Part shown: positions 1-64,000 of the stretch, one piece after another
Numbering within the stretch: the first letter of the stretch is position 1
Layout: each line of letters begins with the position of its first letter
NCBI GenBank assembly: GCA_903862955.1
Contig: CAIPAH010000009.1
Span: 1 to 64,000 of the forward strand
DNA length: 64,000 bases
Source of the DNA: an uncultured Opitutia bacterium
GTDB lineage: Bacteria > Verrucomicrobiota > Verrucomicrobiia > Opitutales > Opitutaceae
Direction of reading: 5' to 3'
The notes under the pieces: generated by a model
Seen by the model: the letters and a program-made list of their open reading frames with translations, nothing else
Told to the model about the DNA's origin: nothing
Database searches by the model: none
Made by a program: the position numbers and the translations under genes

Positions 1-835
1 ATCCCGCCCGACTCCGGGCCGGCAATGGGCGAGGTGGCCCCGGTCGCAAGCCGGCTCAGCAAGTTCGCCCGCTTGCGACCTTCGCTCATGGCCATGCAAA
101 CCGTTGAGGTCTCATGCCTGAAAAGTAGGCCCATTGAACAGGGCACCTCACTCCATGAGGGAAATGACGCCAACCCACCCTCAGCCCAACATTCTATCGA
201 AAATCAGAGCCGATCTGACCGCACCAGAATCAACCTGGCTTATGGTCAACGTAGGCCCAACCAACAAACGATTTGTCACCTACCCGGTGAACTTTCCACC
301 TATAAAATCAAGAACACGCCACCCCTAACGTCCGTTAGCACAATCTCGCTCCGCTACCACTTCGCCACCACTCGACCGCCCGCCGACCACCACTCCGCCA
401 CCACCACAGTAAATGCACAGGCAACATTGCCTGAAATGGCGACGAAAGGATGACCATGGGCACCAACGTCTAAGCCGACTTATTTTGACTAAGACTCCAT
501 CGATTTTACGCTCCCAAAGAAAGCATCCGCCTTAACTGAAGGATTCAAAACCCTAGGAGCATCCAGCGTAGGGAGAAGCCTCCTCAATCAATGAAAGGTG
601 GGACGCAGAACCCCTAAGGGGTTTAGCCAGTCATAGGGAAACCGTCGTTCGTTCGCCACTCGTCCACTACTACATTGTCGCTCGTGAAATTACGCGTGCC
701 TGAGCGCCACGTCTACGACCGGAATGAAATCCATGATGCTTGTCGGCTCATGCGCCGGATGAATTTACCGATTTGACGGAAACAGTAGCTCAGCTACGTT
801 TATTTACCGCGTTAGAACGCCATACCCGCCCCATG
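1..835. other. Gene-poor, AT-richer stretch of the integrated element
   Basis: I see no convincing gene here. Open frames of 142 and 64 codons exist but have no domain, no signal peptide and no clear ribosome site, and their composition differs from the codon bias of neighbouring genes. By eye the GC content is near 50 percent, well below the rest of the window. The stretch contains several perfect short-loop inverted repeats (listed separately). Its position, outside a tRNA-adjacent integrase, suggests it belongs to a mobile element whose other end is beyond the left edge. Confidence 0.5.
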
Positions 836-842
836 AATGGGG
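785..842. repeat. Three consecutive perfect hairpins before the AlpA-like gene
   Basis: Three short inverted repeats follow one another: GTAGC-TCA-GCTAC (785-797), GCGTT-AG-AACGC (809-820) and CCCCAT-GA-ATGGGG (829-842). Two similar ones lie upstream: CTAACG-TC-CGTTAG (325-338) and AACCCC-TAA-GGGGTT (609-623). All have 5-6 bp arms and 2-3 base loops. None is followed by a T run, so they are not ordinary terminators. They could be recombinase or regulator sites or a structured leader; the function is unknown. Confidence 0.5.
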
Positions 843-935
843 ACCGATAGTCGCCTGACCAGGCCGGGATCGCCTGCAGGCCGCGGCCGTATCAACGGCG
901 CGACGAGATCCACGATAGTTCAACCCCATTCAGCC

Positions 936-1199
936 ATGGCTATGCCTATTCATTCACCGCGTTCGCCCGTATTGCTTTCACCCGTGTCAGTCGGCTCGGA
1001 GGAACGCCTGCTTTTCACGCTCAATCAAGCCGCTCAGTCGCTGGCGATATCGAAGCGGACCCTTGAGCGATTGATCGCTGGCGGCACGTTCCCCGTGCCC
1101 CTCAAAATCGGTCGGTCATCGCGTGTCCCGCGCGAAGACATCGCGGACTACCTTGAACAACTCCGCCGGCAGCGCGGCGACAAAGTGGGCACGTCATGA
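936..1199 (+). CDS. AlpA/excisionase-like helix-turn-helix protein
   Basis: A small DNA-binding protein of the MerR-like HTH_17 (AlpA/excisionase) type. In phages and islands such proteins direct excision or switch on integrase transcription. The core reads LNQAAQSLAISKRTLERLI, then a basic wing with KIGRSSRVPREDIADYLEQL, the usual pattern of this fold. The open frame runs back to 837, but that ATG sits inside an inverted repeat and the first 33 residues look uncoded. I prefer the ATG at 936 (87 residues); 942 is also possible. The stop overlaps the integrase start (ATGA), so the two genes are translationally coupled and probably form one control-integration module. Confidence 0.75.
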   Translation: MAMPIHSPRSPVLLSPVSVGSEERLLFTLNQAAQSLAISKRTLERLIAGGTFPVPLKIGRSSRVPREDIADYLEQLRRQRGDKVGTS

Positions 1200-2674
1200 T
1201 TTGCTTTGTCTTCAAGCCTTGCCGCATCGTGGACGGCCAGCGGCAGGAGCGGAAATGCTATTCCGGCAAGCTGAAGCTCGATAGCTGGGCGAAGCCGCGC
1301 ATCTTCGCCTTGGAAACCACCGACCGGCGCATCGCCGAGATGAAGCTGCAGGAACTGGCGAAGGACTTTGAAAAGGAAGCCCTGGGCCTCTTGCCCGCCC
1401 GGACGGTCCGCGAGGCGCTCAACCAGCCGTTGAAGGGACTCCTGGGCGAATTCGTCGCGGACCTGCAAGCCAAGGGCCGGGCGAAGGGCACGCTGCGAAA
1501 ATATCAGGGCACCCTGAAGGTCCTGTTCGATCGGCTGGGCTGGAGTGATCTGCGCTCCGTCAATGCCAAGACGTTCGTGCACTGGCGCGCCAAGTCCGGT
1601 CTCAGTGCCAAGTCGGTCAATGATGTCCTCGCCAACGCGCAGGGATTTTTCCGCTGGTTGCGCCATCAAAAGCAGCTGGTTGAAGACCCGCTGGCCTACG
1701 TGCAGCGCATCGATACCCGCGGGCGGCCACCCTGCCGGCGCGCCCTTTCTCCCCTTGAATTCGGCCAGCTGCTCCGGACGGCGCCGTTTCACCGGGCCGT
1801 GGTTTATGCCACCGCTCTCTACACCGGCCTGCGGCGCAAGGAGCTGAACGAGATTCGCTGGATGGACTTCCTGCTCGATGAACCGAATCCCAGGGTGAGA
1901 GTGCCCGCATCGATCAGCAAGAATCGGCGGGAAGCCACCCTGCCGTTGCACCCGGAATTAGCGGCCACGCTGCTCCGGCTGAGGCCGGGGGGATTCGATC
2001 CGTTGGCGAAACCGTTCCGCCATCACGTGCCCCGGATTGAGACCGTGCGAAAAGATTTGGAGCAGGCGGGCATTCAGCTCCGGGACGAAGTTGGCCGGCG
2101 GGTCGATTTCCATTCGCTGCGCATGACCTTCGGCACGACCCTGCTAGCGAACGGCGTCCATCCCATCGTCGTCAAGGAGCTGATGCGGCACAGCGACCTC
2201 AAGCTGACGACCAACCTCTACAACGATTCATCGCAGTTGCCGCTCGCGCAAGGCGTCGGGGCGCTGCCGAGTATGGCGGGGGAAATTGATCTCCCCAGCC
2301 CTCAAAACCGGGGCAACCCTTCGAACGATCCTCTCCGACGCACATCAAAACGCACACACGCAGACCTGGCTGGCGAGGTAAATTCGGCTGGTAATGCGCA
2401 CACAAAAATGAACGCGCAGAAGGCCGGTGAGAAGGAACTCACCAGCCCTGAAATTTCTAAAACCTTCATTTCCAATGTCCCGAATTTTCACGAGTCAGTT
2501 TTTGCACGCACATCGAAACGCACACAAAAACACGCACAAACGGGGGTCGCAGGCAGTCATGACGTGTCAGCGCCTGTCGTCGAGAGTCCGCCAGCACCTA
2601 CGCTGCAACCATCGGTCAGTGTCGGGGTTAGACGCGACTTGACGCGACAAAACGCGAAGATTCGCGTCGGGTAA
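1196..2674 (+). CDS. Tyrosine recombinase / integrase
   Basis: A site-specific integrase of 492 residues. The N-terminal part carries an arm-type DNA-binding region and a SAM-like core-binding domain (about residues 75-170). The catalytic domain follows with a complete set: Arg213 in TGLRRKEL, the SKNRR lysine, His306-x-x-Arg309 in HSLRMTF, His332 in MRHSDLKLT and the nucleophile Tyr342. About 150 residues follow the tyrosine, an unusually long tail rich in Arg, Lys, Thr and His with a duplicated RTSKRT motif. The stop lies two bases from the 3' end of a tRNA-Pro gene, the classic place for an integrase that recombines into the tRNA 3' end. The element therefore extends leftwards. The catalytic set looks intact. 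Confidence 0.95.
   Translation: MICFVFKPCRIVDGQRQERKCYSGKLKLDSWAKPRIFALETTDRRIAEMKLQELAKDFEKEALGLLPARTVREALNQPLKGLLGEFVADLQAKGRAKGTLRKYQGTLKVLFDRLGWSDLRSVNAKTFVHWRAKSGLSAKSVNDVLANAQGFFRWLRHQKQLVEDPLAYVQRIDTRGRPPCRRALSPLEFGQLLRTAPFHRAVVYATALYTGLRRKELNEIRWMDFLLDEPNPRVRVPASISKNRREATLPLHPELAATLLRLRPGGFDPLAKPFRHHVPRIETVRKDLEQAGIQLRDEVGRRVDFHSLRMTFGTTLLANGVHPIVVKELMRHSDLKLTTNLYNDSSQLPLAQGVGALPSMAGEIDLPSPQNRGNPSNDPLRRTSKRTHADLAGEVNSAGNAHTKMNAQKAGEKELTSPEISKTFISNVPNFHESVFARTSKRTQKHAQTGVAGSHDVSAPVVESPPAPTLQPSVSVGVRRDLTRQNAKIRVG
2338..2530 (+). repeat. Repeated ACGCACATC(A/G)AAACGCACAC units in integrase 3' end
   Basis: Two near-identical 20-base units start at about 2339 and 2508, with further related ACGCACA-type strings between and after them. 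They encode the duplicated RTSKRT motif. Clusters of direct repeats next to an attachment site can be arm-type binding sites for a tyrosine recombinase, but the repetition could equally reflect only the protein sequence. Confidence 0.45.
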
Positions 2675-2676
2675 AA

Positions 2677-2754
<78 letters not shown>

Positions 2755-2848
2755 ACAAAATTGGAAGGGTCACAAAGCGGCATGCCACCAACCGAGGCAA
2801 GTTGTTTTTCTGGCTCCGGGTTCGACCGCGAAATTTCCCGGCAAATTT

Positions 2849-2940
2849 AGCCGCGAATGGACGCACATTGACGCGAATTCGGGCGAATAATTTTAGCCCA
2901 CTTGACCGAAATTCGCGTTCATTCGCGTCCATTCGCGGTT
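2849..2940. repeat. Dispersed inverted repeat (CGCGAATGGACGCG type)
   Basis: The left arm GCCGCGAATGGACGC, followed by ACGCGAATT, is mirrored on the right by ATTCGCGT and CATTCGCGTCCATTCGCGG, enclosing a short spacer. The unit lies in a 380-base gap between the tRNA and the first sigma-54 promoter in which I find no gene. Such palindromes built of repeated 'gcgaatgg' words are common between genes in verrucomicrobial genomes (general knowledge); the role is unknown. Confidence 0.75.
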
Positions 2941-3096
2941 GCTTGCTTCTGCCTTGGATTTAGCGCCCCTAATTTTCCCGGTTTTGGGAAACACGTCTCC
3001 CGTCCGCGGAAAAATTAAGCGTCCAAAAACCACCCTGCCAAACGTAGATGAAATTTATTTCGTTTATGGACAATAACTAACGAACGATAAAATCGC

Positions 3097-3113
3097 TTGG
3101 CATGGCGCCTGCA
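3097..3113 (+). promoter_or_regulatory. Sigma-54 (-24/-12) promoter
   Basis: TTGGCATGGCGCCTGCA has the invariant GG (3099-3100) and GC (3111-3112) separated by exactly ten bases and matches the TTGGCAN-N-TGCA consensus closely. It predicts a start of transcription near 3124, 14 bases before the ATG of the small exported protein. The adjacent gene encodes a sigma-54 activator, which supports the call. Confidence 0.85.
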
Positions 3114-3137
3114 ATTACCCGGGCACAACTCAATCCC

Positions 3138-3395
3138 ATGAAGACTTCCCTCAAGCTCATCGCCCTTCTCCTCGCCGCCGGTTATCCGGTCGCGGCTTTT
3201 GCCCAGTTCGCCGGGGCCTCGATTCCCGCGGCTGCCAACCTCCCCACCATCGCCGGCATGTTCACCGCGGTGTTCGTCGGGCTCATGCTCCTCAAGGACT
3301 ACTCCCGCCCAAGCGTGAGCCTGGCCCCCAAGGCGCCCGTGATCGTGCCGCCGGCCAATTGCTTCAGCGTCCGGACCGATCGCCTCGCCGCTTGA
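3138..3395 (+). CDS. Small exported protein with one membrane helix
   Basis: An 85-residue protein of no family I recognise. Residues 1-22 form a signal peptide (MKTSLKLIALLLAAGYPVAA, then FAQ). Residues about 30-48 form one hydrophobic helix (LPTIAGMFTAVFVGLMLLKD), followed by a proline-rich tail with a single Cys. An upstream in-frame ATG at 3102 lies between the -24 and -12 elements of the sigma-54 promoter and cannot be transcribed from it, so the start at 3138 is preferred. It lies 31 bases before the NtrC-type regulator and is probably co-transcribed with it, which would make the regulator autoregulated. A second small exported protein at 23.8 kb has the same promoter arrangement. Confidence 0.7.
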   Translation: MKTSLKLIALLLAAGYPVAAFAQFAGASIPAAANLPTIAGMFTAVFVGLMLLKDYSRPSVSLAPKAPVIVPPANCFSVRTDRLAA

Positions 3396-3426
3396 CTCCG
3401 GCGGCGCCCGCTCCGTCACATTGCCC

Positions 3427-4794
<1,368 letters not shown>

Positions 4795-4798
4795 GTTT

Positions 4799-5253
4799 CA
4801 GCCACAAAGAGGCGCAGGCAGCGCAAGACCCTGCCTATGAACGAAAACATTATTGCCCTTTGTGACCGAATCCGTGAAGCCAGCCTTTCGCTCCACCGTT
4901 ATCTCCGCCACGGCCATCTGGAAAAGGTCTATGAAAACGGCCTGGCCCACCGGCTGGTTATGCAAGACCTCATCGTGAGCCAACAGCACCCTCTCCAGGT
5001 CAAAGACCAGGATGGAACCGTCTTGGGTGAATACCTGGCCGATCTCCTCGTTGCGCAGGTTCTCATCGTCGAACTGAAGGACTGCCGCGCCCTGGCCAGC
5101 GAACATACCGCCCAACTGCTCGGTTACCTGCGGGCGACGCGCATGGAGCATGGTTTGCTCATAAACTTTGGCTCGCCTCGGCTGGAAATCCGGAAGTTTG
5201 TGCTCTCCGAAGCGATCTGAATTCTTTTGCGCTGCTTGCGCCTTTTCGCGGCC
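4799..5253. repeat. Inverted repeat bracketing the GxxExxY gene
   Basis: The left arm (4799-4828, containing GAGGCGCAGGCAGCGCAAGA) is the imperfect reverse complement of the right arm (5221-5253, containing TTTTGCGCTGCTTGCGCC). The pair encloses exactly one gene, the GxxExxY protein, between a response regulator and its kinase. The arrangement resembles a palindromic repeat unit that has been opened by, or moves together with, the gene. Confidence 0.7.
4837..5220 (+). CDS. GxxExxY family protein (PDDEXK_3-like)
   Basis: 127 residues with the family signature GHLEKVY (G-x-x-E-x-x-Y, residues about 26-32). The pattern after it, LVQQHPLQVKDQDG-like then GEYLADLLV and VIVELKD, resembles a PD-(D/E)xK nuclease fold (acidic residue, then ExK in VELKD). 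The family is named TIGR04256/PF13366; its biological role is not established. Members are often present in many copies per genome. This one interrupts a two-component operon and is enclosed by an inverted repeat, which suggests a mobile or repeat-associated cassette. I infer association with the repeat, not a role in signalling. Confidence 0.85.
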   Translation: MNENIIALCDRIREASLSLHRYLRHGHLEKVYENGLAHRLVMQDLIVSQQHPLQVKDQDGTVLGEYLADLLVAQVLIVELKDCRALASEHTAQLLGYLRATRMEHGLLINFGSPRLEIRKFVLSEAI

Positions 5254-5264
5254 AACCCCTCCCC

Positions 5265-6593
5265 ATGCCCAACCGGAAGAAAAAGCTCGCCCACGAGAGG
5301 GCCGTTTTTATCCAAGTCCTCCTCGGCGGCGCGCCGGCGGTGATCACGTCGCTCTGCATCCTCTGGTTCGGCGACGGCTGGGATCCGAAGCACCAGTGGA
5401 CGCTCACCCTCGTGATCGTCGGCTGCTGGCTGGGTTTTGCCCTCGCCGTGCAGAATCGCGTGGTGCGGCCGCTGCAGACGATGGCCAACCTCCTGTCCGC
5501 GTTGCGCGAGGGCGATTTCTCCGTCCGCGCCCGCGGCGCGCGCCGCGACGAGCCGCTCGGCGACGTGATGTCGGAAATCAACATGCTGAGCCGCACGTTG
5601 CAGGAGCAGCGGCTCAGCGCTCTCGAAGCCACCGCGCTGCTGCGCACGGTGATGGAGGAGATCGAGGTCGCGATTTTCGCCTTCGACAGCGACGGCCGCC
5701 TGCGCCTCGCCAACCACGCGGGGCAACTCCTGCTCGGCAAACCCGCCGAGCGCATCCTCGGCCGCGAAGCCGCGGAGATCGGCCTCGGCGAATGCCTCAC
5801 CGGCGAGCCCGCCCGCCTGCTCACAACGACCTTCGCCAGCGGCGGCGGCCGCTGGGGCATGCGCCGCAGCCTGTTCCGCGAGGGCGGCCGGCCGCATCAC
5901 CTGATCGTCATCGGCGATCTCAGCCGCACCTTGCGCGAGGAGGAAACCCGCGCGTGGCAGCGCCTCGTTCGCGTCCTCGGCCATGAGCTCAATAACTCGC
6001 TCGCGCCCATCAAGTCCCTCGCCGGCAGCCTCGCCAGCCTCCTGCGCCGCGCGCCCCGCCCGTCCGACTGGGAGGACGACATGCGCTCGGGCCTCGACAT
6101 CATCGAGAACCGCGCCGACGGCCTCAGCCGCTTCATGCAGGCCTATGCCCGCCTCGCGCGCCTGCCCGTGCCCACGCTCGCGCATTGCGAAGTCCCCGCA
6201 CTCGTCCAGCGCGTCACCGCCCTCGAGGCCCGCCTGCCCGTGACCGTGCTCGGCGGCCCGCCGCTTGAGGTTTCCTGCGATGCCGCGCAGATCGAACAGG
6301 TTCTCATCAACCTCCTCAAGAACGCCGTCGAGGCTGCCCAGGAAACTGACGGCGGCGTGCGCATCGCGTGGAAGAGAACCGCGACCCATGCGGAGATCTC
6401 CGTCGAGGACGACGGCCCCGGCCTGGCCAACACCGCCAATCTCTTCGTCCCGTTTTTCACCACGAAGTCCGAAGGCTCCGGCATCGGCCTCGTCCTGTGC
6501 CGGCAAATCGCGGAAAACCACCGCGGTTCACTCACGCTCACGAACCGCGAAGGCGCCTCCGGCTGTGTCGCGCTGCTGAAATTGCCCGTGTGA
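5265..6593 (+). CDS. NtrB-type membrane sensor histidine kinase
   Basis: 442 residues. Two hydrophobic segments (about 15-35 and 46-64) with only a short external loop precede a HAMP domain (VVRPLQTMANLLSALREGDF). A PAS-like region follows (VAIFAFDSDGRLRLANHAGQ), then a HisKA domain with the phosphorylated His240 in GHELNNSLAPIKS, and a HATPase domain with N box (NLLKNAVEAA), DDGPG and GSGIGL motifs. The short loop suggests sensing in or at the membrane. The H-box form HELNNSLAPI is typical of NtrB/PrsK-like kinases that pair with sigma-54 activators, so the upstream regulator is the expected partner despite the intervening GxxExxY gene. Confidence 0.95.
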   Translation: MPNRKKKLAHERAVFIQVLLGGAPAVITSLCILWFGDGWDPKHQWTLTLVIVGCWLGFALAVQNRVVRPLQTMANLLSALREGDFSVRARGARRDEPLGDVMSEINMLSRTLQEQRLSALEATALLRTVMEEIEVAIFAFDSDGRLRLANHAGQLLLGKPAERILGREAAEIGLGECLTGEPARLLTTTFASGGGRWGMRRSLFREGGRPHHLIVIGDLSRTLREEETRAWQRLVRVLGHELNNSLAPIKSLAGSLASLLRRAPRPSDWEDDMRSGLDIIENRADGLSRFMQAYARLARLPVPTLAHCEVPALVQRVTALEARLPVTVLGGPPLEVSCDAAQIEQVLINLLKNAVEAAQETDGGVRIAWKRTATHAEISVEDDGPGLANTANLFVPFFTTKSEGSGIGLVLCRQIAENHRGSLTLTNREGASGCVALLKLPV

Positions 6594-6610
6594 CGCGTCG
6601 CGCAATTTTT

Positions 6611-6704
6611 TGCCCACGGATCACACGAAAAACACGGAGGTAGATGGGCGCGGCATCGCCGTTACCCGACTTTCCATCCGTGTATTCCGTGTGATCCGTG
6701 GGCA
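6611..6704. repeat. Inverted repeat (CCCACGGATCACACG type)
   Basis: The left arm TGCCCACGGATCACACGAAA (6611 onwards) is mirrored by TCCGTGTGATCCGTGGGCA (ending at 6704). A single arm, TTCCGTGTGATCCGTGGGC, recurs at 55571-55589. It follows the histidine kinase gene and may act as a transcription barrier, but it has no strong T tract. Confidence 0.8.
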
Positions 6705-6748
6705 CCCATTCAGGACCCTCATCCCATTTCCGGGATTACAGCGTCCCG

Positions 6749-6763
6749 CGAACGGCCCGTTCG
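6749..6763. promoter_or_regulatory. Candidate activator dyad upstream of sigma-54 promoter
   Basis: CGAACGG-C-CCGTTCG is a perfect 7-bp-arm dyad about 70 bases before the -24 element of the adaptor gene. NtrC-type activators bind dyads at this kind of distance, so this is a candidate upstream activating site. I did not find the same dyad before the other -24/-12 sites, which weakens the case. Confidence 0.4.
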
Positions 6764-6832
6764 ATAAGTGGGCAAAGTCGGGCCTAAATTTTTAGCCTTT
6801 CCCCTTCAATGGCTTACATTGCTTCTTCCACT

Positions 6833-6849
6833 CTGGCACGGCGCGTGCA
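6833..6849 (+). promoter_or_regulatory. Sigma-54 (-24/-12) promoter
   Basis: TCTGGCACGGCGCGTGCAA contains TGGCACG, and the GG (6835-6836) and GC (6847-6848) are ten bases apart. Transcription should start near 6860, only about five bases before the ATG of the adaptor gene, which implies a nearly leaderless message. Confidence 0.85.
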
Positions 6850-6864
6850 ATTATTCGCGCGCCC

Positions 6865-8133
6865 ATGGACATCCAGCGCCCCGACCAAACCAAAGCCAAG
6901 CGTAAGAAACGCCTCATCATCGGCGCCGTTGCCGCCGTGGCGGTCATCGCCATCACGGTGTTGCTCGCCCGGCTCAAGCCCGCGGTGCCCAGCGTGGACA
7001 AGAACCTGGTCTGGACCGGTGAGGTGAAACGCGGGCAGATGCTCCGCCAGGTCCGCGGCCTCGGCACGCTCGTGCCGGAAGACATCACCTGGCTCGCCGC
7101 GCGCACCGAGGGTCGCGTCGACAAGATCGTCCTTCGACCCGGCGCCACCGTCACCCCCGACAGCGTGATCCTCATCCTCACGAATCCCGAGGTTGTGCGC
7201 ACCGCCAACGACGCCGACTCGAAGTTCAAGGCCGCCGAGGCCGAGCTGGACAATCTCAAGTTCACCATCGAGAGCAGCGTGCTCGCGCAGGAATCCACCG
7301 CCGCCCAAGCCCAGGCGGATTACGAACAGGCCAAGCTCAAGGCCGAGGTGAACGACCAGTTGTTCAAGGACGGCCTCGTCTCCGCACTCGAGCTCCGTCT
7401 CTCGAAGGTCAACGCCGACCAGGCGGGGACAAAGAACGGCATCGAGCAAAAACGCTACGCCTTCATCAAGGACTCCACCGCCCCGCAGCTCGCCGTCAAA
7501 CAGGCCGAGGTCGAGCGCCTCCGCGACGAGGCCAAGCAGCGCCACGACGAGCTCGATGCCCTCACCGTCCGCGCCGGCATGAACGGCGTGCTCCAGCTGC
7601 TCGGGACGGCCACCGTGCCGGTGGATGTCGGCACCCAGGTAACCCCCGGCACCAACCTCGCCCGCGTCGCCGATCCCCTCCGCCTCAAGGCCGAGATCCG
7701 CGTCGCGGAAACCCAGGCCAAGGACATCCTCATCGGCCAGCTCGCCGAGGTCGATACCCGCAATGGCGTCGTCAACGGCAAGGTCTCCCGCATCGATCCT
7801 TCGGTTCAGAACGGCACCGTCACGGTCGACGTCATCTTTACAGGCGAACTGCCGAAGGGCTCGCGGCCCGACCTCAGTGTCGACGGCACCATCGAACTCG
7901 AGCGCCTCGACAACGTCGTCTACGTCGGCCGCCCCGCGTTCGGCCAGGAAAACAGCCAGGTTGGCATCTTCAAACTCGACGAGGACAAGGTCTACGCCGC
8001 CCGCACGCAGGTGAAGTTCGGCCGCAGCTCCGTCAACACCATCGAGGTCGTCAGCGGCCTCCAGCCCGGCGACTGGGTGATACTCTCCGACATGTCGCCC
8101 TACGACGCCAACGACCGCATCAAATTGAACTGA
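6865..8133 (+). CDS. MacA/HlyD-like periplasmic adaptor of an ABC exporter
   Basis: A membrane-fusion protein of 422 residues linking an inner-membrane ABC permease to an outer-membrane channel. A basic N terminus is followed by one inner-membrane helix (about 14-32, LIIGAVAAVAVIAITVLLA). Next come a lipoyl half-motif (GRVDKIVLRPGATVTPDSVI), a long alpha-hairpin (about 110-230, rich in Ala, Gln, Glu) and the second lipoyl half (LTVRAGMNGVLQLL). Beta-barrel and membrane-proximal domains complete it (GQLAEVDTRNGVVNGKVSRI; VVSGLQPGDWVILS). It begins the export cluster and is followed by the ATPase and five permeases. A sigma-54 promoter lies directly upstream. No second adaptor is present in the window. 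Confidence 0.93.
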   Translation: MDIQRPDQTKAKRKKRLIIGAVAAVAVIAITVLLARLKPAVPSVDKNLVWTGEVKRGQMLRQVRGLGTLVPEDITWLAARTEGRVDKIVLRPGATVTPDSVILILTNPEVVRTANDADSKFKAAEAELDNLKFTIESSVLAQESTAAQAQADYEQAKLKAEVNDQLFKDGLVSALELRLSKVNADQAGTKNGIEQKRYAFIKDSTAPQLAVKQAEVERLRDEAKQRHDELDALTVRAGMNGVLQLLGTATVPVDVGTQVTPGTNLARVADPLRLKAEIRVAETQAKDILIGQLAEVDTRNGVVNGKVSRIDPSVQNGTVTVDVIFTGELPKGSRPDLSVDGTIELERLDNVVYVGRPAFGQENSQVGIFKLDEDKVYAARTQVKFGRSSVNTIEVVSGLQPGDWVILSDMSPYDANDRIKLN

Positions 8134-8204
8134 TTCTCCCTGTAACTTTTCGCCTGCCCCGCGTGTTCCTAGTTCTCACCACCACTGCTTCGCCCGCCCC
8201 AGCG

Positions 8205-8303
8205 ATGAACCTGAACGCCTCCCGTCCCGTGCTCTCCCTCCTTTTCATCCTCGTTTCCCTCGTCGTGCTCGTCGCGACCGATGCCGACCGCTCGGAGACC
8301 TGA
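8205..8303 (+). CDS. Possible 32-residue membrane peptide
   Basis: A short open frame starting MNLNASRPVLSLL and containing one strongly hydrophobic run (LSLLFILVSLVVLVAT), then a charged end (DADRSET). It lies between the adaptor and ATPase genes in the same direction. Small single-helix proteins are sometimes encoded beside ABC exporters, but the frame is short and I have no family match, so it could be chance. Confidence 0.4.
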   Translation: MNLNASRPVLSLLFILVSLVVLVATDADRSET

Positions 8304-8358
8304 CCGCGCGCACCCCTTTCGTCCGATCCTCATCATCCCCAACCCAACTCCTCCTCCC

Positions 8359-9054
8359 ATGTCCGATTCCCTGATCAAGCTCGAAGGCGTCACCAAGGTC
8401 TTCCTCACCGACGAAGTCGAAACCCACGCGTTGTCCGGCATCCACATGGACATCAAGAAGGGCGAATACGTCTCGATCGCCGGCCCCTCGGGCTGCGGCA
8501 AGTCCACCCTGCTCTCCATCCTCGGCCTGCTCGATTCCCCGACGGAGGGCTCCTACATCCTCAACGACCGCCCGGTGCAGGGCCTCTCGCTCCCCGAGCG
8601 CGCGCGCATCCGCAACCGCGAGATCGGCTTCATTTTCCAGTCGTTCAACCTCATCGGCGACCTGACCGTGTATGAAAACGTCGAGCTGCCGCTCACCTAC
8701 CGCGGCATGCCCGCCGCCGAGCGCAAGGCCGCCGCCACCGAGGCCCTCGAGAAGGTCGGCATGGGCCACCGCGCCAAGCACCTTCCGTCCCAGCTCTCCG
8801 GCGGCCAGCAGCAGCGCGTCGCCGTCGCCCGCGCCCTCGCCGGCAAACCCGCCGTGCTCCTCGCGGACGAGCCCACCGGCAACCTCGATTCGAAGAACGG
8901 CGACTCCGTCATGCAGCTCCTCGCCGAGTTGCACAAGGGCGGCGCCACCATCGTGATGGTCACGCACGACACGCGCTTCGCGCGCCACGCCGATCGCACG
9001 ATTCACATCTTCGACGGCCGCGTCGTCCAGGAGCAGGTCGAGCAGGCGCACTGA
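8359..9054 (+). CDS. MacB/LolD-type ABC transporter ATPase
   Basis: A soluble ATPase of 231 residues that would energise the adjacent FtsX-fold permeases. Walker A is GPSGCGKST, the Q loop lies in IGFIFQSFNLI, the signature is LSGGQQQRVAVARAL, Walker B plus D loop is LLADEPTGNLDS, and the H loop is MVTHD. The length and the NLIGDLTVYENVELPL segment are typical of the MacB/LolD/FtsE group rather than of import ATPases. The ATG at 8359 (MSDSLIKLEG) is preferred to a longer proline-rich frame from 8281. All five following permeases lack an ATPase domain, so this protein is the likely partner of some or all of them. Confidence 0.95.
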   Translation: MSDSLIKLEGVTKVFLTDEVETHALSGIHMDIKKGEYVSIAGPSGCGKSTLLSILGLLDSPTEGSYILNDRPVQGLSLPERARIRNREIGFIFQSFNLIGDLTVYENVELPLTYRGMPAAERKAAATEALEKVGMGHRAKHLPSQLSGGQQQRVAVARALAGKPAVLLADEPTGNLDSKNGDSVMQLLAELHKGGATIVMVTHDTRFARHADRTIHIFDGRVVQEQVEQAH

Positions 9055-9076
9055 GTCCCGCCACGGCGGGACAGCT

Positions 9077-9192
9077 CTAAGCGACAAGCTTTAAGCTGTA
9101 AGCCCAACCCAGATCCCGTCCTCCAAGCGACACCACCGCTTCGAGCCTCCCCCACCATGTCCTAGCTTAGCGCTTATCGCTTACGGCTTATT
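9077..9192. repeat. Imperfect inverted repeat built of TAAGC words
   Basis: TAAGCGACAAGCTTTAAGC, followed by TGTAAGC on the left, is mirrored by GCTTAGCGCTTATCGCTTAC, followed by GGCTTA on the right. It fills the gap between the ATPase and the first permease. It is one of four different repeat families occupying the successive junctions of the permease array. Confidence 0.65.
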
Positions 9193-9204
9193 GCTCCCAA
9201 TCAC

Positions 9205-11802
9205 ATGTTCTCCGACTTCAAATTCGCCTGGCGCACGCTCGCCAAAACCCCCGGCTTCACCGCCGCCGCCGTCACCGTGCTCGCCCTCGGCATCGGCGCC
9301 AACACCGCCGTCTTCAGCCTGGTCCATGCGATGCTCTTCGCCCCGCCGTCTTACACCCAGCCCGCGCAGATTGTGCAGGTGTATTCGCAGGACACGAAAA
9401 ATCCCAAGAGTTACCGGGGCTTTTCCTATCCGACCTACCAGGACATCCGCGGCAAGAATTCCGTCTTCACCGCCGCCATGGCGTTTAACCTCGCGATGGT
9501 CGGCGTGGGTGAAAAGGACAACACCCGCCGCGTTTTCGCCACGATCGCCAGCTCCAATTATTTTTCGGTGCTCGGCGTGCTCCCGGCCCAGGGCCGGAGT
9601 TTCCTGCCCGAGGAGGAAACCCCGGACCGCAACACGCCCGTCGTGATCGTCAGCCACAGTTTCTGGAAAAAGCATGGCAGCGATCCCGCTTTCCTTGGCT
9701 CCCAACTCACTGTCAACGGCCGCCTCTACACGGTCGTGGGCATCATGCCCGAGGGCTTCACCGGCACGATGAATCTATTTTCCTGCGAGGTCTGGCTGCC
9801 GCTCGGGGTTTACAACCAGGTCGCGGATAATTTTGCCTCGGACAATCGCAACGCGCTGGGCGATCGGACCGGCACGCAACTCCTGGTCATCGGCCGGCTC
9901 AAGCCCGGCCTCACACCCGCCACCGCCGAGCCCGCGATGAAAACCCTCGCGGCCAACCTGGAGCAGCAGTTTCCCGTCGAGCAGAAAAACCAAACCTTCC
10001 AGCTGGCTCACTTGTCCCGTTTTGGCACGAGTGACGCGCCCCATGCCGACGATGAAGGCGAGATGGCCATGCTGGGCACGTTGCTCCTCGGCATGGCGGG
10101 CGTCGTGCTGCTCGTCGCCTGTCTCAACCTCGCCAACATGCTGCTGGCCCGCGGCACCGCGCGCCGCAAGGAGATCGCCGTGCGGCTCGCCCTCGGCGCC
10201 AGCCGCTGGCGCATTCTCCGCCAGCTGCTGAGCGAGGGCTTCCTGCTTTCCTTGATGGGCGGCGCCGTCGGTTTCATCGCCGCCCTCTGGTCCGCCGACC
10301 TGCTGGTGGCCTCGCTCGGCCGGCACATGCCGATCGACATGGTTTTCCAGGGCGGCCCGCAGCCGGTGCTGTTCGCCGCCACGTTCGGATTCTGCGTGTT
10401 CGGCACGATCGCGTTTGGCCTGCTCCCGGCGCTCAAACTTTCCCGCGGCGATGTGCTCGCCGATCTCAAGGAGCACGCCGGCGAGGACACCGGCCGCCGC
10501 CGCTGGCGCTGGCTGCCGCGCTATCCGCTCGTGGTCGCGCAGATCGCGCTCTCCCTCGCGCTGCTCACTGCGGCCACGCTGTTCATCCGGGGCGCGGGCA
10601 AGGCGGCCATGGTGGACACCGGCCTGAAGACCGAGCGCGATTTCATTCTCGAGGTCGACGCCACCCTCGGCGGGCGCACCGAAGCCCAATCCCGCATCCT
10701 CTACAGCACGCTGGAGTCGCGACTCACCGTCCTCCCCGGCGTCCAGAGCGCCAGCATCGCATCGACCGTGCCGTTTGGCATGATCACGCTCGACCGCCGC
10801 GTCCAGCGCGCCGGCCGCCGTCCAGGCCCGGATGAAAAGCCCGCCACCGCCGCCGAGGGCCTGGCGTTCAACGCTTATTACAACAGCGTCGGCGCCGACT
10901 ATTTTCGCACGGTCGGCCTGCCGTTGCTCCGCGGCCGCGACTTCACGGCGGTCGAAGCCACATCTGAGAAAGCGCCAGCCGTCGCCATTATCGACGAGGC
11001 GCTGGCCAAAAAGCTCTGGCCCGAAGGCAATGCGCTCGGCCAGCGAATCCAGTTCGCCAAGGCCAACGCTCCCGTGGCCAAAGGCGGGGGCACGAAGGGC
11101 GTCAGCATGAGTTCCGACGATGCCGGCGCCGTCAAAACGGACGACACCATCGAGATCATCGGCATCGCTCCGGTCGTCCGCACCGACCTCTTTCAAAAGG
11201 AAAACGGCTCCGCGATCTACTTTCCGTTCGCGCAGGGCTTTCAGGGCAACGTCTTCTTCCACGTCAAATTCGCCTCACTCGCGCCCGCCCAGGAAGCGGC
11301 GGCCGCCGAGCAGATCCGCCGCACCGTGCGCGAAGTCGACGCCACGCTCCCCATTTTGTCGCTGCGCACGTTTGCCCAACACCTCGACGCGAACGTTGAT
11401 CTCTGGCTCGTCCGCGCCGGCGCCGCGCTGTTCTCCGTCTTCGGCGGCCTCGCCCTCGGCCTCGCGGTGGTCGGCGTGTATGGCGTGAAGGCCTACGCCG
11501 TCGCCCGCCGCACGCGCGAGATCGGCATCCGCATGGCCCTCGGTGCCGAGCCCTCGGCGGTCCTGTGGATGATTCTCCGCGAAGCCGCGCTCATGCTCAC
11601 CAGCGGCATCGTCCTCGGCCTGCTGCTCGCGCTCGCCACCGGCAAACTCGTGAGCGGCTTGCTCTACGAAGTCGGCGCGCTCGATCCCGTGGCGTTCACC
11701 GTCGCGCCCCTCGTTCTCGCCGCCGCCGCCTTCCTCGCGTGTTACCTACCCGCCCGTCGCGCCACGAAGATCAGCCCGGTCATGGCGCTGAGAACCGAGT
11801 AG
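9205..11802 (+). CDS. ADOP-type double FtsX/MacB permease 1
   Basis: 865 residues, about twice an ordinary MacB permease. The N terminus (FKFAWRTLAKTPGFTAAAVTV) enters a first membrane helix (about 20-45), then a large periplasmic MacB_PCD domain. Three helices of the first FtsX domain follow (about 290-420, with LARGTARRKEIAVRLALGAS), a helix near 440-465, a second periplasmic domain and a final FtsX domain (about 735-865, with RRTREIGIRMALGAEPSAVL). This is the layout of the ADOP family (TIGR03434, Acidobacteria-type duplicated permeases). Substrate is unknown; MacB relatives export peptides, lipoproteins or macrolides by mechanotransmission. It has a Gly/Lys-rich insertion near residues 625-640 that the other four lack. 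Confidence 0.92.
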   Translation: MFSDFKFAWRTLAKTPGFTAAAVTVLALGIGANTAVFSLVHAMLFAPPSYTQPAQIVQVYSQDTKNPKSYRGFSYPTYQDIRGKNSVFTAAMAFNLAMVGVGEKDNTRRVFATIASSNYFSVLGVLPAQGRSFLPEEETPDRNTPVVIVSHSFWKKHGSDPAFLGSQLTVNGRLYTVVGIMPEGFTGTMNLFSCEVWLPLGVYNQVADNFASDNRNALGDRTGTQLLVIGRLKPGLTPATAEPAMKTLAANLEQQFPVEQKNQTFQLAHLSRFGTSDAPHADDEGEMAMLGTLLLGMAGVVLLVACLNLANMLLARGTARRKEIAVRLALGASRWRILRQLLSEGFLLSLMGGAVGFIAALWSADLLVASLGRHMPIDMVFQGGPQPVLFAATFGFCVFGTIAFGLLPALKLSRGDVLADLKEHAGEDTGRRRWRWLPRYPLVVAQIALSLALLTAATLFIRGAGKAAMVDTGLKTERDFILEVDATLGGRTEAQSRILYSTLESRLTVLPGVQSASIASTVPFGMITLDRRVQRAGRRPGPDEKPATAAEGLAFNAYYNSVGADYFRTVGLPLLRGRDFTAVEATSEKAPAVAIIDEALAKKLWPEGNALGQRIQFAKANAPVAKGGGTKGVSMSSDDAGAVKTDDTIEIIGIAPVVRTDLFQKENGSAIYFPFAQGFQGNVFFHVKFASLAPAQEAAAAEQIRRTVREVDATLPILSLRTFAQHLDANVDLWLVRAGAALFSVFGGLALGLAVVGVYGVKAYAVARRTREIGIRMALGAEPSAVLWMILREAALMLTSGIVLGLLLALATGKLVSGLLYEVGALDPVAFTVAPLVLAAAAFLACYLPARRATKISPVMALRTE

Positions 11803-11808
11803 CCCGCA

Positions 11809-11896
11809 GCGATCAGCGCTCAGCCTTCAGCTCTTTATCCACCCGGTTCATCTCATTACCGCCGACAGCTGATAGCTGACCGCTGAAAGCTGAAAG
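11809..11896. repeat. Inverted repeat (GATCAGCGCTCAGC / GCTGATAGCTGACCGCTGA)
   Basis: The left arm GCGATCAGCGCTCAGCCTTC and the right arm GACAGCTGATAGCTGACCGC, followed by TGAAAGC, mirror each other across the gap between permeases 1 and 2. The same 'gatcagcggtcagc' words recur near 22280-22318, at 26281-26428 and, translated, inside metH at 43829-43857. Confidence 0.75.
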
Positions 11897-11905
11897 CCTG
11901 CCAAA

Positions 11906-14440
11906 ATGATCTCCAGTATTCTGCAAGACCTCCGCATCGGCTTCCGCGTCCTGCTCAAGGAAAAGTCCTTCTGCCTCCTCGCCGTCTTCGTCCTCGCCCT
12001 CGGCATCGGCGGCGTCACCACGATGTTCAGCGTGATCAACGGCACGATGCTGCGCGGATTCTCGTATCCCAACGCCGACCGCCTCGCCGGCGTGCAGGTC
12101 ATCGACGTCACCCAGAAGAACGCCAACGTGAATGGCTTCGGCAGCCAGATCTTCACGCTCGATTACGAGGCCATCCGGGAGCAGCAGAAGTCCTTCGACC
12201 TCCTCGCCGCCTACATCAACGGCGCCACCGTCAACGTCACCTTCAACGGCGTGCCCCAGCGCTACACCGGCGCCTACGTCTCGGCGGACTTCTTCCGCAT
12301 CCTCGGCGTCAGTCCCGTCCTCGGCCGGGACTTCGCCCCCGACGATGACAAGGCCGGCGCCGCCAAGGTCGCGCTCATCAGCACCCAGCTCTGGCAGCGC
12401 GACTTCGGCTCGTCGCCCGGCGTCGTCGGCAAGGCCATCCGCCTCAACGGCAAGTCCGCCACCATCATCGGCGTGATGCCCCCCGGCTTCTCCTTTCCGG
12501 TCAACGAGCAGATCTGGATTCCCCTCTACTGCGAATACCCGCCCTTCCCGCGCAACAGCCCCAACGCCCAGGGCGCCAACCCCGCCGTGCTCGGCCTGAT
12601 CAAGCGCGGCGTGCCCTTCGACCAGGCCACCGCCGAGGTCACCACCATCGCCCACCAGCTCGCGAAGGCGTTCCCCGACACCAACAAGAAATTCGACACC
12701 GCCCTCGTCGAGCCGCTCATCAAGACCTTCACGCCGCCGGCCCTCACCCAGTTGCTGTGGACCATGCTCGCCTGCTGCGTCGGCATCCTGCTCATCGCGT
12801 GCGTCAACGTGATGAACATGCAGTTCGCCCGCGCCGCCCTCCGCGCCAAGGAGCTCGCCGTCCGCTCGTCCCTCGGCGCCACGCGCTTTCGCCTCATCCG
12901 CCAGATGCTGACCGAGAGCCTCCTCCTCGCCAGCGTCGGCGCCCTCGCCGGCATCGGCGTCGCCTACTGGGCCACCGACTGGCTCAACGCCCTCACGCAC
13001 GCCCAGGCCAACCCGATCCCGTCCTACATCACCTTCGACATCGACCGCTCCGTCCTTTTCTTCGTCGTCGGCTCCGCCGTGCTCGCCGCGCTCGCGTCCG
13101 GGCTGATCCCCGCGTGGATCTCCTCCCGCGCCTCCGCCGTCGAGGCGCTCAAGGAGTCCGGCCGCGGCAACACCGGGCGCGCCATCGGCGTGATCACCCG
13201 CGGACTCGTCGTGTTCCAGATCTTCATCACCTGCATCCTGCTCATCGCCTCCCTGCTCCAGCTCCAGTCCATCCTCCGCCAGCAGCGCGTCGATTACGGC
13301 TACGACACGGACGGCCTGCTCGCCGCACGAATGGCGCTGATGGACGGCGACTATCCGACGCCCGAGGCGCGGAAGCTGTTTTTCGACCGCCTCATGCGCG
13401 AACTGCGCGCCAGCCCCGACTTCGAAAACGCCGCGCTGACGAACCGGTTCCGCATGACCTTCTCCGGCAATGGCAAGATCGAGATCGAGGGCCGCGCCTA
13501 CAAGACCGACGACAGCGACCGCCCGCTCGCCAACTTCGAGCAGGTCAGCGAGGGCTACTTCGACACGCTCGGCGCGAAGATCCGCGAGGGACGCGATTTC
13601 AACCTCGACGACACCGACATGAAATTGCCCGTCGCGATCGTCAACGCCGCCTTCGCGAAGAAATACTACGGCACGGAGAGCGCGCTCGGCCGGCGCTTCC
13701 GGACCGTGGGCAACAACGGCCAGCTCTTCGGCCCCTGGCGCACGATCATCGGCGTGGTTTCGACCGTGCGGATGCCGGCGCCCTTCAACCAGCCCAACGT
13801 CGACGCCACGGGTTTCTACGTGCCGTATTTCTCCTCGACGTTCGGCCCCGTCCAGCCCGGCCCCGTCTCGCAGCAGTTCGCCACCGTCATCGCCCGCCCG
13901 CGCGGCGCCGCCGGCCCCGCCCGCGCCCACGCCGTCTCGGCGTCCCTCCAGCGCACCGTCAACCAGGTCGACGCCAACCTGCCGCTCTATTTCGTGGGCA
14001 CACCGCGCGAAAACCAGGACACGTTCCTCGCGCAAAACCGGATCGTCGCCGCGATGTTCTCCATCTTCGGCGCCGTCGCGATCATCCTCTCCGCGGTCGG
14101 CCTCTACGGCGTCATGAGCTTCTCCGTCAACCAGCGTACGCAGGAGTTCGGCATCCGCATGGCGCTCGGCGCCGACACGAACCGCATCCTCCAAATGGTG
14201 CTCCGCCAGGGCGCAATCCAGCTCGCCATCGGCCTCGCACTGGGACTCGGACTCACCTTGCTCGCCACCTTTGCCTTCGGCGATGCCATCGCGAATTTCC
14301 TGTTCCAGATCAGCCCGCGCGACCCGCTCACCTACGCCGCCGTCGGCTTGCTGCTCACCGCCGTCGCCCTCATCTCCACCCTCGTCCCCGCCCGCCGCGC
14401 CACCCTCGTGGACCCGATGATCGCGCTGCGTGCGGAGTGA
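11906..14440 (+). CDS. ADOP-type double FtsX/MacB permease 2
   Basis: 844 residues with the same two-unit plan: first helix in SFCLLAVFVLALGIGGVTTM, a periplasmic MacB_PCD domain, an FtsX domain with ALRAKELAVRSSLGATRFRL, a central helix (RGLVVFQIFITCILLIASLL), a second periplasmic domain, and a terminal FtsX domain with NQRTQEFGIRMALGADTNRI. It is much more similar to the next protein than to the other three. Both share IGFRVL-KEKSFC at the N terminus, ESGRGNTGR before the central helix and VDPNLPLYFV/VDANLPLYFV near the end. I infer a tandem duplication of these two. Substrate unknown. Confidence 0.92.
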   Translation: MISSILQDLRIGFRVLLKEKSFCLLAVFVLALGIGGVTTMFSVINGTMLRGFSYPNADRLAGVQVIDVTQKNANVNGFGSQIFTLDYEAIREQQKSFDLLAAYINGATVNVTFNGVPQRYTGAYVSADFFRILGVSPVLGRDFAPDDDKAGAAKVALISTQLWQRDFGSSPGVVGKAIRLNGKSATIIGVMPPGFSFPVNEQIWIPLYCEYPPFPRNSPNAQGANPAVLGLIKRGVPFDQATAEVTTIAHQLAKAFPDTNKKFDTALVEPLIKTFTPPALTQLLWTMLACCVGILLIACVNVMNMQFARAALRAKELAVRSSLGATRFRLIRQMLTESLLLASVGALAGIGVAYWATDWLNALTHAQANPIPSYITFDIDRSVLFFVVGSAVLAALASGLIPAWISSRASAVEALKESGRGNTGRAIGVITRGLVVFQIFITCILLIASLLQLQSILRQQRVDYGYDTDGLLAARMALMDGDYPTPEARKLFFDRLMRELRASPDFENAALTNRFRMTFSGNGKIEIEGRAYKTDDSDRPLANFEQVSEGYFDTLGAKIREGRDFNLDDTDMKLPVAIVNAAFAKKYYGTESALGRRFRTVGNNGQLFGPWRTIIGVVSTVRMPAPFNQPNVDATGFYVPYFSSTFGPVQPGPVSQQFATVIARPRGAAGPARAHAVSASLQRTVNQVDANLPLYFVGTPRENQDTFLAQNRIVAAMFSIFGAVAIILSAVGLYGVMSFSVNQRTQEFGIRMALGADTNRILQMVLRQGAIQLAIGLALGLGLTLLATFAFGDAIANFLFQISPRDPLTYAAVGLLLTAVALISTLVPARRATLVDPMIALRAE

Positions 14441-14450
14441 CCCGCAGCGA

Positions 14451-14534
14451 ATGCCTAATGACTAATGTCTACTGACGAATGAATTCCGAATCCCACTCAG
14501 TTTCCGAATCAGTAGGCATTAGCCATTAGTCATT
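14451..14534. repeat. Inverted repeat (GCCTAATGACTAATG / CATTAGCCATTAGTCATT)
   Basis: ATGCCTAATGACTAATGTCT and TCAGTAGGCATTAGCCATTA (continuing GTCATT) form an imperfect palindrome between permeases 2 and 3. The next junction (17054-17152) carries a second copy of the same family, consistent with duplication of a gene-plus-repeat unit. Confidence 0.75.
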
Positions 14535-14542
14535 CTCCCACC

Positions 14543-17059
14543 ATGTCCCTTCAAAATTTCGCCCAGGATGTCCGCGTCGGCTTCCGTGTGCTCGTGAAGG
14601 AGAAGAGCTTTTGCGCCCTCGCGGCCGGCGTGCTCGCCCTCGGCATCTGCGCCGTGGCCACCCAGTTCGCCGTGGTGGATGGCGTGCTCCTGCGCGGCGT
14701 GAACTTCAATCGCGCCGAGCAGCTGGTCGATGTGCAGCTCGTGGACCCGACGGATTTCTCCCCGGGCAATTTCAACTCGCGGATGACGACGACGGACTTC
14801 GCCGACCTCAAGGCGCAGCAGACGTCCTTCGACGCCTTCGTTGCCTACCTCAACGGCTCGACGATCAACATGACCTATCGCGGCGTCGCGCAACGCCTGC
14901 AGGGCGGCTACATCACCTACGATTTCTTCCGCGCCATCGGCGTCGCGCCCGCGCTCGGCCGCGACTTCACGCCGGAGGACGACCGCCCCGGGGTGGGCAA
15001 GAACATCATCCTCAGCGACGCGCTGTGGAAAAAGGACTTTGGCGGCGATCCCGGCGTCATTGGACAGGCCGTGCGCGTCAATGGCCGCGCCGGCACCGTC
15101 ATCGGCGTCATGCCGCCAAAATTCGCCTTCCCGCAGAACGAGGAGCTCTGGCTGCCGGTGAACACCGAATTCCCCGTCAAGCCGCGCAACGACCGGGGCA
15201 TCAACTTCGTCAGCGTCATCGGCCGGCTGAAACCCCACGTCACCCTCGAGCAGGCCAACGCGGAGATGACCACGCTCGCGCGGCGCTTCGCCAAGGAATT
15301 TCCCGAGAACAAGCAATTCAGCCTGGGCTACGTGCGGCCGCTCATCGACTCGTTCACCGGCCCGCAGATCCGCGGCCTGCTCTACGTGATGCTGGCCTTC
15401 TGCGGCGGCGTGCTGCTCATCGCCTGCTTCAACGTCATGAACATGCAGTTCGCGCGCGCCACCCTGCGCGCGAAGGAACTCGCCATCCGCTCCTCCCTCG
15501 GTGCCACCCGCAGCCGGCTCATCTGCCAGATGCTCACCGAGAGCCTCCTGCTCTCATCTATCGGCTCCGTCGTCGGTGTCGCCCTGTCGTTCTGGAGCAT
15601 CGACTGGATCAACGCCACGTTCCGCGCCACCGCCCAGCCGCCACCGGCCTGGATGATCATCCGCCTCGACGCACCCGTGATCCTCTTCGTCGTCGGCGCC
15701 ACGATGCTCGCCGCCCTCCTCTCCGGCCTGCTGCCCGCCCTCATGGCTTCCCGCGCCAACGCCGCCGAGGTGCTCAAGGAGTCGGGTCGCGGCAACACCG
15801 GCCGCGTCATTGGAATCGTCACCAAGGGGCTCGTCATCCTGCAAATCCTCGTCACCTGCATCCTCCTCATCGGCTCCCTGCTTCAGGTCCAGTCCATCAT
15901 CCGGCAGCAGCATCTCGACTTCGGCTACGACACCTCGTCCCTCCTCAGCGCCCGCATGGGCCTGATGGAGGGCGACTACCCGACCAACGAGTCGCGCGTC
16001 GTCTTCTTCGAGAAACTCCTCCGCGAACTGCGCGCCAATTCCGCCATCGAGTCCGTCGCGTTCACCAACCGTTTCGAGATGGTCTTTTCCGGCAACGGCC
16101 CGATCGAGATCGAGGGCAAACAATACAAGGACGACAAGGACCGGCCCCTCGCGAACTTCGAGAATGTCACCGATGGCTACTTCGACACGCTGCACCAAAA
16201 GCTGCTCGAGGGGCGCGACTTCACGATGGACGACAACGACATGAAGCTGCCCGTGGCCATCGTGAACGCCACGTTCGCCCACCGGCACTATGGCAACGAA
16301 AGTCCGATCGGCCGCCGCTTCCGCCCCGTCGGCAACAACGGCACGCTCTTCGATCCCTGGCGCACCATCATTGGCGTCGTCTCAGACGTGCGCATGACCG
16401 GCGTCGGGAACAACAACAACCTCAAGCTCGACAATTCCGGCTACTACACGCCCTTCACCGGTTTCGTCTACGGCGACGGCAAGCCCGTCATCAATGGCCT
16501 GCAATTCGCCACCGTCATCGTCCGCCAGCGCGGCAACGCCCGGCCCGAGAGCTTCGATCCCGAGCTGCGCCGCGCGGTCAACCGCGTGGACCCCAACCTC
16601 CCGCTGTATTTCGTCGCCACGCCCCGCACCAACATGGATGGCTTCCTCAGCGGCAACCGGATCATCGCGAGCATGTTCACGATCTTCGGCGCCGTCGCGG
16701 TCTTCCTCTCCGCCGTCGGGCTCTACGGCGTCATGTCGTTTTCCGTCAACCAGCGCACCCAGGAATTCGGCATCCGCATGGCGCTCGGCGCCGACCAGCG
16801 CACGATCCTCGGCATGGTCATGCGCCAGGTCATCTGGCAGCTGGGCATCGGCCTGGTTGCTGGCCTCGGCCTTGCGCTCTCCGCCAGCCTGCTCTTCGCC
16901 GAGGGCCTCGTGAACGCCCTGCCCGAGGTCAGCCCGCACGACCCGCTCACCTACACCGCGGTCGCCCTGCTGCTGAGCGCCGTCTCCTTCCTTGCCGCCC
17001 TCGTCCCCGCCCGCCGCGCCACCCGAGTGGACCCCATGGTCGCGCTGCGCGCGGAATGA
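14543..17059 (+). CDS. ADOP-type double FtsX/MacB permease 3
   Basis: 838 residues and closely related to permease 2 (see above). It starts MSLQNFAQDVRVGFRVLVKE, with the first helix in FCALAAGVLALGICAVATQF. The first FtsX domain carries ATLRAKELAIRSSLGATRSRL, the central helix GLVILQILVTCILLIGSLL, and the terminal FtsX domain NQRTQEFGIRMALGADQRTI. Catalytic residues are not expected in this family, so integrity is judged from length and complete domain order, both normal. No ATPase domain is present; it depends on a separate ATPase such as that at 8.4 kb. Substrate unknown. Confidence 0.92.
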   Translation: MSLQNFAQDVRVGFRVLVKEKSFCALAAGVLALGICAVATQFAVVDGVLLRGVNFNRAEQLVDVQLVDPTDFSPGNFNSRMTTTDFADLKAQQTSFDAFVAYLNGSTINMTYRGVAQRLQGGYITYDFFRAIGVAPALGRDFTPEDDRPGVGKNIILSDALWKKDFGGDPGVIGQAVRVNGRAGTVIGVMPPKFAFPQNEELWLPVNTEFPVKPRNDRGINFVSVIGRLKPHVTLEQANAEMTTLARRFAKEFPENKQFSLGYVRPLIDSFTGPQIRGLLYVMLAFCGGVLLIACFNVMNMQFARATLRAKELAIRSSLGATRSRLICQMLTESLLLSSIGSVVGVALSFWSIDWINATFRATAQPPPAWMIIRLDAPVILFVVGATMLAALLSGLLPALMASRANAAEVLKESGRGNTGRVIGIVTKGLVILQILVTCILLIGSLLQVQSIIRQQHLDFGYDTSSLLSARMGLMEGDYPTNESRVVFFEKLLRELRANSAIESVAFTNRFEMVFSGNGPIEIEGKQYKDDKDRPLANFENVTDGYFDTLHQKLLEGRDFTMDDNDMKLPVAIVNATFAHRHYGNESPIGRRFRPVGNNGTLFDPWRTIIGVVSDVRMTGVGNNNNLKLDNSGYYTPFTGFVYGDGKPVINGLQFATVIVRQRGNARPESFDPELRRAVNRVDPNLPLYFVATPRTNMDGFLSGNRIIASMFTIFGAVAVFLSAVGLYGVMSFSVNQRTQEFGIRMALGADQRTILGMVMRQVIWQLGIGLVAGLGLALSASLLFAEGLVNALPEVSPHDPLTYTAVALLLSAVSFLAALVPARRATRVDPMVALRAE

Positions 17060-17152
17060 CTAAGGCCTGATGCCTAATGACGAATGCATGCCTCACACGG
17101 CGCCATCGCTCTTCGCCTCCGACATTAGTCATTAGGCCTTGGTCATTCGTCA
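17054..17152. repeat. Second copy of the CTAATGAC / GTCATTAG inverted repeat
   Basis: AATGACTAAGGCCTGATGCC (continuing TAATGACG) is mirrored by CATTAGTCATTAGGCCTTGG (continuing TCATTCGTCATT). It overlaps the last bases of permease 3 and ends before the sigma-54 promoter of permease 4. Confidence 0.75.
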
Positions 17153-17278
17153 TTCTCGAAGAACCGTCCCAATCACGGGAAAGTCCCGTTTCGTTTCCGG
17201 GCGGCCCTTCGTCGTACGCTTCAGCGCAGTAAATTTTAACCCGCTTTCCTGCAGCGGTTAATAAATTCCTAGTGCAGC

Positions 17279-17295
17279 CGGGCACGAGCCGTGCA
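17279..17295 (+). promoter_or_regulatory. Sigma-54 (-24/-12) promoter
   Basis: CGGGCACGAGCCGTGCA has GG (17281-17282) and GC (17293-17294) exactly ten bases apart; only the base before GG departs from TTGGCACG. A TTAACC...GGTTAA dyad lies at about 17236-17261 and could bind the activator. Transcription near 17306 would give permease 4 its own start inside the array. Confidence 0.75.
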
Positions 17296-17376
17296 ATCAC
17301 CGGCCCGCCGAGCGCCCTCCTCTCCGACGCGCCCCACTTCCGGCTTCCATCAATCGAAATTGCCCATCGAAAATTC

Positions 17377-19788
17377 ATGAAGCTCGCCCTCCGCTCCCTG
17401 CTCAAGACCCCGGGTTTCACGCTCGTCGCCGTTCTCACCATCGCCGTCGGCATCGGCGCGAACACCGCCCTGTTCTCCGTCTTCGACCGGCTCATCCTTC
17501 GTCCGCTCACCTTGCCGTCGCCGTCGTCCCTCGTCGCCATCTGGGTCAGCAATCCCGCGCTGAATTTCAATGCCCCCGCCGTCGCGTGGCCGCGCTTCGA
17601 GGAAATCCGCCGCCAGGCGCAGTCGTTCTCGTCCGTCGCCAACAGCGCGTTCGATACCTTCACCGTCACCGGTGCCACCGATCCGGAGCAGCTCAACGGC
17701 CTGCGCGTCACCGCGAATTTCTTCACCACCCTCGGCGTCAGCCCGATCCGCGGTCGCGCGTTCATTCCCGAGGACGATGTGCCCAACGGTCCCAATGTCT
17801 GCATCCTCAGCCACGAGGTGTGGCAGACGCGCTTCGGCGGACGCGACAGCATCGTCGGCGAAACCATCCAGCTCAACGGCCAGTCCTGGCAGGTCGTCGG
17901 CATCCTGCCGCCACATCTCAGCAACCCGTTCAACCAGGTCCAGGTCTTCGCCCCCCGCGTGTTCGAGGTCGCCTTCCTCACGTCGGTGCAGGTCCAGAAC
18001 GGCGCCGGCTACTCGCAGCCGATCGCCCGGCTCAAACCCAACGTCACGCTCGCGCAGGCCACGGCGGAACTCGCCGCGCTGAGCAAGTCCTACGCGACGC
18101 AGTTCGCCGGCCGGCTCGATGCCAACAACCTCGCCGTGCCGCACGATTACGTCGAGGCCCTCGCCGGCCAGCTCCGGCCCACGTTCTACACGCTGCTCGG
18201 CGCCGTGGGCTTCGTGCTCCTCATCGCCTGCGCCAACGTCGCCAGCCTGTTCCTCGGCCGGCTTTCCGCGCGCCACAAGGAAATCGCCATCCGGCAGTCG
18301 CTCGGCGCGCGCCGCAGCACCATCGTGCGGCAGTTCCTCACCGAGAGCCTGCTGTTCTCCGCCATCGCCGGCACGCTCGGCGTGCTGCTCGCGCTCTGGG
18401 CGCTCGCCGCCATCGAGCACCAGCTCACCACCCTCGGCCTCATCACCGCCGGCACCACGCTCGCGCCCAACTGGATCGCCCTCGTGTTCACCGCTGGCGT
18501 CACCGTGCTGACCGGACTCCTCGTCGGCTTCGTGCCCGCGCTCCAGGCCTCGAAAACCAACCTCGTCGAGGTGCTCAAGGACGGCACGCGTGGCTCGTCA
18601 AGCGCGCACGGCGGGAATTTCCGCTCGACCCTCATCGTCGCCGAGGTCGCGCTTTCCGTCGTGCTCCTCGTCGGGTCCGGCCTGCTGTTGACGAGTTTCC
18701 TGAAACTGCAGCGCACGCCGCCCGGCTTCGAACCCAAAGGCGTGGCCGCGGCGTTCGTCGGCATTCCCACCGCCCGCTACAAGGCCAACCCCGAGCAGGC
18801 GCGCTACTTCGCCGCGGTCCTCGAGCAGCTCCGCGCCAATCCCCAAGTCAAGGACGCCGCCGCCGCCCTCAGCCTGCCGGTCAGCGGCTTCGGCTCACAG
18901 TCACCCTACAGCATCGGCGGCCGAACCATCCTGCCGCTGCCGCAGCGCCCGCTCGCCGGTTTCCAGGTCGTCAGCGACGACTATTTCCGCCTCATGCGTA
19001 TCACCGTCCGCGAGGGCCGGCCCTTCAACGCGCGCGACGCCGACGGCGGCCCCGGCGTCTGCATCGTCAACGAGTCCTTCGCCAAGCACGTGTTTCCGGG
19101 CGAGTCCGCGCTCGGCCGGATCGTCCTGCGTGGCCGTGACGCCGACGTGAAATCCCAAATCGTCGGCGTGATCGCCGACGTGAAGAGCAACGGACTCAAC
19201 GCGCCCGCGCCCGACGAGGTCTATTATCCGCTGAACCAGCTCGGCCGGCCCGGCCTATTTGTGATTGCGCGGACTGAGGCTGACGCCAACGCCCTCCAAG
19301 CCGTGCTGCGCGGCGCCGTGGCGGCCGTGGACAAGAACCAGCCCATCTCGTTTTTCCAAACCTTGGAAACCGATGTAGCCCAGAGCCTCGGCGCCCAACG
19401 CGTCGTCGCCCTCCTCACTGCGATCTTTGCCGGCCTCGCACTCGTGCTCTCCGCCGTCGGCCTTTACTCCGTGCTCGCCTACGCCGTGCTCCAGCGCACC
19501 GCCGAGATCGGCATCCGCATGGCGCTCGGCTCGACGCAGGCCTCCGTCTTGTCCCTGATCATGCGCAGCGGCCTCCGCCTCGTTGCCTTCGGCTTGGTCG
19601 TGGGCCTCGCGGCCGCCGCCGGCGTGGCCAAACTCATCCAGTCGCTGCTCTTCAACGTCACCGCACTCGACCCGCTCGTCTACGGCGGCGTGACGCTGCT
19701 GTTCGCCGTCGTCGCCGCGCTCGCCTGCCTCCTCCCCGCCCTCCGCGCCAGCAAGATCGACCCGCTGATCGCGCTGCGGGCGGAATAA
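17377..19788 (+). CDS. ADOP-type double FtsX/MacB permease 4
   Basis: 803 residues from the ATG at 17377 (MKLALRSLLKTPGFTLVAVL). A longer frame from 17272 overlaps the sigma-54 promoter and is rejected. The two-unit plan is complete: first helix in TLVAVLTIAVGIGANTALF, FtsX domain with RLSARHKEIAIRQSLGARRST, a central helix (VAEVALSVVLLVGSGLLLT), and terminal FtsX domain with QRTAEIGIRMALGSTQASVL. It is more distant from permeases 2 and 3. The bases just before the start carry ATCGAAATT and ATCGAAAATTC, words of the same repeat family that interrupts metH and the YcaQ-like gene. Substrate unknown. Confidence 0.92.
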   Translation: MKLALRSLLKTPGFTLVAVLTIAVGIGANTALFSVFDRLILRPLTLPSPSSLVAIWVSNPALNFNAPAVAWPRFEEIRRQAQSFSSVANSAFDTFTVTGATDPEQLNGLRVTANFFTTLGVSPIRGRAFIPEDDVPNGPNVCILSHEVWQTRFGGRDSIVGETIQLNGQSWQVVGILPPHLSNPFNQVQVFAPRVFEVAFLTSVQVQNGAGYSQPIARLKPNVTLAQATAELAALSKSYATQFAGRLDANNLAVPHDYVEALAGQLRPTFYTLLGAVGFVLLIACANVASLFLGRLSARHKEIAIRQSLGARRSTIVRQFLTESLLFSAIAGTLGVLLALWALAAIEHQLTTLGLITAGTTLAPNWIALVFTAGVTVLTGLLVGFVPALQASKTNLVEVLKDGTRGSSSAHGGNFRSTLIVAEVALSVVLLVGSGLLLTSFLKLQRTPPGFEPKGVAAAFVGIPTARYKANPEQARYFAAVLEQLRANPQVKDAAAALSLPVSGFGSQSPYSIGGRTILPLPQRPLAGFQVVSDDYFRLMRITVREGRPFNARDADGGPGVCIVNESFAKHVFPGESALGRIVLRGRDADVKSQIVGVIADVKSNGLNAPAPDEVYYPLNQLGRPGLFVIARTEADANALQAVLRGAVAAVDKNQPISFFQTLETDVAQSLGAQRVVALLTAIFAGLALVLSAVGLYSVLAYAVLQRTAEIGIRMALGSTQASVLSLIMRSGLRLVAFGLVVGLAAAAGVAKLIQSLLFNVTALDPLVYGGVTLLFAVVAALACLLPALRASKIDPLIALRAE

Positions 19789-19847
19789 ACCGCCAAACTC
19801 CGGCAACCAGCTTCCAGTTTCCTACCCATCGCCTCTCACCCATCGCC

Positions 19848-22280
19848 ATGCTTTCAGATTTAAAATTCGCGCTCCGCCAGCTCGGCAAGGCCCCGGGTTT
19901 CACCGCCATCGCCATCCTCACCCTCGCGCTCTGCATCGGCGCGAACAGCGCCATCTTCTCGGTCGTCCACAGCATCCTGCTCAAGCCCTACCCCTGGCCC
20001 GGCTCCGAGCGGCTGGTCTACATCTACAACACTTACCCGCAGATGGGCCTGCCCAATGCCGGTGTTTCCGTCCCGGACTACCTCGACCGTCGCGCCGGGG
20101 TGAACGGCATCGCCGACGCAGCGATGTATTACTTCTCGAGTTACAACCTCGGCGGCGCGAGCGAACCCGAGCGCGTGGTGGGTCTCTGCGTGACGCCGAC
20201 CCTGTTCAACACGTTGCAATCGGGTGCCGAGCTCGGCCGGGTGTTCAACGAGGGCGACGGCAAGTTCGGCGCGCCGCGCGTGGTGGTGCTGAGCCATGCC
20301 CTCTGGAAAACCCGCTTTGGCTCCGACCCCAGCATCATCGGCCAGACCATCCGCCTCGCCAGCGTCCCGGTCACGGTCGTCGGCGTGATGCCGGAGAGTT
20401 TTTACTTCCCCGCCCCGCGCGTGCAGGTGTGGGTGCCGTTCGTGTTTTCGCCGCAACAGCGCACCGACGACGAGCGCGGGACCGAATTTTCCACGATGAT
20501 CGCGCGGCTCAAGCCGGGCGTCACCCTCGCCGAGGTCCAGCGCGACCTCGATCTCATCCAGGCCCGCAACGCCCAGCGCCTGCCGGACCAGGCGCCATTC
20601 TGGAAAAACTCGGGCTTCGGCGGACGCGTCAAAGGCTTCCTCGAACAGAATGTCGCCAACATCCGCGGTATGCTGTGGCTGGTGCAGGCCGGCGTGGCCG
20701 CCGCGCTGCTGATCGGCTGCGCCAACGTCGCCAGCCTGCTCCTGGCCCGCGCCGTCGCGCGCGAGCGGGAACTCGCCATCCGCGCCGCCCTCGGCGCCGG
20801 CCGCAGCCGGCTCGTGCGGTTGCTGCTGACCGAGAGCCTCGTGCTCTTCCTCGCCGGCGGCGCGCTCGGCCTCATCGTCGCACTGTGGGGCGTCAGCGCC
20901 CTCGGGTCCGTCGGTCTTTCCACCCTGCCCCGCGCTTATTCCGTGGAGTTGGACCCCACCGTGTTTGCCTTCACGCTCCTCTGCGCCCTCGGCACCGGCT
21001 TGATTTTCGGCGCGCTCCCGGCGTGGTCCGCGTCGCGCAGTGACGCCGCCGCCGCGCTCAAGGAAGCCGGCACCCGCACCACCGCCGGCCGCCGCACCCA
21101 GGGCCTGCGCGCCGGGCTCGTCGTGATCGAGATCGCGCTCGCCGTCATGCTGCTCTCCACCGCCGGCCTGCTCGTGAAGAGTTTCGCCCGCCTGCAGCAG
21201 GAGAATCCCGGCTTCCAGCCCGGCGGCGTTCTCACCGCGCAGTTCCAGCTGCCCGCCGTCAAATACGATGCGGCCGGGAAACTCGTGGCGTTTCACGATG
21301 CCGCCTCCGCCGCGTTGTCGGCCTTGCCCGGCGTGAAGGCCGTGGGCCTGACCACCACCCTGCCGTTCAGCAACAGCAACAGCTCCGGCTCATATTCGAG
21401 CCCCGACATCGTCGTCGCCCCGGGCGCCCCCGGCCCGCACGCGCAGGTACGCAGCGTCGATCCCGGTTACCTCAAGGCCCTCGGCATCACGTTGCTCCAC
21501 GGCCGCTGGTACACGGAGGTGGATTCGGAAAAGACCCAGAAGGTCGTCGTGATCGACCGGCTGCTGGCGGAACGCTACTGGCCCGGTCAGGACGCCCTCG
21601 GCAAGCGCATCAATCGCGGCGGCAACAACGACTCGGTTTCGTGGGTCGTCGTCGGCGTCGTCGCCCCGGTCAAGGTGCAGAACCTCGAGGAATCCCTCTC
21701 GAAGGAGACGATTTATTTTCCCTACGCACAGGACCCGCAGCTGTCCTTCGTGCTGGTCGTCCGGACCGACGGCGATCCCGCCGCGCTCACGTCCAGCGTC
21801 CGCAACGCCGTGCGCTCGGCCGACCCGGAACAACCAGTTTTCGACGTGAAGACGATGACGCAGCGCATGGACGATGCTGCGCAGCCGCGCCGCGCGCCGA
21901 TGATCCTGCTCTCGCTCTTCAGCGGCGTCGCCCTGCTGCTCGCCGCGCTCGGCGTTTACGGCGTGCTCGCCTTCTCCGTCGCGCAACGCACCCCCGAGTT
22001 CGGCATCCGCCTGGCGCTCGGGGCCACGCCGGGCAACATTGCCTCGCTCGTCCTGCGCCAAGGCACGCTGCTGGTCCTCGTCGGCATCACCGCCGGCCTC
22101 GCCGGTTACCTCGCGCTCAGCCGCATCATCGCGCAACTGCTCTACGGCGTCACCGCGACCGATCCCGCCATGCTCGCCATCGTCCCCCTCATCCTCGCCC
22201 TCGTCGCGCTCGTCGCCTGCTTCCTCCCCGCCCGTCGCGCAACGAAAGTTGACCCCATGGTCGCGCTGCGCGCTGAGTAG
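19848..22280 (+). CDS. ADOP-type double FtsX/MacB permease 5
   Basis: 810 residues beginning MLSDLKFALRQLGKAPGFTA. The plan matches the other four: first helix in IAILTLALCIGANSAIFSVV, FtsX domain with ARAVARERELAIRAALGAGRS, a central helix (LVVIEIALAVMLLSTAGLL), a second periplasmic domain, and terminal FtsX domain with QRTPEFGIRLALGATPGNIA. It is separated by only 59 bases from permease 4 and is likely co-transcribed with it from the sigma-54 promoter at 17.28 kb. It ends 32 bases before the convergent fusion gene, with GATCAGC-type repeat words in the gap. Substrate unknown. Confidence 0.92.
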   Translation: MLSDLKFALRQLGKAPGFTAIAILTLALCIGANSAIFSVVHSILLKPYPWPGSERLVYIYNTYPQMGLPNAGVSVPDYLDRRAGVNGIADAAMYYFSSYNLGGASEPERVVGLCVTPTLFNTLQSGAELGRVFNEGDGKFGAPRVVVLSHALWKTRFGSDPSIIGQTIRLASVPVTVVGVMPESFYFPAPRVQVWVPFVFSPQQRTDDERGTEFSTMIARLKPGVTLAEVQRDLDLIQARNAQRLPDQAPFWKNSGFGGRVKGFLEQNVANIRGMLWLVQAGVAAALLIGCANVASLLLARAVARERELAIRAALGAGRSRLVRLLLTESLVLFLAGGALGLIVALWGVSALGSVGLSTLPRAYSVELDPTVFAFTLLCALGTGLIFGALPAWSASRSDAAAALKEAGTRTTAGRRTQGLRAGLVVIEIALAVMLLSTAGLLVKSFARLQQENPGFQPGGVLTAQFQLPAVKYDAAGKLVAFHDAASAALSALPGVKAVGLTTTLPFSNSNSSGSYSSPDIVVAPGAPGPHAQVRSVDPGYLKALGITLLHGRWYTEVDSEKTQKVVVIDRLLAERYWPGQDALGKRINRGGNNDSVSWVVVGVVAPVKVQNLEESLSKETIYFPYAQDPQLSFVLVVRTDGDPAALTSSVRNAVRSADPEQPVFDVKTMTQRMDDAAQPRRAPMILLSLFSGVALLLAALGVYGVLAFSVAQRTPEFGIRLALGATPGNIASLVLRQGTLLVLVGITAGLAGYLALSRIIAQLLYGVTATDPAMLAIVPLILALVALVACFLPARRATKVDPMVALRAE

Positions 22281-22312
22281 CGATCAGCTCTCCAGGTCTT
22301 GTCATTTCGCGA

Positions 22313-23440
22313 TCAGCGGATCGCGACATACGGCTCGATCGCCCGGAAATTCGGCCGCGCGCAGGCAGCGTCGCGCTGCTCTTGGTCGGCGAACAGATAG
22401 ACCGCGTAGCCGCCGAAGCCGCCGCCGCAGTATTTCCACGCGAGCGGTTTCACGCCCGCGGGTAGCACCTGGCTGGACGCGGCGCCCGCCTCCGGGTCAC
22501 CCGGGAGCGCCGCCATGCCCTCGGGACGCTGCACGTTGCCGTAGGACTGCCGCACCGCATCGGCCAGCAGCGCCAAATCACTCCGCCACACCGCGTCGCG
22601 CGCCGTCGCCGCGGCCCGGGCAATCGCGTCGTAGTCGCGCGGCAGTTTGGCGAGATCCGGCGTGTTGTGGGGCACGCCCGTCCAATACAACGCCATCCGC
22701 CCGCGCAGAAATTCCCCGTTGTGCTTCAGCTCCAGCTCCGGCCGCTGGCCGCTGCGCCAGATGCACAGGCCGGTCTCGGCGATGATTGCCGGATCCTGCC
22801 AACCCACGCCGAGATCCAGCTCGGAGCCGACGCCATCCTTGCCGTTCAGCAGCGCCCACGCGCCGCTGCCGCCGAGGCCGGCGTTGCGCTCGTAGGGCCA
22901 GTCGCGCAACGAAACCGTCGGCGAGATCGCACAGTTCACCACATACGCCCCGGGCCGCGCGAACCGCGGCACGTCGAGCCAGCCGCCCGCAAAATCCACC
23001 CGCAGCGGCGCCTCCTCGGGCGCGCGGATGAACTTCACGATCTGCGTCGTCGACACCGGCGAGAACTGCGGCGGCGTCTTCGGCAGCACCACATAGCGCC
23101 CGCCGACCTGCGCGCACAGGTCGCGCTTCGCCTGCCCGTATTTGTCATCCTCCGTCACCGCCAGGATCGCCGGCCGCAGGCGGAGAAAGTCGTCTTTGAA
23201 ATCCAACCCTTCCTCCAGGCCCGTGCCCACGACGACCTCGTCCACCATGTCGAGCGCCGCGAGCAGGGCGCGTTTGTGGTCGTCCGGCAGCGAACTCCGC
23301 CGGCGCTTGTGCAGCCAGAGCACCTCCGCCGACGCAAAGCACACCGTCAAATGGTCGCCCAGCGCACGCGCCTCGCGGAAAAACTGGATGTGGCCGGCGT
23401 GGACGATGTCGTAGCAGCCGGAAACAAAGACGCGCGTCAT
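22313..23440 (-). CDS. Fused nucleotidyltransferase - GHMP-type sugar kinase
   Basis: 375 residues with two apparent enzymes. Residues 1-130 are a RfaE/TagD-like nucleotidyltransferase: GCYDIVHAGHIQFFREAR carries the HxGH motif, and STTQIVKFIR resembles the family's closing ISST-T-type motif. Residues about 138-375 look like a short GHMP kinase with all three family motifs: LRVDFAGGWLDVPRFA, GLGGSGAWALLNG and CGGGFGGYAVYLF. The reaction is inferred to be phosphorylation of a sugar followed by transfer of a nucleotide to make a nucleotide sugar, by analogy with heptose and fucose pathways. The kinase half is shorter than a usual GHMP enzyme, so part of the fold may be reduced. No neighbouring gene names the sugar. 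Confidence 0.8.
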   Translation of the reverse strand: MTRVFVSGCYDIVHAGHIQFFREARALGDHLTVCFASAEVLWLHKRRRSSLPDDHKRALLAALDMVDEVVVGTGLEEGLDFKDDFLRLRPAILAVTEDDKYGQAKRDLCAQVGGRYVVLPKTPPQFSPVSTTQIVKFIRAPEEAPLRVDFAGGWLDVPRFARPGAYVVNCAISPTVSLRDWPYERNAGLGGSGAWALLNGKDGVGSELDLGVGWQDPAIIAETGLCIWRSGQRPELELKHNGEFLRGRMALYWTGVPHNTPDLAKLPRDYDAIARAAATARDAVWRSDLALLADAVRQSYGNVQRPEGMAALPGDPEAGAASSQVLPAGVKPLAWKYCGGGFGGYAVYLFADQEQRDAACARPNFRAIEPYVAIR

Positions 23441-23520
23441 AGGGTTCCAGTAGCTCGGGGGCGCCGGCCAGTCGCGTCAATCCGAAGCTCAGCACCGAGC
23501 TGGCCCCAACGGGGTTAAGC

Positions 23521-23577
23521 CGGAAGCCAGGAAACCAGGAACCAATTCTTCTGTTTCATGGCTTCCTGGCTTCCAGC
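23521..23577. repeat. Inverted repeat (GGAAGCCAGGAAACCAGGAA type)
   Basis: CGGAAGCCAGGAAACCAGGA is mirrored by CATGGCTTCCTGGCTTCC. Related copies lie at 32656-32717 between two genes and at 37693-37723 inside the DUF885 gene, where the sequence is translated. Confidence 0.8.
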
Positions 23578-23704
23578 TAGCCAACTCCCCATTTCCCACT
23601 TTCGGGATGACTGGGTTCCACTACCGGACGAAGCCCGCCGATCGAAGCCCGATGCCATTAATTTAATAGATTGTCGTGCAATGGTTTATGGTGATCATCG
23701 GCCG

Positions 23705-23721
23705 CTGGCATGAGCGTTGCT
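23705..23721 (+). promoter_or_regulatory. Sigma-54 (-24/-12) promoter
   Basis: CTGGCATGAGCGTTGCT matches the consensus at nearly every conserved position, with GG (23707-23708) and GC (23719-23720) ten bases apart and a TTGC -12 element. It is the best match in the window. Transcription should begin near 23732 and run through the small exported protein, the second ATPase and the TolC-like gene. Confidence 0.9.
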
Positions 23722-23783
23722 AACTAGTCCGCCCTGACGGCTGTATCGGGCCCGAAATAGCCGCCTCAACCCACCCGACTAAC

Positions 23784-24068
23784 ATGAAACCCCACGTGCT
23801 GCTGTTGCTGCTGTTGGCGATCCCCCCGCTCATCTGCAACATCCTCGCCAGCGAGAACGCTGAGAAGCCCGACGCCGCCCCCGCCTTGTCCTCTGACAGT
23901 TCCACGAAGCCTGCGCCTGCTAAAGAATCGCCCACAACCACCGCCCCAGTCGCCGTCGCGCCAGCTCCCGCCGCTGCGCCCTCCGCTCCCGCCAAGCCCA
24001 GCGCCCCGGCCCCCGCACCGCACAGCGGTGCCGCCTCGGGACTCAAGGCTTGGTTCATGTTGTGGTAA
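23784..24068 (+). CDS. Small exported Pro/Ala-rich protein
   Basis: 94 residues, no recognised family. Residues 1-22 form a signal peptide (MKPHVLLLLLLAIPPLICN). A low-complexity region rich in Pro, Ala, Ser and Lys follows (about 28-80), then a short hydrophobic end (GLKAWFMLW). It would be an extended, flexible periplasmic or surface peptide. It is the first gene after the strongest sigma-54 promoter and 17 bases before the ATPase gene. Its position matches that of the 85-residue exported protein at 3.1 kb, suggesting that both are accessory parts or substrates of the exporter. That link is an inference from position only. Confidence 0.65.
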   Translation: MKPHVLLLLLLAIPPLICNILASENAEKPDAAPALSSDSSTKPAPAKESPTTTAPVAVAPAPAAAPSAPAKPSAPAPAPHSGAASGLKAWFMLW

Positions 24069-24085
24069 CCCCACCCGCTTCCTTC

Positions 24086-24751
24086 ATGATTTCCCTTCGT
24101 CACGTCGATCGCGTGTTTCCGCTCAAGGGCGGGCCCTTCTACGCGCTGCGCAACATCAACCTCGAGATCAAGCAGGGTGACTTCCTGTCCATCATGGGCC
24201 CCTCCGGCTCCGGGAAGTCCACGTTGCTCCACCTCCTCGGGCTGCACGACAGCGCGTGGTCGGGCGAATACGACCTGGTCGGTGAACCGGTGCACCGGGC
24301 CGACAAGAAGAAGCGCTTCGAGCTGCAGAAAAAACACATCGGCTTCGTCTTCCAGAGCTACCATCTGCTCGATGACCTGACAGTTTACGAAAACCTCGAG
24401 ATCCCGCTGTCGTATCGCAACACGCCGAAGTCCGATCGCGAGAGCATCGTGTGCGACGCCCTCGACCGCTTCCACATCGTCGCGAAGCGCGACCTCTACC
24501 CGAACCAGCTCTCCGGCGGCCAGCAGCAGCTCGTGGGCATCGCCCGCGCCCTCGTGGCCAAACCCGCGCTCGTGCTCGCCGACGAGCCGACCGGCAACCT
24601 GCACTCGGACCAGGGCCGCGAGATCATGCAGCTGTTCAAGAAGCTCAACCAGGAGGACGGCGTGACGATCGTGCAGGTCACCCACTCCGAGGAAAACGCC
24701 AGCTACGGCACGCGCATCGTGCGCCTCGCCGACGGCGTGATGCTGAAATGA
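24086..24751 (+). CDS. Second MacB/LolD-type ABC ATPase, atypical D loop
   Basis: 221 residues. Walker A GPSGSGKST, Q loop FVFQSYHLL and Walker B VLADEPTG are normal. Two canonical positions differ. The D loop reads GNLHS where GNLDS is usual, so the conserved Asp is His. The signature reads LSGGQQQLVGIARAL, with Leu where Arg is usual. The H loop is VTHSEE rather than VTHD. The catalytic Glu and His remain. The ATG at 24086 (MISLRHVDRVF) is preferred to a GTG-like upstream extension. It is encoded between the small exported protein and TolC and has no dedicated permease, so it probably serves the upstream ADOP array, possibly as the partner of the first ATPase. Confidence 0.92.
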   Translation: MISLRHVDRVFPLKGGPFYALRNINLEIKQGDFLSIMGPSGSGKSTLLHLLGLHDSAWSGEYDLVGEPVHRADKKKRFELQKKHIGFVFQSYHLLDDLTVYENLEIPLSYRNTPKSDRESIVCDALDRFHIVAKRDLYPNQLSGGQQQLVGIARALVAKPALVLADEPTGNLHSDQGREIMQLFKKLNQEDGVTIVQVTHSEENASYGTRIVRLADGVMLK

Positions 24752-24773
24752 CGGCCGCCGCCCGACTCTCCCC

Positions 24774-26255
24774 GTGACCCACCGCTCCCTCCGTTCCCTT
24801 CGCTTCATCCTCCTCGCGCTCGTCGCCGGCTTGGCCGTGTCCGCCCGGGCCGCCGAACAGGTCCTCACCTTGGAGGAAGCCATCCGCCTGGCGTTGCTGA
24901 ACAACCAGCGGATCAAGGTTAGCGAATTCTCGCCGCAAATCACGCGCGCCAACGTGCTCGCCGCCTATGGCCGCTTCGACCCGGCGTTCACGTTCAATCG
25001 CTCGTATGGCGAAGCCGAGACGCCCGGCGTGGTCGTCCCGCCATCGCTTCGCCCGGTCACCAAGACCGACAATTACAGCCTCACCCTCGACGGCGTGATG
25101 CCCTGGGGCCTCTCCTACAGCGTCGGCACGACCGCGGTCAACGAGCGGGGCACCTTCAACGCGTTCACCGACAGCTACGACACCTTCGGGGGCGTCACCG
25201 TCACGCAACCCTTGCTGCGCGGCTTCGGCTTCGGCGCCAACCTGGCCGACCTGCGCATCGCCAAGGCCAACCGCGGCATCTCCGACTGGCAGCTGCGCCA
25301 GACCGTGATCGATACCGTCACGAGCGTCGTCTTCACCTACAACAACCTGCAGGAAGCTCGCGCCAACGTGCGCATCGCGCGCACGTCGCGCGACCTCGCG
25401 GCCCAATTGCTCGACGAGAACGAGAAGCGCCACCGCGTGGGTTCCATCTCCGACGCCGACGTCACGCAGGCGCGCGCCCGCGTCGCCAACCGCGAGGAAA
25501 CCATCCTGATCGCCGAGCGCTCGGTGCATGACGTGGAAAACGTGTTCCGCCAGCTGCTCGGTGAAACCAAGTTCCCGCTCGACGGCCCGCCCGTGCCCAC
25601 CGCGGAGCTTGCCCCGGCCCCAGACCTGTCTGTCGACCTCGGCACCGACCTAAAGGTCGCCTACGACCTCCGCCCGGATTACCAGGCCGCCCGGCTCGGA
25701 GTGGTCATCAATCGCGCCAACAGTTCGTTCGCCACCAACCAGCTCCTGCCGCGGCTCGATTTTGTCGGGAGCTACGGCTACGGCGGCCTCGATCCGAATT
25801 TCTCGACCTCGCGATCCCAGGTTCGCGCCGAGGACGCGCGGGTTTACTCAATCGGCATGGTCGTCCGCGTGCCGCTGACGTTCGCCGAGGGCCGCGGCAA
25901 GGCCCGCTCCGCCAAACTGACGCTCCGCCAGTCCGAGGCCGACCTCGTCCGCCTCGAAAGCGACATCGCCGTGAGCGTCACCGCCGCCGCCGGCCAGATC
26001 GCGACGACCCGGCAGCGCGTCGCCGTGACGCGCCAGGCCTACGCGCTGCAGCAGCAGGTGCTCGAGGATGAGCAGAAAAAATACAAGGCCGGCACCAGCA
26101 GCACGTATTTCGTGCTGCAGGAGCAGGAGAATCTCGCGTTCGTGCAGAGCAGTTACGCCCACGCCCTCGCCGACCAGCGCCGCGCCCAAGCGAACTACGA
26201 TCGCGAAATCGGCCGCACCCTCGAGCGCTTTCACCTCACGGTGGCGAAGGACTGA
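24774..26255 (+). CDS. TolC-like outer-membrane efflux channel
   Basis: 493 residues starting with GTG. A signal peptide (FILLALVAGLAVSARAAEQ, cleaved near residue 26) precedes two outer-membrane efflux protein (OEP) repeats. The first begins LTLEEAIRLALLNNQRIKVS and the second lies near LGTDLKVAYDLRPDYQAARL. Long coiled-coil segments rich in Ala, Arg and Gln follow each (for example QARARVANREETILIAERSV). Trimers of such proteins form the tunnel across the periplasm and outer membrane. It lies 22 bases after the second ATPase and completes a tripartite exporter with the MacA-like adaptor 16 kb upstream. Confidence 0.93.
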   Translation: MTHRSLRSLRFILLALVAGLAVSARAAEQVLTLEEAIRLALLNNQRIKVSEFSPQITRANVLAAYGRFDPAFTFNRSYGEAETPGVVVPPSLRPVTKTDNYSLTLDGVMPWGLSYSVGTTAVNERGTFNAFTDSYDTFGGVTVTQPLLRGFGFGANLADLRIAKANRGISDWQLRQTVIDTVTSVVFTYNNLQEARANVRIARTSRDLAAQLLDENEKRHRVGSISDADVTQARARVANREETILIAERSVHDVENVFRQLLGETKFPLDGPPVPTAELAPAPDLSVDLGTDLKVAYDLRPDYQAARLGVVINRANSSFATNQLLPRLDFVGSYGYGGLDPNFSTSRSQVRAEDARVYSIGMVVRVPLTFAEGRGKARSAKLTLRQSEADLVRLESDIAVSVTAAAGQIATTRQRVAVTRQAYALQQQVLEDEQKKYKAGTSSTYFVLQEQENLAFVQSSYAHALADQRRAQANYDREIGRTLERFHLTVAKD

Positions 26256-26280
26256 GCGCGGCGGCGCAGGCCGCCCAGCA

Positions 26281-26428
26281 GCGATCAGCTGTCAGCCCGC
26301 AGAAAAATTTCGTGCGCCTCTGCCGGCAACTTGCCGCCCCGTTGTCCGAACCCGGCGGCGGAGCGGTGACCCCGATTCCTTTCGTCCTACAACCAAGCTG
26401 AACGCTGATCGCTGACTGCTGACAGCTC
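26281..26428. repeat. Inverted repeat (GCGATCAGCTGTCAGC / GCTGACTGCTGACAGC)
   Basis: GCGATCAGCTGTCAGC on the left and GCTGATCGCTGACTGCTGAC, followed by AGC on the right, enclose about 110 bases of unassigned sequence. It belongs to the same family as the repeat at 11809-11896 and the translated copy inside metH. Confidence 0.75.
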
Positions 26429-26524
26429 CCCCAAAACTCGCGGCTTGCGCTTCGCGCGGCGGGCACCTGATAACTTGGCCTGATGGGGCGGCGTCACGCG
26501 TCCCACGCCCTACCCCTCCCCTGC

Positions 26525-27472
26525 ATGGCTGCCACGCTTTCCCGGCAAAAATTACTGCGCGAGTGGAAACTCTACTTCTTCGTCGTGCCGTCGCTGGTGA
26601 TGGTCCTCGTGTTCGCGTATTTCCCGGCCGGCAGCGCGATCTACCACAGCTTCTTTGAGTGGGCCGGCGGCGACACGAAGCAGCTCATCGGCTTCGACAA
26701 CTTCCGCCGCGCCTTCCACGACCAGGTGCTGCTCAACTCCTTCGTGACCGTCAGCGTGCTGATGGTGTTCAGCTTGTTCCAGATGATGCCGTCCATCCTG
26801 CTCGCGGTGCTCATCCACCGCCTCAAGAGCGACCGCTGGCAGTATATTTACCGCGTCCTCCTCGTCGTGCCGATGATCGTGCCGGGCCTCGTCCGGCTGT
26901 TCATCTGGAAGTTCTTCTTCGACCCGAATCTCGGCGTCCTCAACGGCGTGCTCGACTTCACCGGCCTGAAGAGCGTCCTCGTCGCGCTCGACCACACGTT
27001 CCACTGGGGCGTGTTCTACGCCAACGTGCCCATCGGCTGGCTGTCCCAGCCGGAACTCATCCTCCCGTCGCTCTTCCTCTGGGGCTTCCCGTGGATCGGC
27101 GCCGTCGGCGTGCTCATCTTCCTCGCGGGCCTGCAGTCCATCGGACAGGACGTCTACGAGGCGGCGGAACTCGATGGCATCGGCCCGATCGGGAAATTCA
27201 TCTACATCGAGCTGCCGCTGATCCTCACCCAGATCCGCCTCATGCTGGTACTGCTGATCGTCGCCACGCTGGGCGGCTACGGCCTCCAGCTGCAGCTGCT
27301 CAACGAGTATGGCGGTCCCGGCGGACGCGGCATGGTGCCCGGCCTGTGGATGTATAACCGCGCGTTCTACGCCGGTGAGTTCGGCTACGCCTGCGCGATC
27401 GGCATGATCATCTTCGTCTTCATCCTCGTGCTCACGTTCATCAACAACCGCTACGTCCGCGTCGAAAAATGA
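26525..27472 (+). CDS. Sugar ABC transporter permease, MalF/UgpA type
   Basis: 315 residues from the ATG at 26525 (MAATLSRQKLLREWKLYFFV); an upstream ATG at 26483 is possible. Six membrane segments are expected; clear ones are FFVVPSLVMVLVFAYFPAG, VTVSVLMVFSLFQMMPSIL, IYRVLLVVPMIVPGLVRLF and IGMIIFVFILVLTF. The cytoplasmic EAA loop (EAAELDGIGPIGKFIYIELP) contacts the ATPase. It overlaps the next permease by four bases (ATGA). No substrate-binding protein or MalK-type ATPase is encoded nearby, so those parts must come from elsewhere on the chromosome. The sugar cannot be told from the sequence; carbohydrate import is expected for the family. Confidence 0.9.
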   Translation: MAATLSRQKLLREWKLYFFVVPSLVMVLVFAYFPAGSAIYHSFFEWAGGDTKQLIGFDNFRRAFHDQVLLNSFVTVSVLMVFSLFQMMPSILLAVLIHRLKSDRWQYIYRVLLVVPMIVPGLVRLFIWKFFFDPNLGVLNGVLDFTGLKSVLVALDHTFHWGVFYANVPIGWLSQPELILPSLFLWGFPWIGAVGVLIFLAGLQSIGQDVYEAAELDGIGPIGKFIYIELPLILTQIRLMLVLLIVATLGGYGLQLQLLNEYGGPGGRGMVPGLWMYNRAFYAGEFGYACAIGMIIFVFILVLTFINNRYVRVEK

Positions 27473-28314
27473 GCCTCCCGATCGCCCGCAAGTCGGACCT
27501 GCGCCACGACTGGACGAAACACCTCTTCATCCTGTTCTTCATCCTGATCGAGCTGTTCCCGCTCTACATGATGTTCCAGGTGAGCTTCAAGGACAACGCC
27601 ACCTTCATCCGGTCGCCGTGGCTGCCGTCGAGCCCGGTCTCGTGGCATTGGGAAAACTGGGGCTTCGCGTTCAAACTCATCCTTCCCTACATCGCCAACA
27701 CCGTGTTCGTCGCCGTCACCGGCACGGTCTGCTCGCTCTTCCTCGCCATCCTCGGCGCCTACTTCTTTGCGCGCCACAAGCTCCCCGGCAGCGGCCTCCT
27801 CTGGGCCGCCTTCCTCGCCCTCATGCTCATGCCCGGCGTCGTCAACATCACGCCGCTGTTCATGTTGCTGAAATCCCTGAAGCTCCTCAACACGCTCTGG
27901 GCCCTCGTTCTCGTCGGCATCGCGGGCGGCCAGGTCTTCAGCATTTTCGTCCTGCGCAACTTCATCGAGGACCTCCCGCGCGACCTGTTTGAGGCCGCCG
28001 AGATGGACGGCGCGTCGCACCTCCAGCAGGTCTTCAACGTCGTCATCCCGATGTCCGGCCCGATCATCGGCACCCTCGCCATCCTTTCCTTCCTCGGCAT
28101 GTGGAACGACTTCCTCATGCCGCTCATCGTCCTGCGCGACAAGGAGCTCTTCACCCTCGGCGTCGGCCTCATCTACCTCGACGGCGAATACGTGAAACAG
28201 TGGGGCCAGATCATGGCCGCCTACTTCGTCGCCTCCATTCCGCTCATCATCGTGTTCCTCTTCACGATGCGCCTCTTCGTCCGCGGCCTCTCCGCCGGCG
28301 CGATCAAGGGTTGA
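27469..28314 (+). CDS. Sugar ABC transporter permease, MalG/UgpE type
   Basis: 281 residues, the expected second subunit of the import channel. Membrane segments include HLFILFFILIELFPLYMMF, IANTVFVAVTGTVCSLFLA, LLWAAFLALMLMPGVVNI and YFVASIPLIIVFLFTM. The EAA loop is EAAEMDGASHLQQVFNVVIP. Its start codon overlaps the stop of the MalF-type gene, which points to translational coupling. A hairpin follows ten bases after the stop and may end the transcript. The substrate is unknown. Confidence 0.92.
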   Translation: MSLPIARKSDLRHDWTKHLFILFFILIELFPLYMMFQVSFKDNATFIRSPWLPSSPVSWHWENWGFAFKLILPYIANTVFVAVTGTVCSLFLAILGAYFFARHKLPGSGLLWAAFLALMLMPGVVNITPLFMLLKSLKLLNTLWALVLVGIAGGQVFSIFVLRNFIEDLPRDLFEAAEMDGASHLQQVFNVVIPMSGPIIGTLAILSFLGMWNDFLMPLIVLRDKELFTLGVGLIYLDGEYVKQWGQIMAAYFVASIPLIIVFLFTMRLFVRGLSAGAIKG

Positions 28315-28323
28315 CGCCCACGT

Positions 28324-28347
28324 AGGGCAGGGTCTCCGACCCGCCCT
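28324..28347. terminator. Hairpin after the permease pair
   Basis: AGGGC-a-GGGTC, loop TCC, GACCC-GCCCT forms a ten-pair stem with one bulged A immediately after the permease operon. Only three T residues follow, so termination is uncertain. The sequence (gtagggcagggtctccgacc) also resembles a dispersed palindromic repeat. Confidence 0.5.
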
Positions 28348-28557
28348 TTGCTGCAGGGCAAGTTTTCCTCGCGGCTCCGGGCCTTTTCGTTGGAGACGCG
28401 GCACCCTCGCCGTGTTTTTTCCACTCGAGGATCCCGCCTGTTAGCCACAGGGCCGGCAGGGGCCAAACCGCCCCCACCATGGCCTCCGCAGCGTGTGCAC
28501 TGTGCACGATGGGCCCTGAACCGTCGCTCTTTTTGCACGGAAAATGCCCGTGCGCAA

Positions 28558-28574
28558 TTGGCACATTAACCGCA
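28558..28574 (+). promoter_or_regulatory. Sigma-54-like promoter before the ECF sigma gene
   Basis: TTGGCACATTAACCGCA has a perfect TTGGCAC -24 element. GG (28560-28561) and GC (28572-28573) are ten bases apart, although the -12 box reads CCGCA instead of TTGCA. It lies 120 bases before the ECF sigma gene. A hairpin (GCACGG...CCGTGC) precedes it. Weaker than the other four. Confidence 0.55.
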
Positions 28575-28693
28575 GGTATTTTTTAACTCACTATGGAATA
28601 ATAGCTAACACAACAACCCGAGGCGCTTGGCACGTATTGAGGTAGGTGGAGACCCGATAGCAGACACTCTCAACCTAAACTATCCTACCCGCC

Positions 28694-29461
28694 ATGTATT
28701 CCTCTTCAGCCGGTCTCGGTACACCCGCCAAGTCTTACCGCACCGCGAAATCGTCCTCCTCGTCCGCCGTCACTCCCCCGTCCACTTCCGCCCAAGAGGC
28801 CCTCATCGATGCAGGGCTGGTCCAGCGCTTCAATGCCGGCGAGGACGCCGCGTTCGTCCAGATCATGGAGCGCTACCGCGCCAAGATCTTCACCGTCACC
28901 CTCGGACTGCTCCGCAACCACGCCGACGCCGAGGAAATCACGCAGGACACGTTCATCCGCGCCCACCGCGGGCTCGGCCGGTTCCGCGGCGACTCGTCCC
29001 TCGCCACCTGGCTCTACCGCATCGCGGTCAACCTCGCCCGCAACCGCTACTGGTATTTCTTCCGCCGCCGCCGGCAGGACTCCCTCTCGCTCGACTGCGC
29101 ACTGAGCGAGGACAACGCCGGCACGTTCGCCGACCTCGTCGCCGATGTCGCCCAGGATCCCGCCCAGGAGGCGGCCACCGGCGAGTTCACCCGGCTGATC
29201 AACGCCTGCATGGAGCAGCTCGACGCCCGCCACCGTGAGATCCTTACGCTGCGCAACGTCCTGAACCGCTCCTACGACGAAATCGCCCAGACCCTCGGCA
29301 TCAACGTCGGCACCGTGAAGAGCCGCATCGCCCGGGCCCGCGAAAACCTCCGCACCCTGCTCGCCGCCGCCTGCCCCGAATTCGCCCTCGATTCCGAGGC
29401 CTCCGACTGGTTCATCCCGACGCGGTCCACCTACGGCCGCCCCACGATCGCCAGCGCGTAA
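28694..29461 (+). CDS. ECF-type RNA polymerase sigma factor
   Basis: 255 residues. About 38 Ser/Thr-rich residues precede a standard region 2 (VQRFNAGEDAAFVQIMERYR; NHADAEEITQDTFIRAHRGL; SSLATWLYRIAVNLARNRYW). A short linker leads to region 4 (MEQLDARHREILTLRNVLNR; YDEIAQTLGINVGTVKSRIA). A tail of about 27 residues follows. No anti-sigma factor gene is adjacent, which is unusual for the group and suggests control by transcription or by the N- and C-terminal extensions. A sigma-54-like promoter upstream and a strong bidirectional terminator downstream make it a single-gene unit. Targets are unknown. Confidence 0.9.
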   Translation: MYSSSAGLGTPAKSYRTAKSSSSSAVTPPSTSAQEALIDAGLVQRFNAGEDAAFVQIMERYRAKIFTVTLGLLRNHADAEEITQDTFIRAHRGLGRFRGDSSLATWLYRIAVNLARNRYWYFFRRRRQDSLSLDCALSEDNAGTFADLVADVAQDPAQEAATGEFTRLINACMEQLDARHREILTLRNVLNRSYDEIAQTLGINVGTVKSRIARARENLRTLLAAACPEFALDSEASDWFIPTRSTYGRPTIASA

Positions 29462-29491
29462 TCGCCCTTAATTTAGTTCGCCCAAAAAAAG

Positions 29492-29530
29492 ACAAGCCAC
29501 GCGGTTTTTTGCCGCGTGGCCTTGTTTTTT
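29492..29530. terminator. Rho-independent terminator, bidirectional
   Basis: ACAAGCCACGCGG pairs with CCGCGTGGC-C-TTGT (one bulge) around a TTTTTTG loop. It is followed by TTTTTT and preceded by AAAAAAA. The stem strength and flanking A and T tracts fit intrinsic termination in both directions, isolating the ECF sigma gene from the glycosylase gene. Confidence 0.9.
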
Positions 29531-29556
29531 GGCCCCGGCTCCACTGAATAAGCCGC

Positions 29557-30680
29557 GTGCCTGACGTCCTCACCGTCACTCCCCTCGCCGCGCGTCGCTT
29601 CCTGCGCCGGGCGCTGCTGCTGGACCGCCCCGCCCCCGACATCGGCACCGCGCTCGTCCACCACGGCTACATCCAGATCGACCCCATCAACGTCTGCGGC
29701 CGCATGCATGACCTGATCCTGCGCAACCGCGTGGCGGGCTATCGCGAGGGCGATCTCATGCGGCACCTGCACGGCAACGCCACCCCGCTGACCGCCGCCC
29801 AACGCACCGCGTTCGAGCACCACCTGCCCGACACCCACGTCCTCGTGGCCTTTCCCGTCGCCGCCTGGCCGCACCTCCTCGGCGCCATGCGTCATCGCAC
29901 CCGCATTTCAGGCGCCTGGTCCGGCCGGCTCACGCCCCGGGAAAAGGATTTCGCCACCACGCTCCTCGCGGAAATCGCCGCGCGTGGACCGCTTTCGTCC
30001 GCTGACTTCGACGATGACCGTCGCGGCCGCCGCGTTTGGGGCGCCGCCACGCTCGCCAAGTCGACTCTGCAAAAACTCTTCTTCCACGGCCGCCTGCTCA
30101 TCGCCCGCCGCGACAACAACCGCCGCATCTACGACCTGCCCGAACGCATCCTCACCGCCGCGATCCTCGCCCAACCCGAGCCCACCGCTGCCGAAACCGC
30201 CCGCTGGAGCGTTCTCCTGAAACTCCGCCAGCGCCGCCTCACCCGTCTCAAACGCGCCGAATTCGCCCTCGTGGCTGACGCTGTCCAAGCCGTTTCCCTC
30301 GGCGTCGGGCCGTTGCTCTACTGCCTCCGCGAAGACGTCCCCCTCCTCCACGCCGCGCTCGCCGAATCGAAACTCGAAAATCGAAAATTCTAGCGCCGCT
30401 CCTCCTGGCCCCGCTCGACCCTCTCATCTACGACCGCGAGGTGAGCCGCCTGCTCTGGGATTTCGATTACAACTGGGAAGTCTACACGCCGCCCCACAAG
30501 CGCGTGCGCGGTTACTACGCCCTGCCGATCCTTTCGGGCCACGAACTCGTGGGCCACGTCGACCCCAAGGCCGACCGCGAGAAGAAGAAACTGCAGATCG
30601 TCTCCCGCTCCGTCCGCCGCGGCCACCAGGTCGCCGGCGCCGTGAGCGAACTCGCCCAGTGGCTCGGCCTCCGCCGCTAG
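29557..30680 (+). pseudogene. YcaQ-like DNA glycosylase, frameshifted at a repeat
   Basis: The first frame (GTG start, stop at 30393) encodes 278 residues of an HTH_42/YcaQ-type winged-helix glycosylase, including the catalytic IQIDP motif (Q-x-D) of the subfamily that opens alkylated or cross-linked DNA. It ends LAESKLENRKF, which is the translation of a CGAAAATCGAAAATTC repeat. Directly after, in another frame (30393-30680), the normal C terminus resumes: APLLLAPLDPLIYDRE, then FDYNWEVYTPPHKRVRGYY and HVDPKADREKKKL. The repeat insertion therefore seems to have both shifted the frame and supplied a stop. The N-terminal part alone may still be made; loss of the conserved C-terminal segment makes activity doubtful. 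A sequencing error is the alternative. Confidence 0.8.
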
Positions 30681-30693
30681 CTGGGCGCGGCCC

Positions 30694-30717
30694 AGTGGCA
30701 TCGGCTTCCAGCCGATG
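30694..30717. repeat. Palindromic repeat AGTGG-CATCGGCTTCCAGCCGATG
   Basis: CATCGGCT-TCC-AGCCGATG is a perfect 8-bp-arm palindrome preceded by AGTGG. The same unit is found twice, in opposite directions, at 52142-52198, where it is translated within a gene. Here it lies between the YcaQ-like gene and recQ. Confidence 0.8.
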
Positions 30718-30827
30718 AATACCGCCGGGCATCCCAGCCCCGCCTTCCCTTCTTCGCTTCCCACCAAGCGGATTTTTCACGCTGCAAGCTTGCCGGTGCG
30801 GAAAGCGGCCCCGCACACTGACCTTTC

Positions 30828-32654
30828 GTGGACGACCTTCTCCTCACGCTCAAACGCACCTTCGGCTACAGCACCTTCCGCCCGCTCCAGCGCGAGATCA
30901 TCGCGGCCACCCTCGCCGGCCAGGACGTCTTCGCCCTGCTGCCCACCGGCGGCGGCAAGTCCCTCTGCTTCCAGCTCCCCGCCCTCGCCCGCGACGGCCT
31001 CACCGTCGTCGTTTCGCCTCTAATCGCGCTGATGAAGGACCAGGTCGATGCGCTGCAGGCCAGCGGCGTCGCGGCGACATTTCTCAACTCCACCCTCGGC
31101 GCCGAAGAGTCACGCGCCCGGCTGCGGGGGCTTCACCGCGGCGAGTTCAAGCTCCTCTACGTCGCCCCGGAGCGGCTGATGCTCGACGGCTGGAGCGAAA
31201 ATCTGAAGGCGTGGAACGTCACCTGCCTCGCCATCGACGAGGCCCACTGCGTGTCTGAGTGGGGCCACGACTTCCGTCCCGAGTATCGCCAGCTCGCCCG
31301 CCTCCGCGCGACCTTGCCCGGCGTGCCGCTGATGGCGCTCACCGCCACCGCGACCGGCCGCGTGCGCCAGGACATCGTCACGCACCTGCAGCTCCGTTCG
31401 CCGGTGACGTTCGTCGCGAGCTTCAACCGCCCCAACCTCACCTACCGCGTCACCCCCAAGGACCAGCCGCTGAAGCAGATCATCGATTTCGTGCGCCCGC
31501 GGGAGCACGAGAGCGGCATCATCTACTGCGCCAGCCGCGCCGCCACCGAGCGCGTGGCCGAGTCGCTCACCAGCCGGGGTTTCTCCGCGCGACCCTACCA
31601 TGCCGGCCTCACCGGCGAGGAGCGGTCCACCCACCAGGAGCAGTTCCTCCGGGACGACACCCGCATCATCTGTGCGACCATCGCGTTCGGCATGGGCATC
31701 AACAAGCCCAACGTCCGCTGGATCATCCACCACGACCTGCCCAAGAACATCGAGGGCTACTACCAGGAGACCGGGCGCGCGGGCCGCGACGGCCTGCCCG
31801 CCGACTGCCTGCTGCTGTTCAGCGCGGGCGACGTGGCCAAGCAGACGCATTTCCTCGACGAGATCTCCGACGAACAGGAACAGCAGGTCGCCCGCGCCCA
31901 GCTCCGCCAGATTGTCCACTACGCCGAGAGCTCGGGCTGCCGCCGCGCCGAGCTGCTGGCGTATTTCGGCGAGAAATTCCCTCTCGATAACTGCGGCGCG
32001 TGTGACAACTGCCTCGAGCCGCGCGACACCTACGACGGCACCGTCGTCGCGCAAAAATTCCTCTCCTGCGTCTACCGCATCGCCCAAAACAGCCGCTTCG
32101 GCGTCGGCCTCAACCACGTCATCGAGGTGCTCACCGGCGCCGAGACCGACAAGATCCGCCGTTGGGGCCACGACACGCTCAGCACCTACGGCATCGGCCG
32201 CGAACTCTCCCGGCCGCAGTGGGCCGCCGTCGGCCGCGAACTCATGCGCCTCGGCTACGTCACGGTCGCCGAGGGCGAATATGCCACGCTCCAGCTCACG
32301 CCCGAGGGCCTGGCCCTACTCAAGGCGCGCACGCCCGTCACCCTCACCAAGCCGATGGACCTGCCCAAGGCGAAGCGTGTCGTCCGCCGCGAGGGCGACA
32401 TCGCGTGCGACGAGATTTTGTTCGAGCGCCTTCGCACGCTGCGCAAGAAACTCGCCGACGAGCGCAAGGTCCCCGCCTACATCGTGTTTGGCGATACCAC
32501 GCTCCGCGCGATGGCACGCTACTACCCGTCCACGCTGGCAGCGATGGAAGGCATCCCCGGCCTGGGCGAGAAAAAGCGCGCCGAGTTCGGCGCCACTTTC
32601 GCCGCCGAGATCACCGCCTACCTCGCAACCAACTCCAGGCAGGCCTTTGATTGA
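30828..32654 (+). CDS. recQ: ATP-dependent DNA helicase RecQ
   Basis: 608 residues from a GTG start. The helicase core has motif 0 (FGYSTFRPLQREII), Walker A (LLPTGGGKSLCFQLPAL), the DEAH box (AIDEAHCVSEWGHDFRPEY) and motif VI (QETGRAGRDGLP). The zinc site is complete (Cys in SSGCRRAELLAYF, then DNCGACDNCL). A winged-helix RQC domain follows, then a C-terminal HRDC domain (DEILFERLRTLRKKLADERK). It unwinds recombination and replication intermediates. The length and domain order match standard bacterial RecQ. It appears to be monocistronic, with a dispersed repeat before the convergent GH127 gene. Confidence 0.96.
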   Translation: MDDLLLTLKRTFGYSTFRPLQREIIAATLAGQDVFALLPTGGGKSLCFQLPALARDGLTVVVSPLIALMKDQVDALQASGVAATFLNSTLGAEESRARLRGLHRGEFKLLYVAPERLMLDGWSENLKAWNVTCLAIDEAHCVSEWGHDFRPEYRQLARLRATLPGVPLMALTATATGRVRQDIVTHLQLRSPVTFVASFNRPNLTYRVTPKDQPLKQIIDFVRPREHESGIIYCASRAATERVAESLTSRGFSARPYHAGLTGEERSTHQEQFLRDDTRIICATIAFGMGINKPNVRWIIHHDLPKNIEGYYQETGRAGRDGLPADCLLLFSAGDVAKQTHFLDEISDEQEQQVARAQLRQIVHYAESSGCRRAELLAYFGEKFPLDNCGACDNCLEPRDTYDGTVVAQKFLSCVYRIAQNSRFGVGLNHVIEVLTGAETDKIRRWGHDTLSTYGIGRELSRPQWAAVGRELMRLGYVTVAEGEYATLQLTPEGLALLKARTPVTLTKPMDLPKAKRVVRREGDIACDEILFERLRTLRKKLADERKVPAYIVFGDTTLRAMARYYPSTLAAMEGIPGLGEKKRAEFGATFAAEITAYLATNSRQAFD

Positions 32655-32655
32655 A

Positions 32656-32717
32656 GGAGAAGCCCGGAAACCAGGAATGCGAACCGCGGAATTTTCCCCG
32701 CTTCCTGGCTTCCCCTT
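32656..32717. repeat. Inverted repeat (GAAGCCCGGAAACCAGGAA type)
   Basis: GGAGAAGCCCGGAAACCAGG and GCTTCCTGGCTTCCCCTT face each other in the gap between two convergent genes. Same family as 23521-23577 and the translated copy in the DUF885 gene. Confidence 0.75.
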
Positions 32718-32723
32718 AAAATC

Positions 32724-34616
<1,893 letters not shown>

Positions 34617-34760
34617 CCCGCGAGCCCGCCAGATTCCGGCGAGTCAGGCAATCGCCGTGTGCTGAAAGAACATTTCAGCCCGCGGTCTCCGCCATTCCCA
34701 TCGCTCCATTGGTCCCATAGGTCGCATCCGTCCCATAGGTCCCAGAGACCCAAAGCTCCC

Positions 34761-36278
34761 TCACTTCAGGAACAGCTTGTAAGCCGCGCTGTTCGTTTCC
34801 TCCCAGTAGCGGTAGCCGAGCGTCCGGAGAAACTTCCGGAACACCTTCATCTCCGCCGGCGGCACCTGCAGCCCCACGAGGATGCGTCCATAGTCGGCAC
34901 CGTGGTTGCGGTAGTGGAACAGGCTGATGTTCCAGTTGGGCGACATCGAATCGAGGAAGTTCATCAGCGCGCCCGTCCGCTCGGGAAATTCGAAGCGCAG
35001 CAGCAGCTCGTTCTTCGCCAGCGCCGACCGCCCACCGACCATGTGCCGCACGTGCAGCTTCGCCATCTCGTCGCCGGTCAGGTCGAGGGTCTTGAAGCCG
35101 TGCCGGCTGAAATGCGCCGCGATCCGGCCGCTCTCCGCCCGGCCCGCCGTCTGCATGCCCACGAAGATGTGCGCCACCTTCGCATCCGCGATGCGGTAGT
35201 TGAACTCCGTCACGTTGCGGTGCCCGATCAGCTGGCAGAAGCGCCGCAGGCTGCCGCGGGCCTCCGGGATCGTCACTGCGAAAAGTCCTTCGCGGTGCTC
35301 GCCGACCTCCGCCCGCTCCGCGATGAAGCGCAGCCGGTCAAAATTCATGTTCGCCCCGCTCGCCACTGCCACGAGCGTCGCGCCTTTCAGCCGCCGGCGC
35401 TCGACATACGCCTTGGCCCCCGCGATCGCCACCGCCCCCGCCGGCTCCAGCACCGCGCGCGTGTCCTCAAACATGTCCTTGATCGCCGCACAGATGTCGT
35501 CGGTGGTCACCCGCACCACCTCGTCCAGGTGCGCGCGGCAGAGCCGGAACGTCTCGCGGCCCACTTGCCGGACGGCCACGCCATCGGCAAACAGCCCGGC
35601 GCGGTCCAGCCGCACCAGCCGGCCTGCCTTGATTGACTGATACATCGCGTCCGAATCGAAGGGCTCGACGCCAATCACCCGGATCTTCGGGTTCAGGGCC
35701 TTCACATACGCCGCGATGCCCGCCGCCAGGCCACCTCCTCCGACCGCCACGAAGATCGCATGCAGCGGTCCCTGGTGCTGCTGCAGGATTTCCCGCGCGA
35801 TCGTGCCCTGGCCCGCAATGACGTCGGGATCCTCGAAGGGATGCACGAACGTCAGTTTCTGTTTCTTCTCGATCACGCGCGCGTGCACGTAGGCTTCGTC
35901 AAAATTGTCCCCGAAGAGCACCACCTCGCCGCCGCGGGCCTTCACGGCCATGACCTTCACCTGCGGCGTCGTCACCGGCATGACGATGAGCGCGTGGCAG
36001 CCCAGGCGCTTGGCCGCGAGCGCGACGCCCTGCGCGTGGTTGCCGGCGGACGCGCAGATCACCCCGCGCGCCAGCACGGCCGGCGCCAGTTGCGCCATCT
36101 TGTTGTAGGCCCCGCGTAGCTTGAAGGAGAAGACGCTCTGCATGTCCTCCCGCTTCAACAGCAGCGTGTTGTTGAGCCGCGCCGAAAGGTGCGCCGCCTT
36201 CTCGAGCGGGGTTTCCCGCGCGACGTCATAGACGCGGGCGGTCAGGATCTTCTGGAGATAATCGATTTTTGGCGGCAT
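34761..36278 (-). CDS. ilvA: Threonine ammonia-lyase, biosynthetic
   Basis: 505 residues from the ATG at 36278 (MPPKIDYLQKILTARVYDVA), the usual length of biosynthetic IlvA. It converts threonine to 2-oxobutanoate, the first step to isoleucine. The PLP lysine is in SVFSFKLRGAYNKM, the phosphate-binding Gly loop is VGGGGLAAGIAAY, and SAGNHAQGVALAA matches the family. Two C-terminal ACT-like regulatory domains are present (about 320-400, beginning EHREGLFAVTIPEARGSLRR, and 420-505 with ERTGALMNFLDSMSPNWNIS), so feedback control by isoleucine is expected. A perfect hairpin lies immediately before the start codon (see separate entry). Confidence 0.96.
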   Translation of the reverse strand: MPPKIDYLQKILTARVYDVARETPLEKAAHLSARLNNTLLLKREDMQSVFSFKLRGAYNKMAQLAPAVLARGVICASAGNHAQGVALAAKRLGCHALIVMPVTTPQVKVMAVKARGGEVVLFGDNFDEAYVHARVIEKKQKLTFVHPFEDPDVIAGQGTIAREILQQHQGPLHAIFVAVGGGGLAAGIAAYVKALNPKIRVIGVEPFDSDAMYQSIKAGRLVRLDRAGLFADGVAVRQVGRETFRLCRAHLDEVVRVTTDDICAAIKDMFEDTRAVLEPAGAVAIAGAKAYVERRRLKGATLVAVASGANMNFDRLRFIAERAEVGEHREGLFAVTIPEARGSLRRFCQLIGHRNVTEFNYRIADAKVAHIFVGMQTAGRAESGRIAAHFSRHGFKTLDLTGDEMAKLHVRHMVGGRSALAKNELLLRFEFPERTGALMNFLDSMSPNWNISLFHYRNHGADYGRILVGLQVPPAEMKVFRKFLRTLGYRYWEETNSAAYKLFLK

Positions 36279-36284
36279 AGGGGG

Positions 36285-36301
36285 ACCCCCTCCGAGGGGG
36301 T
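36285..36301 (-). promoter_or_regulatory. Hairpin covering the ribosome site of ilvA
   Basis: On the message, ACCCCC-TCGGA-GGGGGT forms a perfect six-pair stem, followed by CCCCCT and the AUG. The GGAGGGGG stretch is the only purine-rich ribosome-site candidate and is locked in the stem. It can pair either with the upstream CCCCC or with the CCCCC next to the AUG. This could throttle or switch translation, or could be only a dispersed repeat. Confidence 0.45.
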
Positions 36302-36458
36302 GGGTCTGGCACCTCCCACGGCCGGTGTCCACCCCGTTTTCCGCCTATGACAGCCCCGGCCGACGGATTTCTGACGCGACGCCTGCGACGGTCGCGACGC
36401 CAACGCACCGGCTGCTTGCCGTCGCGTCCTTCGCGAGCGTCGCGAGACCCGTTTTTCT

Positions 36459-38288
36459 TCAGTCCGCAAACCGCCAGGTCGGCACGAAATCCTTCGGCAG
36501 CTTCGTCTGCTCCAGGTGCGCCCGCACCATCTCGATTGGCATGCTGCCGCCCTGCATGATTCCGTCGTGGAACGCCCGGTCCGTCATCTTGCCCGAGTCC
36601 ACCAATTCATGGTGCAACGCGCGCAGCTGCAGCGCGCCCATCATGTAGCCGACTTGGTAGAGGGGCGAATAGTCGCCGTTGAAGGAGCGGCGCACCTCGC
36701 CCGTCGCACTCGCGCGTTCGTGGCCCACGCGGTCGACCAGGAAGTCGATGCACTGCTGCGGCGTCCATTTGCCGAGGTGAAAGTTGAGCGAGAAAATGAT
36801 CCGCGCGCAGCGGTGCGTGCGCCAGAAGAGCATTCCGATCCGGTCCCCCGGGGAGCGCGGGAAGCCCTTGTCCCAGAGCTGGAATTCCCACCACAGCGCC
36901 CAGCCCTCGACCCAGAACGGCGTGATGAACAGCTCCCGGTGCTGGTTGATCCGCGCGAGGTAATAGAACTGCAAGTGATGCCCCGGCAGCAGTTCGTGGA
37001 ACACCGTCGCGCGCGCAAAATGGATGTTGTTCGCGCGCAGCGCCTGGATCTTCTGGTCCTCCTCCATCGTGTCGGTCGGGTATGAGACGAGGATGTCATT
37101 GCCGCCGAGGAAGAACGGGTTCGTTTTCTGCGCCTCGGGCGTCATCATCCGCAGCCGCCACATGTCGGCCGCCAGTGGCGGGATGGTTACGAGGTTGCGG
37201 TCCGACACGAACTTCACGGCCTCGAGCGCCAGGTCACGGACGAGGTCAGGCTGGCGGCCCGGTTCCACGTAGTCGTGCTTGGCCTTTTCCAGCGCCGCCT
37301 TCCAGTCGTCCCCATAACCCATCTCGCGGGCCGCGCGTTTCCACTCCGCGTCGCACCACGCAAACTCCCGGTTCGCAATTTCGATCAGCTGCTCCGGCGT
37401 GTAGGGAATCATCTCGTGCTCCAGCTCGGCCATCAGGCCGTCGCGCCCGATCGGGTCGCCGATGATGGGCTCGTCCTTGCCCGGCTCGACGCCGACCACC
37501 TTCTCGCGGAGGTATTTCACATAACCGTCCAGGTCCTCGTTCAGTGCCTTGTAGGGCGCGCGGTTCCACCAGCTGAACAGCGGGTCGTACCCGTCAAAAT
37601 GCTTGAACCAGTCATCGAGCGACTTCCGCAGCTCCGTCAGCCGGTTCGCCGCGCGATACGCCACGATCCGCGTCGTAACGATGGGCGCAGCCGCTTCCGT
37701 TCCTGGTTTTCTGGCTTCCCCTTTTGCTCCCGTCTGGTCCGCCTTCAATCCCGCCTCGAGCCCCGCGCGCGCCGCCGCCAGCTCCTTGCGCATCTGGTCC
37801 AGCGTCGCCGCCGCGGCCGCGGGGTTCACCGGCTCCATCATCCGCCGCGATTCCTGCAGCGCCGCAATCTGCTCCGCAAACGGCAGCAGCGGGGCGAGCT
37901 CCTTCGTCCGCGCCTCCTCGCGGTCCAGCAGGCGCAATTCGTAAACGAGGTGGCTGCGCAACAGCGTGTAGTCGATCCGGCCTTCGACGCCGAGCGACTC
38001 AAACGCCACCTGCCCGAGCCGCTGCTGCCAGGCTTGGTAAAATTCCCGCATCCGCCGCAGGTGCAGCGCGGAGGTCCGCACGCTGTAAAACCGCTCCAGT
38101 TCGTCGCGGTCAGTCGTGAACCGCTCCACCAGCTCCCGCAGTTCGCTCGACGCAGGCTTCGTCAGCTGCGCCAGCTCGGGCGGGACGTAATCAGAAGTCG
38201 CGCGCGTGGCGACCGGCGCGGGCTCAGCCGCCCAAGTCACGCTGACGGCCGCGGCAAACAGGACGGGAAGGAGGCGGGGTAAGGACAT
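36459..38288 (-). CDS. DUF885 family exported protein, putative zinc peptidase
   Basis: 609 residues with a signal peptide (MSLPRLLPVLFAAAVSVTWA, then AEP). The DUF885 (PF05960) domain fills the rest. It carries HELLPGHHLQFYY, an HExxH-like zinc motif with the family's PGHxLQ extension, and downstream EGWALWWEF, which supplies a likely third metal ligand Glu. Members are regarded as periplasmic metallopeptidase relatives; the substrate is unknown. Residues about 189-199 (GEARKPGTEAA) are the in-frame translation of a dispersed GAAGCCAGGAA-type repeat, located in a surface-type linker between helices. The gene is 180 bases upstream of ilvA on the same strand. Confidence 0.85.
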   Translation of the reverse strand: MSLPRLLPVLFAAAVSVTWAAEPAPVATRATSDYVPPELAQLTKPASSELRELVERFTTDRDELERFYSVRTSALHLRRMREFYQAWQQRLGQVAFESLGVEGRIDYTLLRSHLVYELRLLDREEARTKELAPLLPFAEQIAALQESRRMMEPVNPAAAAATLDQMRKELAAARAGLEAGLKADQTGAKGEARKPGTEAAAPIVTTRIVAYRAANRLTELRKSLDDWFKHFDGYDPLFSWWNRAPYKALNEDLDGYVKYLREKVVGVEPGKDEPIIGDPIGRDGLMAELEHEMIPYTPEQLIEIANREFAWCDAEWKRAAREMGYGDDWKAALEKAKHDYVEPGRQPDLVRDLALEAVKFVSDRNLVTIPPLAADMWRLRMMTPEAQKTNPFFLGGNDILVSYPTDTMEEDQKIQALRANNIHFARATVFHELLPGHHLQFYYLARINQHRELFITPFWVEGWALWWEFQLWDKGFPRSPGDRIGMLFWRTHRCARIIFSLNFHLGKWTPQQCIDFLVDRVGHERASATGEVRRSFNGDYSPLYQVGYMMGALQLRALHHELVDSGKMTDRAFHDGIMQGGSMPIEMVRAHLEQTKLPKDFVPTWRFAD

Positions 38289-38372
38289 TCCCGGATTACA
38301 GCCGTCCCGCCCGCCCGGTCAAACGCGCAGCGGCACCACCGATTGTCCCGGGCGGGCCCGCATTGAATGCCG

Positions 38373-38435
38373 TCGTAGGTCGGGGTTTATCCCCGATATC
38401 CGGATTCAGGTATCGGGCGTAAAGCCCGACCTACA
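38373..38435. repeat. Inverted repeat (GTAGGTCGGG...CCCGACCTAC)
   Basis: GTAGGTCGGGGTTTATCCCC followed by GATA is mirrored by TATCGGGCGTAAAGCCCGAC followed by CTAC, with a short loop. It lies between two co-directional minus-strand genes. Such GTAGGTCGGG palindromes are frequent in verrucomicrobial intergenic DNA (general knowledge). Confidence 0.8.
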
Positions 38436-38453
38436 ACTGAAGTTCGCCGCCTG

Positions 38454-40331
38454 CTAGAATTTCCACTCCACGCCGAAGAACGCCCCGCGGCCCAGCGCGG
38501 GATAGCCATTCACGGCCTCATATTTCTCATTGAGCAGGTTTTCCACCCGCGCCTTCAGGGTGAGGCTCGGCGTCACCGCCCAAGCCGCATACACGCGCGC
38601 CACGGTGTAATCCTCGGCGTCAATCGTCGCGAAGGTCAGCGCATCCACATCCTGCCGCCCCGCCACAAACGCCACGCCCGCGCCCACGGTCACGTCGTGG
38701 CCGATCGCGCGCCACACATCCGCATTGAACGCGTGCCGCGGCCGCCGGAGCAGCCGGGTGTTCGTCGCCAAGTCTTCCGCCTCGAGGTAGGTGTAGGCGA
38801 TCTTCGCCTCGAAGGCGCCGCCCAGCGTGGTCGTCGCGCTCAGTTCCAGGCCGCGCGTCCGCGCACGGTCGGCGTTGACGACCGTGCTCGGGAACACCGC
38901 GAAGTTGTAGACAATCAGGTCCGTGAAGTCCGTGTTGAACCACGTCGCGCTCAGCACGCCGCGCTTCTCTGGCAGATACCAGTCCACCCCGGCGTCCCAG
39001 CCGTGCGACCTTTCCGGCCGCAGGTTCGGGTTGCCGACGTAGTAGGTATCCTTGCCGTAGAGATCGAGGAAGCTCGGCGTGCGGAACGACGTGCCGTAAC
39101 TCGCGCGCAGCTTCACCTCCGGCCCGCTCGGCAGCCAGGCCACCGTGGCCCGACCCGTGGTGGCGCTGCCGAACGTGTCAAAGTCATCGCGGCGGAGCCC
39201 GCCGGTCAGGAACAGGTTCGACAAGGGCGTGAATTCGTCCTGCGCAAACACCGCGAAGAGCGACTGCTTCTGGTCGATTGCGCCGAAGCCGTCGTTCTCG
39301 GTGTGCGTCTGCTCGGCGGTGACGCCCGCCGTAATCCGGTTGGACGCGATCCCGTCGAAACTCGTTTGTGCATCGAGTACCGCGCGGTGGTTTTTCACGT
39401 GATTGGTGTCGGAGGGCGAGAAATACGGCGGATTGGGCGCGGGCGACTCCGCCGTGAAGCGGCGCTCCTGGTCGCCGACGGTGACCCGGCCCGACCAGTG
39501 TTCCGCCGGTGCGAATTCCGCGAACACCGTGACCAGCGTGTTGTCCTCCCGGTTCGTATTGTTCGGGTCGTTCGTGTAGCGGTCGCCCGGCTCGCCGATC
39601 TCGCCGTGATACCAGCGCACCGTGCCGCCGACGCTCAGCGCCGGGGAAATTGTGCGATCAAGGCGCACCACCGCATTGTTGTGCGTGAAGGTGTTGTTCG
39701 GCCGGTCATTTTCCGTGCGGCCGGATTCCGCCGACACCGCATAACCCCACGGGCCCTGCGCACCCTGCGCCGCGATCGTGCCCGAAAACGTGCTGAAACT
39801 TCCGCCCTCGGCGCCCACGCTCGCCGTCGGCGCGCCCTGGCCGCGCTGCGCGGCAATCGAAACCACGCCGCCCACCGCCTCACCGCCGTAGAGCGTGCTG
39901 AGGGGACCGCGCGTAATTTCCACCCGATCCGTGGCGCCCAGCGTCGCCCCGCCGAGATAAACTTGGTAGTCCGTGTTCGGGTCGTTCAAGCGGATGCCGT
40001 CGACGAGGAACAGCGTCTGGTTGGAATTCGCCCCGCGCAAAAACACCGAGGTTACCTCGCCCGCGGCGCCGCTGGGCGTCACCGGCGTGCCGGTGGCGAG
40101 GCTGAAGATGCCGCTTACGAGCGTGACCTGGCGGTGCGCCAGGTCGTCCGCGGTCAGGACGTCGGTGACGGTGCCCGCCTGCGTCACCGGCTGCGGCGTG
40201 CGCGTGGCGGACGTGATATAGGGCGCGAGGGTTTCGGGCGGCGTTTGGGCGCGCACGGTCGCGAGCACCGCGAGGGTGCAGGCGAGCAACAGGGACCGGC
40301 GTGTGGAACACGCGAGGGAGGGGACTTTCAT
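38454..40331 (-). CDS. btuB: TonB-dependent receptor, BtuB-like (cobalamin uptake)
   Basis: 625 residues from the ATG at 40331 (MKVPSLACSTRRSLLLACTL). A signal peptide ends near AVLATVRAQ. A plug domain follows (VTDVLTADDLAHRQVTLVSG; VFLRGANSNQTLFLVDGIRL), then a 22-strand-type barrel ending in the aromatic signature FFGVEWKF. Length and plug match BtuB, and a cobalamin riboswitch lies directly upstream on the same strand, which is the strongest evidence for the substrate. The protein would carry corrinoids across the outer membrane with TonB energy. The adjacent divergent genes encode cobalamin-dependent methionine synthase. No BtuCDF importer is seen nearby. Confidence 0.88.
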   Translation of the reverse strand: MKVPSLACSTRRSLLLACTLAVLATVRAQTPPETLAPYITSATRTPQPVTQAGTVTDVLTADDLAHRQVTLVSGIFSLATGTPVTPSGAAGEVTSVFLRGANSNQTLFLVDGIRLNDPNTDYQVYLGGATLGATDRVEITRGPLSTLYGGEAVGGVVSIAAQRGQGAPTASVGAEGGSFSTFSGTIAAQGAQGPWGYAVSAESGRTENDRPNNTFTHNNAVVRLDRTISPALSVGGTVRWYHGEIGEPGDRYTNDPNNTNREDNTLVTVFAEFAPAEHWSGRVTVGDQERRFTAESPAPNPPYFSPSDTNHVKNHRAVLDAQTSFDGIASNRITAGVTAEQTHTENDGFGAIDQKQSLFAVFAQDEFTPLSNLFLTGGLRRDDFDTFGSATTGRATVAWLPSGPEVKLRASYGTSFRTPSFLDLYGKDTYYVGNPNLRPERSHGWDAGVDWYLPEKRGVLSATWFNTDFTDLIVYNFAVFPSTVVNADRARTRGLELSATTTLGGAFEAKIAYTYLEAEDLATNTRLLRRPRHAFNADVWRAIGHDVTVGAGVAFVAGRQDVDALTFATIDAEDYTVARVYAAWAVTPSLTLKARVENLLNEKYEAVNGYPALGRGAFFGVEWKF

Positions 40332-40544
40332 GGATTTCTGCGGGGTTGAACTCGGCAAGAGCAGAAATCCCGGGCCGCGAACGGCCGGATCCACTACTCC
40401 CACCTTCATTGTGCGATGAAGTTTGCGAATCGGCGCGCCGGCGGAGGACCGCCAGCCCACCCTTCGCGTGAGCCTCTCGGGGACAGATATTCGGACTCCG
40501 CCTTTCCCGCGGGAACGGACAAATGACACATGGGTCGCTTGCCC

Positions 40545-40725
40545 GCCCTCCGCTGCCTCTCCGCCTCGCCTTCACCGGTCCACTGGGGCCGATTGGCTTT
40601 TTCACCGGGACAGCCCGGTGAACGGGGGATTGTGATGCGATACCGCAGCGCAACTGTGGCCGGTTCTCACGGCCTTCCCTGTTTCCCAAAAGATACAAAA
40701 GAACGCCAGACGCCGAAACGTTGAG
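40545..40725 (-). promoter_or_regulatory. Cobalamin riboswitch
   Basis: On the minus strand the leader contains ACAGGGAAGGCCGTGAGAAC, then CGGCCACAG, followed by TGCGCTGCGGTATCGCA. This matches the conserved core of B12 aptamers (AGGGAA..CGGTG.GAA.CCGG..C.G..CCGC.ACTGT). Downstream, ACCGGGCTGTCCCGGT forms a strong stem, and AAAAAGCCAATCGGCC occupies the B12-box position in a diverged form. It sits about 220 bases before the BtuB-like receptor gene. Repression by adenosylcobalamin or a related corrinoid is expected. The ends are approximate. Confidence 0.85.
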
Positions 40726-40739
40726 CCGCCCGCGGGCCG

Positions 40740-40799
40740 CTTGCCAAAGGAAATCAATACATCAACGCATATGGATTTGTAGATATGTGACTTGCCAAA
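40740..40799 (+). promoter_or_regulatory. Candidate operator or leader element before metH
   Basis: A nine-base direct repeat CTTGCCAAA occurs at 40740-40748 and 40791-40799. Between them CGCATAT (40766-40772) and ATATGTG (40783-40789) can form a seven-pair stem with one G-U pair. The stretch is AT-rich and lies just before the metH start at 40835. It may be a regulator site or a structured leader; I recognise no known riboswitch. Confidence 0.4.
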
Positions 40800-40834
40800 C
40801 GCCGCCCGGCCGCTTTGCTTGCCTCCCTCCCGCC

Positions 40835-41908
40835 ATGCCCGCCTCCACCCCCCGCCCGGCTGCCTCGACCGCCGCGCTGCGCGCGCTGTTCGCGTCGCGC
40901 ATCGCCGTCCTCGACGGCGCGATGGGCACAATGATCCAGCAGCAGAACCTCGCGGAGGCCGATTTCCGGGGCGCCCGGTTCGCGTCCCATCCCCAGGATT
41001 TGCGGGGCAACAACGACCTGCTTTCGCTCACCAAGCCCCGCCTCATCGAGGACATTCATCTCGCTTATTTCGAAGCCGGCGCGGACCTCGTCGAGACCAA
41101 CACCTTCAACTCCACCGCCATTGCCCAGGCCGACTACGCGATGGAGCCCGTGGTCACCGAGATGAACCTCGCCGCCGCCCGGATCGCCCGCCGCGCCGCG
41201 GACCAGGCCAGCGCACGCCTCGGCCGCCCCTGCTTCGTCGCCGGCGCCCTCGGGCCCACCAATCGCACGGCGTCGATGTCCCCCGACGTCAACCGCCCCG
41301 AATATCGCGCCGTCACCTTCGACACGCTCGTCGCCGCCTACCTCGAGCAGGCCCGCGCGCTCGCCGCGGGCGGAGTGGACGCGCTGCTCGTCGAGACCAT
41401 CTTCGACACCCTCAACGCCAAGGCCGCGCTCTTCGCGCTCGAGCTGCTCTTCGACGAGACCGGCGTGCGCCTGCCGGTCATGATTTCCGTGACGATCACC
41501 GACGCCTCCGGCCGCACGCTGTCCGGCCAGACAGTGAGCGCGTTCTACAACAGCATCCGCCACGCGAAGCCTTTCAGCGTCGGCATCAACTGCGCCCTCG
41601 GCGGCGCGCAAATGCGGCCCTTCCTCGAGGAACTCGCGGGCCTCGCCGAGTGCTTCGTCAGCTGTTATCCCAACGCCGGCCTGCCGAATGCCTTCGGCGG
41701 CTACGACGAAACCCCCGCCGACATGGCCGCCGTCCTCGGCGACTTCGCCGCGCAGGGCTGGGTCAACCTGGTCGGCGGCTGCTGCGGCTCGACCCCCGCG
41801 CACATCGCCGCCATCGCCGCCGCCGTGCGGCAGTCCAGGCCCCGCGCCCTCCCCGCCCACGAGTCCGCCATGCGCCTCAGCGGCCTCGAACCGCTCAACG
41901 CGGCCTGA
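40835..41908 (+). CDS. metH: MetH homocysteine-binding half (split methionine synthase)
   Basis: 357 residues from the ATG at 40835, forming only the homocysteine S-methyltransferase barrel of methionine synthase. [15 protein letters not shown] opens the domain. The three zinc ligands are Cys253 (GINCALGG) and Cys316-Cys317 (GGCCGSTP). In cobalamin-dependent methionine synthase this domain binds and activates homocysteine. The remaining domains are encoded by the next gene, 90 bases downstream on the same strand. Split MetH enzymes are known in some phyla. The gap between the two genes is filled by an inverted repeat. The ATG chosen excludes a longer frame that overlaps the upstream repeat element. 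Confidence 0.92.
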
Positions 41909-41914
41909 TTTGCT

Positions 41915-41980
41915 CACGCCAAGCCGCTAAGCCGCCAAGCCCTACCATGCCCTCCTTTGCGTCTTTGCGGCTTTGCGTGA
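41915..41980. repeat. Inverted repeat between the two metH genes
   Basis: CACGCCAAGCCGCTAAGCCG, continuing CCAAG, is mirrored by CTTTGCGTCTTTGCGGCTTT, continuing GCGTG. It occupies nearly the whole 90-base gap between the homocysteine-binding and the folate/cobalamin halves of methionine synthase. Confidence 0.8.
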
Positions 41981-41998
41981 TACCCGCCTTCTCCACCC

Positions 41999-44767
<2,769 letters not shown>

Positions 44768-44836
44768 GTCGCAAAAATCTGCGCGGAGTCATTCGCCATA
44801 ATTCAAGAAGTCGAAACTGCCGCGCTTGCCTATACT

Positions 44837-45394
44837 TTGGAGGCCTGCCTATCCGCACAGGAGTTGAGGAACGCCCAGATCGAACACGAGGTCGTATACA
44901 AGTCGGGAATCAAATATCCCGACGAAACTCTTCGCAGATTCGCTTCCGTCGCTGGAACACTAGAGATCCTTGAGCGAGAGTTTCTTTCTCTCAAAGAGGA
45001 GAAGGCTGCACTAGTAAAGGCGGCTTGCGAGTCGATCACGCAAAGATTTGTTTCCACAACTAGACTCAGTCCAGTTCGGTTATGCGCGTTGCTGTCAATC
45101 GAGCGCCGGGAAGGGGTTCGATTCGCTGAAGTGGATGGACTCCCTACTGGCATTGAGTCCCTCTGCGTTGAAGCACTCCGAAGGTCTAGGATCGGAGACA
45201 TTGGAAGGCTGCGCTCATGTATCCGGTCAAAGAGAATGCATAGGTTAGTTCAGCGATACGCTTCCAATACTGGCAGTTCTGTTGATACGGTTTCTGATTT
45301 TGTCCTAATCCTGCTCGTGCTTAAGCTGAATAACCCAGAAGTCTTGCAAGACCTCTTCCCGGAATTTCTGGCTGATCAGGGTCTAATGAATTGA
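44837..45394 (+). CDS. Unknown protein, low-GC gene
   Basis: 185 residues from a TTG codon. The frame is open upstream to the metH stop and the residues there (IIQEVETAALAYTLEACLSA) look protein-like, so a non-standard start slightly upstream is possible. No family is recognised. The sequence is mostly helical with mixed charge, without membrane segments, and ends in a hydrophobic helix region (DFVLILLVLKLNNPEVLQDL). Codon use and GC content (near 47 percent by eye) are clearly unlike the neighbours, which suggests recent acquisition. A hairpin with terminator character overlaps its stop. Confidence 0.55.
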   Translation: MEACLSAQELRNAQIEHEVVYKSGIKYPDETLRRFASVAGTLEILEREFLSLKEEKAALVKAACESITQRFVSTTRLSPVRLCALLSIERREGVRFAEVDGLPTGIESLCVEALRRSRIGDIGRLRSCIRSKRMHRLVQRYASNTGSSVDTVSDFVLILLVLKLNNPEVLQDLFPEFLADQGLMN

Positions 45395-45428
45395 GGATCG
45401 ATTCGGAGCATTCGGTCCTCAGATTTTA
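45392..45428. terminator. Hairpin terminator between convergent genes
   Basis: TGAGGATCG and CGGTCCTCA form a nine-pair stem with one mismatch or wobble around a 12-base loop, followed by GATTTTAG. It lies between the low-GC gene and the convergent methyltransferase gene, and probably ends transcription of the former. Confidence 0.55.
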
Positions 45429-46094
45429 GCCAGCTTTGTATCTAGAATCTCGTACGTTGTACGTCAGCCACCAGCGGGGACGTTCGTAGCGGATCTGGAG
45501 GTTGTCGGCGTAGGGCTCGAGCAGGGTGCGGAGGTCGTCGGGCGAGAAAAACGTCTTCACGATTTCGTAATCGTCGCCGTTGGGCAGGTGGCGGGTTTCG
45601 TAGGTGTCGCGCGTCGCGAGCTTGCTGTACCACGGGTCCGCGTCGTCCGGCCGGCGGATGTCGTCCACCAGCATCACCGTCGCGCCGGGTTTCAGCCGGG
45701 CGTGGAACGCCGTGAAGAACTCCGCCCAGCGCGCCAGCGGGATGTGCGACACCCAGTGCATCGCGCAGCCGAAATCGAACCGCTCCTCGCCCACCTTCTC
45801 CAGCCGGTAGGCGTCGTCGTGGAGCAGGCGTGTGTGCGGGATCTGCAGCGAGCGCACCACGCCCAGCATTTCCTGCGACACATCCGTGGCCGTGGTGCGG
45901 CGTGACACCGGCCCAACGAACCGCGTGAAGTAACCCGTGCCGCAGGCGACCTCCAACACCGCCCTGCCCTTCGCCTGGGCCGTCAGCTCGGCGATGATTT
46001 CCACGACCTGGCCGGACGGCGCGATCTCCAGGCCCTTCGCCATGTAGGGCGCCCGGTCGCAGTAGTAGGCGTGCATCGAGTCGCGCTCCGTCAT
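45426..46094 (-). CDS. Class I SAM-dependent methyltransferase
   Basis: 222 residues of the UbiE/Methyltransf_11-25 type. Motif I is VLEVACGTGYFTRF, followed by an acidic end of strand 2 (TATDVSQEML), motif II/III in RFDFGCAMHWVSHIP and LKPGATVMLVDDI. No membrane or targeting segment. The acceptor cannot be told; UbiE-like enzymes methylate quinones and sterols as well as small metabolites. It is divergent from the radical SAM gene, with about 130 bases between them. Confidence 0.85.
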   Translation of the reverse strand: MTERDSMHAYYCDRAPYMAKGLEIAPSGQVVEIIAELTAQAKGRAVLEVACGTGYFTRFVGPVSRRTTATDVSQEMLGVVRSLQIPHTRLLHDDAYRLEKVGEERFDFGCAMHWVSHIPLARWAEFFTAFHARLKPGATVMLVDDIRRPDDADPWYSKLATRDTYETRHLPNGDDYEIVKTFFSPDDLRTLLEPYADNLQIRYERPRWWLTYNVRDSRYKAG

Positions 46095-46225
46095 CGGCCC
46101 GCCAGCAAAGCGAAATGCCGGAGCCTGACGATGCGGAAGTCGGTGGGCCGGCCACGCCGCGGCTGCGCATTAATTGCGGCAAATGTCCCTATCATTCCTG
46201 CGCTGATGGGCGTAAGTTTGGTGCA

Positions 46226-47707
46226 GTGAGAATCCTGCTGATCTACCCGGAGTTCCCGGACACGTTCTGGAGCTTCAAACACGCGTTGAAATTCGTCCGC
46301 AAGAAGGCCGCGCTGCCGCCCCTGGGGCTGCTCACCTTCGCCGCGATGGTGCCCCCGGAATGGGAAAAACGGCTGGTGGACACGAACATCCGCCGCCTGC
46401 GGGACAAGGACCTCGCGTGGGCCGACGTCGTCTGCATCAGCGCGATGATCGCCCAGCAGGCCTCCGTGCGGACGCTGCTCGCGCGCTGCCGCGCCGCCGG
46501 CAAGACCATCCTCGCGGGCGGCCCGCTGTTCACCAGCGCGAGCGAACAGTTTCCCGAGGTCGATCATTTCGTGCTCAACGAGGCGGAGGTGACCCTGCCG
46601 GAGTTCCTGCGCGACTTCGCCGCCGGGCAGGCGCGGCGCATCTACGCCACCGAGCAGCACGCGGACTTGAGCCAGACCCCTGTCCCGCTCTGGGAGCTGG
46701 CCGAGCTCTCGCACTACGGCTCGATGAGTCTGCAGTTCTCCCGCGGCTGCCCGTTTGACTGCGAGTTCTGCGACGTGACGGCGAAGTTCGGCCATCGCCC
46801 GCGCTGCAAGTCGGCGCCCCAGGTCATCGCGGAACTCGACCGCCTCGTCGCCGCCGGCTGGCGCGGACCGGTGTTTTTCGTGGACGACAATTTGATCGGC
46901 AACAAGCACGTTCTGAAGACCGAACTGCTGCCGGCCCTGATCGCCTGGCAGCGCAGCCGGCGCTGCAGCCTGCCGTTCTACACCGAGGCGTCCATCAACC
47001 TCGCCGACGACGCGGAGCTGATGTGCCTGATGACCGCGGCGGGTTTCGACACGGTGTTCATCGGCATCGAGACGCCCGACGCCGCCAGCCTCGTCGAGTG
47101 CAACAAGAAGCAGAACCAGCGCCGCGACCTCGTCGCCGACGTCAAACGCATCCAGCGCGCCGGGCTGCAGGTCCAGGGCGGGTTCATCGTCGGCTTCGAC
47201 AGCGACGCGCCGAACATTTTCCAGCGGCAGGTGGAGTTCATCCAGCAGAGCGGCATCGTGACCGCCATGGTGGGTCTCCTGAATGCGCTGCCCGACACCA
47301 AGCTCTACGCGCGGCTGAAACGCGAAGGCCGGCTGACCGGCAAATCCACCGGCAACAACGGCGACGGCACGCTCAACTTCCTCTCCCGCATGCCGTCGGC
47401 GCAGCTGGTCGAGGGCTACAAGAGCATCCTGCGCCGCATCTACGCGCCGCGTTCCTACTACCAGCGCGTCCGCACGCTCCTCCGCGAATACCGGCCCGCC
47501 CCCATGAAGGTGGCGGTGGACTGGCGGCACGGCGTCGCGCTGGCCTACTCGGGGCTGCGGCTGGGCGTCATCGGCCGCGAGCGCTTTCACTACTGGCGGC
47601 TGATGGCCTGGACCATGTTCCACCGGCCCCGGCAACTGCAGCTCGCCGTGACGCTGGCGATTTACGGGCACCATTTTCGCCGGTGCTGCGCCGCCATCGG
47701 CGTGTGA
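46226..47707 (+). CDS. B12-binding-domain radical SAM protein
   Basis: 493 residues from the GTG at 46226 (VRILLIYPEFPDTFWSFKHA), the usual start of this family; an upstream ATG would add 37 poorly fitting residues. An N-terminal cobalamin-binding-like Rossmann domain (about 1-140) precedes a radical SAM core with the Cys triad CPFDCEFCDVTAKFG. FIGIETPDAASL and GGFIVGFDSD are typical of the core, and a DUF4070-like C-terminal domain follows. Relatives (for example the HpnJ/HpnR group) modify hopanoid lipids or perform methylations, but the substrate of this one is not evident. The DxHxxG ligand of cobalamin is not obvious, so cobalamin may be bound base-off without His or not at all. Confidence 0.9.
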   Translation: MRILLIYPEFPDTFWSFKHALKFVRKKAALPPLGLLTFAAMVPPEWEKRLVDTNIRRLRDKDLAWADVVCISAMIAQQASVRTLLARCRAAGKTILAGGPLFTSASEQFPEVDHFVLNEAEVTLPEFLRDFAAGQARRIYATEQHADLSQTPVPLWELAELSHYGSMSLQFSRGCPFDCEFCDVTAKFGHRPRCKSAPQVIAELDRLVAAGWRGPVFFVDDNLIGNKHVLKTELLPALIAWQRSRRCSLPFYTEASINLADDAELMCLMTAAGFDTVFIGIETPDAASLVECNKKQNQRRDLVADVKRIQRAGLQVQGGFIVGFDSDAPNIFQRQVEFIQQSGIVTAMVGLLNALPDTKLYARLKREGRLTGKSTGNNGDGTLNFLSRMPSAQLVEGYKSILRRIYAPRSYYQRVRTLLREYRPAPMKVAVDWRHGVALAYSGLRLGVIGRERFHYWRLMAWTMFHRPRQLQLAVTLAIYGHHFRRCCAAIGV

Positions 47708-47808
47708 CCGCAAGCTAGTTCGCGCCTGGGCTGGGCGATCGACCCTTTCCGGGGCCGAAAAATCAGGCCTGACTTTAAGTCGCGGCCTCCGACCATGGAG
47801 ACCGCTCC

Positions 47809-49155
47809 ATGAATCCCTCCGGATCCACACGTTCGCTGTTCTGCCTGCTCCTCGGCGGCTTCCTCGCCGGCACGGGCACCTGCTTGGCTGCGGACCTGAC
47901 GCTCCAGGCCAAGGCGTGGTCCGACGATCACTCCGCGCTGCTGGAACAGGCCGCCAGGCTCAGCACCGATGGCTATGCCGCGGATGGCAACAAGCTGCTT
48001 GCCGACCAGGCCGACGACGATGGCGGGGCCGCCGCCGCTTTCGCCGTCGCCAACACGCTCTACTCCGCCGACCCCGGCATCTCCTATCGCCTGCACCTCC
48101 GGGCGCAACGGGCCTTCCCCAACGATCCCGCCGCCGTCCTGCAGGCCGCGATGGAACTTCACCGCCACGGCGAATACGCCGCCGCCATCGTCCACTACCG
48201 CCGCCTCGTCGAAGCCGGCGTCATGCCCTACAGCTCCGCCCTGCTCGCCGACTGCCTCGTCCGCACCGGCCAGCTGAAGGCCGCCGTCCAAGCCTGGGAC
48301 CACGCGGGCCACGCCCAGCACCACGCCGAGATTGATGCCGCAATCTGCGCCATCTACGGCCCGCTCTCTCCCTACCAGCGCCGCAGCGACCTCATCGCGA
48401 AGATCGAGGGCGGCGAACTGGCCAAGCTGGCCGACCTGATCCTGCTCGACCTCAACTTCGACACCGATTGGTGGAACGCCCGCGTCAACCACGATGCCGT
48501 GGACGCCGACTTGAAGCGCGCCGGCACGGCACTGGGCAAACGCGACGCCCGCTACCGCCAACTCGCGCTCTACGCCCAGCTGACCCGCGTCGAGGAAAAG
48601 CGCGCGAGCGAAATCCTGCGGTTGCTCAAGGACACCAACCTCATCGTCGGCACCGGCGCAGAACTCCCCGCGGATTCCCGGATCGCGCGCGCCCTCTGCG
48701 AACTCGCCGTCAACGCCCGCCTCGTCACCCCCGCCGAACTCTGGACCGCCTACGAAGCGACGCTACGCGGCCGCCTGGAGCAGCAGGATCACGACGCCCT
48801 GCACCTGCTCTGCTGGCTCGCCGCGGCCAACCACAACCCCGAGCTGACCAACCTGGACCGGATCGGCTTTGAGGAATGGAACGACCCGGTCTTCGCCTCG
48901 AGCTACCTCGTGGATTTGTTTCGCGAGAAGAAGCTGACCTCGGTCACGGACTCACAGCTGCTGGCCGCGATGGCGATCTCGCCGGACAACGCGACACTGG
49001 CCAACCTCCGCCTTGTCCTGGCCGGCGACGCCGTGACGACCGACCTGATCGCCAGCTCGATCAAGGCCGAGTTTCGCAAGCTTTCCGTCGGCGAAACCCG
49101 CCGCGATTCCGCCACGCTCGACAGCCTGTTCGCCGAGCTGGGCAAGCGGCTTTGA
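47809..49155 (+). CDS. Exported helical-repeat (TPR-like) protein
   Basis: 448 residues. A signal peptide (residues 1-28, with [19 protein letters not shown]) is followed by alanine-rich helical pairs. Several have TPR spacing, for example [20 protein letters not shown] and [20 protein letters not shown]. No catalytic motif is visible. Such proteins act as scaffolds in the periplasm or at the outer membrane; no partner can be named from the neighbours. A 100-base gap upstream holds nothing I recognise. Confidence 0.7.
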
Positions 49156-49254
49156 AGCGCCCCAACTGGCTGGCCAGCGGGAGGTTGTTCGTGCATTAAC
49201 CCGGCGGCGCTGAACACCAGCCCGCCGTGTCCACGGTTCAATTCATTCACCCCC

Positions 49255-50745
49255 ATGAAGCTTGCCGCGTCCGAACCACCGCTGGAGGTTTCCTATCCCA
49301 TCGCTTACCGGCTCTTCACCGGCACCATTTACAACCGGGACTTCAAGGGCAAAGGCACGCTGACCATCCGGGCGTCGGGCCCCGCCTACATCTTCCAGGG
49401 CCAGCGCGCCGGGATGTTCTCCGGTCCGCCGATGAACCTGGAATTCGCCGCTGACGAGATTTGGAACGTCGCCGTGAAAGGCCGCCGCGTCAGCTTCAAG
49501 ACCGCTTGGGGCGAAGCCGGCAAGAAGGGGTTGCCCTTCGTGTTTTTCTGCGAGGACGACGCCGCGGCCCAGCTCGTGGCCTCGCTGCTGCCGGCGCACC
49601 TCGACCCGGACTACGTCGCCACCCATGAGTTCACGACCCGCCTGAACGCCCTCGCCGATGCACAGAGCCCGTGGACGTCTGCGACCAACCTCATCATCGC
49701 GCTCAACGCGCTGGTCTTCGTGATCATGGGCTTCCTGGGCGCTGGCTGGTTCACGGTCGACAGCATGATGCCGTATTTCCTGTACGGTGCGAACAACGGT
49801 GCGGCGACCACGGACGGCGAGTGGTGGCGGCTGCTGACCAGCATGTTCGTCCACTACGGGGTGCTTCATCTCGCGCTCAACATGTGGGCGCTCTACCAGG
49901 CCGGGCATTTCCTCGAGAAGCTGCAGGGCCGCGCGCTTTACGTCCTGACCTACCTCGGCAGCGGCCTCGCCGGCGGGTTCCTCAGCATCGCCTGGCACGG
50001 TGACAAGACCTGGAGCGCGGGCGCGTCCGGCGCCATTTTCGGCGTCTACGGTGCGATCCTCGGCTACATGCTCCGCGAAAAGCAGGGGCTCCCGCCCGGC
50101 GTCTACAAGCCGATGATGAAGAGCACACTCGGCTTCGCCGCCTACAACCTCTTCTACGGCATGCGCGCCGGCGTGGATAATTCCGCGCACCTCGGCGGGC
50201 TCATCGGTGGCTTCGCGCTGGGCTGGCTGCTCGCGCTTCCCGTCGACCGCGAGGCCCGCCTTGGCCGGACGCGGCAGAAGTTCCAACTCGGGCTGGGCGC
50301 GCTCGCCGTGATGATTGCGGCCGGCATTTTCCTGACCCCGCGATTCAACTACAGCGTGGCGGACGAACTCAAATGGGAGGCAGTCGAGAAGGACTTCGGT
50401 CCGAAGGAATCCGAATTGCTGGATCAGCACCAAAAGGCGCTGCCCGGACTGAAACGAGGATCGAACGGCACCGCCCATGCCGAGTGGATGGCGGCCAATC
50501 TCGTTCCACTCTATGAACAATGGAGTCGTCGCCTCCAGGCGCTTTCCCTCGCGCCCGGTCGTCTCACCGCCCTTCGCCGCGATGCGGTCGTCAAAATCTT
50601 CCGCCTCCGCCTTGACTGCTACCGGCATCTGATCGCCGGCCTGCAGGCTCACCAGCCCGATGCGCTAGACCGGTATTCCCAGGAGGAAGACGAGATTGGG
50701 AAAGAGATTGATAAGTTTCAAAAGTCGCAGCCGCCCTCACCGTGA
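49255..50745 (+). CDS. Rhomboid-family intramembrane serine protease with N-terminal extension
   Basis: 496 residues. The first 135 residues form a soluble domain of no recognised family (LFTGTIYNRDFKGKGTLTIR...). Six membrane segments follow from about 145 to 330, with the catalytic pair Ser258 (GASGAIFG) and His312 (NSAHLGGLIGGF), and the L1-loop helix HLALNMWALYQAG. A C-terminal soluble helix of about 140 residues ends the protein. The enzyme would cut membrane proteins within the bilayer. The N-terminal extension is unusual for bacterial rhomboids and may recruit substrate from the cytoplasm. It appears monocistronic. Confidence 0.9.
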   Translation: MKLAASEPPLEVSYPIAYRLFTGTIYNRDFKGKGTLTIRASGPAYIFQGQRAGMFSGPPMNLEFAADEIWNVAVKGRRVSFKTAWGEAGKKGLPFVFFCEDDAAAQLVASLLPAHLDPDYVATHEFTTRLNALADAQSPWTSATNLIIALNALVFVIMGFLGAGWFTVDSMMPYFLYGANNGAATTDGEWWRLLTSMFVHYGVLHLALNMWALYQAGHFLEKLQGRALYVLTYLGSGLAGGFLSIAWHGDKTWSAGASGAIFGVYGAILGYMLREKQGLPPGVYKPMMKSTLGFAAYNLFYGMRAGVDNSAHLGGLIGGFALGWLLALPVDREARLGRTRQKFQLGLGALAVMIAAGIFLTPRFNYSVADELKWEAVEKDFGPKESELLDQHQKALPGLKRGSNGTAHAEWMAANLVPLYEQWSRRLQALSLAPGRLTALRRDAVVKIFRLRLDCYRHLIAGLQAHQPDALDRYSQEEDEIGKEIDKFQKSQPPSP

Positions 50746-50863
50746 GCCTCGTGGCTGGCTAGCGGGGCGGGCGCCGGCCAACGTTTCGCTGCGGCCGCGC
50801 TGTAACGACAGCGGAAACGAATTTTGCGTTGTCAGCGGGTTCGCTTAAATCACCGTCTCGGCT

Positions 50864-52003
50864 GTGAGCGCTGCGCCCGCCCGGCTACCCTGGATCGATC
50901 ACCTGCGCACGGGAATGATCGTGCTCGTCGTCAACATGCACGCGTGCGTCACCTACAGCCACGTGGGCGACTGGTATCTGACGATCGAACCCGATCCCTC
51001 GATGTCGGTGAAGATCCCCTTCATCGTCTGGCAGAGCATGCTGCAGTCGTTTTTCATGGGGCTGCTCTTCTTCCTCGCCGGCTACTTTGCCGCCGGTTCG
51101 CTGGCCCGTCGCGGCCCGGGCGGGTTCGCCCGCGAGCGGCTCTTCCGCCTGGGCCTGCCGGTCCTGCTCTACGTGCTGGTGATTCACCCCTTCATCCTCC
51201 TCGGGCTCAATCCCTGGCATCATGACTTTGGACCCCGCCCAGCGTGGTATGGGCGTTACCTCCTCTCGGGTCGCTTCATTGGCGAAACCGGGCCGCTTTG
51301 GTTTGCCGTCGCACTGCTGCTCTTCTGCCTCGCACTCGCCGGCCTCGCGCGGCTGCGGCGGCCGCGGCTAGTCGTCGCGGCGGTGGTTTTCCCGCCGTCG
51401 GCTGGCGTCCTGGTCGTATTCGGGCTGCTCCTCGGGCTCGGCACCTTCGCCGTTCGGCTGGTCCAGCCCATCGGCACGCACGTGCTCAATCTGCAACTCT
51501 GCTTCTTCGTGGAATACATCGCCTGGTTCATCGCCGGCCTCCATGCCGCGCGCCACGGCTGGCTGCTCGCGCTCGCCGATTCCCGCCGCGCCCGCGTGGC
51601 CGGTTGGATCGCGCTGATCGGCGGCCCTCTGGTCCTTCTCGGGTTGCTGGCGGTCGGGATGCGTTCCGGCACGAAAGAAATGTTCTTCGGCGGCTGGTAC
51701 GGACAGGCATTCGGTCTTGCCGTTTGGGAACAGCTCACCGGCCTCGGCCTCGCCCTCGGGTCAATCGCCCTGTTTTCCCGCCGGTTCGACGCCGATCGGC
51801 CCGCCTGGCGCTGGCTGGACGACCGTTCCTTCGGCGTCTACGTGCTCCACACTCCGGTGCTGATCGCGCTGACCATGCTGTTCCGCTCGCTGCCCTACCA
51901 CCTCTACGGCCTCGTCGCCTTGCTGACCGTGTCCGGCCTGGTCGCCAGTTACCTTGTTGCCGACCTCGCCCGCCGCATCCCCGGCCTGCGGGCGATTCTG
52001 TGA
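50864..52003 (+). CDS. Acyltransferase family 3 (OpgC-like) membrane protein
   Basis: 379 residues from a GTG start, with about ten membrane helices. The N terminus LPWIDHLRTGMIVLVVNMHA carries the early D-x-x-R and His typical of acyltransferase-3 proteins. FFLAGYFAAGSLARRGPGGF, RERLFRLGLPVLLY and GPLWFAVALLLFCLALAG match the family. Related proteins transfer acetyl or succinyl groups to surface glucans or other polysaccharides. The acceptor is unknown. It is followed after 21 bases by an unrecognised gene, with which it may be co-transcribed. Confidence 0.85.
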   Translation: MSAAPARLPWIDHLRTGMIVLVVNMHACVTYSHVGDWYLTIEPDPSMSVKIPFIVWQSMLQSFFMGLLFFLAGYFAAGSLARRGPGGFARERLFRLGLPVLLYVLVIHPFILLGLNPWHHDFGPRPAWYGRYLLSGRFIGETGPLWFAVALLLFCLALAGLARLRRPRLVVAAVVFPPSAGVLVVFGLLLGLGTFAVRLVQPIGTHVLNLQLCFFVEYIAWFIAGLHAARHGWLLALADSRRARVAGWIALIGGPLVLLGLLAVGMRSGTKEMFFGGWYGQAFGLAVWEQLTGLGLALGSIALFSRRFDADRPAWRWLDDRSFGVYVLHTPVLIALTMLFRSLPYHLYGLVALLTVSGLVASYLVADLARRIPGLRAIL

Positions 52004-52024
52004 CCGTCCTGACCCACTCCCCGC

Positions 52025-52834
52025 TTGCACCCGTCGACCTTCCACCCGGCTGATCTGATTCCACTGCCGGGCTACGCGCGCCTCCGAACGGTCGGCAGCT
52101 TTGAGGAACTGGCGTCGACGTCCTTCGGGGCAGCAGTAAATAGTGGCACCGGCTTCCAGCCGGTGGATCAAGTTCATCGGCTGGAAGCCGATGCCACTTC
52201 CTCACGCCCGGGCATAAACGCCTTATGCTGGCCGCGTTCGCTGGCGGGGGACTTTGGCGAAATTGTCACGCAACTCGGCGCCGGGGAGGGCGTCGAGGCC
52301 CACGATGAAACCCGGCTCGAGGCCCTCGCACTGAGCCCCGCCGGTGCGGCCGCCCGTGCGATTCTCCTCGCCGACCTGCAGCTCCTCCGCGACCGCGGTC
52401 TCGCCCCCGAGCTCAACGTGATCCACGCCTACCCGCGCGATGCCGCGGATGCCCTCGTGACCACCGACGTCCATTCCTTCCACGCCGACAGCGCGCCCGC
52501 CGAAGCCGCAACGTGGCTCTGCACTTACCACGGGCGTCCGTCGGATGGCCTCCGCAACGAAGAGGCTCGCCGGCGCGTGGATGTCCCCGCCACGCGCGCT
52601 GCGCTGCTGCGCGACTACGGCGGCCCGGACGATGCCGGCTTCCGCGAATTCCTCCGCGAGCACCACTACGACCTGCACTACGCGCCGGAGCCCGGCGCGC
52701 AGCCGTTCTCCTTCGGGCTCGGCCATCTCTGGCGCATCGCCCTCGACTGGCCGGGCAGTGCAGTCCCGCCCTGCCTGCACCGCGCCCCGCTGCCCCTCCC
52801 CGGCGACCCGCCCCGCCTGCTGCTGATCAGCTAG
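52025..52834 (+). CDS. Unknown protein with translated palindromic repeat
   Basis: 269 residues from a TTG codon; the start is uncertain. No family is recognised. Residues 40-58 (SGTGFQPVDQVHRLEADATS) are the direct translation of two inverted copies of a palindromic repeat also found at 30.7 kb. The rest looks like a cytoplasmic enzyme or binding protein: VTTDVHSFHADSAPAEAATW contains an H-x-D pair that could bind metal, and later HHYDLHYAPEPGAQPFSFGL is distinctive. The C-terminal segment ends LPGDPPRLLLIS. The compact fold on either side of the repeat suggests the repeat occupies a loop. Confidence 0.65.
   Translation: MHPSTFHPADLIPLPGYARLRTVGSFEELASTSFGAAVNSGTGFQPVDQVHRLEADATSSRPGINALCWPRSLAGDFGEIVTQLGAGEGVEAHDETRLEALALSPAGAAARAILLADLQLLRDRGLAPELNVIHAYPRDAADALVTTDVHSFHADSAPAEAATWLCTYHGRPSDGLRNEEARRRVDVPATRAALLRDYGGPDDAGFREFLREHHYDLHYAPEPGAQPFSFGLGHLWRIALDWPGSAVPPCLHRAPLPLPGDPPRLLLIS
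52142..52198 (+). repeat. Two inverted copies of the AGTGGCACCGGCTTCCAGCC repeat, translated
   Basis: AGTGGCACCGGCTTCCAGCC (continuing GGTG) and CATCGGCTGGAAGCCGATGC (continuing CACT) are inverted copies enclosing nine bases, and each half is itself a palindrome. The whole is in frame within the unknown gene. A single copy is intergenic at 30694-30717. Confidence 0.85.
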
Positions 52835-52909
52835 CGGGTCTCGCGACGAATTTCGTAAGCCCATTACCACCGATATTTTGCCGATCGCTCGTATTTTAGT
52901 TCTTGCTTA

Positions 52910-52927
52910 ATTAAGTTTATACTTAAT
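52910..52927. promoter_or_regulatory. Operator-like dyad before the ArsR-type regulator
   Basis: ATTAAGT-TTAT-ACTTAAT is a perfect dyad with seven-base arms, ten bases before the regulator's ATG. It contains the -10-like TATACT at 52918-52923. A dimer bound here would block transcription, so autorepression is the simple reading. It also predicts a very short leader. Confidence 0.75.
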
Positions 52928-52937
52928 CATCTCCGGC

Positions 52938-53276
52938 ATGCAAAGCCTCCTGGCCATCGCCGACCCGACCCGACGCCGGATTGTGGAACTCCTCGCCGAG
53001 GGGGACCGCACCGCGGGCGACCTCGTGAAGGAATTCGACGTCAGCGCACCCGCCATTTCTCAGCACCTGAATGTGCTCCGCGACGCCGGTCTCGTCACCA
53101 CCCGTGCCGAGGGCCAGTCGCGCGTGCAGACCCTCAACCCCGCCGGCTTCGACGAGCTCGAGGACTGGCTCAGCCGCACCCGCCGCTTCTGGAGCCAGCG
53201 CCTCGACGCCCTGGAGCGGGAGCTCCGAGCCGAGGACGAGCGCATCGCCAAAACCACCAAGAAGAGGAAACCCTGA
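52938..53276 (+). CDS. ArsR-family transcriptional repressor
   Basis: 112 residues, winged-helix HTH_5/HTH_20 fold: MQSLLAIADPTRRRIVELLA, then DLVKEFDVSAPAISQHLNVL as the recognition region and a wing with AEGQSRVQTLNPAGFDELED. No paired Cys or His metal site is visible, so this is the group that controls SRPBCC/AHSA1-type genes rather than a metal sensor. The stop abuts the ATG of the next gene with no spacing. The AT-rich dyad overlapping its own promoter is the probable operator. Confidence 0.92.
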   Translation: MQSLLAIADPTRRRIVELLAEGDRTAGDLVKEFDVSAPAISQHLNVLRDAGLVTTRAEGQSRVQTLNPAGFDELEDWLSRTRRFWSQRLDALERELRAEDERIAKTTKKRKP

Positions 53277-53831
53277 ATGAAAGCCAACGACCAGCCCGGC
53301 ACCTTCACCAACCGCGCGGAAGTGCGCTTCGTTCGCACCCTGCCCGGCCCCATCGAGCGCGTGTGGGACTACCTCACCGACCCCGGCAAGCGCGCCCGTT
53401 GGTTTGCCGGCGGCCCGATGGAGCTGCGCCCGGGTGGCAGGGTCACGTTCCTCATTCGCCACAAAAACCTCGCCCCGGACGAAATTCCGCCCGCGGAATT
53501 CCAGGCGAGCTACGACTCCGGCCGCACCGTGAGCGGGACGGTGACCCGCTGCGAGCCGCCGCGCGTGCTGGCGTTCACGTTCGATCACTACGGCCATTCG
53601 GAGGCGACCTTCGAACTCACCGCCCAAGGCAGGGACGTGCATCTGGTGCTCACCCACCGCGGCACCGGGAGCGATATTTCCTACCTGCCCGGGTTTGGCG
53701 CCGGCTGGCACACCCATCTCGCACACCTGATCGCGCAGTTGGAAGGCGCGCCGCGGCCGCCGTTCTGGCCGTTGCACAACCAACTCCTCAAGGCATACGA
53801 AAAAAGCCACGCCGCCGCCCCGGCCAAGTGA
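53277..53831 (+). CDS. SRPBCC (AHSA1-type) domain protein 1
   Basis: 184 residues forming one START/AHSA1 helix-grip fold: VRFVRTLPGPIERVWDYLTD, then PGKRARWFAGGPMELRPGGR, then CEPPRVLAFTFD and LTHRGTGSD. Such proteins bind hydrophobic ligands or act on chaperones; in bacteria they commonly occur in pairs with an ArsR-type regulator. Translation is coupled to the repressor. The next gene is a paralogue (see there), so one probably arose by duplication. Ligand unknown. Confidence 0.9.
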   Translation: MKANDQPGTFTNRAEVRFVRTLPGPIERVWDYLTDPGKRARWFAGGPMELRPGGRVTFLIRHKNLAPDEIPPAEFQASYDSGRTVSGTVTRCEPPRVLAFTFDHYGHSEATFELTAQGRDVHLVLTHRGTGSDISYLPGFGAGWHTHLAHLIAQLEGAPRPPFWPLHNQLLKAYEKSHAAAPAK

Positions 53832-53941
53832 TCCCCCGAATCACGGACAACCGCGGCCCCACCCGCATGGCCTACGCCCGTTCCCGCCTCTGAAATTTCC
53901 CGTCTTCCCTCCTCTAATCGCAGCAACAACCCATCCTCCTC

Positions 53942-54490
53942 ATGAAAACCAACGAACAATACGGCAGCTTCCAAAGCCGTGCCGAGGTCCGCATCGTCCG
54001 CACCCTTCCCGGTCCGATCGAACGCATCTGGGATTATCTCGTTGATCCCGACAAACGCGCCCGGTGGTTCGCCGGCGGCCCCATGGAGCAAAAGCCGGGC
54101 GGCAAAATGGAGCTCTTCTTCCGCCACGAGAACATAGCTCCCGGCGAGACCCCGCCCGAGAAGATGAAGCACGTCCAGGATCCCGGCTTCAAGATGCCCG
54201 GCACCATCCTGCGTTGGGAGCCGCCCCGTGTGCTCAGCTACACGTTCGACGAGGACTCCGAGGTCACCTTCGAGCTCACGCCCCAGGGTCGCGAAGTCCT
54301 GCTCGTGCTCACGCACCGCGCCCGCGGCGAAGACCTGCCCTACATCACCGGTTACGCGAGCGGCTGGCACTCCCACCTCACCCTGCTCCTCGCGCTTCTC
54401 GAGGGCACCCCGCCCCCGCCCTTCTGGGCGACGCATATGAAACTCCGGGAAGACTACGACCAGCTCCTCGCCCAGCTTCCGCCGGCCTAA
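53942..54490 (+). CDS. SRPBCC (AHSA1-type) domain protein 2
   Basis: 182 residues and a paralogue of the preceding protein: both have RTLPGPIER-WDYL-DP-KRA and RWFAGGPME. The second half (LSYTFDEDSEVTFELTPQGR; LTHRARGEDLPYITGYASGW) follows the same fold. It lies 110 bases downstream of the first copy and 28 bases before the DUF899 gene, in the same direction. Ligand unknown. Confidence 0.9.
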   Translation: MKTNEQYGSFQSRAEVRIVRTLPGPIERIWDYLVDPDKRARWFAGGPMEQKPGGKMELFFRHENIAPGETPPEKMKHVQDPGFKMPGTILRWEPPRVLSYTFDEDSEVTFELTPQGREVLLVLTHRARGEDLPYITGYASGWHSHLTLLLALLEGTPPPPFWATHMKLREDYDQLLAQLPPA

Positions 54491-54518
54491 TCCCAATTCA
54501 ACAACCGCATTTCCTCCC

Positions 54519-55265
54519 ATGAAAAAAACCTCCGCCAAAAAACCCACCGTCGTCTCCCCGCAAAAGTGGCTCGCCGCCCGCCGCGCGCTCCTCCGCCAGG
54601 AAAAGAAATTCAGCCGTCTCCGCACCCAGCTCACGCAGCGGCGCCAGGCTCTGCCCTGGGTGAAGGTCGAAAAGGACTACGTCTTCTCGACGCCCAACGG
54701 CACGAAGACCCTCGCCGAGCTCTTCGCCGGACGCAGCCAGCTCATCGTTTACCACTTCATGTATGGCCCCGGCTGGGACGAGGGTTGCATGGGTTGCTCA
54801 TTCGTGTCGGATCACTTCGATGGCGCCATCGCCCACCTCGGCGCCCGCGATGTGACGCTCACCGCCGTCTCCATCGCCCCGCTCAAGGAATTTGCGGCCT
54901 TCAAAAAACGCATGGGTTGGAAATTTCCCTGGGTGTCGTCGCACGGCACGTCGTTCAACCACGACTTCGGCGTCACGTTCACGCCAGAGGAAGTCGCCTC
55001 CGGCCGGGCGAATTACAATTATTCGCCGCGGAAAATTGGCATCGATGAACTGCCCGGCCTGAGCGTGTTCGCCCGCGACGCCGCCGGGAACATCTACCAC
55101 ACGTATTCGACGTATTCCCGCGGACTCGAGGCGCTCATTGGCGCTTATTCCCTGCTCGATCTGGTGCCAAAGGGCCGCGACGAGGATGGTTTGGAGCGGA
55201 GCATGCAGTGGGTGCGCCACCACGACCGCTACAAGTCCGCGCCAGGGAAGAGGCGCTCCGCCTAG
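54519..55265 (+). CDS. DUF899 thioredoxin-fold protein
   Basis: 248 residues of the DUF899 family (thioredoxin-like, AhpC/TSA-related). A basic N terminus (MKKTSAKKPTVVSPQKWLAA) leads into KDYVFSTPNGTKTLAELFAG and FMYGPGWDEGCMGCSFVSDH. The CMGC pair occupies the position of the redox site. FPWVSSHGTSFNHDFGVTF and PGLSVFARDAAGNIYHTYST are typical of the family. Function is not established; a reductase or peroxidase-like role is possible. Its place after two SRPBCC genes under an ArsR-type regulator is a common grouping in bacteria. Confidence 0.9.
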   Translation: MKKTSAKKPTVVSPQKWLAARRALLRQEKKFSRLRTQLTQRRQALPWVKVEKDYVFSTPNGTKTLAELFAGRSQLIVYHFMYGPGWDEGCMGCSFVSDHFDGAIAHLGARDVTLTAVSIAPLKEFAAFKKRMGWKFPWVSSHGTSFNHDFGVTFTPEEVASGRANYNYSPRKIGIDELPGLSVFARDAAGNIYHTYSTYSRGLEALIGAYSLLDLVPKGRDEDGLERSMQWVRHHDRYKSAPGKRRSA

Positions 55266-55285
55266 GCCACCGCCGTCCGAACAAA

Positions 55286-55561
55286 ATGAAGCCAACGCAC
55301 CACCCAGCTCGCGGCGCAGGGGGACTCGCCTTCCGCAGCCTCGGCGTAGGCGGACCTGTCCTCCGTAGCCTTGGCGTAGGAGGAGCCCTCCTGCTCACGC
55401 CCAAGTGCGCGCTGTGCCTGCTCGGCTACGCCGGCCTCGGTGCGGCCCTTGGGCTCACCCGTCCGGAGCTGTGCGGCGCGCCCGCTTCGTCCGCTCAGCC
55501 ATGGCTCTGGCTCTCCTCGGTCGGCGGCGCACTCGCGTGGGTCGCGCTGCGGCGACGATAA
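55286..55561 (+). CDS. Small membrane protein with translated tandem repeat
   Basis: 91 residues from the ATG at 55286 (MKPTHHPARGAGGLAFRSLG). Residues 16-33 are encoded by two tandem copies of a CCGTAGCCTTGGCGTAGG-type repeat (FRSLGVGG, then LRSLGVGG). One or two hydrophobic segments follow (LTPKCALCLLGYAGLGAALG with a CALC pair, and WLWLSSVGGALAWVALR). No family is named with confidence. The repeat may have been captured as the N-terminal part of a shorter membrane protein that begins near ALLLTPKCAL. The downstream 55562-55709 stretch holds a fragment of the CCGTGTGATCCGTGG repeat and no gene. Confidence 0.5.
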   Translation: MKPTHHPARGAGGLAFRSLGVGGPVLRSLGVGGALLLTPKCALCLLGYAGLGAALGLTRPELCGAPASSAQPWLWLSSVGGALAWVALRRR

Positions 55562-55709
55562 GCTCCTCCCTTCCGTGTGATCCGTGGGCCAAGTTCCCCA
55601 TGGTCGATCTCAACGCACCCGCAAGATTCGCCGGGCCGATCCGCGCGATTCCCTCGAACGATGCCCGCTGGAACGCGTTGCCCCAATGCGTTGCGACGCC
55701 CCGGCCGCA

Positions 55710-55913
55710 CTAGGGCGCCCGCCCGCGGGACAGCCGGAAGAGCCAGACGCTCAGCCCGCCCAGCACGACGAAGGCGACGCCGCTGAAGGCCAGCGGGATT
55801 TCGCGGTGGTCGAGGATGATTTCCCACCCGACGAGGAGCCGGATGAGTTGCAGGACGGCCATGAGGCCGAAGACCAGCCCCGCGACTTTCAACCCGGTGA
55901 GTTGGGCATTCAT
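55710..55913 (-). CDS. Small two-helix membrane protein
   Basis: 67 residues, start MNAQLTGLKVAGLVFGLMAV. Two hydrophobic helices (about 10-30 and 40-61) flank a charged turn, EIILDHREIP. It ends RLSRGRAP, a basic cytoplasmic tail. No family recognised; the size and pattern are those of many small inner-membrane proteins. It is separated from the next minus-strand gene by six bases, so the two are probably co-transcribed. Confidence 0.7.
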   Translation of the reverse strand: MNAQLTGLKVAGLVFGLMAVLQLIRLLVGWEIILDHREIPLAFSGVAFVVLGGLSVWLFRLSRGRAP

Positions 55914-55918
55914 GGTTT

Positions 55919-56068
55919 TTAGTGGCGTTTGAAATACTGCACCGCGCGCTCGTGCTTTTCCGCCGTCGCGCGACTCGCAAACGTGCCGAGATTCCGGCGC
56001 TTCCCCGTCTTGGGATTCTTCTTCCGCGAATACAGCCGGTATTCGCCCGACTTGAGTTTCGTGATCAT
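55919..56068 (-). CDS. Small basic protein, conserved 49-residue type
   Basis: 49 residues, very basic: MITKLKSGEYRLYSRKKNPK, then TGKRRNLGTFASRATAEKHE and RAVQYFKRH. This KSGEYRLYSRK...GKRRNLGTF...AEKHERAVQYFKR pattern is one I recall as a recurrent small hypothetical protein in several bacterial phyla. It resembles the arm-binding N-terminal fold of integrases, so DNA or RNA binding is plausible. Function unknown. It lies just upstream of the small membrane protein on the same strand. Confidence 0.75.
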   Translation of the reverse strand: MITKLKSGEYRLYSRKKNPKTGKRRNLGTFASRATAEKHERAVQYFKRH

Positions 56069-56298
56069 GCTGTGGCCTTGCGCGAGGTAAACGAATCAAA
56101 CCCTTGGACCGCATTATTCCCGCCGGGTTCGACCCGCCGGGACAGGCCGCTGCGAGGTTGACGACGTGGCGGAGGCAGACTCTTTTGTAGTCAGGGTGTT
56201 CTGGACACCCCCAGTTCGCGGAAAAGGCCCAGCCTACCAGCTCCACCCCGACATCCTGCTGTCCCGAGCGAACGACAGTTCCCACTGGAGCTATCCCC

Positions 56299-56967
56299 AT
56301 GAACGAGAAGATCGACGCCGGCATCGCGCCGCGCGCCAGCCTTGAACACCTGAAGAACCAGGCCAAGAGCCTGTTGAAACTCGCCCGCGAAGCCAACCCC
56401 CACGCCCTCGCCCGCCTCCGCCGCGCGGGCTCCCTCCCGGAATCGTCCGCCGCCAGCCAGCCACCCCTCCAACTTGCCGCCGCCCAGCTCGCTGTCGCCC
56501 GCGAGAACGGCTGCTCCAGCTGGACGGAGTTGCGCCGCACCCTGGACCAACCCCCGACTGCTACGCCCGGCGAGGCGGCGCCGCTCAGCATTCTCGGGAT
56601 CAACCAGGTCTGGCTCGACTGCACGGACCTCGACGCCGCCGAGAAATTCTACGGCGGCCAGCTCGGGCTCAAGAAGACCGGGCACGTGCCGGGCATGATG
56701 GTGATCTTCGATTGCGGCGGCACGAGCCTGCTGCTCGGGCTGCGTCCCGAGATGCGACCCAACTCCATCCTGTATTTTCGGCTCCACGATTCCGTCGAGG
56801 CCGTCCAAGCCGCCTACAACCGGCTCAAGGCGGCGGGCGTAAAGGTCGGTGACTCGCCGCACTGCATCGCCCGGAATTGGAACGGCCGTGACGTCTGGCT
56901 CGCCCACTTCCACGACCCCGCCGGCAACCAGCTCGCCTTCAAGGTCGACGTACCCGTCGCCACTTAG
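56299..56967 (+). CDS. Glyoxalase/VOC protein with ankyrin-type N-terminal region
   Basis: 222 residues. The N-terminal part (about 14-87, SLEHLKNQAKSLLKLAREAN... LQLAAAQLAVARENGCSSWT) resembles the lead segment that precedes ankyrin repeats in many bacterial proteins. The C-terminal part (about 98-222) is a VOC domain: INQVWLDCTDLDAAEKFYGG, MMVIFDCGGTSLLLGLR, then VWLAHFHDPAGNQLAF with the closing metal-type Glu position replaced by Gln. Metal binding is therefore uncertain. VOC proteins include glyoxalases, dioxygenases and drug-binding proteins; no substrate is suggested here. Confidence 0.85.
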   Translation: MNEKIDAGIAPRASLEHLKNQAKSLLKLAREANPHALARLRRAGSLPESSAASQPPLQLAAAQLAVARENGCSSWTELRRTLDQPPTATPGEAAPLSILGINQVWLDCTDLDAAEKFYGGQLGLKKTGHVPGMMVIFDCGGTSLLLGLRPEMRPNSILYFRLHDSVEAVQAAYNRLKAAGVKVGDSPHCIARNWNGRDVWLAHFHDPAGNQLAFKVDVPVAT

Positions 56968-56998
56968 CCGGGCCAAAGCCCGAAATAGATCGAGCCCG

Positions 56999-57742
56999 TC
57001 ACGCTGCCGGCGGCCGGGCCGGCGCGCGCCAGACCATCGTGCAGAAATGCGGGATGCGGTGGAAATCCTGCATCTTCGGATGCTTCGCCTTCACGGCCGG
57101 CGTCGGCATGGGTTCGTCAAAATGTTCGAGCCGCAGGCCCGCCCCGAGAAACGCCTGCACATACGCCGACAGCGGGCGGTGCCAGTTGACGATCGAAATC
57201 CCCGCCCACTCGGCCCGCCCGGGGCGTTCGACCATGTAATTGTCCATCGTCCAGTGCCGCTTGTTGTTGTCCTCGTCCCGCGCCCAGAAGTGCGTGGTGG
57301 CGGTGCTGAAGCCGTTCAGGTTCGCGATGACGCAGCGTCCGCCCGGCCGCACCACCCGCGCCATTTCGCGGATGGCCGCGCGAAAATCCGGGATATCCAC
57401 CAGCGCCACATAGCTCACCACGAGGTCCATGCTCGCATCCGCCAGCGGCAGCGCCTCGCCGCCCGCCGCGAGGAACGTGCCGCCCGGTTGCTGCCGGCGC
57501 GCCTCCGCAATGAATTCCACGGTCGGGTCCACGCCCACCGTGCGCGCCCCGCGGGCCCCGAGCATCCGGCAAAACCGCCCTTCGCCGCAGCCTACGTCGA
57601 GCACGTCGCGGTCCCGCACCTCGCCGCAGAGCCCCAGCATCACCTCGTCGAGCAGCAGCACGCGGTTCGGGTCGCCCTGCTCCATCAAACGCAGCCACGC
57701 CCCCGCGGAGGTGCTCCAACCGTTGTCCGAGGGCGTGCTCAT
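56999..57742 (-). CDS. Class I SAM-dependent methyltransferase
   Basis: 247 residues from the ATG at 57742 (MSTPSDNGWSTSAGAWLRLM), preferred to a longer frame that runs into the divergent promoter. Motif I is VLDVGCGEGRFCRML, then GVDPTVEFI, and motif II/III is MDLVVSYVALVDIPDFRAAI with MARVVRPGGRCVIANLN. The second half (THFWARDEDNNKRHWTMDNY) supplies a substrate cap. The group contains small-molecule methyltransferases; acceptor unknown. It is divergent from the next gene with a shared 117-base intergenic region. Confidence 0.88.
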   Translation of the reverse strand: MSTPSDNGWSTSAGAWLRLMEQGDPNRVLLLDEVMLGLCGEVRDRDVLDVGCGEGRFCRMLGARGARTVGVDPTVEFIAEARRQQPGGTFLAAGGEALPLADASMDLVVSYVALVDIPDFRAAIREMARVVRPGGRCVIANLNGFSTATTHFWARDEDNNKRHWTMDNYMVERPGRAEWAGISIVNWHRPLSAYVQAFLGAGLRLEHFDEPMPTPAVKAKHPKMQDFHRIPHFCTMVWRAPARPPAA

Positions 57743-57859
57743 CCGCCGAACAAACTTGCCGCCCGACTCCGGCGCAATCCCAACCTCCGCGACCCACGTC
57801 CGTCCCCGGGCGAAGCGGGGATTGCAAACGCGGACGGAGGAAGCCATCCTGAAGGCGTC

Positions 57860-58240
57860 ATGCGGTATCTGGTGAAAGCACGCGTGAAGCCCGGACGGGA
57901 ACAGGCCCTGCATCAGGCCATCGCCGACGGTTCGCTCGGCCGGCACTCCGTCGCGGGCGACGAGTTCCTCCGCGACATGCAGCAGGCCCGGCGTCTGGCA
58001 GACGGCACGGCAGCGTGGGTGGAGGTTTGCTTCTGCCCGTCACCGCTGGAGGAGGAGCGCGCGCACTGGGAGAAGTTTTTCGAGCTGCTCAGCGTGCGGG
58101 AAGCGCACGCGCGGAGCCATTGCCGCCACGAGAACGGCACGGAATTCTGGGCCTGCGCCGGATGCGACTGCACCGAACGCCTCGAGGCCCGGCTGCAATG
58201 CGAGGGCCCGCCTTTTCTCGCCACGCTGCCCGCCACCTAG
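57860..58240 (+). CDS. Unknown conserved protein with Cys-rich C-terminal motif
   Basis: 126 residues from the ATG at 57860 (MRYLVKARVKPGREQALHQA), with a ribosome-site-like GGAGGAAG nearby. The first half looks like a ferredoxin-like (ABM-type) alpha-beta fold. The end carries HCRHENGTEFWACAGCDCTE, with four Cys in total (C-x18-C-x2-C-x-C pattern including the preceding SHC), which could bind a metal. I recall similar hypothetical proteins with a WAC-GCDCT-RLE ending in other bacteria. Function unknown. Confidence 0.75.
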   Translation: MRYLVKARVKPGREQALHQAIADGSLGRHSVAGDEFLRDMQQARRLADGTAAWVEVCFCPSPLEEERAHWEKFFELLSVREAHARSHCRHENGTEFWACAGCDCTERLEARLQCEGPPFLATLPAT

Positions 58241-58247
58241 CGCCGGC

Positions 58248-60176
58248 TCAGCCGCCGAAGATCTGGTGCCAGACGATTGGGCCGTTCTCCCAGAAGATCA
58301 GCAGCACGCCCATCAGCGACCCGCCGGCGATGATGCCCGACGCGACGGGAAAATTATAGAGTTCGGCCCGCGCGGGACTCTTGCGTTCCATCAGCCAGCC
58401 AAGCACCGCGCCCACGAAAAAGAGGAAGCCGTAATACCAGTGGAACGTCCAGGACAGGCCGATACCGGACGCCGACGGCATCCACTTCCCGGCGCGCGGG
58501 AACCATTTCGGCAGCAGCGTCAGCAAAATGCCGGTCGCGCCGCCGATGAAGATCGACCAGATTTTGACGGGCTCGAGTGACTCGAAGCCTTTACTCAGCG
58601 CCAGCGCGACGACGCGCCACGATTGCGCCGCCGGCGCCGGGAACTGGTCCGAGCCCAGCACGCTCGCCGTGGGCACCATCACCCGGAATGCCAGCACGGT
58701 CGCCACCGTGCCGATGAAGATGCCGGCGAACTGCGCGAGGAACTGCTTGCGGGGATTCGCACCGAGCAGGTAGCCGCTCTTCAGGTCCGTGAGCAGGTCG
58801 GCCGACGAAACCGCGGCGCTCGACGTGATGTTCGCGCTCATGAGGTTGATGTTCATGTTGCCCGGGTTGAGCCCGCCGAAGATCAGCTGCGTCACCTTGC
58901 CCATCGCGCCCGTCGGCGTCGTGTCCGTCTCACCCGTGACGCGGCAGGCCACCAGCGAAAGGAAAAATGACAGCGCCACCGCCAGCACGCTCTCCCAGAT
59001 CGGCAGGTTGAAGCTCACCTTGGCCAGCCACGCCAGGGCCACCAGCGAAACCAGCTGCCCGTAGATGAACCAGGACATCGGCGCCTCGAGCGCTTCCATC
59101 TCCGAAGCCGCTTTCGCGGGCCCGCCGAACAGGCTGCGCAGCCCGGTGAAGGCCTTCGCAATCGCGCGCCACTGCATGAAAAACGCCAGCAGGCCCGACG
59201 TGACCATGCAGGACACGCCACCCCACAGCGTCCACTGGACGACCGCGCGATAGCCCGAGCCCGTGATCACGCCGTGCGCCTGCATGATCGGCACGAACAC
59301 GCACCAGCAGAGGCAACCGCCGAAAAAGATACTGGCCGCAGCCCGGATGCCCATCAGCGTGCCGGCCGCGATGAAGATCGGGTCCCACACAAAGGAGACC
59401 GTGCGCCCGATCCACGCCGGCCCGAACACCGCCGCGTCAAACCGGTCCACCAGCGCGCCCAGGCCGAACGGTTCCAGCTTCGTGCTGACCAGCCGCAGGC
59501 CGTCCGTCCAAAACTGGCTGATCGCCGCCGCCACGCCGGCATAGGTCAGCGCGCGGGCGGACTGCACTGCCCGCTGGCCCTTGGAATACAGCGCGCGCAG
59601 CGTCTCGGCGGAGGCGATGCCGGTGGGAAAGCGCAGCTGCTCGACGTTGATCATCTGCCGCTTCATCGGGATCGCCATCGTCACGCCGAGGATCGCGAGG
59701 AAGAACACCCACGCCAGCGTCAGCCCGATCGGCAGCGCGGCGTTGTTGATCATGAAATACGCGGCAAAGGCCGACACCAGCGTTGAGCCCGTGGAATAAC
59801 CCGCGGCGCTCGCCGTCGACTGCATGCAGTTGTTCTCGAGGATCGTCATCGGCGTCTTCGCGAAGCCGAGGCGGAGAAACACGGACCAGACTGCATACGA
59901 CACGATGCAGGCGGTGATGGTGACGCCGAAGCCCCAGCCGGACTTCAGGCCGATGTAGAGATTGGTCAGCGAGAGCACGCCGCCCAGCACCGTACCCATC
60001 ACCACGGCGCGCCACGTAAGCTGCGCCATCGAATCGCCCCGACCGCGGTAAACCTTCTCCAGCCACTGTCGCTCGATCTCCTCCGGCGTCCCTTTGAAAC
60101 CTTCCACGTGGAGTGGCTGGTCGTAATTCACCTCGCCGGCAGCGGCGCCGGACTGGACAACGTCGGGGTTGGGCAT
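58248..60176 (-). CDS. OPT-family oligopeptide transporter
   Basis: 642 residues from the ATG at 60176 (MPNPDVVQSGAAAGEVNYDQ). About 14-16 membrane helices are visible, among them VMGTVLGGVLSLTNLYIGLK and VTITACIVSYAVWSVFLRL. The family patterns NCMQSTASAAGYSTG and NMNINLMSANITSS with LLTDLKSGYLLGANPRKQF are present. OPT proteins import peptides or metal complexes with protons. It belongs to the bacterial PF03169 branch. Substrate cannot be told. It stands alone and is convergent with the 126-residue gene, separated by seven bases. Confidence 0.93.
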   Translation of the reverse strand: MPNPDVVQSGAAAGEVNYDQPLHVEGFKGTPEEIERQWLEKVYRGRGDSMAQLTWRAVVMGTVLGGVLSLTNLYIGLKSGWGFGVTITACIVSYAVWSVFLRLGFAKTPMTILENNCMQSTASAAGYSTGSTLVSAFAAYFMINNAALPIGLTLAWVFFLAILGVTMAIPMKRQMINVEQLRFPTGIASAETLRALYSKGQRAVQSARALTYAGVAAAISQFWTDGLRLVSTKLEPFGLGALVDRFDAAVFGPAWIGRTVSFVWDPIFIAAGTLMGIRAAASIFFGGCLCWCVFVPIMQAHGVITGSGYRAVVQWTLWGGVSCMVTSGLLAFFMQWRAIAKAFTGLRSLFGGPAKAASEMEALEAPMSWFIYGQLVSLVALAWLAKVSFNLPIWESVLAVALSFFLSLVACRVTGETDTTPTGAMGKVTQLIFGGLNPGNMNINLMSANITSSAAVSSADLLTDLKSGYLLGANPRKQFLAQFAGIFIGTVATVLAFRVMVPTASVLGSDQFPAPAAQSWRVVALALSKGFESLEPVKIWSIFIGGATGILLTLLPKWFPRAGKWMPSASGIGLSWTFHWYYGFLFFVGAVLGWLMERKSPARAELYNFPVASGIIAGGSLMGVLLIFWENGPIVWHQIFGG

Positions 60177-60303
60177 GGGGGGCACGCGGATCCTGAACGG
60201 CCGTGACGATGCCTGCGGGCCCCATCCCGCCGCAACAAGCAAATCGGATTGAGCGCGGCCCGCGTGACGGGCACGTTGCGGCCATGCCGTCGCCCACCCT
60301 CGC

Positions 60304-60747
60304 GTGAAAACCCGGGAAATAGTCGAACTGGGCCTCATTCCCGTCGTCGTCGCCGCGGTCGGCGTCGCTGCGCGGTGGTTGCCGCCGCGGCTCGAAACCG
60401 GCGAGTTGCTGGTCATTGCCTGCCTCACCTGGCTTGTCCAAGGCGGACTGCGCGATCTCTGGCTGCTCCATCTCGCGCGAACCCAGCCGCCCAATACGCC
60501 CCGTCGCCGGCTCCCCTGCATGTGCCTCGAATCCAGCGTCGGCCTGACGGGCCTTCTGCTCGGCGTCGTCCTCGCACTCACCGGCGTCGGTGGCCACGTC
60601 GCGCTCACTCCCGCGCGCTGGATGCTGCTGGCCGCCGGCGTGCTCGCGCTCGGCTTCGCCGCCAAGGACCTCGTGATCACCTGGCGCCCGCTCGGCGTGC
60701 GCCGCGATCCCGATCACCACACGATCATCTTCACCTGGCGGGCGTAG
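60304..60747 (+). CDS. Unknown four-helix membrane protein
   Basis: 147 residues from a GTG start. Four hydrophobic segments are visible (LGLIPVVVAAVGVAARWL; LLVIACLTWLVQGGL; VGLTGLLLGVVLALTGVG; WMLLAAGVLALGFAAKDLV) and a short cytoplasmic end with RRDPDHHTIIFTWRA. The gene overlaps the convergent peptidase by 17 bases. No family recognised. Confidence 0.65.
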   Translation: MKTREIVELGLIPVVVAAVGVAARWLPPRLETGELLVIACLTWLVQGGLRDLWLLHLARTQPPNTPRRRLPCMCLESSVGLTGLLLGVVLALTGVGGHVALTPARWMLLAAGVLALGFAAKDLVITWRPLGVRRDPDHHTIIFTWRA

Positions 60748-62074
60748 GCCCGTCGGGAAAATTCCAGCCGCCGAAAAGATCGTCCCAGTGCGCCGCGATG
60801 GCGGCGTGCTCCTCCGCCGGGACCTTCGCGGCAAACGGCAGTTCGGGCGCGTTCGCCATCTCGGCGGTGAACTCCGCGACGGCGCTGAGCGACGCCGCCA
60901 TCAAGACGGGATCCACGCGGCTGAGATCGTCATCGGGCCGGTGATGGAAAAACCGCCCCGCCGTGCAGTTGAACCGCATCAGGGTCAGCGCCGGCACGCC
61001 CGCGGCGACGAACGGAAAATGATCCGCATACGGGAGGACGCCATGCTCGCGCCGCACCTGCTGGCCGTGTTTCTGAAAATATCCGGTCAGCAGCGCGTCC
61101 AGCTCCCGCGGCCCGCTGCCCCACAGCGTGTTCCAGCCCAGCAGCGAGCCGAAGCTGTCGAAGTTGAACAGGCAGCGTCCGTGCCGCGCCAGTTCCTCGC
61201 GATGTCTCCGCACGTAATGCGAGCTGCCCACCGAAAGCTGCTCTTCCGCCCCGAACGAAATCAGCCGGATCGTCCGCCGCCGCGGCAGCGGCGCCAGCAC
61301 CCGCGCCAGTTCCAGCAACCCCGCCGTGGCCGATCCGTTGTCATCCGCGCCGACCGAGTTGGCCTGGGTGTCGTGGTGTCCCCCGAGGTAAAGTATGCCC
61401 GCCTGGGGATCCGTGCCCGGCAGGTCGGCCACGACGTTCGCCGACTGCCCGGGCCGCATGCCGCCCACCACGCGCAGCCGCGCCCGCGTCGCCCCGCGCT
61501 CCCGCCACCGCCACGCGTCGAGATAGGCCACGTTGAGCGTCGGCACCGCGCCGCACGCCCGCACATACGCCGGGAAAATTGCGTCCGCCAGCGGCGTCGA
61601 CCCGGGATACCGCACGTCCACCATCAGCACTCCCGCCGGCGCCGCCGACATCAGGCTCTGGTAATTCGCCCGCGACTCGATGTGGCAGCCCAGGTGCAAC
61701 ACGATCCGCCCGCGCAGCTTCGCCGCGAGTTCCCGGTCCTGGTAGTCCGTCGGCGCCGCAAAGAACACCAGTGGCGCCTCCACCCACGCGCCGTCCGTTC
61801 CGGGCGTGTTGACGAAGACCGCGCAACCCGCGTCGTGCCAGGCGCCGTCGTAATAAACCTGCAGCTGCTCCTCCTTCACCTCGCGCGTCTGCACGGGAAA
61901 GGCCTCCATTTTCACCAGCGCACCGGCGGCCGCAAATTCCTTCCCTAGATACTCCGCGGCCGCCGCCTCGCCCGGTTGCCCGGTGAGCCGCACGCCGATC
62001 GTCTCGGTCAAGTGTTGCAGGTGACGGTGCAGGCGGTCGGGGGCGATCGGGGACATGCGATGGTGGGCACTCAT
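60731..62074 (-). CDS. M28-family zinc peptidase
   Basis: 447 residues from the ATG at 62074 (MSAHHRMSPIAPDRLHRHLQ); 62056 is an alternative start. The metal site of M28 aminopeptidases is present: GGHHDTQANSVGADDNGSA (His and bridging Asp), then SFGAEEQLSVGSSHY (catalytic Glu pair), FNFDSFG and a final His in FFHHRPDDDL. A PA-like insertion domain (about 120-215, VFFAAPTDYQDRELAAKLRG) covers the site. No signal peptide is visible, so it is probably cytoplasmic. It removes N-terminal amino acids or splits dipeptides; specificity unknown. Confidence 0.9.
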   Translation of the reverse strand: MSAHHRMSPIAPDRLHRHLQHLTETIGVRLTGQPGEAAAAEYLGKEFAAAGALVKMEAFPVQTREVKEEQLQVYYDGAWHDAGCAVFVNTPGTDGAWVEAPLVFFAAPTDYQDRELAAKLRGRIVLHLGCHIESRANYQSLMSAAPAGVLMVDVRYPGSTPLADAIFPAYVRACGAVPTLNVAYLDAWRWRERGATRARLRVVGGMRPGQSANVVADLPGTDPQAGILYLGGHHDTQANSVGADDNGSATAGLLELARVLAPLPRRRTIRLISFGAEEQLSVGSSHYVRRHREELARHGRCLFNFDSFGSLLGWNTLWGSGPRELDALLTGYFQKHGQQVRREHGVLPYADHFPFVAAGVPALTLMRFNCTAGRFFHHRPDDDLSRVDPVLMAASLSAVAEFTAEMANAPELPFAAKVPAEEHAAIAAHWDDLFGGWNFPDGPTPAR

Positions 62075-62223
62075 CAACGCGACGCCGTCGAAAAATGACA
62101 AGCGCGCGCGAGGACGGCGGCAAATGGCCGTAAGCGTCAGGGGCGAAATACCCGGGCCGATTTTAAGAGCTTTTTCGCACAACAAAGTTCGTTTCCGCGC
62201 GTCTATGGGGGTGTAATCCCACC

Positions 62224-62706
62224 ATGAAAACGTCGCCCTCCTCCACCCCAGCCGCTCCCGCGGAATCGCCTCCGCCGGAACGGGCGTTGCGCGTCCTCTA
62301 CGCGGACGACCTCCCGGAACTGCGGAATCTCATGACGGCGGTCCTCTCGCGCGACGGTTACCAGATCGAGACGGTGGGTGATGGCAGCGAGGCGCTGGCG
62401 CGGCTCAAGCAGGACGGCGAAGGCTTCGACTTGCTCATCACCGACCATCACATGCCGGGCACCAACGGGCTGGAACTCGTGCGCCAAACCCGGGCACTGG
62501 CCTATCCCGGCAAGATCGTCGTGTTCAGCTCTGAGTTGAGCGAGGAGGTCCATGAGAAATACCGCCGCTACGGCGTCGATGCCATCCTCTCGAAGCCGGT
62601 CTATCCCCACTCGTTTCGCGCGGTGCTCGATCAGATGTTCCACACCGTGCACCTAACCGCCCACACGGCCCGCCCAGCGGCTGCTCCGCTGGCCGCGCAC
62701 GCCTAG
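62224..62706 (+). CDS. Receiver-only response regulator
   Basis: 160 residues. A proline-rich lead (about 20 residues) precedes one CheY-type receiver: RVLYADDLPELRNLMTAVL (acidic pair), phosphoacceptor Asp74 in LLITDHHMPG, Ser/Thr in VVFSSE and Lys124 in LSKPVYPHSF. A His/Ala-rich tail follows. No output domain is present, so it must act by protein contact, for example in a phosphorelay or at a motor or enzyme. It is followed after 130 bases by the MBOAT gene in the same direction. No kinase is adjacent. Confidence 0.92.
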   Translation: MKTSPSSTPAAPAESPPPERALRVLYADDLPELRNLMTAVLSRDGYQIETVGDGSEALARLKQDGEGFDLLITDHHMPGTNGLELVRQTRALAYPGKIVVFSSELSEEVHEKYRRYGVDAILSKPVYPHSFRAVLDQMFHTVHLTAHTARPAAAPLAAHA

Positions 62707-62839
62707 AGTCAGTCCCCCGCGGGCGCGGGGCGCCCGGGAGCGAACTGTCGCAAGCTTCTGGCTGGTCGCGGTTTTGGGACTTGCCATCGGTTTCTTCTCT
62801 GGTTGCCTGCGACGACCCCACGAGAGGGCATCGTCCGGC

Positions 62840-64000
62840 ATGTTGTTCAATTCGCTTACGTTCGTCGTCTTTTTCGTCGTGGTCCTGGCCGCGTATTGGA
62901 CCATGCGGTCCTGGCCCGCGCGCAAGAACCTGCTGCTGGTCGCGAGCTACATCTTCTACGGCGCATGGAATCCGCCGTTCGCGCTGCTGCTCTTCGCCAC
63001 GTCGGCGCTGGATTTCTATTTGGGCGCGCGGATTGCCGCCGCCACGAACCCCGCGGCCCGCAAGAGCTGGATGATCACCAGCGTGACCGTGAACCTGAGC
63101 ATGCTGGGTTACTTCAAATACGGGAATTTCCTCCTCGAGAATTTCACCTGGCTGCTCGCGCGCTGCGGCATCGCCTACCAGGCGCCGCACCTCGACATCT
63201 TCCTGCCGATCGGCATCTCGTTCTACACGTTCCACTCGCTGTCCTACACCCTCGACGTGTATCGCGGGGTCTGCCAGCCGACGAAATCGCTCCGGGATTT
63301 CGTCCTCGCCGTCTCGTTCTTTCCCCAGCTCGTCGCCGGCCCGATCGTGCGCGCGGCGGATTTCCTGCCGCAGCTCGTCGCGGCGCCGGTGCTGAAACGC
63401 GGGCAGTTCCACTGGGGCCTGCTGCTGATGACGCTCGGCATGTTCGAGAAGATCGTGCTGGCGGACACGCTGCTGGCGGACGCGTCCGACACGGTGTTCG
63501 GTTACGCTGGCCCGCTGCTACCCGCCGACGCGTGGGCCGGGGTGCTGGCGTTCTCGGGGCAGATTTTCTTCGACTTCGCCGGCTATTCCACCTGCGCCAT
63601 CGGCGCGGCGCTCTGCCTCGGCTTCCACCTGAAGGACAACTTCCGCTTCCCGTATGCCGCGGTGGGCTTCTCCGACTTCTGGCGCCGCTGGCACATCTCG
63701 CTGTCCACGTTCCTGCGCGACTTCCTCTACATCCCGCTCGGCGGCAACCGCTCCGGCCCGACGCGCGCCGCGATCAACCTGATGATCGTGATGTTCATCG
63801 GCGGCCTCTGGCACGGCGCGGCGTGGACCTACGTGATCTGGGGCCTCATCCACGGCGTACTGCTCGTGCTGGAACGCATCGCGCGCGCCATCGGGGGCGA
63901 CGCCCCGTGGACCGAACTCTTTATCGTGCGGTTGCTGCTGGGTCTCGCCACGTTTGCCGCCGTGTGCTTCGCGTGGGTGTTCTTCCGCGCCGCCGATTTC
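62840..64000 (+). CDS. MBOAT O-acyltransferase (AlgI-like), cut by window end
   Basis: 387 residues are visible; the gene continues past the right edge. It starts MLFNSLTFVVFFVVVLAAYW, the typical first helix of bacterial MBOAT proteins. SYIFYGAWNPPFALLLFATS, LPIGISFYTFHSLSYTLDVY and FFPQLVAGPIVRAADFLPQL are family hallmarks. The catalytic region contains SDFWRRWHISLSTFLRDFLY and GGLWHGAAWTYVIWGLIHG with the essential His. AlgI-like proteins O-acetylate exopolysaccharides such as alginate, together with SGNH partners that would lie downstream, outside the window. Confidence 0.93.
   Translation, partial: MLFNSLTFVVFFVVVLAAYWTMRSWPARKNLLLVASYIFYGAWNPPFALLLFATSALDFYLGARIAAATNPAARKSWMITSVTVNLSMLGYFKYGNFLLENFTWLLARCGIAYQAPHLDIFLPIGISFYTFHSLSYTLDVYRGVCQPTKSLRDFVLAVSFFPQLVAGPIVRAADFLPQLVAAPVLKRGQFHWGLLLMTLGMFEKIVLADTLLADASDTVFGYAGPLLPADAWAGVLAFSGQIFFDFAGYSTCAIGAALCLGFHLKDNFRFPYAAVGFSDFWRRWHISLSTFLRDFLYIPLGGNRSGPTRAAINLMIVMFIGGLWHGAAWTYVIWGLIHGVLLVLERIARAIGGDAPWTELFIVRLLLGLATFAAVCFAWVFFRAADF

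What the first reader, a model, noticed from the sequence alone, without database searches (positions are those of the whole stretch)
37693..55385. Dispersed palindromic repeats are translated in frame in at least four proteins
Repeat words that are intergenic elsewhere in the window are read as protein in the DUF885 gene (37693-37723), metH (42909-42941 and 43829-43897), the unknown gene at 52.0 kb (52142-52198) and the small membrane protein at 55.3 kb (55331-55385). Each adds about 10-25 residues in linkers, not in active sites. This resembles the palindromic elements that insert peptides in Rickettsia proteins, but with several unrelated families.
Basis: partly seen in the sequence, partly recalled or inferred. 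Interest (0 to 1): 0.7.

Follow-up and report, generated by a model that had tools for sequence, protein, structure and literature searches.

The report
Scattered DNA repeats read as protein
Short DNA repeats that litter the gaps between genes in this bacterium also sit inside working genes and are read as extra protein loops, and related species carry different repeats in those same loops, which suggests that conserved enzymes keep acquiring new loop sequence from repeat DNA.

Summary
Observation mostly right, label mostly wrong. The five listed words are open in frame, but only one is palindromic. That one (52,133-52,210) is a clean 26-codon insertion of a GTGG-tagged REP dimer: 11 of 11 relatives lack it, and the REP has 8 copies here and none in 24 other genomes. 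The two metH sites hold tandem 7-bp words, as in the genome's intergenic spacers. The DUF885 word lies in a variable linker. The 55.3-kb case is unresolved.

The heptad words are the larger finding. In 84 orthologues of five proteins (MetH, GcvP, Lpd, DnaE, DinG-like helicase) I found 57 tracts of 7-bp period against 0 or 1 at each of six control periods, clustered at a few loops. Different genomes fill the same loop with different words, and some are empty. In the three genomes tested, 15 of 19 translated tracts share words with that genome's own intergenic tracts. Seven and three being coprime, a word reads as the same heptapeptide in every frame. One word (AATCGAA) also lies inside conserved enzymes of other phyla.

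In-gene REPs are published for Opitutus, and heptamer repeats for other bacteria. My searches found no report of same-loop word turnover. What disperses the words is unknown.

The parts
36459..38288 (-). DUF885 gene carrying word 1
   Evidence: ORF; Pfam PF05960 E 4e-47; six close relatives aligned
37693..37723 (-). Single arm of the TTCCTGG/GAAGCCAGG-type word, read as KGEARKPGTEA in a variable linker
   Evidence: same word in the window's spacers at 23522, 23565 and 32704; GGGGAAGCCAG 9 matches in 1.23 Mb, reversed control 0; in 6 relatives the linker differs in sequence and length, so insertion is plausible but not proven
41999..44767 (+). metH second half: pterin-binding, B12-binding and activation domains
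   Evidence: Pfam; best PDB match 9ssp
42908..42940 (+). AATCGAA heptad tract, read as [11 protein letters not shown], in the linker between the folate domain and the cap/cobalamin domains
   Evidence: TRF score 62; PDB 3k13 covers query 7-292 and 3bul query 317-922, bracketing the linker; relatives G002, G005, G009, G011 carry related tracts; G001, G003, G007, G008, G010 have a shorter linker without one
43825..43855 (+). TCAGCGR heptad tract, read as [11 protein letters not shown], in the linker between the cobalamin and activation domains
   Evidence: TRF; PDB 1bmt ends at query 565 and 1msk starts at 630; other words in the same linker in relatives
43866..43895 (+). CTAACAC heptad tract, read as [10 protein letters not shown], same linker
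   Evidence: TRF; the break in register (ACGTACC) avoids the TAA that a perfect tract would read in every frame
52025..52834 (+). DUF1826-like gene hit by the REP dimer
   Evidence: Pfam DUF1826 22.3 bits, cut-off 22; orthologues in 11 relatives
52133..52210 (+). 78-bp (26-codon) insertion holding a head-to-head GTGGCA REP dimer
   Evidence: absent from 11 of 11 relatives, alignment continuous on both sides; hairpin z -9.2; REP 8 copies in this genome, 0 in 24 others; reading checked
55331..55385 (+). AGCCTyGGCGTAGG word, twice, near the N-terminus of a small ORF; status unresolved
   Evidence: 6 matches to AGCCT[CT]GGCG[TA]AGG in 1.23 Mb, two of them here; ORF not called, one weak homologue
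41917..41978 (.). Inverted pair of 8-bp words in the spacer between the metH halves (not translated, not the cause of the split)
   Evidence: relatives with split metH and no such element in the gap
30695..30714 (+). Another copy of the GTGGCA REP, in a spacer

Best explanation
The genome carries two kinds of dispersed short DNA element, and both are sometimes read as protein. (1) A GTGG-tagged REP dimer inserted recently and in frame into the DUF1826-like gene. (2) Tandem heptad words: short blocks of 7-bp units with one or two variable positions, from a vocabulary particular to each genome, mostly in intergenic spacers. Blocks that land in genes survive where the protein tolerates extra residues (interdomain linkers, surface loops), where the length is a multiple of three, and where the word has no stop. 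A perfect heptad tract of three or more units reads as the same heptapeptide in all three frames, so the frame of landing hardly matters. The same loops are refilled in different lineages with whichever words that genome carries. Shown: presence, in-frame reading, empty and filled orthologous sites, genome-specific words at the same site. Inferred: that the blocks arrive by copying from elsewhere in the genome, probably replication- or repair-coupled (neither of the two Y1 transposase genes found is flanked by heptads), and that selection acts mainly as a filter after insertion.
For: Own genome: 7-bp period is special. In 1.23 Mb it gives 43 intergenic and 20 gene-interior tracts; periods 5, 11 and 13 give 0-1 intergenic and 0-5 interior. 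Five genes, 84 orthologues, 238 kb: 57 tracts of 7-bp period against 4:1, 5:1, 8:1, 10:0, 11:0, 13:1; 47 of the 57 are in relatives; most cluster at a few positions, e.g. MetH 308-310 and 615-629, GcvP 740-742, DnaE 841-864, DinG 642-655. Empty and filled sites: Lpd insert in G000, G004, G006, none in 7 of 13, another shorter residue run in 3; DnaE loop empty in 5 of 12, filled in 7 of 12; 52-kb gene empty in 11 of 11 relatives. Own vocabulary: 9 of 10 translated tracts of G000 share 10-mers with G000 intergenic tracts and 0 of 10 with those of G014 or G015; G014 5 of 6 with its own, 2 of 6 with G000's, 0 of 6 with G015's. Positions: linkers and loops against PDB chains. REP: 8 copies here, 0 in 24 genomes.
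Against: The five genes were chosen because G000 carries words in them, so their density is not a genome average. G015's three translated tracts share words with G014 (2 of 3) more than with its own spacers (1 of 3). Against PDB chains GcvP shows no real lengthening (one residue), so there the word fills an old loop. Some sites (MetH linker 1, GcvP) hold related words in several species, which fits an old tract evolving in place. Inverted pairing is common among intergenic tracts of G000 (23 of 43, control 9 of 129) but absent at the same cut-off among its 20 interior tracts (0 of 20), and not above control in G014 (3 of 12, control 7 of 36) or G015 (0 of 6, control 3 of 18). About 3 of the 20 interior tracts look like plain GC-rich coding repeats and 2 lie near a doubtful N-terminus. 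The excess of stop-free words in genes (16 of 20 against 32 of 122, Fisher p 7e-6) is partly circular, since an open tract of 21 bp or more already samples all seven triplets. No dispersal event or enzyme was seen.
Confidence: 0.75

Rival explanations
1. Local replication slippage: heptad tracts arise anew in unconstrained linkers because polymerase slips in 7-nt steps; no dispersal is needed.
For: MacGregor's introduction reports a published proposal that heptamers are the most abundant 5-11-nt repeat class in most genomes and that 7 nt may match the polymerase footprint (PMC4679880, passage seen). G015 holds long near-perfect ATTGGTC arrays. Related words persist at MetH linker 1 and GcvP.
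Against: Words in the loops are the genome's own spacer words (9 of 10 for G000, 5 of 6 for G014). The Lpd insert is one word at a site empty in 7 of 13. DnaE inserts of several genomes hold two complementary arms, which slippage alone does not make. REP dimers occupy one of the same loops (DinG, G006).
Confidence: 0.2
2. All of them are REPs moved by RAYT (Y1 tyrosine) transposases, the heptads being degenerate REPs.
For: GTAG-tagged REPs are common in the spacers; one Y1 gene lies between two of them; the 52-kb insert is a GTGG-tagged dimer.
Against: Heptad tracts carry no GTAG/GTGG tag, mostly do not fold, and neither of the two Y1 genes found is flanked by heptads.
Confidence: 0.08
3. The extra peptides are selected functions (docking sites or regulated linkers), and the DNA likeness follows from the peptide.
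For: The same heptapeptide recurs in unrelated enzymes.
Against: The DNA word, including synonymous positions, is shared; the word is also read antisense as another peptide (IFDFRFS in an IleRS-like protein); different species use unrelated words in the same loop.
Confidence: 0.04
4. Misassembly, binning or annotation artefact of draft genomes.
For: The window's genome is in 31 contigs; several relatives are drafts.
Against: G014, G015 and G016, which are in 1-2 contigs, show tracts in these genes; three species share the Lpd insert.
Confidence: 0.02

Closest known systems
GTAG/GTGG-tagged REPs inside genes, Opitutus terrae (Di Nocera et al. 2013, PMC3733652; abstract, sections 15 and 16 and passages read)
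   Same: Same phylum by recall; in-frame REPs in many genes, more than half of the inserts dimers or grouped repeats coding 20-30 residues; GTAG-20 mostly mutated to GTGG in O. terrae; the 52-kb insert fits this. The paper also notes different REPs at about the same site of recB in two Xanthomonas species.
   Different: That paper treats palindromic REPs; the passages I read do not describe tandem heptad words, genome-specific heptad vocabularies or repeated refilling of one loop across a genus.
Rickettsia palindromic elements (RPE; seen here only as described in PMC3733652, otherwise recalled)
   Same: Short mobile DNA read in frame in many proteins, in tolerated places.
   Different: RPEs are palindromic families particular to Rickettsia; four of the five words here are not palindromic.
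TAACTGA heptamer repeats of Beggiatoaceae, cyanobacteria and Bacteroidetes (MacGregor 2015, PMC4679880; section 15 and passages read)
   Same: 7-bp tandem words, mostly intergenic, read as a heptapeptide (LSVISYQ) when inside ORFs; no known mover.
   Different: One word; in-ORF copies mostly at protein ends or in hypothetical proteins; no orthologue comparison showing replacement.
Heptanucleotide STRR repeats of cyanobacteria (recalled) and GGGAATC / GGGGATT repeats of Xanthomonas and Nostoc (PMC4692102; passages read)
   Same: 7-bp tandem words dispersed in spacers; 68% intergenic in the Nostoc genome of that paper, so some intragenic; not associated with mobile elements there.
   Different: Proposed as G-quadruplex formers; the passages I read do not treat in-frame turnover in loops.

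Membership tests
GTAG-tagged REP (52-kb insert) | 20-40-bp stem-loop | tested here: met
   z -9.2 for the dimer
GTAG-tagged REP (52-kb insert) | GTAG tag (GTGG in most O. terrae GTAG-20) | tested here: met
   GTGGCA at both outer ends; GTGG variant stated in PMC3733652; the GTAG-20 consensus itself was not seen (figure not held)
GTAG-tagged REP (52-kb insert) | dispersed copies, dimers | tested here: met
   8 matches, including a second pair at C30:123804/123842
GTAG-tagged REP (52-kb insert) | cognate RAYT | tested here: inconclusive
   two Y1 genes in the genome; one lies between GTAGGTCGGGC REPs, the other between GGGGTCAG inverted repeats; none seen beside this REP
Rickettsia palindromic element | palindromic and in frame within ORFs | tested here: not met
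   in frame yes, but only 1 of 5 window words is palindromic
Rickettsia palindromic element | sequence membership of a described RPE family | not tested
   no RPE sequence was compared
Heptanucleotide tandem repeat (STRR-like) | 7-bp unit, tandem, with excess over other periods | tested here: met
Heptanucleotide tandem repeat (STRR-like) | mostly intergenic | tested here: met
   216 per Mb intergenic, 21 per Mb interior
Heptanucleotide tandem repeat (STRR-like) | same words as cyanobacterial STRRs | tested here: inconclusive
   the AATCGAA 25-mer occurs in records titled Nostoc, Richelia, Microcoleus and Tychonema; published STRR sequences were not compared
MITE / transposon | terminal inverted repeats and target-site duplication | tested here: inconclusive
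   inverted word pairs in 23 of 43 intergenic tracts of G000, control 9 of 129, but 0 of 20 interior; target duplications were not tested

The most novel reading that the evidence does not exclude
Heptad words form a bacteria-wide class of mobile or copied short DNA whose coding compatibility (7 coprime to 3, stop-free words) makes it a steady supplier of new loops to conserved enzymes. The exact AATCGAA 25-mer occurs in records of about twelve phyla and is read as SKIENRK inside a HypF-like protein (about 22 extra residues against 3vth), a 51-kD NADH-binding subunit (about 23 extra residues), aconitase (6) and a carbamoyl-phosphate synthase large chain (1). A dedicated but unknown copying activity would keep each genome's vocabulary current and overwrite old tracts.
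Probability: 0.3. Interest if true: 0.88.

Novelty: new variant of a known kind. Interest (0 to 1): 0.7.

Why it matters
If right, linker and loop sequences of housekeeping enzymes (methionine synthase, DnaE, glycine dehydrogenase, lipoamide dehydrogenase, a DinG-like helicase) are partly written by dispersed repeat DNA, and species differences there reflect each genome's repeat vocabulary and not adaptation. It gives natural, datable insertion experiments in essential proteins, warns against reading such loops as functional motifs, and makes an old question (what spreads bacterial heptamer repeats) testable by comparing empty and filled sites.

Tried and rejected
Rejected: the inverted pair between the metH halves as the cause of the gene split; several relatives have split metH with no element in the gap. 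Rejected: RAYT transposition as mover of the heptads; neither Y1 gene is flanked by them. Not upheld: an inverted pair inside G000's translated tracts in general (0 of 20), although DnaE inserts of several genomes show it by eye. A first, stricter lag scan found too little to use (2 interior, 5 intergenic at lag 7) and was replaced by looser settings applied to all lags alike. Searching papers for the DNA words gave 0 papers; for the peptides, one paper, matching only the TAACTGA peptide; further searches listed the papers compared above and none, from listings, on same-loop turnover. The library lacks most subscription journals.

Not done: genome-wide count of in-frame versus out-of-frame insertions (needs orthologues for every gene), target-site duplications, structure prediction, dating of insertions.

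Rows dropped: of loci fetched, the five-gene scan used MetH 22 of 30, GcvP 16 of 24, Lpd 13 of 17, DnaE 16 of 26 and DinG 17 of 26 (mostly other families or part-matches left out). 45% of those tracts (40 of 88) lie in ORFs against 74% of random positions (1771 of 2400); in loci under 50% GC, 13 of 43 against 737 of 1080 (68%): depleted, not enriched, in ORFs.
Full report
Setting. The window is contig C9:1-64000 of a 3.61-Mb draft genome in 31 contigs, about 66% GC. All genome names G000-G101 are handles without species names; that the family is near Opitutus (Verrucomicrobia) is inference from record titles and from the literature match.

What the finding describes. The five places are real and open in frame. 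Only the 52-kb one is a palindrome (z -9.2; others -1.9 to 0.4). The 52-kb case is the cleanest: 26 residues, AVNSGTGFQPVDQVHRLEADATSSRP, sit in an otherwise continuous alignment and are missing in 11 of 11 relatives. The DNA is a head-to-head dimer of a GTGGCA-tagged hairpin with 8 matches in this genome and none in 24 others searched. DUF885 carries one arm of a word common in the spacers, in a linker that differs in length and sequence among six relatives. The 55.3-kb case cannot be settled: no gene call, no Pfam match, one usable homologue that aligns only downstream of the word.

MetH. The C-terminal half of metH (separate gene in most of the family, one gene in most of the other families of the order seen here) carries AATCGAA units between the folate and cap domains, and TCAGCGA plus CTAACAC units between the cobalamin and activation domains; PDB chains bracket both places (3k13 to query 292, 3bul from 317; 1bmt to 565, 1msk from 630). 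In relatives the same two linkers hold other words: GGTCATG with CACCCAG or CCCATCA (G004, G002), GTCACTC (G005, G009), CTCTCAG (G014), CGCCTCC (G020), AAGTGAC with CACTTGC (G021), while G007, G015-G018 and others have a short linker.

Heptads in the genome. In 1.23 Mb, tracts with 7-bp period number 43 in spacers (216 per Mb) and 20 inside genes (21 per Mb); periods 5, 11 and 13 give 0-1 and 0-5. Periods 8, 9 and 10 are also raised in spacers (14, 23, 8), and 6, 9 and 12 inside genes, as codon periodicity would give. G014 (400 kb sampled) gives 12 and 4, G015 (400 kb) 6 and 5 at lag 7. The interior ones in G000 include a 2-oxoacid dehydrogenase E2 linker, Lpd, GcvP, DnaE, a DinG/XPD-like helicase (four tracts), a YfbK-type VWA protein, an OGG-like glycosylase, an RsmB/F methyltransferase and a gyrase/topoisomerase IV A subunit. 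About 3 of the 20 look like ordinary GC-rich coding repeats and 2 lie by doubtful starts.

Same loop, different word. Across 84 orthologues of five proteins (238,341 bp) the scan found 57 tracts at lag 7 and at most one at each of lags 4, 5, 8, 10, 11 and 13. Ten are G000's own, for which the genes were chosen; 47 are in relatives. They cluster: MetH 308-310 (7) and 615-629 (10), GcvP 740-742 (7), DnaE 841-864 (6), DinG 642-655 (8). The DinG 642-655 loop holds CCCATCG (G000), GGAGATG with CCCATCT (G004), GATCTGC (G005), GGATTGC (G007), GGATTCC (G008), AATCCGC (G009), CTCAACT (G015) and, in G006, an in-frame GTAG-type REP dimer. The DnaE loop is five residues long in G001, G007, G009, G010 and G011 and filled in G000, G002, G004, G005, G006, G008 and G012; six of these seven fills show heptads with complementary arms by eye, G005 does not. 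The Lpd insert (12 residues, AATCGAA word) is in G000, G004 and G006, absent in 7 others of 13; three have another short run.

Vocabulary. G014's spacer tracts are mostly CTCTCAA/CTCTCAG and so are its translated ones; G000's are not. Counting shared 10-mers with intergenic tracts: G000 9 of 10 with its own, 0 with G014 or G015; G014 5 of 6 with its own, 2 with G000's (a larger sample), 0 with G015's; G015 1 of 3 with its own, 2 of 3 with G014's. The last goes against a strict one-genome rule.

Frame. Seven and three are coprime, so a perfect heptad tract gives the same cyclic heptapeptide in each frame: AATCGAA reads NRKSKIE, antisense FDFRFSI, with no stop either way. 16 of 20 interior tracts are stop-free in all three sense frames against 32 of 122 spacer strand-orientations, but this is partly circular. 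CATTAGT, which stops on both strands, is G000's commonest spacer word (11 of 43); in a gene it appears only in DnaE, with its register broken.

Other phyla. AATCGAAAATCGAAAATC has 131 matches in 25 of 80 family genomes, reversed control 1. No control heptad could be scanned there, so I cannot say that this word is more common than another would be. Of 88 tracts in the 80 loci analysed, 40 lie in ORFs of 150 aa or more, against 74% of random positions. Nine of ten such proteins sent to Pfam have a known family. Against PDB chains the stretch is longer by about 22 residues in a HypF-like protein, 23 in a 51-kD NADH-binding subunit, 6 in aconitase, 1 in carbamoyl-phosphate synthase.

Mechanism. 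Shown: insertion-like presence and absence, in-frame reading, tolerance in linkers and loops, genome-linked words. Inferred: arrival by copying from other places in the genome. The REP dimer probably moves as other REPs are thought to, by a RAYT; one Y1 gene of this genome sits between GTAG REPs of another family. For the heptads I saw no enzyme; replication- or repair-coupled copying is my guess.

Known or new. In-gene REPs in Opitutus terrae are published (PMC3733652: abstract, sections 15 and 16, passages), as are single-word heptamer repeats in ORFs (PMC4679880: section 15, passages) and intragenic heptamers in Nostoc and Xanthomonas (PMC4692102: passages). What I did not find in the ten paper searches is the refilling of the same loops with different words across a genus. 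I file it as a new variant of a known kind.

Noticed in passing
G000:C23 about 11760-12395 (in L157): A Y1 transposase (RAYT) gene lies between GTAGGTCGGGCTTTACGCCCGAC repeats in opposite orientation, i.e. a REPtron.
   Followed up: partly
G000:C22 about 239778-240830 (in L156): A second Y1 transposase gene lies between long inverted repeats starting GGGGTCAGCCCCTAACTTTTGTAGTT, like the TIR-flanked genes with a GGGGWSAS motif of PMC3733652.
   Followed up: partly
G000:C9:74367-74530 (in L038); C2:15448-15624; C16:87631-87784: Nested inverted pairs: one word pair encloses another, e.g. GCCCACGGA..TCCGTGGGC around TGTCATTCTGAGCG..CGCTCAGAATGACA. How such nests form is unexplained.
   Followed up: no
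window 52133-52141 and 52211-52219: The residues flanking the REP insert (AVN before, GIN after) both resemble the GVN of relatives, which may be a diverged target duplication of about 9 bp; not tested.
   Followed up: no
L200/L201/L202, Lpd: The 60-bp block with the insert is 100% identical between G000 and G006 and 95% between G000 and G004, while most neighbouring blocks are 80-91%; gene conversion or chance.
   Followed up: no
window 40721-41908 and 41999-44767: metH is two genes here and in most of the family, but one long ORF in most of the other families of the order seen.
   Followed up: partly
window 9205-22280: Five large ORFs of 810-865 aa in tandem, four sharing the exact word TCGGCATCCGCATGGC; they look like duplicated genes.
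   Followed up: no
L438:16351-16450 and L448:9780-9892 (G015): Near-perfect arrays of about 12-15 units of ATTGGTC or its complement in spacers, so expansion also happens in place.
   Followed up: no
window 40560-40720: The leader between the TonB-receptor-like gene and metH looks by eye like a cobalamin riboswitch (recalled motif), but no Rfam family reached its gathering score there.
   Followed up: partly
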